34,691 bases of DNA from Bacteroidota bacterium. Its GTDB lineage: Bacteria > Bacteroidota > Ignavibacteria > UBA10030 > UBA8401. Each line of letters opens with the position of its first letter. Position 1 is the stretch's first letter. The notes beneath the pieces are model-generated. The model had not been told where the DNA came from, did not search any database, and worked only from the letters and a program-made list of their open reading frames with translations. The position numbers and the translations under genes are program-made. The stretch is from positions 185,190 to 219,880 of the forward strand of contig JAUXTU010000015.1 of the NCBI GenBank assembly GCA_030679145.1. The letters are read 5' to 3'. This document shows, piece by piece, positions 1 through 34,691 of the stretch.

Positions 1-50
1 CGAATCTTGAACTCTTCATTTTTTACGGGGGGATTATACGGTGCTGCCAT
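1..50 (-). CDS. 5' end of a phage late protein (partial)
   Basis: The first 16 codons of a gene running off the left edge are visible; the translation begins MAAPYNPPVKNEEFKI. The start codon lies one base after the stop of the BNR-like gene, so it is the next gene of the left late operon. I recall similar AYNPPV-type N-termini on phage structural proteins, but 16 residues are too few to assign a function. Confidence 0.6.
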   Translation of the reverse strand, partial: MAAPYNPPVKNEEFKI

Positions 51-51
51 G

Positions 52-1227
52 TTATATGCCTATTTGATATTGCGGAATTTTATTTGGAATAATGGCTGAT
101 GAAAACAAACTGAGTGCCGCGCCGGTTGCTCCATACGCTACAACAAACTCACCGCCGGAAAAAAGAAGATTTGAATACAACGTGCAAAATCCTCTGTTGA
201 TAGCGCTGAGCGTAATCTCACTGCTCCATGTCGTTCCGCCGTCGGTGGAAAATTTATAATTCACCGACATACTTGTATATGCAGTGTTTGATCCGTCGCT
301 TTTCCCGAGATAGAAAACGTAGAGATAATCATTGTCGGTGTCCATTGCAATTCCGCACACTGCTTGGTCATCGGTTGAGTTCTGGACAACATTTGTTTTT
401 TCAGTGATCGATCCGGAACCGTTAATGTCCCAACACCGAAGATCGGAGTTCAACAAGTCAGCATCAGACCATGCAACCAAGATCAAATGACCATCGGTAT
501 CTCTTACTAATCCTGCAAACTGCGGCGCGGCTGTTGTTGAAGCAAGGTCCACCATTGATGCTGCGATGGATGTTTCAGCCCAGCTATTGGCAGAATCATC
601 ATGAACTTTCAACGAAATTTCGTTTGCCGAACGATCCCAATAAATACAATCAATATCATTTGCGTCGGCGTAGTTGCCGGGAAATAATAAATAGTAATCG
701 CTCGTTGCTTCATTCACATCGGTTCGAGCACCAAATGTTCCTCCGCCATCCGTGGATCGGTAAAAGCCAAGTTCGGTTCCTCCGTCAATATCGAATGCAA
801 CAAAAATGTATCCGCCTCTTGCTTTTGTTATAGAAATACATGCAGAAGCATTTACGTATGTTGCTGAAGCTCCGGCAAACACGGTGATCTCGCTTCCAAG
901 CGTATCACTTGCCGTATCGAGGTAACGATAAAAAACATCGTCAGTTGTGTCTTCATAATATGCGACGTGTATTTTCGTGCCGGAATCTCCCGGAGTCCAG
1001 CCATCATACCACACTGCAACTCCGCAAACATTGGTTCCGGTTTTAATTCCTACCGGGGCACTCCACGTTAAACCTCTGTCGGTGGACTTCACATAATAAA
1101 TATCAATGTTCGCACTATCGATGATCACTTTATACCATGCACCATTTGATGCACGAATAATGTAGTCCGATTGTCCGACTGCGCGTTGTGACGATGCAAT
1201 GTTCGCTATTAAAACGTCAGTTCTCAC
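52..1227 (-). CDS. BNR/sialidase-like repeat protein, probable phage adsorption protein
   Basis: This 391 aa protein starts at a GTG directly after the preceding stop codon. It carries several BNR/Asp-box-like elements: STDRGLTWS near residue 48, STDGGGTFG near residue 158 and STDGGTTWS near residue 330, each followed by beta-rich sequence. Such repeats form beta-propeller blades in sialidases and in phage tail or receptor-binding proteins. No signal peptide is visible, which fits a virion component better than a secreted enzyme. It follows two other beta-rich, probable host-contact proteins in the same operon. An exo-glycosidase activity is possible, but catalytic residues cannot be assigned by eye. 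Confidence 0.75.
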   Translation of the reverse strand: MRTDVLIANIASSQRAVGQSDYIIRASNGAWYKVIIDSANIDIYYVKSTDRGLTWSAPVGIKTGTNVCGVAVWYDGWTPGDSGTKIHVAYYEDTTDDVFYRYLDTASDTLGSEITVFAGASATYVNASACISITKARGGYIFVAFDIDGGTELGFYRSTDGGGTFGARTDVNEATSDYYLLFPGNYADANDIDCIYWDRSANEISLKVHDDSANSWAETSIAASMVDLASTTAAPQFAGLVRDTDGHLILVAWSDADLLNSDLRCWDINGSGSITEKTNVVQNSTDDQAVCGIAMDTDNDYLYVFYLGKSDGSNTAYTSMSVNYKFSTDGGTTWSSEITLSAINRGFCTLYSNLLFSGGEFVVAYGATGAALSLFSSAIIPNKIPQYQIGI

Positions 1228-1788
1228 TTACGCATTCCCGCCTGTAATAGTAAATGTCGAAACCGTCAATGTCTGTCCGACTGATACATTAATATTATCA
1301 ACCTGAACTTCTGCGTACGCTTGCACGTAATTCCATACAACCGAGCCGTCCGTAATTCCGCTTCCGGTTCCTGTCGGTCCGCCGCTTCCGGCAGAAGTTC
1401 CGGCAGTCGTGCAGATATAAACATTTCCGCCGTTGCGCACGCGTTGACCAACTGTGTATGCCGTTGATATTGCCCAAGCGTTTGCGCTATAACTTACCGG
1501 TCCTTGCAAGTGGCAATTCGTTCCTGCGGAATCTTTAATCCGGTAATGACCAATATCGCCCGCGCCGGTTGCTGCTCCGCTCCATGTTCCCGCTTTTGCT
1601 TTACTCGCTCCGCTTGCAGCCGACATCCAATCACTCGGCAGATCGATCTCTTTTAATAGAGTGCCGGAATCGGCAGCTGCACAATTTGCCGGAGCCGCGC
1701 CCGTGCGTAATTGTAATTTCGGTGTCGTGCCGATTGCCGTTTCAATTGCATCGAGCATTGCGTTGCGAACTGTTGTTGAGGCTTGCAT
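1228..1788 (-). CDS. phage tail/adsorption protein with carbohydrate-binding-like module
   Basis: This is a 186 aa protein when started at the ATG at 1788, which has a GGAG Shine-Dalgarno sequence eight bases upstream; a TTG four codons earlier is less likely. The N-terminal half is alanine- and glycine-rich. Residues of about 110-155 contain AYTVGQRVRNGGNVYICTTA, then a Gly/Thr/Ser stretch, a DGSVVWNYV motif and a beta-rich tail. The pattern of W/Y, VG, V and Y-x-C/A with a terminal W resembles chitin-binding CBM5/12 modules often found on phage tail proteins. Its position among the adsorption-type proteins supports a role in host surface binding. The exact role is inferred. Confidence 0.65.
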   Translation of the reverse strand: MQASTTVRNAMLDAIETAIGTTPKLQLRTGAAPANCAAADSGTLLKEIDLPSDWMSAASGASKAKAGTWSGAATGAGDIGHYRIKDSAGTNCHLQGPVSYSANAWAISTAYTVGQRVRNGGNVYICTTAGTSAGSGGPTGTGSGITDGSVVWNYVQAYAEVQVDNINVSVGQTLTVSTFTITGGNA

Positions 1789-1809
1789 AGTTTTCTCCAA
1801 GTATCCGCC

Positions 1810-1842
1810 GATGTCTGACGACGCTTTTCATCGTCCGACATC
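1810..1842. other. intergenic hairpin in left late operon
   Basis: GATGTC and GACATC arms extended by GACG/CGTC, with one mismatch, bracket an 11-nt loop between the beta-helix-like and CBM-like genes. It could be an mRNA processing or stability element. No T-tract follows, so it is not a clear terminator. Confidence 0.4.
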
Positions 1843-1861
1843 TTGCAGAGGAATTTTAAAT

Positions 1862-2527
1862 TTATGGTTTTACTTTAACGTGCACTGTAAATGAGTTTCC
1901 AAACTCACCGCCGTTTGCAACAGGATTACCGGTTGAAACTCCAATAACATTGAGTCCAGCAGCATATCCTGCAACCGAAAGCGCGAACGGAGATTCAGAA
2001 ACATCTTTGGAAAGACCAGCAGAAACAGAAACAAAAGTTTTATCACTAAGAAAAGCATTGTTAAGTATTGCCTGGTAACTACCCACAGTATCATATACCC
2101 ATGCCGGTGTCCCACCTAACGTATTTTTGATAATTTGTCCCGCTGAAGGCGCAAGCGTGTCCGATTGAAACATTACTGCTTCATATTCCCAAAAGAATCC
2201 TTTGCATTCCGAGCTTGCATGCTGTAACACAATTCTTTTATTCAAACCGTTCGTGTTCGTAATAGTCGGTTCGCCTTCCCACGTTTGCACGCACGCAACA
2301 TTGTTATCTATAATCGTTCCGTTCGCATGGTCAGATGAGATCGTTACGCCCGGCAGAAATTTTTTATTCACGCCGTTCTTCAAAATTAATTGTCCCGCAC
2401 CAAGCGCATACGTGCCCGGGTATACTATAATACAATCACCGGCAACGGCTGCATCTTCTGCTTCCTGCAGATCTGTAAATCCTTGCGACACGCCGCTCGA
2501 TTTTAAAAGTACGATTGTTGAATACAT
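1862..2527 (-). CDS. beta-helix-like phage protein (tail spike/adsorption candidate)
   Basis: This 221 aa protein starts at ATG 2527 behind an AAGGAG Shine-Dalgarno sequence. Residues 18-60 read like the opening of a pectate-lyase-type right-handed beta-helix: a 'TDLQEAEDAAVAGDCIIVYPGTY' type segment with the characteristic V-x-PGTY turn, followed by short repeating strands ending in ILKNGV and FLPGVTI. No signal peptide or catalytic site is evident. It is the second gene of the left late operon, behind an internal terminator-like hairpin. A tail-fibre or spike role is inferred from fold type and neighbours. Confidence 0.65.
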   Translation of the reverse strand: MYSTIVLLKSSGVSQGFTDLQEAEDAAVAGDCIIVYPGTYALGAGQLILKNGVNKKFLPGVTISSDHANGTIIDNNVACVQTWEGEPTITNTNGLNKRIVLQHASSECKGFFWEYEAVMFQSDTLAPSAGQIIKNTLGGTPAWVYDTVGSYQAILNNAFLSDKTFVSVSAGLSKDVSESPFALSVAGYAAGLNVIGVSTGNPVANGGEFGNSFTVHVKVKP

Positions 2528-2551
2528 GATGAACTCCTTAAATAATCTGTG

Positions 2552-2575
2552 AAAAAAATCTGCGCTGGCAGCGCA
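2552..2575 (-). terminator. internal terminator/attenuator between first and second left late genes
   Basis: On the minus strand a TGCGCT-gcc-AGCGCA hairpin is followed, after a GAT, by seven T residues. It stands between the 170 aa and 221 aa genes, which run the same way. A partial terminator here would make the first gene the most strongly expressed one of the operon. Confidence 0.6.
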
Positions 2576-2580
2576 ATCAT

Positions 2581-3093
2581 TTATATATTTTCGGGATTAA
2601 AAATATTGAAATAATTTTGAAGTGTGCCCTGATCGAATCCGGTTGAAAGTTTTTTCGCGCCGCGCATCATCGTAACATCAATGCCGTTTGTCTCTTCATC
2701 GTTAAGCGAATATGCCGGAGAAAATTTTAACGACGCGCGCTGCAGTCTATAATATTTTTCGGTCTCAACAATGCGTAGAAGAATGTCCAACGGTTTATTA
2801 ATTAGCGATTCAAGTGTGGTAATAATATCATCCCGCATCTCTACAATTTTTGCGGTAATATTATTTGTGGTTCCATGGTTGGATTCAAGTCCGTCGCAAA
2901 TTTCTGTGGTGTGTAATGGCGAAGTAAGTTTTCCGGTTTTCTTTTGGTGTGCGCCGAGCCGCTTCCATGTGGTTTCAACACCCAGGTCAAGATCTGCTGT
3001 GATCGGCAGTCCGACCGGATCGACTTCGCTTGTGCGCTCGGCAACGTAGATCGTTACCGATTCGGCAATTACTTTAGAGAGGTCAACATTCAT
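2581..3093 (-). CDS. first protein of the left late operon (unknown phage structural protein)
   Basis: This is a 170 aa soluble protein starting at ATG 3093, about 15 nt after a terminator-like leader hairpin. I do not recognise the family. It has an N-terminal beta-strand/acidic segment (residues 1-50), a central helical segment (about 75-115, KIVEMRDDIITTLESLINKP) and a final part rich in Asp and Asn. The leader-proximal position and the terminator behind it suggest high expression, as for a tail-tube or other major virion protein; this is inference only. Confidence 0.7.
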   Translation of the reverse strand: MNVDLSKVIAESVTIYVAERTSEVDPVGLPITADLDLGVETTWKRLGAHQKKTGKLTSPLHTTEICDGLESNHGTTNNITAKIVEMRDDIITTLESLINKPLDILLRIVETEKYYRLQRASLKFSPAYSLNDEETNGIDVTMMRGAKKLSTGFDQGTLQNYFNIFNPENI

Positions 3094-3106
3094 AATATTT
3101 AAAATG

Positions 3107-3152
3107 AAAAAGCCCCGAACGAAAGCAGCTGTTAGCTGTTTGCATTCGGGGC
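3107..3152 (-). terminator. leader hairpin of the left late operon (terminator-like)
   Basis: On the minus strand, GCCCCGAA and TTCGGGGC arms enclose a smaller CAGCT-aac-AGCTG hairpin, followed by CTTTTT. The structure ends about 15 nt before the ATG at 3093 and lies inside the 5' untranslated leader of its own operon. The same structure, with changed inner bases, precedes the right late operon at 15,310. It is likely an attenuator or a protein/RNA target rather than an end-of-operon terminator. Confidence 0.75.
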
Positions 3153-3188
3153 TTCTTGTTATCGAATTACCGCGATGAATTATTTATA

Positions 3189-3219
3189 CAAATTTAACTC
3201 ATCGCTTTTATAGAGTCAA
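3189..3219 (-). promoter_or_regulatory. left late promoter
   Basis: On the minus strand, a -35 TTGACT (3214-3219) is separated by 17 bp from TAAATTTG (3189-3196). This matches both the sigma-70 spacing and the Bacteroidota -7 motif TAnnTTTG. The -35 lies next to the stop codon of the small 50 aa gene. About 90 nt of leader follow, including a 32-nt block identical to the right late leader. Confidence 0.7.
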
Positions 3220-3222
3220 TAG

Positions 3223-3375
3223 CTATTTTTGAATTTCAAAAACTTTTGATGGATGGAACCATTCGTTGCCGTATCCTTCTAACCACACTCGGCAGCCGAT
3301 CTGCATTCGAACCGTTGTTTTTACTCCGAAGATCGATGTTACTTTTTGTCCGATTTCAAATTGTTTATGTTCCAT
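3223..3375 (-). CDS. 50 aa hypothetical protein
   Basis: This short ORF begins MEHKQFEIGQKVTSIFGVK and continues through LEGYGNEWFHPSKVFEIQK. It has an AATTATGG start context with an upstream GGAGG (ACGGAGGAATT). The short beta-rich pattern resembles small SH3-like phage proteins but belongs to no family I can name. It is the last gene downstream of the repressor on the same strand. Confidence 0.6.
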   Translation of the reverse strand: MEHKQFEIGQKVTSIFGVKTTVRMQIGCRVWLEGYGNEWFHPSKVFEIQK

Positions 3376-3452
3376 AATTCCTCCGTTATTCTATACACAG
3401 TGTCGGGAAGAATGATCGGCAAGTCAAGTCAATTTGGATTTGTAATTCTATA

Positions 3453-3782
3453 TTATCTCTTTTTTCGTTGATAGACTTTTTTCCCGCTTTTACTGTAATG
3501 ATAAACACCGCCGCGTGGTCCCTGATACAATGTTTTGCCAGTCGCCGTTGATCCAATGGATGTTTCTTTATGAGTAGACGAGCTCTCTGAAGATTTGGAG
3601 GTTACAGATGAATTATTTTTTACGGAGCTTCCGTGCTGCCAACAATATTGAGAGCCTGCCGCAGCTTGACGTTTACATTGGGCTCCTTTTTTAGTCGTGG
3701 CTGCGCATTGTTCAGCAAATACCTGTAACGATGTTACGACAAAGCAAATGAGAATAAACAGAACAGATCTGAACGAAACCAT
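3453..3782 (-). CDS. secreted two-motif protein: Cys/His N-terminal module plus GPRGG basic module
   Basis: This 109 aa protein starts at ATG 3782 behind AAGGAG. Residues 1-23 are a clear signal peptide (hydrophobic core, cleavage near VFA-EQC). Residues 25-51 hold C-A-x-T-x-K-K-G-x-Q-C-K-R...YC-x-QH, the pattern I associate with DUF5763. A Ser/Thr-rich linker follows (about 52-82), and the last 27 residues contain YQGPRGGVYHYSKSGKKVYQ, resembling the PBCV-type basic adaptor domain known from chlorella viruses. It sits in the operon downstream of the repressor, so it may be made in lysogens and exported. Function is unknown; both domain names are from memory. Confidence 0.7.
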   Translation of the reverse strand: MVSFRSVLFILICFVVTSLQVFAEQCAATTKKGAQCKRQAAAGSQYCWQHGSSVKNNSSVTSKSSESSSTHKETSIGSTATGKTLYQGPRGGVYHYSKSGKKVYQRKKR

Positions 3783-3801
3783 AACGTCTCCTTCAAATAA
3801 T

Positions 3802-4380
3802 TTAAAACGTATATGAGAGTGACAGCTGCTGACCGTCAGTTCGGATTTCTACTCGTTCAAGACTAAAAATCAGATTAATAATTCCCGCCGCAACGCACAC
3901 TCCGCCGATTAATTGTTTACGTGATTTTTGGCTCTCAACACTTGAATAGTCTCCGTTAGGAATGCTTTCTTTTAGTTTATCAATACTGCTTTGAATGTCC
4001 GATGCCTCAGTAAAATAATCTATTGCCAACGCAAAAGAAATAACGGTGACCGGAATCAATTTTAAATTCGGATATTCATACTTCGCTCCACGCTTGCGAA
4101 TGACCGGCTCGTTTGGTTTTTGTGTGGGTGTTAATGCGGTGAACTCTTCCCATCGTTCATAACCTGATTCCAGTAACGAATCGAATGGAATAGGAACAAT
4201 TTTTTCTACAGAACCAAATGCAAAACGGCGCGTTGAATATGGAACAAGTTGAATGCGAACGTATCGATCCAACGAATCAATTACTTTGATATTTCTAAAC
4301 GCAAACCCATTTCTAAGATACAGATCGTCGCACATTGCAACTGACGAAATAATGAGTAGCAATAAAATATATTTTTTCAT
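3802..4380 (-). CDS. exported protein with central membrane-like segment, lysogeny operon
   Basis: This 192 aa protein has an N-terminal signal peptide (MKKYILLLLIISSVAMC, residues 1-17, cysteine at 17). The first 60 residues after it are beta-rich, followed by a basic linker. There are two hydrophobic segments near residues 107-122 and 158-172. Its ATG overlaps the stop of the upstream 80 aa gene by four bases, so the two are translationally coupled. I do not recognise a family. Location downstream of the repressor suggests a conversion or superinfection-exclusion function at the cell envelope; this is inference. Confidence 0.65.
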   Translation of the reverse strand: MKKYILLLLIISSVAMCDDLYLRNGFAFRNIKVIDSLDRYVRIQLVPYSTRRFAFGSVEKIVPIPFDSLLESGYERWEEFTALTPTQKPNEPVIRKRGAKYEYPNLKLIPVTVISFALAIDYFTEASDIQSSIDKLKESIPNGDYSSVESQKSRKQLIGGVCVAAGIINLIFSLERVEIRTDGQQLSLSYTF

Positions 4381-4619
4381 TTGGCGGACAATGATATTAT
4401 TTTCTTTTCCCCTGCCTTCGGTTTCTCCGGAAGTTTTGCTTTCGCGGTTGCTAAAGAGATCTCTTTATAGAGCTCTACAACAGCCCAACCAAATGTTTTA
4501 ATGGATTGTTTATTGATCTCTTCCCACGTTTCACCTTTTTTCGGAACGTATTTGATCATTCCTTTGGAAACCATTGCGGTTGCTGCATCCGTTGCAAGTT
4601 CTAAAAATGTTTTGTTCAT
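4377..4619 (-). CDS. 80 aa hypothetical protein, coupled to repressor and exported gene
   Basis: A small, lysine-rich, largely helical protein with no signal peptide and the segment WEEINKQSIKTFGWAVVELYKE in the middle. It lies 11 bp after the repressor stop with an AAAGGAAT sequence before its ATG, and overlaps the following exported-protein gene by four bases. It is almost certainly co-transcribed with the repressor. Family not recognised. Confidence 0.65.
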   Translation of the reverse strand: MNKTFLELATDAATAMVSKGMIKYVPKKGETWEEINKQSIKTFGWAVVELYKEISLATAKAKLPEKPKAGEKKIISLSAK

Positions 4620-4630
4620 ACGATTCCTTT

Positions 4631-5392
4631 TTATTGGTTTATGCCGAGTTTGCGCATTTCTGATTTAGTGAGTTTTTGTTTGCCGACAAGTATGCCATAC
4701 GTTGCAATTTCATCTTTTTTTATTTTAACAGATGGATAGTTTCTAAATTTATTTGCTGAGATCAGTTCCAGATCTACGTTTGATTTGTGTTTTAAGATCT
4801 TCACCAATCGCTTATTATTTTTTAAATGCACCGCAATAATATCACCATTGCTTGGCTGCTTGAATAATTCAAAGATGCATACATCGTTCGGATATAGTTC
4901 AAAACTGTGTTCACCATCCGGTGCGTTGATGAGTGAATCGTTTTCGATCAACAGCGAAAAATAATTTCCTTTGCGATACGGAATTGAAAGTCCTTCAGGG
5001 AAATCTTCAAAATATTCTTTGCCGTCGGGCGACGCAGCAATTTTGCCGATGAGAGGAATATTTTTTATTTCGGAATAGAACGGTGATTCTTCATCAGATG
5101 GATGGTGTGCTGCATCTTCTTTTACTCTGTATGCCTGGTCTTTGCGGCGTTCCAATTCTTCAATAGAAATTCCGGTTAAAACAGAAGTAACATTCCCGCC
5201 AATCGCTTCAAAATTTTTTTTCATTTTCGGACCGAACGGACGCGCGCCGGACACGATTGCGCTGATAGTCGGTTCATTGGTATTCATTGCAATGGCGGCT
5301 TCTTTGCGTGTTGGGTAATGTGCGTCGAGCCAATCGCCGATTCTGCCGCCGACTTCCTTTAAAAATGCCTGATATTCTTGCTCTGTATTCAC
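4631..5392 (-). CDS. phage repressor, HTH plus S24/LexA-like peptidase domain
   Basis: This 253 aa protein has an N-terminal helix-turn-helix (about residues 15-60, TRKEAAIAMNTNEPTISAIV) and a C-terminal LexA/CI-type domain. IPLIGKIAAS (112-121) is the cleavage-loop region, Ser153 in ENDSLI is the candidate nucleophile, and Lys198 in KRLVKILK the general base. It is divergently oriented to the early operon, as Mu c is. The start is a GTG at 5392 lying within the left operator, and a -10-like TAATTTTG ends only about 5 bp upstream of it, so the message may be leaderless. The usual Ala-Gly scissile pair appears to be Ala120-Ser121, which could alter SOS-type self-cleavage. Confidence 0.88.
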   Translation of the reverse strand: MNTEQEYQAFLKEVGGRIGDWLDAHYPTRKEAAIAMNTNEPTISAIVSGARPFGPKMKKNFEAIGGNVTSVLTGISIEELERRKDQAYRVKEDAAHHPSDEESPFYSEIKNIPLIGKIAASPDGKEYFEDFPEGLSIPYRKGNYFSLLIENDSLINAPDGEHSFELYPNDVCIFELFKQPSNGDIIAVHLKNNKRLVKILKHKSNVDLELISANKFRNYPSVKIKKDEIATYGILVGKQKLTKSEMRKLGINQ

Positions 5393-5413
5393 TTATCAAA
5401 ATTAGATAACTTT
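5391..5413. promoter_or_regulatory. operator O1 (imperfect palindrome) over the repressor start
   Basis: CTTATCAAAATTAGATAAC is a degenerate copy of the perfect operator 20 bp to the right; both carry the half-site TTATCAAA. It covers the repressor GTG and its -10-like TAATTTTG (5397-5404, minus strand), so binding would provide autorepression. Confidence 0.65.
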
Positions 5414-5417
5414 TTCC

Positions 5418-5446
5418 TTGACAAACTTATCAAATTTTGATAAGTT
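5418..5446 (+). promoter_or_regulatory. early promoter with embedded operator O2
   Basis: TTGACA at 5418 and TAAGTT at 5441 are 17 bp apart. The palindrome AACTTATCAAA-T-TTTGATAAGTT (5424-5446, 11-bp perfect arms) fills the whole spacer and the -10. Repressor bound here would block transcription of the early operon that starts at 5487. Confidence 0.8.
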
Positions 5447-5486
5447 GTTGGAGTAGTAAATAGAACTATTTAAGAATAACAAAACA

Positions 5487-5702
5487 ATGCCGAAAACACA
5501 ACAAAAAGAAACTCGCACCATAGACCGACTTGAACTCTGGTTAGAGATGCGTAAAAATCGAATTACACAATCGCAGATCGCGAACAGAGTGAAACCGCGT
5601 GTTACTCAAAAAGCTGTTTCCAAAGCATTGATCGAAGGAAGCCGCTTTCTCTTACCAAAAATTGATAACGCTATTAAAGAAATTTTATCGGGGAAAAAAT
5701 GA
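5487..5702 (+). CDS. ner/cro-like small HTH regulator
   Basis: This 71 aa protein is the first gene right of the operators. It contains a helix-turn-helix in residues 27-55 (ITQSQIANRVKPRVTQKAVS) and a basic C-terminus. Size, position and HTH make it the functional analogue of Mu Ner, which turns down both repressor and early transcription. Sequence similarity to Ner itself is not obvious. Its stop overlaps the next ATG by three bases (ATGA). Confidence 0.75.
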   Translation: MPKTQQKETRTIDRLELWLEMRKNRITQSQIANRVKPRVTQKAVSKALIEGSRFLLPKIDNAIKEILSGKK

Positions 5703-6100
5703 ATCAACAGTCCGCAACAATGAAAGAACTTATGAATCATCAAACGCTGCTTGTGAATAAAGCCGGTGATCAGATCTGGCGATATGTTGATTCGTTCGAC
5801 GGCAAAGCACAATTCAAAGTATTTGCCGTTGAACCAAGAATACGAACACAGATTAAAAATTGGGAAGATGCGATACCGGGCGCAGATTATTTTATCGGCG
5901 GCAAATATTTTGCAACGGACTATATCGTTCCCAAAAAATATTTGAACCGAATTACAAAACTGTTGGAGTTCGATCTTCGCAAGAATACACCACGAGCGCA
6001 GACGGAATTGCAGAAAGAAGCGTTTCGCAAACTTCACGCCAGACGGATGGATAAGCAGCAAGTGGCTATGGAGTTCGCTCAGCCGATGAAGGTTGCTTAA
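5699..6100 (+). CDS. 133 aa early phage protein, unknown
   Basis: It is translationally coupled to the ner-like gene by an ATGA overlap. The protein is charged and soluble, with a central beta-rich segment (residues 20-85, with GADYFIGGKYFATDYIVPKKY) and a helical basic tail of Arg/Gln-rich sequence (about 90-130). No known motif is visible. A DNA-associated early function is plausible from location. Confidence 0.65.
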   Translation: MNQQSATMKELMNHQTLLVNKAGDQIWRYVDSFDGKAQFKVFAVEPRIRTQIKNWEDAIPGADYFIGGKYFATDYIVPKKYLNRITKLLEFDLRKNTPRAQTELQKEAFRKLHARRMDKQQVAMEFAQPMKVA

Positions 6101-6154
6101 AACGGATTTTTCGGGGTTGAGAACCGTACGGAAAACTCCCCACATGACAACATT

Positions 6155-6478
6155 ATGAAAAGCACGACTCTTTACGATAGAATGAAAAAGGCAGGTTTCG
6201 GATACCGCGCATGCGCGACGGCGATCAATGCAAAATTTGGTTCTGATGTCCATTACTATGATGTCTATAAGTTCGTTACGAAAAACTTTTCGAAGGTCGG
6301 AAAAGAACGAAGGAAAATAATTCGTGACTTCTTCATCTCCAAAAAGTGGATTGCTGAACCAAAGAAACGACCGGCACCGGTCTGTAGATTTTGTGGTCAT
6401 AAATATCCTACACGCAAGTTGGCAAGAAAAATTTTAGTCCGCAATCATAAACGCACTACAAAAAAATCTCATAGATAG
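6155..6478 (+). CDS. 107 aa early protein with C-terminal Cys/His zinc-like motif
   Basis: This is a very basic protein. Residues 1-60 are helical and look like a DNA-binding HTH (YDRMKKAGFGYRACATAINA and a following VYKFVTKNF helix). Residues 77-98 contain CRFCGHKYPT...RNH, which could bind zinc through C-x2-C and His. It lies between the ner-like and CII-like genes, so it is probably an early regulator or nucleic-acid-binding protein. Confidence 0.65.
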   Translation: MKSTTLYDRMKKAGFGYRACATAINAKFGSDVHYYDVYKFVTKNFSKVGKERRKIIRDFFISKKWIAEPKKRPAPVCRFCGHKYPTRKLARKILVRNHKRTTKKSHR

Positions 6479-6479
6479 A

Positions 6480-6803
6480 ATGATCACACTCGAAAAAATA
6501 TTATACACCATGATCAAAGGGTGGGAAAACGAACAGAGGCTTGTTCGTGACGATTATGCGTTTGATGCGTTTGAGTTTCTCTCTAAAAAATTATCACATA
6601 AAAATTCTTCCACGCTTCGCAAGATGTGCGGACCGAAATCATCGCGCTCCGGTGCGAAGCTTGGCGTTGAAGATGCTATGATCTTAATGACGGAAATGAA
6701 CGACTATCGGGTAATTGATTTTATGCGCGAAGATTTAAAATGTAGAAAACAAATTAGCAAACAATTGAAATTAAATTTTTCAAAGCCTCAAACAGAATTA
6801 TGA
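6480..6803 (+). CDS. CII/CP76-like phage regulatory protein
   Basis: This 107 aa protein begins one base after the previous stop and overlaps the transposase start by four bases. The centre (residues 30-78) has the layout of the phage CII/CP76 family: a helical N-terminus, then 'SSTLRKMCGP' as the recognition region, then KLGVEDAMILMTEMNDYRVIDFM, which resembles the L-x-x-x-D-x-x-x-LT...D family pattern. Members bind DNA and are often found next to transposase A in Mu-like phages. The match is from memory of the pattern, so the family call is moderate. Confidence 0.55.
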   Translation: MITLEKILYTMIKGWENEQRLVRDDYAFDAFEFLSKKLSHKNSSTLRKMCGPKSSRSGAKLGVEDAMILMTEMNDYRVIDFMREDLKCRKQISKQLKLNFSKPQTEL

Positions 6804-8647
6804 ACCAACAACATCCACACATAGAGATCCCTGCAGTGCCAATAGGTCGCATCACCAATGACGTGATCGCGAAAACCGATTTGATGCTGAAACTTATTGC
6901 TGCTGATACGAACATACGCAAAACGGAAGAGCAGACCGCAATACTGCTCGGCTGCACCTCCGGCATTTTGCGCCGCTATAAAAAAGAATTGCGCAGAATG
7001 TTTTCCATTCCCGACCGTGCGTCGATCAAACATCTGGCAGCGCACCCGCAAATTAAACACGCCATTGAATCTATTTTAATGCGGAAGGAACGAACCGATA
7101 AATTACAATTGCGCGGCGCAAAAGATATTGATGTTATTATGCCGACCGGAGAAGTTGTTTCGGTGGAGAATTTTTTGAAAGCATTATATCCGAATGAAAA
7201 TGTAAACGCTGTGAGCTGTTACCGCGCTTTGGTTGCGCGCTGCAGAAATAAAAAAGTTGTGAAGCAGGATGGATCGGAAGCAGTGCTTGCAGATCTACCG
7301 GCAGAAGTATCTGTTGTACGTTTCTTACGGCAATGGAAGAAAGAATTTATCGCCGTGCGCCGCGCGCGAGCCCGGAAGAACGATTGGGAAAAACAACAAC
7401 AGCAATTTGTCACCCGCGATGTTACGCAGTATGAACCTGGCGAGTTGTGGATTGGTGATCATACCGAACTCGATTTTATGGTGTTGAACGAACAGGGTAA
7501 ACCGGACAGACGTTGGATCACTGCCTTCATCGATATTCGAAGCGGACTCCTGGTCGGGTATCATTTAAGCTGGCAGCCAAACTCGCAGACCATTGCAATG
7601 GCATTCCGCAACGGAGTTCTTGGCATTCAATTGAAAGCATACACTGCGGACAATCAATATAAAGATGTTCATATCACAACCGTTCCGGATACGGTGATGC
7701 TCGATAACGGAAAAGATTATCGCAGCAAATTTACGCAGCGGCTTCTCGGCAGAATTGATTTTGAAGACAAGGCTCGGCTTTCAATTCAACGCATTACAAA
7801 ACTTCATTACACCACACCGTATCACGGACAATCGAAAGCGCAAATGGAACGCTGGTTCGGTTCATTCCAAATGATGATCAAGAATCTTCCCGGTTACAAA
7901 GGAAACGTGTACGGCAACAAACCGGACTCATTAAAAGAAGATCTGAAACAAAAACAAATTCTCTCGGTGGAACAATTTGATGTGATGATTGCGCTTGCTG
8001 TTAACGCAATTAATAACCGCGTAAAAAAATCGAACAACAACGAATCGCCGCTGCAAAGTTATTTAACACACCAAACGGTTCAGCGCGGTATCGATCTTCG
8101 TGTGCTCGACTTCTTAATGATGCGCTCCGAAAATAAAGTGATACAACGCTGCCAAGTGCGATTAAAGAATGCGGAATATTATTCCGAGCAGCTGATGGCG
8201 TTCAACGGCAAGCGTGCCGATGTGTATTACGATCCGAACGATCTCGGTCTTGTGAGCGTGTATGTTGAGGGCGAGTTCGCAGCAGTGGCGTGCAATAAAG
8301 AATTGATGGGTAAAGATGAACGCGGTTTCCAAACGATCCTTGCAGACCGAACGCGAAGCGAAAAACAGATGCGCGAACAGATCAAACATTTCCGGAGCGG
8401 TGTATCGACAACCGATGCGCGCATGATGCTTCTGCACGGCGAATTAATGAACACGTCGCCGGTGGATTCTGCGCTGCTTAATAAAGAGACCGGTTCAATG
8501 ACAATTTTAACCGGCTTTGAAGAGCGTGCAAAGGAAACTCAAACGGCATTGGATCAGCAAAAAGAATTTGCAGAGATCGAGCGCGAAAGCAAGAAAAAAT
8601 CTACAAAACGAAAACTCACAATGAATATGATCAACAACATTCGTTAA
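6800..8647 (+). CDS. MuA-type DDE transposase
   Basis: This 615 aa protein is close to the 663 aa of MuA. An N-terminal HTH-like part (about 30-75) precedes a linker and an rve-type catalytic core. Candidate catalytic residues are Asp220 in LWIGDHTELD, Asp302 in VMLDNGKDYR and Glu350 in QSKAQMERWFGSF, giving a D-D-E set. The C-terminal 150 residues correspond to the MuA Mu-type transposase C-terminal beta-barrel (YYSEQLMAFNGKRADVYYDP) and a basic tail. It would bind the phage ends and do strand transfer for both integration and replication. The MuB-like ATPase gene follows 16 bp downstream. Confidence 0.95.
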   Translation: MNQQHPHIEIPAVPIGRITNDVIAKTDLMLKLIAADTNIRKTEEQTAILLGCTSGILRRYKKELRRMFSIPDRASIKHLAAHPQIKHAIESILMRKERTDKLQLRGAKDIDVIMPTGEVVSVENFLKALYPNENVNAVSCYRALVARCRNKKVVKQDGSEAVLADLPAEVSVVRFLRQWKKEFIAVRRARARKNDWEKQQQQFVTRDVTQYEPGELWIGDHTELDFMVLNEQGKPDRRWITAFIDIRSGLLVGYHLSWQPNSQTIAMAFRNGVLGIQLKAYTADNQYKDVHITTVPDTVMLDNGKDYRSKFTQRLLGRIDFEDKARLSIQRITKLHYTTPYHGQSKAQMERWFGSFQMMIKNLPGYKGNVYGNKPDSLKEDLKQKQILSVEQFDVMIALAVNAINNRVKKSNNNESPLQSYLTHQTVQRGIDLRVLDFLMMRSENKVIQRCQVRLKNAEYYSEQLMAFNGKRADVYYDPNDLGLVSVYVEGEFAAVACNKELMGKDERGFQTILADRTRSEKQMREQIKHFRSGVSTTDARMMLLHGELMNTSPVDSALLNKETGSMTILTGFEERAKETQTALDQQKEFAEIERESKKKSTKRKLTMNMINNIR

Positions 8648-8663
8648 TCACAAAGGGGAAACC

Positions 8664-9596
8664 ATGCAAGCAGATACACTTCAACTTATAGAAAAATCTT
8701 CCTTCACTTCCGACTCTCCGGCTGAAGCGTTGAAATTTTTGAAAGCGGGAATTGAGAATGGAAAAATAAAAGTCCGCGAGATCGAAAATTTTACAACCTA
8801 TAAAGGTCCGACGATCTCGCAGGTTCTGAATAATGTGTACGGCGCAGATCCACAGCCGATCATCGATACGCTTGTGCGCTTCTATCAGAACTGGATGACG
8901 AAACAATATGTGGTGAAGACCGAAGCGGTTGAAGAAATTTACGCAACGCTGATGCTCTGCTGGAAACGAAAAGCAATCGGAATGATTCGCGGCGACTTCG
9001 GTAAAGGAAAAACAAAATCGGTTCACAGTTTCTGCAGCGAATATGAATTTGCTCGGTTCGTGCAGCTGAACTCTTCCACCAACACCGTTTCAATTCTTAA
9101 CCGCATTGCTGATGCTATCGGCATCAATTCATTTGCAGGATCGAAGGAAGATAAACTGCAGCAGATCATTCGGCAGCTGAAGCGCAAACCGTTGATGCTC
9201 ATTATAGATGAAGCTGACGAATTGAATCCGAGAACGCTTGCAATTCTGCGCGACGTGCATGGCGACGGCGAATATTGTTCTGTGGTTCTTATTGTAACAC
9301 ATCGGTTCGACAAACTCATCGCACGTCCGGAACTTGGTTACCTGCGAAGCCGCATTAATATAAAAAGAGAGATCCGCGAGACATCGTTTGTTGAAGCGAA
9401 AAAGATCATCGATTTTTGGAGTCACAAATTAAAAAAATCGGATATGGAAAAAGCGTACGCGTGGAGTATGAAGCAATATTCCTTACGCTCGCTGGTTGCA
9501 CTGATGAACCGCGCGTACGATATAGCACAAATGAACAATCAAAAATCAATTGACAGCGATTGTATTGACGAAGCATACAGTTGGATAGTGGACTGA
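8664..9596 (+). CDS. MuB-like target-capture ATPase
   Basis: A 310 aa AAA+ type protein with Walker A GDFGKGKT (residues 110-117) and Walker B LMLIIDEAD (177-185). In Mu, protein B is an ATP-dependent DNA-binding filament that selects target DNA, activates the transposase and provides target immunity. Position immediately after A with an AAGGGG Shine-Dalgarno (8653-8658) fits this exactly. Residues 1-90 form a helical N-terminal region; the C-terminal residues 240-310 are helical, as in the MuB C-terminal domain. Confidence 0.92.
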   Translation: MQADTLQLIEKSSFTSDSPAEALKFLKAGIENGKIKVREIENFTTYKGPTISQVLNNVYGADPQPIIDTLVRFYQNWMTKQYVVKTEAVEEIYATLMLCWKRKAIGMIRGDFGKGKTKSVHSFCSEYEFARFVQLNSSTNTVSILNRIADAIGINSFAGSKEDKLQQIIRQLKRKPLMLIIDEADELNPRTLAILRDVHGDGEYCSVVLIVTHRFDKLIARPELGYLRSRINIKREIRETSFVEAKKIIDFWSHKLKKSDMEKAYAWSMKQYSLRSLVALMNRAYDIAQMNNQKSIDSDCIDEAYSWIVD

Positions 9597-9600
9597 GACA

Positions 9601-9801
9601 ATGAACAATTATCAATTAACAATTACCAATGAAGAGTGGAGTGCGGCAGAGAATCATATTTTAAAAGTTATGATTGACTTAATGAATAAAGGATCGTACG
9701 GCATTGCTCAATACTGCGAAAAAGTTTTGCCAATTCGGCAACGATTTAATAATGGCGAGCGCACAGGTGAACTTTACAAATTAATGATGAAAGCAAAATG
9801 A
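9601..9801 (+). CDS. 66 aa early protein, unknown
   Basis: A small helical protein whose first codons (MNNYQLTITNEEW) are encoded by a copy of an AACAATTATCAATTAACAAT type repeat. An internal start is possible, because repeats like this are often dispersed intergenic sequences. It overlaps the next gene by four bases. No family recognised. Confidence 0.55.
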   Translation: MNNYQLTITNEEWSAAENHILKVMIDLMNKGSYGIAQYCEKVLPIRQRFNNGERTGELYKLMMKAK

Positions 9802-9983
9802 AATATCCAACGCTTGAACAAGTTGCGGTTGCAGACCGATTGCAAACGTGCCGGTGGTATCGATTTCTTTCTTCACCAACAAACGGTGAAGAAGAAAATA
9901 TTCTCAATGCTGTCATCGTGCGATTCAATCAATTTGGCGGAATGACACCGGAAATTTCAAAACAGATTGGGTGGGGAAAATGA
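9798..9983 (+). CDS. 61 aa early protein, unknown
   Basis: A short protein coupled by ATGA overlaps to both neighbours, the 66 aa gene and the gp16-like gene. It contains CRWYRFLSSPTNGEEENIL and no recognised motif. The overlaps and in-operon location are the main support for its being real. Confidence 0.55.
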   Translation: MKYPTLEQVAVADRLQTCRWYRFLSSPTNGEEENILNAVIVRFNQFGGMTPEISKQIGWGK

Positions 9984-10510
9984 CACGCTCGGAGCTCAAC
10001 AAACAGATCGGCGTTCTTGTTCATGCAAAGCTGAAACTTGATGAAGATATTTATCGGCAGATCGTTTACAGCATCGATAACAACAGCGGCGGATTTGTTC
10101 GCAACTGCGACGATGAAACAGCGAATCTTGTTCTTATCCATCTTCAGCGGCTTGCGGATAAAAAATATTCAACGCACGAAGTGAACAAACAGAGCGATCA
10201 GGAAAAATTTGTTGCGCGTTTAATGGACTACCTGAAATGGAATTGGAGTAATACGTCGCAGTTTATTTTTAAGATCACCGGCAAACATCATACCAGCAAG
10301 TGCAGCACAACGGAACTTTCAAAAGTGATTCGCGGTATGGTTGCTATAATAGATAAAGATATTGAGTGCGGGAAGATTGTGCTGCACGGCGAGACGAAAA
10401 TGAAATATTATCGTTACACAAAAAATCACAGAACAAAATCAACTGAAGCAGATCCTTCGACTCTCCCGACAGAGAGCGTCGGGATCGCTCAGGATGACGC
10501 CACCATTTAG
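9980..10510 (+). CDS. Mu gp16-like protein (DUF1018)
   Basis: The protein is 176 aa from ATG 9980, with a four-base overlap to the previous gene; a start nine bases upstream is less likely. The N-terminus 'LVHAKLKLDEDIYRQIVYSI' matches the family signature (a short helix with L-D-x-Y-R), followed by the L-x-x-LQRL segment and a YLKWNW region. In Mu-like phages gp16 is an early gene of unknown biochemical role located between B and the middle genes. The last 18 residues (PSTLPTESVGIAQDDATI) come from a palindromic repeat of non-phage type, which makes the C-terminus look recently extended or replaced. Confidence 0.75.
   Translation: MTRSELNKQIGVLVHAKLKLDEDIYRQIVYSIDNNSGGFVRNCDDETANLVLIHLQRLADKKYSTHEVNKQSDQEKFVARLMDYLKWNWSNTSQFIFKITGKHHTSKCSTTELSKVIRGMVAIIDKDIECGKIVLHGETKMKYYRYTKNHRTKSTEADPSTLPTESVGIAQDDATI
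10451..10498. repeat. palindromic dispersed repeat inside the gp16-like gene
   Basis: ATCCT...AGGAT arms enclose a CCCGAC/GTCGGG hairpin; the GATCCTTCGACTC and AGGATGAC ends are shared with the copy at 15,844. It supplies the C-terminal codons of the gp16-like protein. Confidence 0.75.
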
Positions 10511-10523
10511 AAAGGAGCACTAC

Positions 10524-10898
10524 ATGCAAGGAATAATATTTGCAATCGGACTTATGATCATCGCAGCCGTTGTCATGGCTGTAACGCATCGTTTTCATAA
10601 CGGCGATGTTGAAATGTCTTCGAGCATTGAGGAAAATAAACGGATCAGTGATTTAACAGAGAAAGCAATGACGCGGTATCCGGACCTGCCAATGATGCGA
10701 GCTATGCAGCGGTACGTTTGGGATATGGAAGAGCGGATTGAAACGATGCGAGCCAACGCCGTTGGAACTGATGTGCTGTATGCAATTGAAAGCGATCTGA
10801 AGGAGTGCCAATTGCTGCGCGAAGAGATCTCGCGGCTGATCAAAATGGAAATAGATATTAATTCACATTTCAATGTATTACACGCTGCACAATCATAG
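10524..10898 (+). CDS. small membrane protein with coiled-coil-like tail
   Basis: The start at ATG 10524 is set by an AAAGGAG sequence eight bases upstream. The 124 aa protein has one transmembrane helix (residues 3-20, GIIFAIGLMIIAAVVMAV) followed by about 100 residues of charged, helical sequence (WDMEERIETMRANAVG...LKECQLLREEISRL). The arrangement is that of a small inner-membrane protein with a cytoplasmic or periplasmic coiled coil. Function unknown; it may relate to host cell control. Confidence 0.65.
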   Translation: MQGIIFAIGLMIIAAVVMAVTHRFHNGDVEMSSSIEENKRISDLTEKAMTRYPDLPMMRAMQRYVWDMEERIETMRANAVGTDVLYAIESDLKECQLLREEISRLIKMEIDINSHFNVLHAAQS

Positions 10899-10909
10899 GA
10901 GATACAGCA

Positions 10910-11227
10910 ATGGCTTCAGCACTAAAACAATATGCAGACTATTTAAAAAAGGCTGCGGTTTACGAAGCGGGAATGAAGGCTTTGCGCAAAGAAGCGAAGA
11001 AGGAATTGAACGCTATCGAGGGAAAAATTACAACCATTGACGGTGTAAAATTTCACATGACACAGAAGTTGAAAGAAACGATCTATCCGGAGAGCGTTCA
11101 AAAAATGTTGGATGATCTGAAGACGAAGATCGACAATCAAAAATTAAATGCTGAGGAGTCCGGGCTTGTTGAAAAGAAATATTCCAAAACATTCGATGCA
11201 GAAATTCTTGAACCGAAAGAGAAATAA
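10910..11227 (+). CDS. 105 aa early helical protein, unknown
   Basis: The start is set by an AGGAGATACAGCA upstream sequence. The protein is almost entirely charged and helical (Lys/Glu rich) with a KFHMTQKLKETIYPESVQKM segment. It resembles small phage proteins that bind DNA or a nuclease, but no family is named. It is the last gene before the tRNA-like element. Confidence 0.65.
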   Translation: MASALKQYADYLKKAAVYEAGMKALRKEAKKELNAIEGKITTIDGVKFHMTQKLKETIYPESVQKMLDDLKTKIDNQKLNAEESGLVEKKYSKTFDAEILEPKEK

Positions 11228-11251
11228 TTTCGCTTGCCTCCATCAAGCGGC

Positions 11252-11315
11252 AGGGATGGTGTGGTGCTGCCGGAGTCATAAACCGACAGATTGGGTTCGA
11301 CTCCCGACATCCCTC
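11252..11315 (+). tRNA. tRNA-Met-like element lacking a D arm
   Basis: A 7-bp acceptor stem AGGGATG/CATCCCT (11252-11258 with 11308-11314) is perfect. The T arm is TTGGG-TTCGACT-CCCGA with a textbook loop. A 7-nt anticodon loop GTCATAA gives anticodon CAU with U33. Only 11 nt lie where a D arm (normally about 19 nt) should be, the anticodon stem is weak (A31-A39 and C27-A43 mismatches), and no CCA is encoded. Degraded phage tRNA or mimic are both possible; aminoacylation is doubtful. Confidence 0.4.
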
Positions 11316-11352
11316 TAAAAGCAATGAACAATTAGCAGGGGAACAATTATCA

Positions 11353-11562
11353 ATGCTCGAAATAATTAAGTGTAAAAGGTGCGGAGAGAAATTTGAGAAG
11401 CCAAAATCAAAAAGAAGAATTTGTGTACGGTGTTATACGGCGCATAGAAATGAATTGAATTCGCAATGGTCAAGAAAAAACGGAGTGAAACCTCGGCGTG
11501 AACCATCGAGCTTTACAATGTGGAATAGAATGTTGAATGGTTATTTAAAAGTGAAATGGTGA
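11353..11562 (+). CDS. small zinc-ribbon protein
   Basis: A 69 aa protein with CKRCGEKFEKP (residues 7-17) and CVRCY (24-28), a CxxC...CxxC zinc ribbon, followed by a basic tail. Small zinc ribbons of this kind are common in phage early operons. The start is preceded by a copy of the AACAATTATCA repeat rather than a strong Shine-Dalgarno. Confidence 0.6.
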   Translation: MLEIIKCKRCGEKFEKPKSKRRICVRCYTAHRNELNSQWSRKNGVKPRREPSSFTMWNRMLNGYLKVKW

Positions 11563-11595
11563 ATACAATTAATAATTGAGAATGGATAATTGATA

Positions 11596-11961
11596 ATGAA
11601 GAGCGAAACTGAACACTATCAAAAAGTTTGCACCGATGCCGGTGTGCAATTTATTGAAGCGGACGGACAATTTGTTTTCTTCCAGGATGTGATCACGAAG
11701 GAAAAATTATCGGTTGAGAAAACAAAATTCAACAATCCCCGGGTGCAGGCTATTGTTACAACGGCGCGACGGAAATATCCGAAGGACATTGAAATGCTTT
11801 CCGACTTTACCGATGCGATCAGATTCCTGACAAATAAATATTATATGGTGCCGCCGCGAACCATTGGCGATGCTGCTCTGGCTGCAACGCTTGTGGTTCA
11901 ACAATTTATTAACGAACAGAAAATAATCTCAGGGGAATCCAATGAAAAAATTGCCGCCTAA
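11596..11961 (+). CDS. 121 aa early protein, unknown
   Basis: The probable start is ATG 11596 (MKSETEHYQ); an ATT/ATG two codons earlier exists, and a short AATTGATAAT repeat overlaps this region. The protein is soluble, with VVQQFINEQKII as its C-terminal helix. It overlaps the next gene by 20 bases. No family recognised. Confidence 0.6.
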   Translation: MKSETEHYQKVCTDAGVQFIEADGQFVFFQDVITKEKLSVEKTKFNNPRVQAIVTTARRKYPKDIEMLSDFTDAIRFLTNKYYMVPPRTIGDAALAATLVVQQFINEQKIISGESNEKIAA

Positions 11962-12571
11962 AAAACCGTATCCAATTGAAAAATATTTGCAGCGGATTAA
12001 AGATTTTCATGCAGAGTTCGGACGCGCCCCGCATTCGGGTGAATGCAAAGGGACAAGCACAACATACAATCGATTGGTGAAACATTATGGTTCGTGGCAG
12101 AAAGCTGTTGAAGCTGCAATCGGTGTAACTCCGAAGTATAGAATGATTCCGGATTCAGAAGTGAAGCAGCTGCTGGTAACGATGCATAAAGAAAAGAACC
12201 GGCTGCCGCACATTGATGATTTTTCAAAAGGACAAAACAAACTGATCAACACGCGGTTCGGCAGCGTAACGTGCGCCAACGAGCTGATCTTTAATGACAG
12301 CGTTCGTCTGCGAACGTTGGATGCGCTGCAGGAGCTGACTCCTGCCGGTGTTGAGAATGCAACAACGCAAGAGATCTGTTCGCTGATGAATAAAAAAGGA
12401 TTTGCGATCGCAATTTATTCAGTAAGCAGACTTCTTGATGCGTCGCGCAAAGAAAATTTTGTTGTGAGCGGTCGGTACGATAAAGCAATGTGGTGGTCGT
12501 TGACGAATGCAGGAATTCAATTTATTAATTCATTCAATAAGGGGAAGAAAGATGGAAGCAAAATTAAATAA
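11942..12571 (+). CDS. homing-endonuclease-associated-repeat protein with winged-helix-like C-terminus
   Basis: This 209 aa protein has the pattern of the homing-endonuclease-associated repeat in residues 10-62: YLQRIKDFHAEFGRAP...TYNRLVKHYGSWQKAVEAA, with a partial second copy (75-115). These repeats bind DNA and are often joined to HNH nucleases, but no HNH or GIY-YIG motif is visible here, so it may act as a DNA-binding protein. The C-terminal residues 125-200 resemble a winged helix-turn-helix (TTQEICSLMNKKGFAIAIYS). It overlaps the previous gene by 20 bases. Confidence 0.65.
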   Translation: MKKLPPKKPYPIEKYLQRIKDFHAEFGRAPHSGECKGTSTTYNRLVKHYGSWQKAVEAAIGVTPKYRMIPDSEVKQLLVTMHKEKNRLPHIDDFSKGQNKLINTRFGSVTCANELIFNDSVRLRTLDALQELTPAGVENATTQEICSLMNKKGFAIAIYSVSRLLDASRKENFVVSGRYDKAMWWSLTNAGIQFINSFNKGKKDGSKIK

Positions 12572-12800
12572 CACATGCCCGGGCAGAATTCATAGTTACG
12601 TTCCGATTGTTGAAGGAACACAAACGGTCGGTGTGGTTTGTATGCTCTGCGGAAAAACGGTGCGGGAAGATATGACACAGAGCGAAATTGTTGTAACGGA
12701 TTCCGTAATAATTTTTCCACCGTATTTTTCTGAACAAGTGAAGCATCAATCAACAAGAGATTTTAAAATAATTTATCATCGCAAAGATCCAAGATTCTAA
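12552..12800 (+). CDS. small CxxC protein
   Basis: 82 aa from ATG 12552, chosen over an upstream start for its AAGGGGAAGAAAG Shine-Dalgarno. A CMLCGK motif and a separate Cys near the N-terminus could bind zinc. It overlaps the 3' end of the previous gene and abuts the next start exactly. Function unknown. Confidence 0.55.
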   Translation: MEAKLNNTCPGRIHSYVPIVEGTQTVGVVCMLCGKTVREDMTQSEIVVTDSVIIFPPYFSEQVKHQSTRDFKIIYHRKDPRF

Positions 12801-13211
12801 ATGCCGACGTATAAAAAAAATATTTATCTGAATGAATTGATCGATAAGAACGGACCGACGGCAGGGCTGCCATTGTTTGATCATACATCGGCAGAGCATT
12901 TGAAGGTGAGAATCAATAACGCGCCGAAATCGATTGCGGTTGCAACGGACACGCGAAAGCTTGCGCACCTTGCAATACAAATGAAGATCGGCGAAGAGCA
13001 GCAGAAAGTATTGGATGAGTTTTGTTCGGTCCCGGACGGGACGAATAAAGAGATCGCTGCTCTATTACAGATGGATGCAAGTACGGTTTCAGCGCGCAAT
13101 AATGAGCTTCGTAAACTTGGTTTAATAACGTTTTCACAGAAGAGACAATGCGCTATCACCGGACACATAGTGACTTCTTGGAAGGTTTGTCATGTCGATA
13201 ACGTCGCGTAA
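12801..13211 (+). CDS. winged-helix (MarR-like) DNA-binding protein
   Basis: This 136 aa protein has a winged HTH in residues 70-130: VLDEFCSVPDGTNKEIAALL, then QMDASTVSARNNELRKLGLIT, the recognition helix and wing. The N-terminal 60 residues are unlike typical regulators. It may regulate early-to-late switching. It starts exactly where the previous gene ends, so it is coupled. Confidence 0.7.
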   Translation: MPTYKKNIYLNELIDKNGPTAGLPLFDHTSAEHLKVRINNAPKSIAVATDTRKLAHLAIQMKIGEEQQKVLDEFCSVPDGTNKEIAALLQMDASTVSARNNELRKLGLITFSQKRQCAITGHIVTSWKVCHVDNVA

Positions 13212-13395
13212 AGAAATTGAGATCTGCCCGAATTGCAGCGGCGAAGGTGAAGTTGATTTTGACAAGCCGGTGTGGGGTGAAGATTCTGAACGAGTAAAAG
13301 TTCCGTGCGCACAATGCGGCATGACCGGACGTAGAATAAAATTAACAACGATTCAATATTTACAATTTGAAAGGGGAACAAATGATAACGCTTGA
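13192..13395 (+). CDS. small DnaJ-like zinc-motif protein
   Basis: A 67 aa protein with CPNCSGEGEV and CAQCGMTG, the CxxCxGxG type Zn-binding pattern seen in DnaJ cysteine-rich domains and many small phage proteins. It overlaps the previous gene by 20 bases. Confidence 0.6.
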   Translation: MSITSRKEIEICPNCSGEGEVDFDKPVWGEDSERVKVPCAQCGMTGRRIKLTTIQYLQFERGTNDNA

Positions 13396-13594
13396 TGTCA
13401 CTCAAACTAAACCGCCGCTTGGTGTAATACCGAGAAGAATTATTGATGGTGAACGAATGTCAACATTGGGTGCAGGAATGATTAGATATTATCTATGTGC
13501 AAAACCAATTCCATTAGAATGGATTACCGAATATAACGAGATCGCTAATCGCTTATCTAAAGTTCCTGATTTTGTAGCCGGAGGAATTCGGTGA
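13382..13594 (+). CDS. 70 aa hypothetical early protein
   Basis: The start at ATG 13382 is preceded by AAAGGGGAACAA. The protein has no recognised motif; the middle (MSTLGAGMIRYYLCAKPIPL) is moderately hydrophobic. It overlaps the previous gene by 14 bases and the next by four. Confidence 0.55.
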   Translation: MITLDVTQTKPPLGVIPRRIIDGERMSTLGAGMIRYYLCAKPIPLEWITEYNEIANRLSKVPDFVAGGIR

Positions 13595-13818
13595 TGAAAA
13601 AATTTCAGGCAACAATTATTGCGGAACTTCAGATCGGAGACCGATTCTATTTTTTAAATGACAAATATAAAAAATCGCAAGAGGTGTTGAAGTTCTTTCC
13701 GGGTAAAACGGATCGGGCAGAAATTCAGCAGATCCTGGGGCATAAACAAGTTGTGAATGCAAGCCGCGACGTGGCGTTTCTAAACACCCGGGCAGAAAGG
13801 GCTGCGGAGAAAAAATGA
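13594..13818 (+). CDS. 74 aa hypothetical early protein
   Basis: Two ATGs in tandem (13591 and 13594); the second is equally possible. Small beta-rich N-terminus and charged C-terminus, no known family. It overlaps the following ORF by four bases (ATGA). Confidence 0.55.
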   Translation: MKKFQATIIAELQIGDRFYFLNDKYKKSQEVLKFFPGKTDRAEIQQILGHKQVVNASRDVAFLNTRAERAAEKK

Positions 13819-13967
13819 AAGAGATCTATGTGGTGTTCTTTTCGAGCACACAATTTAAAGTGATTGAATCAACGCATCCGTCGTTCTTAATGGATCGGCT
13901 GCTGAATCTCGGTCAGCTGCAGCTGGCATCAAAACAGGGTTACACAATTATTATTAAAACTTCATGA
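13815..13967 (+). CDS. 50 aa hypothetical early protein
   Basis: A 50 aa ORF, MKEIYVVFFSSTQFKV to the C-terminal TIIIKTS. It is linked by ATGA overlaps to both neighbours, which strongly suggests it is real. No family recognised. Confidence 0.6.
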   Translation: MKEIYVVFFSSTQFKVIESTHPSFLMDRLLNLGQLQLASKQGYTIIIKTS

Positions 13968-14557
13968 ATAAAAATTCGCAACTAACGTTAATTGACCCCC
14001 TCTGTGTCTCCCCCTTGCCAGGGGGAGAGGTAACTCCGAAACCAAAATCGTGGCAGCAGACGTTTGCGGGAATATTTTGGTTTAAATATAAAGAGACAAC
14101 CGGCGAAGAGTGCAAGCTTGGCTTTGGCGCGCTGAAAAAAATGCTGAATCAACACGCGGTGAAATTTTGGGTGGATGAAGAGACCGGGCAACCGGAAGTT
14201 CCTTCGGTGGAACAATGGACCGAAGAGATAACCACATTCTTTGAAGATGAATTTGCAGCTGCGAAACGCGGGTTCCATTTTTCTTACTTACTTAGTCAGT
14301 ACGGGTCGTTCAAAAAATTCAAACCGGCAAAACGTGAATTAAGCAATCCAGTTATTACATACGAATGTAAAAACTGTCACCGCATTATGGGAAATCCGCG
14401 TTCAAAGTGGGAGCGTTATAAAAATCAGACTGCTATTTGTACACAATGCAAAGCTCGGTTTAGCGTGAACGATGTGCTCAATCAGATTCCGACAATTCAA
14501 AATATTATTCCAATGATAACCGGAGAAAAGAATCATGACACCAACACCAATAAGTGA
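13964..14557 (+). CDS. 197 aa protein with C-terminal zinc ribbon and repeat-encoded N-terminus
   Basis: It is coupled to the previous ORF by an ATGA overlap. Residues 9-23 (IDPLCVSPLPGGEVT) are encoded by a palindromic repeat. The middle contains KETTGEECKLGFGALKKML and an acidic/aromatic stretch. The C-terminus has CKNCHRIM (about 130) and CTQCKAR (about 157), a CxxC...CxxC zinc ribbon. Possibly a replication or DNA-binding protein; I do not recognise a family. Confidence 0.6.
   Translation: MNKNSQLTLIDPLCVSPLPGGEVTPKPKSWQQTFAGIFWFKYKETTGEECKLGFGALKKMLNQHAVKFWVDEETGQPEVPSVEQWTEEITTFFEDEFAAAKRGFHFSYLLSQYGSFKKFKPAKRELSNPVITYECKNCHRIMGNPRSKWERYKNQTAICTQCKARFSVNDVLNQIPTIQNIIPMITGEKNHDTNTNK
13997..14033 (+). 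repeat. palindromic repeat inside the zinc-ribbon gene
   Basis: CTCCCCC (14008-14014) and GGGGGAG (14021-14027) form a 7-bp hairpin around TTGCCA. I recall this CTCCCCCTTGCCAGGGGGAG type from dispersed bacterial repeats that encode an SPLPGGE peptide. Confidence 0.7.
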
Positions 14558-14873
14558 TTTTGACGATGTGATTTTATTTGAACTTCAGAAGAAAGTGCAG
14601 ATCGGGAAACTGCCGTCGCTCAGTTTTGGCGAGATGTGGAAAGCATCGGCAGATGCTGCGCCGAATTTTTACGCGCCGATTGATCCGACGGTACGGCGCT
14701 CTGCATTTATTGCGCGCATGATGCAAGCGGTTGAGATTTTGCACAAGAGCGAATTGATAACAGTCTCCACGAATTACGGTGATAAGATAGACAGCATAAT
14801 GCTTACTGAAGCAGGAATTAATCACGTTTCAAAGATCGTTTATACGAACCAACAACGATACGCAAAAGTGTAA
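14535..14873 (+). CDS. 112 aa early/middle protein, winged-helix-like
   Basis: It overlaps the previous gene by 23 bases. The protein is soluble with an acidic N-terminus (MTPTPISDFDDVILFEL) and a later segment 'AVEILHKSELITVSTNYGDKIDSIMLTEAGI' that resembles the recognition helix and wing of a winged-helix domain. It is the last gene before the structured RNA, so it is a candidate late activator. Confidence 0.6.
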   Translation: MTPTPISDFDDVILFELQKKVQIGKLPSLSFGEMWKASADAAPNFYAPIDPTVRRSAFIARMMQAVEILHKSELITVSTNYGDKIDSIMLTEAGINHVSKIVYTNQQRYAKV

Positions 14874-14925
14874 TTGAAAATGGTAAACAAATTTAATAGA
14901 TTAAAGAGTTCAAATCAGTTCACAA

Positions 14926-15032
14926 TCAGCACACGGCGTTGCTCGGCACAATTGGAGTCGGGCAACTCTCTCTATTGGGTGACCGGTAGGGGTGTTTCGC
15001 CGTGTGCTGAACATGAACAAGAGTTGCTCGAC
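14926..15032 (+). ncRNA. structured RNA with three-way junction and competing stem
   Basis: P1: the 13-bp perfect stem 14926-14938 (TCAGCACACGGCG) with 14998-15010. P2: 14939-14945 with 14959-14965. P3: CTATTGG and CCGGTAG (14972-14978, 14983-14989) closed by a GTGA tetraloop of GNRA type. A 12-nt segment at 15021-15032 can also pair with 14957-14968 (11 Watson-Crick pairs plus one G-U), forming a pseudoknot with P1 or competing with P2. No ORF explains the region. I cannot name an RNA family. A second 58 aa gene starts 18 nt downstream. Confidence 0.55.
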
Positions 15033-15049
15033 ATTATTTTAGGGTGCCA

Positions 15050-15226
15050 ATGAGCGACTCCAAGAAAAATGACTCTGGTATTAAAGCTCTCGTTGATCTT
15101 CTGTTCGGAATAATGCAACGGCAGCGTAAATGCAGAATTGAAATTGATTTTGATGGAAGCCGATATTTTTGGAAAGTATCTATTAGTAACATGACGGCGG
15201 ATGAGTTGCCTGAAGTGAAAGAATGA
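15050..15226 (+). CDS. 58 aa hypothetical protein
   Basis: Starts at ATG 15050 (a GTG two codons earlier is in frame). A short protein with a hydrophobic N-terminal helix (IKALVDLLFGIMQRQ) and a beta-rich end. It lies between the structured RNA and the right late promoter. Function unknown. Confidence 0.5.
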   Translation: MSDSKKNDSGIKALVDLLFGIMQRQRKCRIEIDFDGSRYFWKVSISNMTADELPEVKE

Positions 15227-15243
15227 AGTCTCGGAAATAGGTA

Positions 15244-15272
15244 TTGACGGTCGGTTGTAATTTTGGTATTTT
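15244..15272 (+). promoter_or_regulatory. right late promoter
   Basis: TTGACG (15244-15249) and TATTTTAC (-10 from 15267) are 17 bp apart, the same geometry as the left late promoter. About 100 nt of leader follow to the ATG at 15382, including the 32-nt block (15287-15318) identical to the left leader. Confidence 0.7.
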
Positions 15273-15309
15273 ACACTAAATAATTTTCGCGGTAATTCGA
15301 TAACAAGAA

Positions 15310-15367
15310 GCCCCGAATTTAAAAGCTAACAGCTAATAGCTGGCAGCTTTCAGATTCGGGGTTTTTT
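15310..15367 (+). terminator. leader hairpin of the right late operon (terminator-like)
   Basis: GCCCCGAAT and ATTCGGGGT arms enclose AAAGCT-aa-CAGCT-aat-AGCTG-gc-AGCTTT, followed by six T residues, then the ATG 14 nt later. It matches the left leader hairpin at 3107-3152 in outer stem and design but differs in inner sequence. Confidence 0.75.
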
Positions 15368-15381
15368 CATTTTAAAAACTT

Positions 15382-15825
15382 ATGGCATACGAACAGGAAC
15401 AAGCACTTGCTCAAGTAATGTTTGAGCAGGATCGTAAAAATGCAAAAGAAATTTCTACACAGCTTGCCGTGCCGCTGGCAACGGTATACCGATGGATTAA
15501 AAGCGGAAAGTGGCAGCAGTATAAAATAGATCTGGTGATGAACAAGTTCGACGCGTTCAAAAACTTTCAGGAGCTTGTCTCTAAAAAAATGGATGAGATC
15601 ATGTCGAAGCCGGGCATTGACAAAACAGATCTTGATCTATTAAAAGGAATGATGAAAACCGCGAGCGACATGGGAAAAGATATTGATCGGCGCGGGACGA
15701 TTCTGCTTGGTCACAAAGAGTTCGTAAAATTCATGCGCGACGAGCATCCAGAAAAGATTGGAGAGTTCATTCCATACTTCAGTGAGTTTCCGAAATGGAT
15801 TAATAAACAATATCCGGAAGCATAA
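15382..15825 (+). CDS. small terminase subunit-like (Mu gp27/DUF1804-type)
   Basis: A 147 aa protein with an N-terminal HTH (residues 20-45, AKEISTQLAVPLATVYRWIKSGKW) and a helical middle. It ends with FIPYFSEFPKWINKQYPEA. Location directly before the large terminase and the HTH/coiled-coil layout fit the gp27-type DNA-recognition subunit of Mu-like phages. It would bind the phage end to start packaging. Confidence 0.75.
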   Translation: MAYEQEQALAQVMFEQDRKNAKEISTQLAVPLATVYRWIKSGKWQQYKIDLVMNKFDAFKNFQELVSKKMDEIMSKPGIDKTDLDLLKGMMKTASDMGKDIDRRGTILLGHKEFVKFMRDEHPEKIGEFIPYFSEFPKWINKQYPEA

Positions 15826-15843
15826 GATGTTGGCGCGCGGGCA

Positions 15844-15877
15844 GATCCTTCGACTCGCTGCGCTCGCTTAGGATGAC
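15844..15877 (+). repeat. dispersed palindromic repeat between terminase genes
   Basis: ATCCTTCGACTCGCTGCGCT...AGGAT with an internal hairpin. It shares ends with the element in the gp16-like gene. Confidence 0.7.
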
Positions 15878-15891
15878 CCAACTATTTTATT

Positions 15892-17592
15892 ATGGCAAAA
15901 CTTACTACACAGAAAAGTTTAGAGAGAGAATTTGCACGGCTGATTGAGGACATTCAACGGCAGGCAACACCTTTCATTAACGATTCAACCGCAAAGAAGG
16001 AGACCCGAAAAAAACGAGGTCTTGCAGATCCGTTCTTTTTTGCGGCAACATATTTTCCGCATTATATCACTCTTAAAGATGGTTTTAATGATGTTTGGAA
16101 GACTCCGGAAAAGGATTTCAACTGGATCGGTGCAGGTTTTGCAGAATGCCATCCAACATTTTTTAAGATCTCCGAACTGAGAAACAGATTAGAACTGTTG
16201 TACTCATTTCGTGAATCTGCAAAAGATACATTGGTTGCAAAGATCGAAACGATCCGTAAAATTGTGAATAAGCAGATTTGGTATCATGCGCATGTAGCAT
16301 TTTCCGATGATCATGCAACGTCTAAAATTATTCCTTTGAAGTTAGAGTTTGAACATAACGAACGATTGATCTCGGATTTTGGAAAACTGCAGGGATCTTC
16401 GAAATGGGAAGAGAGTGATTTTGTAACGAACACCGGAATAAAAGTGAAAGCATTCGGGCGCGACATGACAATGCGCGGAACCGATAATAATGGACACCGA
16501 CCGGATTGGTTTATTCTGAATGATATTTTTGATTCGACAAAACAAAGTAATCCATCCATCATTTTAAAATATGTTGAATCGATAAAAAAGGATGTTCTTA
16601 AATCTGCAAATTCGCCGCGTTGGGGAGGAGTGCATCTTGGTAATTATATCAGTAAACAATCTGTTGAACATGAAATGTATCTTGAGGCTCAACGGATGGC
16701 AGAGATCGCGCAGAAGCGCGGACTCGATCCGGAAATATTTGGGTGGGGTGTAAATATTTTTCCGGTGTTGGTTCCGAATCCAAAAAAAACGGAAGCAGAA
16801 AGAGAAATTGCATCGCAATGCCGCATTCATAAATTTTCGGATTTTGAACGATCAATTTGGGAATCTCGACATCCGACTATTCGTGAACTGACTGAACGAC
16901 TTGCTGATCCGGATACATTTGATGCCGAAATGATGATGCGACCGCAGGATAAAAAGAATGCAATTTTTAAAGATGATGATTTTAAATATTATGCGATCCA
17001 AATTTTACGGCGTGTTGAAATTGTTCATTACACATTTGGCGATCCAAGCGTGAAGATTGCTTCGGACTATAAAGCACTGATTACTTTGGGTGTACCAAAA
17101 CAAGATTATTTTGAATCACTCGTAATTGATGCGTGGATCAGGCAGGCTTCGATTGAAGATATGCTTGAAGAAACATTCAGGCATAATCGCGAATACAAAC
17201 CAAAAGTAATTGGTGTTGAAGGAATCGGTTTTGCAATGTTACTGGAGAATTTGTATCGGCGATTAATGATGAAATACGGTCCGATTCCACTGTTGATGGT
17301 TGAGAAGGTTCAGAATAAAGTTGCGAAAATTCAAGGTGACCATCCGGATATTAAAAGCGGCAGAGTGAAGTTTGTGTTGGGATTGTCGCAAGGTGATCAA
17401 AATTTATTGGTTCGACAGTATAAAGCTTTTCCCGATCCGACTCAGGTTTCTAAGGGCGGTATTGGTGATGATGGACCGGACGCATTGAGCGAATGTAAAA
17501 AGTTGATTCAGCTATATCCGCCAAACAGCTTACCTGTTGGTTATACATCCGGGCAGAAGCGGGAAACGAGATTTAAAGAGGGAGCGTTTTAA
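15892..17592 (+). CDS. large terminase subunit (Mu gp28-type)
   Basis: This 566 aa ATPase/nuclease packages DNA into proheads. A Walker A-like segment is FRESAKDT (106-113) with AKDT instead of GKT/S. An RGTDNNGHRPDW segment (195-206) and Walker B-like WFILNDIFD (206-214) follow. The C-terminal RNase-H-like nuclease has Asp384 in TFGDPSVK, Glu443 in GVEGIGF and Asp527/530 in GDDGPDALS. Length and order match the Mu-type large terminase. Preceded by a repeat rather than a strong Shine-Dalgarno. Confidence 0.9.
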   Translation: MAKLTTQKSLEREFARLIEDIQRQATPFINDSTAKKETRKKRGLADPFFFAATYFPHYITLKDGFNDVWKTPEKDFNWIGAGFAECHPTFFKISELRNRLELLYSFRESAKDTLVAKIETIRKIVNKQIWYHAHVAFSDDHATSKIIPLKLEFEHNERLISDFGKLQGSSKWEESDFVTNTGIKVKAFGRDMTMRGTDNNGHRPDWFILNDIFDSTKQSNPSIILKYVESIKKDVLKSANSPRWGGVHLGNYISKQSVEHEMYLEAQRMAEIAQKRGLDPEIFGWGVNIFPVLVPNPKKTEAEREIASQCRIHKFSDFERSIWESRHPTIRELTERLADPDTFDAEMMMRPQDKKNAIFKDDDFKYYAIQILRRVEIVHYTFGDPSVKIASDYKALITLGVPKQDYFESLVIDAWIRQASIEDMLEETFRHNREYKPKVIGVEGIGFAMLLENLYRRLMMKYGPIPLLMVEKVQNKVAKIQGDHPDIKSGRVKFVLGLSQGDQNLLVRQYKAFPDPTQVSKGGIGDDGPDALSECKKLIQLYPPNSLPVGYTSGQKRETRFKEGAF

Positions 17593-17593
17593 G

Positions 17594-17947
17594 TTGGGCT
17601 TACCAAAAGCTGCTATTCGAGAGGCAGATCCATCTTGGTTTTTGGGTGAAAATGAATGTGAAATATTGTGGTTTAAATGTCTAAACAAAGCAACGAAGAT
17701 AGTGGATGGGAAAACCGTTCTTATCCACGATCATTTAATGGCGGTTAGAGTTTCGGAGACACATCCAATTTCATGTTTCAACGGTGACAAATATAAAAAT
17801 ATTTGGAAGATGACGCGTGAACCAAACAACATATTAAAAATAGAACCGAGCATTGATGCAAGTAAGTCGGGATGTTTTCATACGGGTAATCCGGCATATT
17901 TTCAATTAACAGAATTAGATCTTGATCAACTTTTAGACAATATATGA
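17594..17947 (+). CDS. 117 aa protein resembling DUF6527
   Basis: The TTG at 17594 (one base after the terminase stop) is the likely start; a GTG at 17537 would overlap the terminase by 56 bases. The second half, WKMTREPNNILKIEPSID...SGCFHTGNPAYF, resembles the W...PSI...GC-H pattern I associate with DUF6527, a family sometimes seen beside ubiquitin-like conjugation genes. No such genes are visible here. In a phage late operon its role is unknown; the family match is from memory. Confidence 0.5.
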   Translation: MGLPKAAIREADPSWFLGENECEILWFKCLNKATKIVDGKTVLIHDHLMAVRVSETHPISCFNGDKYKNIWKMTREPNNILKIEPSIDASKSGCFHTGNPAYFQLTELDLDQLLDNI

Positions 17948-18162
17948 GACGATTGAAATCATTTATCATAGCAACAATGTCACTCTTTTCCAGTGTTGAT
18001 TTTAAAAAGAAAAAGAGAGTGAAGATCAACCTTAAACGGAACGATCATAAAATTCTATTCTCAATTTTGGATTTTATTTTTGACGTGCGCACCAATGGCG
18101 ATGGGTCGGTCACGCTGAATTTAAAGCAACGCCGCAAAGCAAATTATGAACGCGGGTTATAA
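17944..18162 (+). CDS. 72 aa basic hypothetical protein
   Basis: ATGA overlap with the preceding gene. A short hydrophobic N-terminal segment (SFIIATMSLFSS) could be a membrane anchor, followed by a Lys-rich stretch (DFKKKKRVKINLKR). No family recognised. Confidence 0.5.
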   Translation: MRRLKSFIIATMSLFSSVDFKKKKRVKINLKRNDHKILFSILDFIFDVRTNGDGSVTLNLKQRRKANYERGL

Positions 18163-18196
18163 TATTTTACACACATAAATATCTTGGAGGGTCACA

Positions 18197-18475
18197 ATGA
18201 GTTGGTCAATTGGATTCATCGGAAAAACAGTAAATGTTGTTGCTGCAATGAAATCAGAGGTAGAAAAAATGTCGGGACAATCTAAAGAGGAATATGAACA
18301 GGCGCTTCCTCATTTGGTTGCATTGACAGAACAAAACTTTGTCAGTGAAGGAAGCGGTTATAAAGAAGCAGTCATAAAAATTAATGCTTCAGGCAGTGGT
18401 TCCACCGCACTCGGGAAGCAAGTTACAGGACAAGTTTCCGTACAGCTTGAACGGATATGGAATGAAGCGGTATAA
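18197..18475 (+). CDS. conserved small phage protein (MSWS-IGKT type)
   Basis: A 92 aa protein starting MSWSIGFIGKTVNVV with a GGAGGG Shine-Dalgarno. The C-terminal INASGSGS segment and the final Q-V-S-V-Q-L strand resemble a small conserved protein I recall from many phages, whose function is unknown. Probably a minor structural or accessory protein. Confidence 0.6.
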   Translation: MSWSIGFIGKTVNVVAAMKSEVEKMSGQSKEEYEQALPHLVALTEQNFVSEGSGYKEAVIKINASGSGSTALGKQVTGQVSVQLERIWNEAV

Positions 18476-18501
18476 TATTTAAAAGATGTTCGAACTCAGC
18501 A

Positions 18502-18535
18502 CACACCAACTATTTATTCATAATTGTAAGGTGTG
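18502..18535 (+). promoter_or_regulatory. hairpin before the Dam gene
   Basis: CACACC (18502-18507) and GGTGTG (18530-18535) form a 6-bp stem about 6 nt before the Dam start. It may restrict translation. Evidence is weak. Confidence 0.3.
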
Positions 18536-18541
18536 GTTTTA

Positions 18542-19405
18542 ATGAACAAACTATTCGCATATCCAGGAGGAAAGTCGCCGATCCGCAAACAGGTGGTATC
18601 GGCATTTCCTCCGCATGAGAGTTACAAAACATACGTTGATGTCTTTGGGGGATCGGCAGCGATTCTGCTTGAGAAGGAACCTTCCCCGGGAGAAGTGTTC
18701 AACGACAAAAACGATATGCTTGTTAATTTTTTTCGTGTTGTAAAACACCGTCCGTCTGAACTTGCAGAGCGGGCAAAGAACTGGATTCACTCGCGGGCGT
18801 TGTGGAATGAATTTCGTTTTGCAAAAGATAGACCGCTGGATGAAATAGAACGAGCGTTTTTATTTTGGGCTCGGCTGCAGGATTCGTTTGGAGCGCGTGG
18901 AATGAATTTCGGAACATCGAAAGAGGGTGTGCATTCTGTAACGGGTTCGCGTGATTATGTTGATCAGGTTTCGGCACGATTGAAAGGAGTTCACATTGAA
19001 TGCACAAGTTTTGAACGGTGCATTAAAACGTATGATTCTCCGGAAACGTTTTTCTATCTCGATCCGCCATACAGAAATACAACAGGTGGTGAATCGAATT
19101 ACAATCAGCTTTCTCCGGAGGAATGGCAGCTGCTGCGAGATCTTCTTGGCGGTATTAAAGGAAAGTTTTTGTTGTCGCATAATGATGATCCGTTTGTGAT
19201 AAAAATGTTCAAAGGTTATCAGATGCAAAAAATAAAAGCGCGGGTGACGCTTGCAAAGGTGAACAATCCGGAACCGAGAACAGAAATTCTTGCGGCGAAT
19301 TATGCGATGCCGAGAGTGAAAAAACATTTAGCAAAAAACATCCCTAACAGACCAGCCGTAAAACGATCCGTGAAAAAGATCGTTCGGAAGGAGTTGGCAC
19401 AATGA
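18542..19405 (+). CDS. DNA adenine methyltransferase, D12/Dam class
   Basis: A 287 aa protein beginning MNKLFAYPGGK, the SAM-binding F-x-Y-x-GGK motif. DVFGGSA (33-39) is motif I-like and YLDPPY (172-177) is catalytic motif IV. This motif order is alpha-class m6A. A GTG three codons upstream is also in frame. Recognition site cannot be read from sequence. It is followed at once by a second methyltransferase. No restriction partner is seen, so self-protection of phage DNA against host nucleases is likely. Confidence 0.88.
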   Translation: MNKLFAYPGGKSPIRKQVVSAFPPHESYKTYVDVFGGSAAILLEKEPSPGEVFNDKNDMLVNFFRVVKHRPSELAERAKNWIHSRALWNEFRFAKDRPLDEIERAFLFWARLQDSFGARGMNFGTSKEGVHSVTGSRDYVDQVSARLKGVHIECTSFERCIKTYDSPETFFYLDPPYRNTTGGESNYNQLSPEEWQLLRDLLGGIKGKFLLSHNDDPFVIKMFKGYQMQKIKARVTLAKVNNPEPRTEILAANYAMPRVKKHLAKNIPNRPAVKRSVKKIVRKELAQ

Positions 19406-20355
19406 AATTTAATCTCCTTCATGGCGATGCATACGAACAGCTGCGGAAGCTGAAAAGCAGATCTGTTCAATGTGTGGTTACATCGCCACCATATTGGGCG
19501 TTACGTGATTATGACGCAGAGAATCAACTCGGTCAGGAGTCAACTCCGAGTGAATATGTGTCGAAACTTGTTGCAATTTTTTCTGAAGTGAAACGTGTTC
19601 TTAAAGATGACGGAACGCTTTGGCTGAATCTTGGTGATACGTACGTTGGGAGCAATCAGAGTTTAGGACAAAATTTGTCCACTCTTTCTAACGTTCAAAA
19701 AGGTAATAAGGGATCACTCCACTCGGTGAAACGAATTCCGGCAAACTATAAAGTGCTTGGATTGAAGCCGAAAGATCTGGTTGGGATTCCGTGGTCGGTT
19801 GCATTCGCGCTGCGAGCTGCAGGTTGGTATCTTCGGAGCGACATCATTTGGTATAAAACAAATCCGATGGTGGAATCGGTTACGGACCGACCGACAAAGG
19901 CGCACGAATATATTTTCTTGCTGACAAAATCGAGAAAATATTATTACGATAAAGATGCAATTGCTGAACCGATTAAACCGGAGAGTTTAAAACGGGGCAA
20001 GAGAAATTCCCAACCGCATCGTTACTCTGCGCTAAAAGGACAAAAACAAACCGGAACTGCAAAATGGTATTTAAAAAATCCGACAACTCGAAATAAGCGG
20101 AGTGTGTGGATTATATCGTTGAAACATTCCCGTGTTGAACATTATGCAACGTTCCCGGAAGACATTCCGATGATCTGTATTAAAGCCGGTTCAAAAAAAG
20201 GTGATACGGTTCTCGATCCGTTTGTTGGTAGCGGAACAACGCTTGCGGCTGCACTGAAGTTGAAACGAAACGGAGTTGGAATTGATGTTAATAAAAAATA
20301 CATCGCAAGAATTGCAGCACCGCGTTTGAATAAAATACTGAAGGAAGCGGCGTGA
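19402..20355 (+). CDS. beta-class DNA methyltransferase (TSPPYW)
   Basis: A 317 aa protein with catalytic TSPPYW (27-32) ahead of the SAM-binding DPFVGSGTT (about 272-280), which is the beta-class order. SPPY is typical of N4-cytosine enzymes, though some adenine enzymes share it. It overlaps Dam by four bases and has no visible partner nuclease, so it is probably an orphan anti-restriction methylase. The middle (about 100-240) is the recognition region. Confidence 0.88.
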   Translation: MKFNLLHGDAYEQLRKLKSRSVQCVVTSPPYWALRDYDAENQLGQESTPSEYVSKLVAIFSEVKRVLKDDGTLWLNLGDTYVGSNQSLGQNLSTLSNVQKGNKGSLHSVKRIPANYKVLGLKPKDLVGIPWSVAFALRAAGWYLRSDIIWYKTNPMVESVTDRPTKAHEYIFLLTKSRKYYYDKDAIAEPIKPESLKRGKRNSQPHRYSALKGQKQTGTAKWYLKNPTTRNKRSVWIISLKHSRVEHYATFPEDIPMICIKAGSKKGDTVLDPFVGSGTTLAAALKLKRNGVGIDVNKKYIARIAAPRLNKILKEAA

Positions 20356-20963
20356 AGGAATATTTAAAATACGCGAGTTATATCGTTGTTTGCGTCACAA
20401 TCGCGTACGTTTGCCTTACGTTGCGGAATTGCGGTACGGTCGGGGAAAGCTCCGACCGTACCGACACTCCTGCGGATTCTGCATATTTGCCGATCATTGT
20501 CCGATCATATACGCCTAAATCAACGCCGTTTGAAAAGCCGGTTAAACCGGTTTCAAAACTGCCGAAAGGGGTGAAAGAAAAGGATGTAAAGAGGGTGATC
20601 ACTATTTCCGGGAAAAAATTGCTACAGATTATAGAAACTAAAAATGGTTACGTTTTGGTTTCAAAGAACGGTGATTCACTTGAGGTTGCAGTGACAAATT
20701 ATTTCGATCCGATATTTGAGTTTGGTTTGTTTGCAGGAGTTGGAATTAATCTTAATGCCGCCGCCGCAGCTCCTTCGGTATCGATCTCATTTGTAAAAGT
20801 ATGCGGGAATTTTCTTGCGCCGGTCGTTGCAGCAGATCTGCGGAGCATCGGTATCGGCATTGGTTACAAATTTTATCACGACATTACAGTCACTCCATTA
20901 TTGATGTGGAATTATTCAGACACGCAGCGCACTATTAAACTTAATTTGAGTTACCAATTATGA
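20352..20963 (+). CDS. membrane-anchored/outer-membrane-like protein with repeat-encoded segment
   Basis: A 203 aa protein beginning at GTG, overlapping the methyltransferase stop. Residues 5-24 (LKYASYIVVCVTIAYVCLTL) form a transmembrane anchor or signal. Residues of about 28-40 (GTVGESSDRTDTP) are encoded by a palindromic repeat. The C-terminal half is Gly/aromatic-rich with alternating hydrophobic residues (FEFGLFAGVGIN... and KLNLSYQL at the end), like outer-membrane beta-strands. Spanin-like or virion roles are guesses. Confidence 0.6.
   Translation: MKEYLKYASYIVVCVTIAYVCLTLRNCGTVGESSDRTDTPADSAYLPIIVRSYTPKSTPFEKPVKPVSKLPKGVKEKDVKRVITISGKKLLQIIETKNGYVLVSKNGDSLEVAVTNYFDPIFEFGLFAGVGINLNAAAAAPSVSISFVKVCGNFLAPVVAADLRSIGIGIGYKFYHDITVTPLLMWNYSDTQRTIKLNLSYQL
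20433..20462 (+). repeat. palindromic repeat inside the anchor protein gene
   Basis: GGTACGGTCGG (20433-20443) and CCGACCGTACC (20452-20462) form an 11-bp perfect stem, extendable by two bases. It sits inside the coding frame just after the membrane segment. Confidence 0.75.
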
Positions 20964-22318
20964 AAAACAATTTCTTTGGCGAGATAAATCTTGCTCTTAA
21001 AGCAGCAACAAATTCATTCCGAGATCGTCCGAACACGGATGAAATTAGTACGGCGTCGCTTCATAATCGCTATGGAACATATCCGTCGAACGGATTGACT
21101 CCGGGTTCGCTTGCTGAGATTTTAAAAGAGGCAGACGAAGGAAATATTTCCCGACAAATGGAATTGATGAGCGAGATTCAACAGAAGGACCCGCAGATCT
21201 TCAGCTGCTTTGATCGGCGCAGACGTTCTGTATTGAAGCGAAAATATCAGGTGATTGCCGCTGATACTAAAGATGGCGGTTATAAACTACATGCTGAATA
21301 TGCCAATAAAATAATTTTGGGAATTAAAGATTTTCAGAATGTACGGTTCAACGGTCTCGACGCGATAGGCAAAGGATTTTCTGCACAACAAATAATGTGG
21401 AAGATTGAAGGCAGTGATGTTATGATAGATCGGTTTGTTCCGCTCGATCAGAAAAATTTTAGAACCGGTCTTTCATCCGATCCGAAATCAGATCTGAATA
21501 TCTTGCGCCGGTTAACCGATGAAGCGTTGATGGATGGTGTGGAGCTTGAGGTGAATAAATGGTTTATCCCAATTGTGAAAGCAGTCTCCGGTGATGTTGG
21601 TCGATCCGGTTTATTGCGAACATGCACATGGTATTATCTTTTTAAAAATTTTGATGTGAAAGCGTGGGTTCAGTTTGCAGAGATGTATGGAATTCCGCTG
21701 CGACTTGGGAAATATGGAATGGGTGCGACTGAAAAGGAAAAAGACGATCTGCTGCGAGCACTCGTCAGTATTGGTCAGGATGCAACGGCAGTGATTCCGG
21801 ATAATTCTAAAATTGAATTTATTGAAGCTGCGCAGAAAGCTTCATCGTTCGACTCTTTTGAAAAACTTGCAGACTATTGCGACAAACAAAATTCAAAGGC
21901 AATTCTCGGGCACAGCGCATCAATTGATTCCACCGCAGGAAAGCTTGGCGGTGAAGACAATGCGAACGATGCGATCTATGATCTTGTTGAATCCGATGCG
22001 TCGGCGTTCGACGGTGCATTTAACGAACAGGTTATTAAGCCGTTGATCAATTTTAAATTCGGAATTCAGAAATATTATCCGATGTTCCAAACGATTGTTA
22101 TTCCTCCAAAGGATCGAAGTTCGGAATTAGATTTGATGAATAAGTTTCAACAGCCGATCAGTAAGCAATATTATTATGAAACGGTTGGAATTCCGGTCCC
22201 GGCTGAAGGCGAAGAGGTTGTGTTGCCTGCGCCGGTATCAAGTCCGTTTGGAAATTCATTCGGTCCGTCAGTATCAGCAAAACAGATCACTGCGAGTGAT
22301 AGTAAAAAAAAACTTTAA
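20960..22318 (+). CDS. phage portal protein (Mu gp29/DUF935), 0-frame product
   Basis: A 452 aa protein with the family N-terminus (NISRQMELMSEIQQKDPQIFSC, residues 58-79) and an all-alpha/beta body. It overlaps the previous gene by four bases. The 0-frame product ends in SDSKKKL with a stop at 22316, shorter than the usual DUF935 protein. The -1 frame from 22306 stays open into the head-morphogenesis ORF and supplies what looks like the missing C-terminus. The portal is the DNA entry ring of the capsid. Confidence 0.9.
   Translation: MKNNFFGEINLALKAATNSFRDRPNTDEISTASLHNRYGTYPSNGLTPGSLAEILKEADEGNISRQMELMSEIQQKDPQIFSCFDRRRRSVLKRKYQVIAADTKDGGYKLHAEYANKIILGIKDFQNVRFNGLDAIGKGFSAQQIMWKIEGSDVMIDRFVPLDQKNFRTGLSSDPKSDLNILRRLTDEALMDGVELEVNKWFIPIVKAVSGDVGRSGLLRTCTWYYLFKNFDVKAWVQFAEMYGIPLRLGKYGMGATEKEKDDLLRALVSIGQDATAVIPDNSKIEFIEAAQKASSFDSFEKLADYCDKQNSKAILGHSASIDSTAGKLGGEDNANDAIYDLVESDASAFDGAFNEQVIKPLINFKFGIQKYYPMFQTIVIPPKDRSSELDLMNKFQQPISKQYYYETVGIPVPAEGEEVVLPAPVSSPFGNSFGPSVSAKQITASDSKKKL
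22304..22312 (+). other. nine-A slippery site, candidate -1 frameshift or transcriptional slippage
   Basis: In the 0 frame AGT AAA AAA AAA CTT TAA, a -1 slip gives AAA AAA ACT TTA AAC CAG and reads on. The -1 frame has a stop (TAA 22303) just before the run and no ATG/GTG/TTG start until GTG 22429. The fusion would be about 774 aa. A homopolymer error in the sequence is the main alternative. Confidence 0.55.
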
Positions 22319-23283
22319 ACCAGTTTGACGATGAATCATTTGTATTCGCTCTCGATAATCTGGCTCAGGAAAAAATTACTGATGCTCTCGGAATATTTGG
22401 GATTCTCATTTCGGCGGCAAAGAAGTCGGTGGCGGAATCGGAAACGTTCGAGGCTCTCAAGGAGAAACTTGTAACACTTGTTTCGAGTGAATTTATTAAT
22501 CGGTTTGGACTGTTACTTACTGACTCGCTTGTTACTGCAGATTCGATTGGACGCAGTTATGTTGTTGATAAGGATAAATCTTTCAGTGATGGGAAAAAGG
22601 TTCTCTCTGCAAAATTTCAAATTGGGAAATATGTAACTCGTGCAGATGGTGTTCGTTGGATTCTTGCTGCAGATTCCGGCGTGAAAATTTCGTTTGATCT
22701 TACTCCAGACCAGGCAATTGAATTTTTCAGACGAAAAGCATTCTGGATCAGTGGAATTGAAAATGAGAAATTTATTGCTGAAGTAAAGAGAGAACTTGAA
22801 AAAGCATTGACACAAGGAACATCGTATCAGGATTTTACCGAACAGTTTAAAAATTTTTATTTGAGTTATGGCATTGTTCCGGATAATGCAATTCGGCTCG
22901 ACACGATTTTTAGAACCAATCTTTTTACCTCATACACTGCGGGTCAATTAAAGCAAGTTGAGCAAGTGAAGGATCGGTTCCCGGTATGGCGATATGTTTC
23001 GGTGCTCGACAATAGAACGCGGCAATCGCACCGAAATTTAAGCGGCAAGCTATTTAGAAATGGACCTTATCCACCGATCAATTTTAACTGCCGATGCACG
23101 CCGCAATTTATTCACGAGTTTCAGTTAGAACGGAACACTGAGCCGATATATGATTCGATTTATGAATTTATCAGCGAAGACGAAGTTGTGGATTTTATCG
23201 GAAGCAATTCATTCGACAGTTGGATCGCCGACAATCCGGTCTCAACAGATGTTCAAAGCATCATTGAAGCTGGCTTAAGCTGA
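22306..23283 (+). CDS. head-morphogenesis (Mu F/gp30, SPP1 gp7-like) domain, -1 frame
   Basis: The open frame runs from the A-run at 22306. A GTG at 22429 would give 284 aa. Residues in the GTG-numbered protein include FDLTPDQAIEFFRRKAFWIS (89-108), a helical region to 160, DNRTRQSHRNLSGKLF (194-209) and PPINFNCRC (215-223), the SPP1 gp7/Mu F motif. The 41 codons before the GTG read FDDESFVFALDNLAQEK and on, like a portal C-terminus. The preceding stop is absent in this frame, so expression by frameshift from the portal is favoured. Confidence 0.75.
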   Translation, partial: KKTLNQFDDESFVFALDNLAQEKITDALGIFGILISAAKKSVAESETFEALKEKLVTLVSSEFINRFGLLLTDSLVTADSIGRSYVVDKDKSFSDGKKVLSAKFQIGKYVTRADGVRWILAADSGVKISFDLTPDQAIEFFRRKAFWISGIENEKFIAEVKRELEKALTQGTSYQDFTEQFKNFYLSYGIVPDNAIRLDTIFRTNLFTSYTAGQLKQVEQVKDRFPVWRYVSVLDNRTRQSHRNLSGKLFRNGPYPPINFNCRCTPQFIHEFQLERNTEPIYDSIYEFISEDEVVDFIGSNSFDSWIADNPVSTDVQSIIEAGLS

Positions 23284-23309
23284 CGTACAGTCAGAGATGA
23301 TAAAAATGG

Positions 23310-23342
23310 AAAGTGCCCAAATAATAAAAATTTAGGCACTTT
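23310..23342. terminator. hairpin ending the right late operon
   Basis: AAAGTGCC (23310-23317) and GGCACTTT (23335-23342) form an 8-bp perfect stem around an A/T-rich loop, 27 bp after the last phage stop codon. The T tract is short, so Rho-independent action is uncertain. Confidence 0.5.
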
Positions 23343-23379
23343 AATAAAAACTCTTCAAAAATACAATCCCGCAATTCTT

Positions 23380-23545
23380 TGTACAAACGGCAGTTCTTGG
23401 CTTTAAAGCTAATTTAATTCGATGGAGTGTTTCGCATTTTTATCATTATTCTCACTTTGGTGCAAATAATTTAAAACTTAAGTGTTTAATAATTAAAGAC
23501 TTAGCTATTATTTAAAGCTAAAATAATGTGACTCCTTACAATGAT
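23380..23545. other. candidate phage right end, repeats for transposase binding
   Basis: The motif TTTAAAGCTAA occurs at about 23403 and again at about 23511, same orientation, with related TTAAAGACTTAGC at about 23494. These could be MuA-type end sites. The host gene stop lies at 23559, so the boundary must be between. The end itself cannot be placed precisely without the other phage end. Confidence 0.4.
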
Positions 23546-23558
23546 ATGACGGCAAGGT

Positions 23559-26500
23559 CTATAATTTTCGTGCTACTACAGCGACATCTTTCATTGTTTT
23601 TGCCGTACCGCCGAAATTATCGAGTGCTTCAAACAGAATAATGTACATTCCGATACGGACTCGATGAGCGTCATCATCCATTCCGTTCCAAATAATCGAT
23701 CCGGTAGAAGGGGAAGGTTCGCTTTGTGCAAGACGGCGGATCAATCTGCCGGTGACATCATACACGCGAACTCTAATAGTAGCGCTGTTGGCAGGAAGGG
23801 AATAATTGATTGATAAGAAATCTTCAAAACCATCATTATCAGGGGAAAACGGATTGGGAGAAAGATTCAATAATGAATTTTGAATTACAGATTTCGTAAA
23901 AATACTATTAGCAGCGGCAGGAGTTGCGCCTACAGAAGAAACCGAAGAACTCCAATTTCTTGAATCGTTGCTTAGTATAGAAGGATTGATTCGTTCAAGC
24001 GACCTTCCTAAAGGAGAAGTATTTTTCAAATGCCATAATGGTGAATACCGCATGCTGTCAATCTGTGTGTTGGTCAAGTCGGCAAGAACAAGATCTTCGC
24101 CGCTGTTATTTAAACTTAATGATGTGTTGACAATAACATGCTGCGCTGCAAGCGAAGGAAATTGAGTGAAAATTGAAGAATCAGAAGCGATAAGAACAAA
24201 ACCGCTCGGCGGAATTTTTACTGAACGATCTGACAACAAAATGATCGCTCGGCTTCCGGAAGAACTAGGCTGATCCATCAATTTCCATTCTGCAATGTCA
24301 ACCGTATCTGCCGTGCGATTGAAGAGCTCCACAAATTCAGCTTTGCCGGAGAACGGTTCATACATGATCTCGTTGATAACGAGTGATTGAGGAATAAAAT
24401 TATTTTTTACGATCGCAAGTTTAGAATTATTTGCAATCTGCATATCATCTGCAGTTTTAGCGGTAACGATGATCGACTGAATTCCTTGAATGTGTACAGT
24501 CCAATTAAACAAAGTCGTTGCCGAATCCAAAGGATTCAATGTTGGAATAAAAGAAGAGTCGATCAGTTCATTCTGTTCCGCCGCGCTGTCATTATTTTTA
24601 TCGTGATAAAATTTTATCGTCAACAAATTTGCTGTTTGTCTTCCCGAATTAAATATTGTCGTTGTTATTTGTATTCCGTTTGCGGTTCTTGAAGTTGAAA
24701 CATTTTTTACTTCAACATCAATCTCTTTTCTTGCGGAAGGATTCTCCTCTCCGGGATTTGGCGCAGCAATTTTCCAATTTGAAGAATCCGATGATGCTCC
24801 AAAGAAATCAAATCTCTGGAGAGAGGTTCCATTAAGTCCGCCCCACGATTGTTTGAAATACACACTGTCCATTGTCGCACCGCGTTCATCGTACACAACA
24901 ACAGCATCCGGCGTTATATTGTTCAATGCAGAAAATGGGGCGACAAATACCGGCACTGTAGTCGAAAAGAAATTAATAAATGTAGAGTCAGCTGCAATAG
25001 TACAGTATGAATGCGGTCCAATCAATGCCGAAAAATTTGTGATCGATGTTTTAGTTGAACCGTTGTCCGAAATTTTCCACCGTGAAATTGAAATCGGTGT
25101 ATTGCCGGTATTATACAATTCTATCCATTCCGGCATATCGCCGAGTGGGGCATACATGATTTCATTTACAACGATGCTTTTTGGCGAAATACCAATGGTT
25201 ACAGATAAGAACATGATATTGTTTGAAGTATCTTCATCTTGCGTTGTTGAAGTTTTAACGCCGAGCAGATGTATTCCTTGAGGAAGAGGAGAAAGTGTCG
25301 CCATAATAGTCGCTGAATCATTTGTCGTGAGAGATGCAATATCTTGTTGAAATTGAAGTTCGTTTACGGTTAATACCGAGTCGTTGTTTGCATCAACAAA
25401 CAGTTCAACATGTATTGCTGAAATATTTTGTTTGCCGATATTTTTAATGATCGAAGAAAGTTCGATCGAGTTTCCGGTAACAGGAAATTGTGGTGCAATC
25501 GTCATTTTATGTACGGCGATATCAAATGTTTTTTGTGTTACGGAGTTGATCACGCCCGGTGTTGCACCGAGTGGATGAACTGATGTTTTCCAATTTGATT
25601 GCAGTGTAGAACTGATTGAGGTATCGATCCGCTCCAACGACTTTCCCCCCGAACCACCCCACGATGGACTATATATTACGCTGTCGATCATTGAATTTGT
25701 CGGATCAAAGACAACTACAGCATCAGCAGTTGTATTATTAAGTGCGGAAAAAGACGCTTGTAATAATGGAACGGAGATTGAATAATGATCTTTCAACGAA
25801 TTTGTATCTGTTGTAACAATAAAGTATGAATGCGGTAGAATTATTTGCTGTACCGGCTGCAAAAGTGCTTTTGTAGTTCCAGCATCAGAAATTTTCCATC
25901 CGGATAACGGAATTGTATCATTGCTATTATTGATACACTCGACCCACTCGGTCATTCCGCTTGGCGGTGCATACATAAATTCATTGATGAGAACAGTGCG
26001 AGATTGAAATCCAACATTAACAACAGTTGTCAGAGAATTATTTGATGTGTCTTCATCGCCGGATAATATTAATTTTGCTGTTAACGGATGTCTGCCCGCT
26101 TTGATATTTGCATAGTTAAATGAAATTGTCAGTGATTCATTCACAGCGAAAGGTTGATTGAAGTTTTGTGATGCTATTAATGTTAAAGAATCAAACAATT
26201 GAATTGATCCCGAAAAATTTCCGGCAAGTGCACGGTTTGATATTGTTACTGCTGCTGTTATTTGATCACCTTGTTTAGGTGAGAAAGAAGAAATGGACAG
26301 CGATGCGAGTGCGAGATCGATTGTTTTTGTTGTTGTAATGCGAATATCATCGAAACGAATCACTGTTGTTGAGGCACTGCTTGTGCCGTTTCCGATTATC
26401 CTCCAACGAAATCTGACATTAGATTGATTATTTAACTGAATGGGTAATTTATATGGTCGCCGAATAAACGTATTCGGAGTTCCCGCTTTTATTGTGTCCG

Positions 26501-26888
26501 TTATCTGGATTGAAAAAAGAGAATCACCATCAATGGAAGCTTCGAGCATTACGCCGGAATTATGTGCAGTGACCCTGCGTTCATAAAATTCAATTGTATC
26601 AACGGTTCTTCCGGTAAAATTAAACTGCGGAGATATTAACGACTGTTGTTTTGTAGCATCTGATGATACAACAAATTTTGGTTTGGAGTGCCCACTGAAT
26701 GAAGTTGATGAATCAGTGGTAAAATCTCCGTTGATATTCTTGTTCGTTGTTGTCGTCCATCCGAAGGGAAGTGCCGGGGTGGAGAGAAGATCAAAATTTT
26801 CTTTGTAAGGAAAGACGGCAATTTGAGAAAACACCGTTATGGTGTTTATCAGCAGAAAAATAAATATGACAACGGGGGTTCTTAGCAT
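23559..26888 (-). CDS. secreted multi-domain protein with three lamin-tail domains and FlgD-like C-terminus
   Basis: About 1109 aa from the ATG at 26888 (an earlier ATG lies in a terminator hairpin). Residues 1-22 form a signal peptide. A choice-of-anchor-J-like domain (about 25-190) with WTTTTNKN and a CARDB-like domain are followed by three lamin-tail domains, each starting VINEIMY-like (VLINEFMYAPP, IVVNEIMYAPL, LVINEIMYEPF), with CARDB segments between. The final ~90 residues (SPNPFSPDNDGFEDFLSI... and WNGMDDDAHRV) are FlgD/T9SS-like. It is exported to the cell surface or medium; a cell-surface structural or adhesive role is inferred. Confidence 0.85.
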   Translation of the reverse strand: MLRTPVVIFIFLLINTITVFSQIAVFPYKENFDLLSTPALPFGWTTTTNKNINGDFTTDSSTSFSGHSKPKFVVSSDATKQQSLISPQFNFTGRTVDTIEFYERRVTAHNSGVMLEASIDGDSLFSIQITDTIKAGTPNTFIRRPYKLPIQLNNQSNVRFRWRIIGNGTSSASTTVIRFDDIRITTTKTIDLALASLSISSFSPKQGDQITAAVTISNRALAGNFSGSIQLFDSLTLIASQNFNQPFAVNESLTISFNYANIKAGRHPLTAKLILSGDEDTSNNSLTTVVNVGFQSRTVLINEFMYAPPSGMTEWVECINNSNDTIPLSGWKISDAGTTKALLQPVQQIILPHSYFIVTTDTNSLKDHYSISVPLLQASFSALNNTTADAVVVFDPTNSMIDSVIYSPSWGGSGGKSLERIDTSISSTLQSNWKTSVHPLGATPGVINSVTQKTFDIAVHKMTIAPQFPVTGNSIELSSIIKNIGKQNISAIHVELFVDANNDSVLTVNELQFQQDIASLTTNDSATIMATLSPLPQGIHLLGVKTSTTQDEDTSNNIMFLSVTIGISPKSIVVNEIMYAPLGDMPEWIELYNTGNTPISISRWKISDNGSTKTSITNFSALIGPHSYCTIAADSTFINFFSTTVPVFVAPFSALNNITPDAVVVYDERGATMDSVYFKQSWGGLNGTSLQRFDFFGASSDSSNWKIAAPNPGEENPSARKEIDVEVKNVSTSRTANGIQITTTIFNSGRQTANLLTIKFYHDKNNDSAAEQNELIDSSFIPTLNPLDSATTLFNWTVHIQGIQSIIVTAKTADDMQIANNSKLAIVKNNFIPQSLVINEIMYEPFSGKAEFVELFNRTADTVDIAEWKLMDQPSSSGSRAIILLSDRSVKIPPSGFVLIASDSSIFTQFPSLAAQHVIVNTSLSLNNSGEDLVLADLTNTQIDSMRYSPLWHLKNTSPLGRSLERINPSILSNDSRNWSSSVSSVGATPAAANSIFTKSVIQNSLLNLSPNPFSPDNDGFEDFLSINYSLPANSATIRVRVYDVTGRLIRRLAQSEPSPSTGSIIWNGMDDDAHRVRIGMYIILFEALDNFGGTAKTMKDVAVVARKL

Positions 26889-26889
26889 A

Positions 26890-26922
26890 TAAAAAAAAGG
26901 CTGTGCAACAGTATGCACAGCC
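26890..26922 (-). terminator. terminator after the aquaporin gene
   Basis: On the minus strand, GGCTGTGC and GCACAGCC arms (8-bp perfect) with a run of eight T residues. It ends two bases before the ATG of the lamin-tail gene, so it terminates aquaporin transcription and sits in the leader of the next gene. Confidence 0.8.
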
Positions 26923-26964
26923 AGAATTAAAAAATCAAGAATAGAATTGAATTCTTGTTATTGT

Positions 26965-27588
26965 CTATTCATCCGGATTGACAACTTTATAAATTGCCGC
27001 TGCCGCAGCTCCGCCAACAAAATTTCCGACTAAATAGATCCAAATATTACCGAATGATACAAGACCCATTGTTGTAATACCCACAGCAACCGCAGGATTA
27101 TACGCGCCGCCCGAAATTCCGCCGCCGGCAAATGCTCCAACAACAACGGTAAAACCAATTGACAGACCGAAATACGAATTTCCGGCAGATTTTTTTGAAG
27201 TGGCGGTGTTCAACACAACATACACAAGGGCAAAAGTAAAAAGAAATTCATTCAACAGAGCTTTCGTAACATCCGGCGTCATTGCTGTCAGAACCGGATT
27301 TCCTTTTTGGAAACCGACGACGAGTGCCGCAATCAATCCGCCAAATACCTGCATAAGCATATAGGGCAGAACTTCTTTCGTTTCCAATTTTCCGCGTATC
27401 CACACGCCGAGTGTTACAGCAGGATTATAATGTCCGCCGGAGATTGGACCGCCGGCATAGACCATGATCATTAACGTGCAGCCGATAGCGAGAGGAGCAA
27501 GAATTCCTGCGCCGGGATCGATCACGGTCAATCCAACGACCATCACAAGAAAAAATGTTCCGATGAATTCAACAATGTATTTATTCAT
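26965..27588 (-). CDS. aquaporin (MIP family)
   Basis: A 207 aa membrane channel with two NPA boxes: GGHYNPAVTLG and SGGAYNPAVAVG, in two inverted repeats of three helices each. The second box has Val where most family members have Arg (NPAR), so the aromatic/arginine filter lacks its usual arginine. Water, glycerol or other small neutral solutes are candidates; specificity cannot be read. AAGGAG sequence before the ATG. Confidence 0.92.
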   Translation of the reverse strand: MNKYIVEFIGTFFLVMVVGLTVIDPGAGILAPLAIGCTLMIMVYAGGPISGGHYNPAVTLGVWIRGKLETKEVLPYMLMQVFGGLIAALVVGFQKGNPVLTAMTPDVTKALLNEFLFTFALVYVVLNTATSKKSAGNSYFGLSIGFTVVVGAFAGGGISGGAYNPAVAVGITTMGLVSFGNIWIYLVGNFVGGAAAAAIYKVVNPDE

Positions 27589-27704
27589 ATTTGTCTCCTT
27601 TTAAAAATGATGGAATATCCCCGCAAGATTACCGTTGCGAATATGCAAGAAAAGTTCGGAAGAGGCAAGATGTTTAACAATATTTTATGCTGGCAGGTAC
27701 CCTC

Positions 27705-27771
27705 TCGTCATGCTGACGAATATCAGCATCTTTTTAAAAGATAAGATGCCGAAACAAATTCGGCATGACGA
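27705..27771. repeat. nested inverted repeat between aquaporin and ferritin
   Basis: TCGTCATGC (27705-27713) and GCATGACGA (27763-27771) enclose GCATCTT/AAGATGC. It is a likely dispersed host repeat. The rest of the 259-bp interval shows no gene. Confidence 0.6.
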
Positions 27772-27847
27772 TACTCTCTGGCATTTCAGTTGAATGAAAC
27801 GTAGCTTTATCAACAGCGATAATATATACAAAGAAAAAAATCAGTTA

Positions 27848-28345
27848 TTACTTTCCAACCCGTGCGCCTAATTGACGGTCGAACATCATCAAACTGACAG
27901 GAGAATCACCGACTTTTTTCAACAGATCGACGATCTCATGAGCATTCTTTTCCTCTTCCACTTGTTCAGTGATGAACCATTGCAGCATGATCTGTGTGGG
28001 ATAATCATTCGCTTTTATTGCAGTTTCATACAGTGCTGTGATCGAAGCGCTGATCTTTTGTTCATGTTCCAGTACCTGTGCAAACAATTGCGACAGATTT
28101 TTGAAATCCGTTTTTGGTTTATCGATCGCTTCCAGTTCCACGCGTCCGCCCCGTTCGTGAATGAAATGATAGATCTTCATTCCATGATCGTTCTCTTCTT
28201 CGCTCTGCACCTTAAGCCATTTTGCGCAGCCGGGAAATCCTTCGGATTCGCAATAGGCGGACATAGAGAGATAGAGATATGAAGAGAAGAGTTCCTTGTT
28301 GACCTGTTCGTTCATTGCTTTAAGAACGTTTTTCTCGAGTTTCAT
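27848..28345 (-). CDS. ftnA: ferritin (bacterial FtnA-like)
   Basis: A 165 aa four-helix iron-storage subunit. Ferroxidase-centre residues appear as Glu18 (NKELFSSYLYLS), the EEENDHGMK segment containing Glu50 and His53, and the third helix Glu in EHEQKISASI, with QVEEEKNAHEIVDLL in helix D. Length matches non-heme bacterial ferritins. The products form 24-mer cages storing iron and limiting oxidative damage. Confidence 0.93.
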   Translation of the reverse strand: MKLEKNVLKAMNEQVNKELFSSYLYLSMSAYCESEGFPGCAKWLKVQSEEENDHGMKIYHFIHERGGRVELEAIDKPKTDFKNLSQLFAQVLEHEQKISASITALYETAIKANDYPTQIMLQWFITEQVEEEKNAHEIVDLLKKVGDSPVSLMMFDRQLGARVGK

Positions 28346-28376
28346 CGGATGTTCCTTTCTGTTTTGTTTAATTCTT

Positions 28377-30338
28377 CTATCGTAATAACATCATTTTTTT
28401 TGTTTCAACAAAATTTTTTGACCGTAATTGATAAATATATATTCCGCTGGAGAGTTTCAATGCGTTGAATGTTGCAGAATAATATCCTGCTTCTTGTATG
28501 TCATTCACTAACGTTTCAACTTCTCTTCCCAAGATATCATATACTTTTAAAGTAACAAAATTAGTTACCGGTGTTTGATACGTGATTACCGTGGCAGGAT
28601 TGAAGGGATTTGGATAGTTCTGCGAAAGTGAAAATATCGTCGGAATAGAATTATGTTCATCTTCAACAGAGAGTGGATTTAAGCCAAACTCAACACCGTT
28701 GATTTTTGCGAATAATAAATTGTATTTACTGCTACTAGATAGAGAGAATGGGTATTCATCATAATAAGCATTTTCAGTCCTTTGAGTAATTCCAATACCG
28801 TGCAAATATTTTAATACAGTTTCAAATGGCGGAAACGGAAATTTAATGGTTCTAAAAGCTCTATCTTTCCCGAAAATATTATCGATGCCATTGTCAGCAT
28901 AGATTGTTTTAAATGAACTGGTATCTCCCTTGTTACTCAACAAACTATCTGTCCGCACTTCATAGTTATTGGAAAAATTGAAAGCTTGAAGTGTATTCGT
29001 ATCAATCCGTTCGTAGAAGAAACCCAGATTGAGCAATTCTCCAAGCACAAGATTTTTTTTCTCTTTAATGCGCAAGAAATATCTTTTACCATTATTCATT
29101 GTTGTATCTTTTTGGATTGTCTCAATTACATGCAGATCTGTCGTATCAATTTTATAGATCCAGGTATCTCCAATATGAATTGGATAGAATTGTAGTAAAG
29201 AATCCCGCTGTTGTTTTTGCGGGTCGATGCCAAATTCTACCCCATTGATCTTAGCATAGACTAATTCTGTTTTCCAATTTATTATTGGGGAAGGAGAAAG
29301 TTCAGCAATATATTCCCCGATCAAACCAAGTCCGTAGGCATAATTCCATCCCCGATCATTTTCCGCAACACTATTAAAAATTGTAATTTCTCGTACCGGT
29401 GTTAACATTCCAAGAACGGAATCCTGCCCGATCCATTGTATTCGTCTATTGGGAAAAAGGTTTCCGAATGAAGAGAACAGCGTTGAAGTAAATGTTGAAT
29501 CATCAATGAAGTCTTTTTGATTTACCCGTCGGATAAAATTTCCGCTCGCAGCATCAAATCGAAGATAATCGTATGAAACTGATGAAGAACCGATCGTTTG
29601 CGAACTTATTTTTTTGTAATAATATCCGTGGGAATTTTCAAATATCAATGTATCGGTGGTTATTTCTTTTTTGATATATGAAACACTTGATGGATTTGGA
29701 TGATGAAATACTGTTGACTTATAAATCCAAACATTTCCATTGTGAAGAGGATGATATTGTGAAAGTGAATCGGCATACAGAATTGCTTTGTTGCCGTATT
29801 CTTTTCCGTTGATCTTTGCGTACGCCAAGGTAATGGCTCCACCTGTTCCCCAAATATGGTCTACTTCTAACTCTTTTGTTAGCCCTATGCCATAAGAAAA
29901 TTTCCATTCTCGAGTTATCCCGACAGGATTCATTTGGATTATTCGCGACACAGTCGGTGTTCCTAAAATAGTTTCTGGAACAGCAGAGACGAATTTCATT
30001 AAATTACTATTGAACAATTTATTTGGTGCTGTTACAGAAACACTGTCCAACATATCTTCGGTACTTGATCGTAAACTGTAGAATGCACCTGAAAGAGTGT
30101 CATATCGTTCATACGCATATGAAATTTGTTTTGTCTTAGCATAATTTTCTTTGATGACAACGTACGGAATACCGTTCAATAACGTATCACCGACGATCTT
30201 CCTTGAAAAGAATGAGGCAGATGACTTATAGATCCATTCATTCCCGATGTGTAACGGATGGTATAATGAGGTTGAATCGTTTTGAGAAAACACAAAGACT
30301 GGTACGATGAAAGAAAGAAATAATAAATACTTTTTCAT
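28377..30338 (-). CDS. T9SS-sorted secreted protein with three repeats
   Basis: About 653 aa from ATG 30338 (signal peptide MKKYLLFLSFIVPVFVFSQ). Three ~200-residue repeats each begin YHPLHIGNEWIYK-like and end AKINGVEFG-like. The C-terminal ~90 residues (SLSQNYPNPFNPATVITYQT ... SGIYIYQLRSKNFVETKKMMLLR) are a type A T9SS sorting domain. The role of the repeats is unknown. The upstream ATG at 30494 would add an unlikely leader before the signal peptide. Confidence 0.88.
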   Translation of the reverse strand: MKKYLLFLSFIVPVFVFSQNDSTSLYHPLHIGNEWIYKSSASFFSRKIVGDTLLNGIPYVVIKENYAKTKQISYAYERYDTLSGAFYSLRSSTEDMLDSVSVTAPNKLFNSNLMKFVSAVPETILGTPTVSRIIQMNPVGITREWKFSYGIGLTKELEVDHIWGTGGAITLAYAKINGKEYGNKAILYADSLSQYHPLHNGNVWIYKSTVFHHPNPSSVSYIKKEITTDTLIFENSHGYYYKKISSQTIGSSSVSYDYLRFDAASGNFIRRVNQKDFIDDSTFTSTLFSSFGNLFPNRRIQWIGQDSVLGMLTPVREITIFNSVAENDRGWNYAYGLGLIGEYIAELSPSPIINWKTELVYAKINGVEFGIDPQKQQRDSLLQFYPIHIGDTWIYKIDTTDLHVIETIQKDTTMNNGKRYFLRIKEKKNLVLGELLNLGFFYERIDTNTLQAFNFSNNYEVRTDSLLSNKGDTSSFKTIYADNGIDNIFGKDRAFRTIKFPFPPFETVLKYLHGIGITQRTENAYYDEYPFSLSSSSKYNLLFAKINGVEFGLNPLSVEDEHNSIPTIFSLSQNYPNPFNPATVITYQTPVTNFVTLKVYDILGREVETLVNDIQEAGYYSATFNALKLSSGIYIYQLRSKNFVETKKMMLLR

Positions 30339-30567
30339 GATTGTATCCTTTAACAGAACTTCTCCATGAAAAAACTGGTTATATCCTTCAGAAGAAGTGT
30401 TACGATCAATCCTTTCAATAGATTGAGGGGTGGCATTGTAACAATTGATGACTTGCAGTTGTTGTAACGTACTAAGAGGTCGTATGAAAAGCAATAATGC
30501 AACATTGAACTTTCTTTTCTATATTTCGTCTAACACTATTATATCATTTTAACAACAGAAAGCTGCT
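30339..30567. other. intergenic region between divergent genes
   Basis: 229 bp between the T9SS-sorted protein and the S41 peptidase, which are divergently transcribed. It must carry both promoters; I cannot assign them with confidence. Confidence 0.4.
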
Positions 30568-32214
30568 ATGAAGAAGAAAACAATCATCATTTCCATCTCC
30601 CTGTTCGCTCTGCTTGCGGTCGGATTTACCGCATACGAAAATGTCTATCTTAAGATCGGTCAAAATATTGATGTTTTCGGGCGAGTGTATAAGGAGATCG
30701 TCAGCAATTATGTTGACGAAGTTGATCCCGAAAAATTCATGCGCTCCGGAATTGATGGAATGCTTGAAACGCTCGATCCGTACACAGTCTATCTTGCAGG
30801 AAAAGATGAGGAAGATATCGATCTTCTTACGCACGGACAGTACGGCGGTGTCGGAATTTCCATTGGTGTCCGCGACGGTGCGTTGACAGTTCTTTCACCG
30901 ACCGAAGGTTATTCCGCGTACAAACAAGGGATCAAAGCAGGAGACAAGATCATAGAAGTTGACGGCGCGAAGATCACCGGAACAAATCCGGACAGTGTTC
31001 GTTCGCGCGTTCGGGGCGAACCCGGAACGACAGTGAAGATGAAGATCGAACGTGAAGGAGAAAAGAATCCGATCGAGTTTACATTGGTGCGCGAAGAGAT
31101 TCAGGTGAACAATGTTGCGTATACAGGATTCGTGAAAGAAGGAATTGGATACATTCATCTTGATAGATTCTCACGCAGGGCAGGAGATGAGATCCGGCAG
31201 TCGATAAAAGAATTAAAAGCAAAAAGTGATCTGAAAGGAATTGTTTTAGACCTGCGCGATAATCCGGGAGGACTGCTTGAAGCCGCAGTGGAGATCGTCA
31301 GCAAGTTTGCTCCGAAAGGAAGTACCATTGTAACCACACGCGGGCGAAAAGGGGGTGAAGAACGAACATTCACCGTTGCCGAAGAACCGGTTGCGGCAGA
31401 TATTCCGATTGCAGTGCTTGTCAATAAAAACAGTGCGAGTGCCAGCGAAATTGTTGCGGGCGCAATTCAAGATCTTGATCGCGGAATTATTGTCGGCACG
31501 CGCTCGTTCGGTAAAGGGCTTGTACAGACAATCATTCCGCTCAATTATAATTCTTCTATGAAGATCACCACCGCGCGCTATTATACACCGAGCGGACGGA
31601 GCATACAAGAGATCGATTATCTTCACAAGAACAAAGACGGCGTGTTTGCAACAACGCCGGACAGTTTAAAACGGGAATTCAAAACGATCAAAGGGCGTTC
31701 GGTAAAAGAACTGGGAGGAATTTCTCCTGATTCCGTTGTGACCGATATTGAACACACGCCGTATTATTTTGAATTATTGCGGAAAGCGATGTTCTTTAAG
31801 TATGCAACAACATATGTTGTTAAACATCCGGTGATCGACGGTGAATTTGTAATGAACAACAGCGTGATGAAAGAGTTCGAGCAGTATTTGAGTGAGCAAA
31901 AGTTTGAGTTTGTTGAACCGGCGGAGAAAAAATTGAGCGAATTGAAAGAGCAGATGGTAAAAGAGAACTACAGTTCCACATCCATCTCGTCGATCGATGC
32001 GCTGGTGAAGCAGATCCACTCCGAAAAGATCAATACGTTCACCCGATGTTATGATGAATTAAAGAACGAATTGACCGACGAGTTGATCTCCCGTTATAGC
32101 GGTGAAAAAGGACGGGCACGGTCATCGCTAGCATATGATGTTCAGGCGCAGACCGCTGCAACATTGCTGCTGAATAAAAAAGCGTATGACGGGATGTTGA
32201 AACCGAAGAAGTAG
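30568..32214 (+). CDS. S41 C-terminal processing peptidase
   Basis: A 548 aa protease with an N-terminal signal/anchor (residues 4-22), a PDZ domain (about 90-165, GGVGISIGVRDGALTV) and a peptidase core. The catalytic Ser lies in NKNSASASEIVAGA (about residue 292) and the Lys in SFGKGLVQT (about residue 315). It trims C-termini of envelope proteins in the periplasm. The C-terminal 150 residues are helical. Confidence 0.94.
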   Translation: MKKKTIIISISLFALLAVGFTAYENVYLKIGQNIDVFGRVYKEIVSNYVDEVDPEKFMRSGIDGMLETLDPYTVYLAGKDEEDIDLLTHGQYGGVGISIGVRDGALTVLSPTEGYSAYKQGIKAGDKIIEVDGAKITGTNPDSVRSRVRGEPGTTVKMKIEREGEKNPIEFTLVREEIQVNNVAYTGFVKEGIGYIHLDRFSRRAGDEIRQSIKELKAKSDLKGIVLDLRDNPGGLLEAAVEIVSKFAPKGSTIVTTRGRKGGEERTFTVAEEPVAADIPIAVLVNKNSASASEIVAGAIQDLDRGIIVGTRSFGKGLVQTIIPLNYNSSMKITTARYYTPSGRSIQEIDYLHKNKDGVFATTPDSLKREFKTIKGRSVKELGGISPDSVVTDIEHTPYYFELLRKAMFFKYATTYVVKHPVIDGEFVMNNSVMKEFEQYLSEQKFEFVEPAEKKLSELKEQMVKENYSSTSISSIDALVKQIHSEKINTFTRCYDELKNELTDELISRYSGEKGRARSSLAYDVQAQTAATLLLNKKAYDGMLKPKK

Positions 32215-32245
32215 TGGAGTAGTTGAGTATATGAGTAGATGAGAA

Positions 32246-32275
32246 AAAGCGGACGAGTGATTGTCCGTTTTTTTA
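32246..32275 (+). terminator. terminator after the S41 peptidase
   Basis: CGGAC (32250-32254) and GTCCG (32263-32267) arms are followed by seven T residues and more T-rich sequence. Confidence 0.7.
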
Positions 32276-32343
32276 TTTTGCTCTCTAAACAGGAGTTTGG
32301 GAACAAGATGAATCTAATATTATGAATTCATTCATATATTTTT

Positions 32344-33420
32344 TCAATATTTCCTACGCACCATTGTTAAGACTGCTTTGTTGCTACTGAATCTCGCATA
32401 TACAGCAATATCTTTCTGACATGAACTCCCACCATAATTATCACCAACTAACGGAATGTCAAATTCTTTGAATCGCTTCCCGTTAAAGTGGATGAATTTA
32501 CCAATTCCCCCAGATTGACTTCCAAAAAAATAAACATCGTTTTCTGTTAAACTTGTCATTGTCAAAATCCCAACTCCAAGCGATAAATTATTTCGAATTT
32601 TTATTGTGTGATTATTGGTGTTAAAATTCCATACGCGATAATCTGCAAGTGTTAGTTCATTGTTACCAATATAATTAATTGTCCACGAACCAGGAGAATT
32701 GTTATCGCCTTCGGTACTTTGATATATGATACTCGCTGACAAATTCTTAAGCTCAATGATTGTTGTAACATGATTCATATTCCTTGCCATAGCATAAGCA
32801 GCACCCGTCTCTTTGTTTCCCGTTATCCCGTAAAAATACCATTGTCGGTCAAATTCTATTTGTGTCCACTTGTTTCCATCATAATGTACTATTGTGCCCC
32901 ATGGTCCTACTCCATAAACATTTTGGTTGCCGCTTCCCCACAGCTTTGTTACCGCGCGGTTACCGCTAAAATCCATTTCACTGAAATCTACCCACACGTA
33001 TTCTCCGTTTTTATATTGCAAAACAACACCGGATGCGTAGTAAATTTCAGAAGTGTCTTTCGCCCACACCCCGTAAATGCCCGCACTGTTAAACTGTCTG
33101 CCCAATGGATTCCAAGTGCTACCGTTCCAATGCATGATATTCTTTTTCCCAAATAAAGAGTCAGAGATGTATCCAACAGCAAGAATATTATTTTCATCAA
33201 ACACCCATACGTCGTTAAATTCACTCGATTCAAATCCGTCGCCAAACTCTAACGTTTCAAACGTAAAGTTCTGGATGGTGGTATCAACTACCGGCGGTTT
33301 AGTAGTATCGACTGGCTCTGGGCAGTCGGTGCACGGTTGTATTGGCTCGTCTTTGCAATCCACTTGTAAAAAAGAGATTGAGGAGATAAAAAGAAAGAGG
33401 GTAAGAGTTGTTTTGTACAT
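32344..33420 (-). CDS. secreted beta-propeller-like protein
   Basis: 358 aa from ATG 33420 (signal peptide MYKTTLTLFLFISSISFLQV, next Cys possible lipidation). Repeated W-G-x-G/NxxGVG-type blades: VWAKDTSEIYYAS, LWGSGNQNVYGVGPWGT, and similar, resembling sorting-nexin-free bacterial propellers. Proline/threonine linker near residue 30. Probably an exported surface protein of unknown role. Confidence 0.7.
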   Translation of the reverse strand: MYKTTLTLFLFISSISFLQVDCKDEPIQPCTDCPEPVDTTKPPVVDTTIQNFTFETLEFGDGFESSEFNDVWVFDENNILAVGYISDSLFGKKNIMHWNGSTWNPLGRQFNSAGIYGVWAKDTSEIYYASGVVLQYKNGEYVWVDFSEMDFSGNRAVTKLWGSGNQNVYGVGPWGTIVHYDGNKWTQIEFDRQWYFYGITGNKETGAAYAMARNMNHVTTIIELKNLSASIIYQSTEGDNNSPGSWTINYIGNNELTLADYRVWNFNTNNHTIKIRNNLSLGVGILTMTSLTENDVYFFGSQSGGIGKFIHFNGKRFKEFDIPLVGDNYGGSSCQKDIAVYARFSSNKAVLTMVRRKY

Positions 33421-33558
33421 CTGAAGGTTAATGGATTCCCGATACAAGTTTTCGAGATGAGAACGCTGTTTAGCTCTTGTGCCCAAACAGAGTTTGTGCA
33501 CAAAAAGTAAAGTATTTTTTACTCTGTGTTCTCTGTGGCTTAGTGGTGAAAGCTTTTT

Positions 33559-34194
33559 TTAATTCTCAAACAACTGCAACTGTGGAAGCGCGTTCTTCAC
33601 TTCTTTTACAATAAATTCAAAGTCTTTCGGGCGGTGAACAAAATCAAGCGGGTCGCTCTCAATGATCAATAACGGACCAATATGATAACTTCCGATCCAT
33701 TCCTCGTAATGTCCGTTTAATTGTTCAAGATAACTTCGCGGGATGCTCTGTTCATATTCCCGTCCGCGCGTTTTGATCTTTGAAACAAGCGTATCTACGG
33801 ATGAGCGGAGATAGATCATCAGATCGGGCGGTTTCAGATATTCCATCATTACATGAAAAAGAGAAACGTAATTCTCGTAATCGCGCTTGTCCATTTTTTC
33901 GATCAGGTGAAGATTTCGTGCGAAGATCTCGGCATCTTCATAAATAGAGCGGTCTTGAATTACCGATTTATTCGATTCAACGATCTCTTTATGGCTTTTA
34001 AATCGGTTGGCAAGAAAATAGATCTGAAGATGAAATGACCATCGGTTCATATCGCCGTAAAAATCTTTCAAGTACGGATTATCTTCAACAGATTCGTAAT
34101 ACGGTTTCCAGTTGAACCGTTCACCCAGCATGCGCGTAAGCGAAGATTTTCCCGCACCGATATTTCCGGCAACAGCAACGAAGGTTGTATTCAT
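33559..34194 (-). CDS. deoxynucleoside kinase (dGK/dAK type)
   Basis: A 211 aa kinase. P-loop GNIGAGKS (10-17), substrate-binding QDRSIYED (about 91-98) and lid-like RGREYEQSIPRSYLEQ fit the dNK family. It phosphorylates deoxynucleosides in the cytoplasm for the salvage pathway. The exact base preference is not visible. Confidence 0.92.
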   Translation of the reverse strand: MNTTFVAVAGNIGAGKSSLTRMLGERFNWKPYYESVEDNPYLKDFYGDMNRWSFHLQIYFLANRFKSHKEIVESNKSVIQDRSIYEDAEIFARNLHLIEKMDKRDYENYVSLFHVMMEYLKPPDLMIYLRSSVDTLVSKIKTRGREYEQSIPRSYLEQLNGHYEEWIGSYHIGPLLIIESDPLDFVHRPKDFEFIVKEVKNALPQLQLFEN

Positions 34195-34316
34195 AGATTA
34201 TTTGTTAACGTAGTTGAAACACCTCACCAAAAAGTAACAAACTTTTGGCGTAAAACAAACATAAGGCGCAGCGATTTTAGAGAGTGCGTGTTTGAAATGG
34301 AATAGTACACAATAAA

Positions 34317-34363
34317 ATTCTGCGGGACACCATACTAAATATTCAGCATCATTCCCGCAGAAT
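34317..34363. repeat. 11-bp inverted repeat upstream of the kinase
   Basis: ATTCTGCGGGA (34317-34327) and TCCCGCAGAAT (34353-34363) are perfect arms around 25 bp. No gene occupies it; it may be a bidirectional terminator or repeat. Confidence 0.65.
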
Positions 34364-34432
34364 GCAGTTATAGAAACATCTGAAAAATTGTTCCGCTGTA
34401 CGGGATGCCGTAAAGCGGCAGTTGTCTATTGT

Positions 34433-34523
34433 CATTCTGACACTGAGCGCAGCGAAGTGGAAGAATCTCGTTTTTATTCTTGATTGGAAAGCAAGATTCT
34501 TCGTCGCTTCGCTCCTCAGAATG
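34433..34523. repeat. large inverted dispersed repeat
   Basis: CATTCTGA and TCAGAATG ends with GAAGAATCT/AGATTCTTC inside, flanking GAGCGCAGCGAAG-like sequence. I recall this CATTCTGA...GAAGAATCTC type from dispersed repeats in many bacterial genomes. Confidence 0.7.
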
Positions 34524-34563
34524 GGCATAATAGTCAAAAAGTGTTGCTAAAATCACTGTAAGT

Positions 34564-34573
34564 TGTTCTTTGA
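34564..34573 (+). promoter_or_regulatory. boxA-like antitermination motif
   Basis: TGTTCTTTGA fits the rRNA boxA consensus TGYTCTTTRA. A TGTAGTTC/GAACTACA inverted repeat follows at 34640-34678. The window may end inside an rRNA operon leader, but no 16S sequence is included to confirm it. Confidence 0.4.
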
Positions 34574-34691
34574 AATAGCGTTATTGGTAGAAAACTCCAA
34601 CAAGGTGTAGATTCGTGACGAAAAAAACATTGTGCTCGATGTAGTTCATCAGATTTCAAACGATATTGAGGAACTACACAAAATCGACAAC

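Follow-up and report, generated by a model that had tools for sequence, protein, structure and literature searches.

Twin leader RNA elements suggest how Mu-like Ignavibacteria viruses lacking Mu's late activators turn on both virion blocks together

Introduction

How does a Mu-like phage that lacks Mu's late activators switch on virion genes lying on opposite strands? Transposable phages devoid of Mor/C have been described without a late regulator in the part of PMC8705779 drawn on here. That part concerns Leptospira prophages, which resemble the phage studied here in their TnpA, MuB-like, GemA-like, Portal_Mu and MuF proteins, in their divergent arms and in missing Mor/C. Since divergent arms were already known there, divergence is not new in itself. 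The same part reports no leader switch and leaves late control unexplained, whereas the phage clade considered here carries a leader. We analyzed this leader in a prophage that reaches beyond a 34,691-bp stretch of an Ignavibacteria genome (referred to as the window in the rest of the text), for which an initial annotation had proposed that two divergent late operons begin with the same promoter-leader order.

Results

Leader copies in the window and in the prophage

The block, the hairpins, the U-tracts and the TTGAC-17-−10 boxes were all found in the annotated order at both divergent sites (Table 1). As claimed, the 32-nt block TCGCGGTAATTCGATAACAAGAAGCCCCGAAT is identical at 3175-3144 (minus strand) and 15287-15318 (plus strand), and its 30-nt core matched twice in the window compared to 0 matches in 100 shuffles. 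In both window copies, the leader hairpin is much more stable than its shuffles (z = −6.4 and −7.2) and leads into a U-tract; translation starts lie 13 and 14 nt past these tracts, at 3093 and 15382, in agreement with a terminator-like hairpin close to the first ATG. The promoter-like sites are not significant singly (36 found versus 25 expected), and equivalent sites precede many homologous copies in a similar layout.

Table 1. Leader elements, late-operon genes and candidate regulators in the window.
Feature	Position	Strand	Remark
Virion structural protein (phrog_3758)	1228..1800	−	Leftward operon, further downstream
First gene after copy V1, late protein of no assigned function	2581..3093	−	Paralogue of L005:1652-2131
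Copy V1, U-tract	3111-3107	−	
Copy V1, terminator 3′ arm	3120-3112	−	
Copy V1, segment 2, GCCCCGAAT	3144..3152	−	Common to antiterminator stem and terminator 5′ arm
Copy V1, upper stem TTC/GAA	3166-3164 / 3155-3153	−	
Copy V1, loop GATAACAA	3163-3156	−	
Copy V1, bulge AA	3168-3167	−	
Copy V1, antiterminator 5′ strand TCGCGGT	3175-3169	−	Whole copy part 3153..3175
Promoter-like TTGACT-17-TAAATT (TAAATTTG, Bacteroidota −7-like)	3191..3219 (3219-3191)	−	Leftward late operon
Winged-HTH protein	12801..13211	+	Kept in 11/11 phages; alternative candidate regulator
60-aa protein	15044..15226	+	Precedes copy T directly in almost every relative; a late-regulator candidate on position alone
Promoter-like TTGACG-17-TATTTT	15244..15272	+	Rightward late operon
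Copy T, antiterminator 5′ strand TCGCGGT	15287-15293	+	Whole copy part 15287..15309
Copy T, bulge AA	15294-15295	+	
Copy T, upper stem TTC/GAA	15296-15298 / 15307-15309	+	
Copy T, loop GATAACAA	15299-15306	+	
Copy T, segment 2, GCCCCGAAT	15310..15318	+	Common to antiterminator stem and terminator 5′ arm
Copy T, terminator 3′ arm	15354-15362	+	Then U-tract to 15367
First gene after copy T, terminase-small-subunit (TerS)-like DNA-binding protein	15382..15825	+	
Terminase large subunit family	15892..17592	+	Used to find relatives
Mu-type portal protein (Portal_Mu)	20960..22318	+	Rightward operon

A third copy of the block with one mismatch (C18:183203-183233, minus strand) lies about 2 kb beyond the window in the same prophage and precedes an endolysin gene, the first of the head operon. 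Scanning of the 3.83-Mb genome returned these three matches, every one inside the prophage; lacking further copies, the block is not a host repeat, and the host-wide dispersed repeat that the initial annotation had considered was ruled out by this result together with the order and class scans described below. An exact-pattern scan of IMG/VR for the block gave no match.

Both operons had been thought to begin with a virion or packaging gene. This holds for the plus operon and its TerS-like product, but the first product of the minus operon has no assigned function (42% identity to a late tail-region protein, its paralogue), and phrog_3758 is encoded further down. The inner hairpins of the two window copies had also been read as a sign of selection on structure. 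They are palindromic AGCTNNY heptamers, present elsewhere in the genome too; the two window copies alone are thus weak evidence of structure selection and we dropped their inner-loop complementarity. Selection on structure is supported instead by covariation among relatives (see below).

Distribution among related phages

The supposed tie of the block to late genes held among relatives: 17 phages of the clade (this one, IMG/VR contigs and Ignavibacteria-class MAGs) carry the cassette ahead of the terminase operon (TerS), and in 12 phages a copy on the opposite strand stands before a late or lysis gene. Both copies occur on one contig in ten phages, always divergent and 12-17 kb apart, the second heading a lysis/virion operon. 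In G000 and G395, one arm has an additional copy farther downstream. The leader before TerS is absent from the phages of G147/G408 and L076.

Apart from one remnant (G194) and a plain terminator (G016), an order-wide scan matched phage carriers only; across the genomes scanned, the element is restricted to this phage clade and its late operons, and host genes lack it. Weak class-level model matches at L057, L092, L115 and L116 were rejected as plain terminators in which the 5′ hairpin is absent, and a match at L114 follows an apparent tRNA end. L113 gave another weak class-level match. Distant terminase relatives (DMS3, Bacteroides p00, BalMu-1 and others) were not matched by the model at E values up to 1, the leader DNA matched none of 50,697 phage records, and Rfam gave no match to the leader at gathering score. 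We found no account of the element in the literature. A portal protein scan of genome contigs yielded no confirmed match, and the TerS alignment was too diverse for scanning.

Two mutually exclusive structures in the leader

Thirty copies have in common an RNA hairpin composed of a lower stem (segment 1 paired with segment 2, or 1:2), a 2-nt bulge (U-N-R), an upper stem of 3 bp and an AU-rich loop of 5-8 nt depending on the copy. Both stems exhibit compensatory changes, including between copies within single phages (six in the upper stem and three in the lower stem). In the lower stem, position 6-25 is G-C in 26/30 copies and A-U in 4/30, and position 4-27 is GC in 17, CG in 3 and AU in 1. Using counts that only partly correct for relatedness, covariation was 0.210 for the lower stem (at most 0.108 in slid controls, 0/500 shuffles) and 0.636 for the upper stem (control maximum 0.238). 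The upper stem is 94% paired, all three of its pairs show compensatory changes, and its 5′ strand lies outside the terminator. U7 and G24 are invariant and A9 is found in 28/30 copies, while only about half of the copies form the outermost pairs of 1:2 (columns 1-3).

Every copy also contains an intrinsic terminator, a strong GC-rich hairpin with a U-tract, before the first gene. Pairing of segment 2 with segment 3, the terminator 3′ arm, was counted in 98% of cells, a figure inflated by the choice of 3′ arms with a pairing-maximising script, which does not affect the 1:2 or upper-stem figures. Since the terminator's 5′ arm also serves as one strand of the lower stem, the antiterminator and the terminator are mutually exclusive. 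Transcripts cut before the terminator 3′ arm folded into the 1:2 hairpin in 32/33 cases, the exception being a decayed remnant, and swapping segment 1 between phages weakened this hairpin from 5.06 to 3.82 pairs.

The cassette had been described as a promoter followed by a terminator. Both are present, but the 32-nt block forms a putative antiterminator hairpin that borrows the terminator's own 5′ arm, so that the leader would act as a switch between two states. The promoter can be separated from this hairpin: in 15/30 copies the best −10-like box lies at least 38 nt upstream of it, and an additional hairpin or repeat frequently intervenes; the distance ranges from about 20 to more than 100 nt among copies. 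Upstream hairpins occur in 12/30 copies and are unrelated in sequence. Copy T contains no ATG, GTG or TTG from its −10-like box to the start of TerS (15273-15381), and this lack of a start codon led us to reject leader-peptide attenuation at that copy.

Absence of known regulators

No Mor/C family activator (PF08765) is encoded in the 12 genomes or records searched, which argues against a Mu-C-type activator. CAT_RBD (PF03123), the RNA-binding domain of BglG/LicT, was likewise not found in 12 genomes or records covering phages and hosts (control genomes positive, 4/14), and the conserved early proteins scanned gave no ANTAR domain match. The 60-aa protein has no Pfam or PHROG match, and its AlphaFold model is poor (pLDDT 59.5). 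Other early genes conserved among the phages lie at 14535-14873, 11942-12571 and 9971-10510.

Discussion

We consider it likely that a terminator/antiterminator attenuator gates both late operons and is opened by a putative factor. The suggestion that the leader hairpin could be a shared attenuator on both late arms thus gains from its conservation, exclusive pairings and covariation. RNA polymerase leaving an ordinary promoter would first make the ~30-nt 1:2 hairpin. As segment 3 emerges, segment 2 would re-pair with it into a much stronger intrinsic terminator before the first gene, and this re-pairing would make termination the default. We infer three things: transcription stops at the terminator, the hairpin averts this stop, and the choice between the two lies with a trans-acting factor, probably encoded by the phage. 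This factor may recognize the bulge (U-N-R opposite the invariant G) and/or the loop and hold the 1:2 hairpin so that polymerase passes into the genes; the variable loop length makes the proposed recognition site uncertain. With the same element at both divergent arms, one factor would simultaneously activate the head, lysis and tail genes of one strand and the terminase and portal genes of the opposite strand.

An attenuator of riboswitch type, answering to a small molecule or a host protein so that the phage reads the state of its host and not its own regulator, is unlikely. In its favor, the architecture is common to all two-state attenuators and the phage proteins considered are no more than candidates for the factor, but in the genomes scanned the confinement to one phage clade and its late operons, away from host genes, does not fit an element reading the host.

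It is improbable that the leaders are plain intrinsic terminators insulating late operons from upstream read-through, with a 5′ block that is merely promoter-proximal or untranslated. A strong hairpin and U-tract in every copy would fit, as would the rightward leader of G000, which follows a long early operon running in the same direction. However, a terminator placed after a promoter-like site would stop its own transcript, the 5′ block has a covarying stem of its own and pairs with the terminator arm, and ordinary terminators scoring with the model elsewhere lack this block.

Like putL and putR of HK022, two copies of one RNA element (PMC9378689), the phage leader lies close to the promoters of two divergent operons, and several of its copies have extra upstream hairpins. 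A put-like cis-acting RNA could modify RNA polymerase to resist this and later terminators without any dedicated factor, a reading to which we assign little probability. The factor-independent put RNAs serve early operons and consist of ~70 nt with two stem-loops sharing no arm with a terminator, whereas the ~30-nt hairpin described here overlaps the terminator and heads late operons. Moreover, a processive first copy would render the further downstream copies of G000 and G395 unnecessary.

Binding of the block as double-stranded DNA near the transcription start by a phage activator or repressor is very improbable, for although the sequence is short, conserved and close to the promoter wherever no insert intervenes, and all compared phages encode the winged-HTH protein, DNA binding leaves unexplained the paired stem substitutions that accumulate while sequence is lost, the promoter distance is variable, and the local hairpin or palindrome GTTAT/ATAAC, the first idea for the block, had no covariation support.

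The preferred reading, a two-state attenuator opened by a factor, has parallels in known systems. The RAT RNAs bound by BglG/LicT/SacY (PMC3369936) are likewise ~30-nt hairpins upstream of a terminator with which they share one arm, forming mutually exclusive structures with termination as the default. RAT has two asymmetric internal loops and controls sugar operons, whereas the phage leader has one asymmetric 2-nt bulge plus a loop and precedes virion genes without a CAT_RBD protein. Targets of the ANTAR proteins NasR, AmiR and EutV (PMC3369936) also have an antiterminator hairpin, stabilized by the protein, that overlaps the terminator stem; these comprise two hairpins with conserved A1/G4 loops, in contrast to the one conserved hairpin with 5-8-nt loops found here. 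At lambda PR′-tR′ (PMC6606751), a late phage promoter is similarly followed by an immediate terminator to be overcome, and the candidate gene directly upstream of the leader occupies the position of Q. Q binds promoter DNA and acts processively, whereas the leader hairpin is an RNA structure that overlaps the terminator and would gate two divergent operons.

It is possible, though we advance this tentatively, that in this Mor/C-less transposable phage clade Mu-type activation gave way to a dedicated antiterminator, a phage RNA-binding protein from a family not yet described and perhaps the 60-aa protein. It would open the identical switches of the two divergent late arms and thereby set the balance of capsid and packaging proteins from opposite strands. 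Leader copies that drifted apart by paired changes within a single genome provide good evidence of RNA structure without a transcriptome. The element may serve as bait for a new RNA-binding antiterminator, and it offers, for one clade, a concrete, testable answer to how Mor/C-less transposable phages activate late genes.

A repeated leader heads the late operons of a Mu-like prophage

The initial annotation had claimed that one 32-nt block stands identically on both strands, and the sequence bore this out: TCGCGGTAATTCGATAACAAGAAGCCCCGAAT occurs with the same letters before the leftward and the rightward late operon, where the chance expectation for such a repeat is 0. Behind each of these copies come a hairpin of very high stability (z -6.4 and -7.2), a U-tract and, 13-14 nt on, a start codon. 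Both copies also have a -35/-10-like pair upstream; since single sites that score as well are frequent in this AT-rich region (36 found versus 25.2 expected), support for the pairs comes from the relatives. A host-wide dispersed repeat, the alternative reading of the block, is contradicted by its distribution in the 3.83-Mb draft source genome, in which all three occurrences lie inside one prophage on contig C18, whose positions 185190-219880 make up the window. The third copy, with one mismatch, opens the left arm's endolysin/head part, and the -10 box of its promoter-like site, TTGAC-17-TAAGTTAC, is 104 nt upstream. A probable host dispersed repeat lies between this copy and that site.

The prophage encodes a Mu-type transposase C-terminal domain, a MuB-like AAA protein, Portal_Mu and MuF, together with a weak, below-cut-off match to GemA. 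Among the right-arm genes are TerS, TerL, portal and MuF; the portal and capsid genes lie on opposite strands and have to be expressed jointly. Translations of two neighbouring late right-arm genes carry DPPY and TSPPYW motifs and look like DNA methyltransferases. Inverted repeats ACTTATCAAAATTAGATAA / TTATCAAATTTTGATAAGT adjoin an S24-type repressor gene and are probably the lysogeny operator. The named relatives are Ignavibacteriales, Ignavibacteriae, Kryptoniota and Chlorobi-labelled MAGs.

Coordinates of the features discussed (window positions unless a locus, L, is named)
Feature	Position	Strand
32-nt block, leftward operon	3175-3144	-
32-nt block, rightward operon	15287-15318	+
32-nt block, third copy	~2 kb left of window base 1	
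S24-type repressor gene	4631-5392	
Inverted repeats, probable operator	5391-5445	
Second structured RNA	14918-15034 (core 14954-15032)	+
Methyltransferase-like genes	18533-20355	
Triple-repeat leader, G022 contig 19.8-20.0 kb	L017:3789-4029	
Wider second-RNA members in one locus	L068:3935-4009 and 5684-5753	
Divergent operons, Bacteroides phage p00	L131:4057-4270	

Leaders before late genes in related phages

Relatives were gathered by terminase searches and by scans with a covariance model (R1), whose E-values are rough. The check on relatives that the annotation had called for, run with R1, found leaders before late genes in further phages. A leader precedes TerS in 17 phages (G000 from the source genome, G014, G022, G023, G046, G379 and G395-G405; G401 is nearly identical to G275), those of G397 and G402 having been missed by R1 and read from sequence; the virus contigs in the set are fragments. 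Twelve phages carry one before a left-arm late gene (G000, G014, G022, G023, G046, G379, G395, G399, G401, G404, G405 and G408), with two such copies each in G000 and G395. Ten have both leaders on one contig, divergent every time and 12-17 kb apart. The left-arm leader is followed by an endolysin gene in several phages; in G022, G399 and G405 (L084, L086, L088) a gene assigned by eye to the HNH/AP2-type endonucleases is inserted right behind it, as if riding on the late switch in three different phages.

Seven of 98 genomes of the host order gave matches: the five carriers, G194, a decayed remnant with its endolysin homologue broken by a stop, and G016, a plain terminator. The leader model had no match in the distant relative Bacteroides phage p00, whose protease/capsid and terminase/portal operons diverge back to back over ~210 bp. 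The left-arm leader of G022 repeats segments 1-2 three times in tandem before a single terminator 3' arm. An extra hairpin between promoter and antiterminator, unrelated in sequence (e.g. CCACGGACTTCAGTCCGTGG in G402), occurs in 12 of 30 copies; these are perhaps inserted host palindromic repeats.

Two competing hairpins are supported by covariation

Segment 2 can pair with segment 1 (antiterminator) or with segment 3 (terminator). We aligned the 5' half and terminator 3' arm of 30 copies (A8), with rows cut by script, three of them trimmed by one leading base for register, and two indel-bearing copies (G397, G022 left arm) omitted. Because the 3' arm was picked for best pairing, the 2:3 count is favoured (97.8% paired, compensatory in eight of nine pairs), while the 1:2 and upper-stem counts are not; relatedness is controlled in part only in all these figures. 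In the lower 1:2 stem the signal comes from columns 4-7 with 24-27 (6-25: GC 26, AU 4; 4-27: GC 17, CG 3, AU 1; and, in addition to these columns, 3-28: GC 12, UA 3), and its covariation of 0.210 compares with at most 0.108 in slid versions and was matched in 0/500 shuffles. The upper stem (10-12/21-23) is 94% paired with every pair compensatory (0.636 versus at most 0.238), and is independent evidence for the hairpin because its 5' strand has no part in the terminator. Over the entire antiterminator hairpin, eight of ten pairs show compensatory changes. A local alternative pairing, GTTAT/ATAAC, had no comparable covariation support.

Copies inside one phage, which have genome and any trans factor in common, also differ by compensatory changes: the upper stem shows six, the lower stem three and the terminator 13. 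In G405, for instance, one copy has GGAU/GUCCC and the second GAGGU/GCCUC. No copy departs from U7 or G24, and at position 9 A stands in 28/30 and G in 2/30, so that the bulge has U-N-R on its 5' side. Recognition probably occurs at the conserved bulge and loop.

Folding order and a proposed switch

For 32 of 33 copies, RNA ending before the terminator 3' arm adopted the 1:2 hairpin (on average about -8 kcal/mol); once segment 1 was swapped between phages, the 1:2 pairs dropped from 5.06 to 3.82. When folding was limited to 110 nt, leaders reached -32 to -58 kcal/mol (-21 for the triple-repeat copy, clipped by that limit), and the terminator formed in the complete leader folds shown. From these folding energies we infer that 1:2 would form first and 2:3 would then win unless 1:2 is held. 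Most simply, the leader can be read as an attenuator with termination by default, in which a factor stabilising 1:2 would allow read-through.

A second structured RNA and candidate factors

An H-type pseudoknot (P1 CAGCACACGGCG/CGCCGTGTGCTG, P2 GGGCAACTCT/AGAGTTGCTC, a GNRA-capped P3) precedes the rightward leader by about 250 nt, with compensatory changes in 11 of 18 modelled pairs and no match in Rfam. It is present in 11 clade phages and in seven class genomes outside the set with a TerL match of the clade. By eye, an outer stem P0 seems to covary in the wider members (L121-L129 and L068), where the 5' strand often occurs a second time immediately 3' of the RNA, close to the following start codon, as though one partner were contested by two strands, riboswitch-like or otherwise.

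Neither Mor/C (PF08765) nor CAT_RBD (PF03123) was found in the phages and hosts tested. Genes for the transposase, MuB-like, GemA-like, HNH-repeat and winged-HTH proteins and a ~107-aa protein, the last encoded upstream of the transposase, are kept between the leaders in all 11 phages compared. A 60-aa gene immediately preceding the rightward leader was found by similarity in ten; its position resembles that of lambda Q and Mu C, which is a lead only.

Comparison with known systems

The leader would work much like RAT- or ANTAR-type antitermination (PMC3369936), but lacks defining features of both. It differs from put (PMC9378689) in size, terminator overlap and operons controlled, and from lambda Q (PMC6606751) in acting through an RNA hairpin. 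Mor/C-less transposable prophages of Leptospira with divergent arms are described in PMC8705779, whose consulted passages leave late control unexplained. Rfam has no family matching the leader. We judge the leader to be a new RNA family which, with the usual regulator missing here, would exert a variant form of a known type of control.
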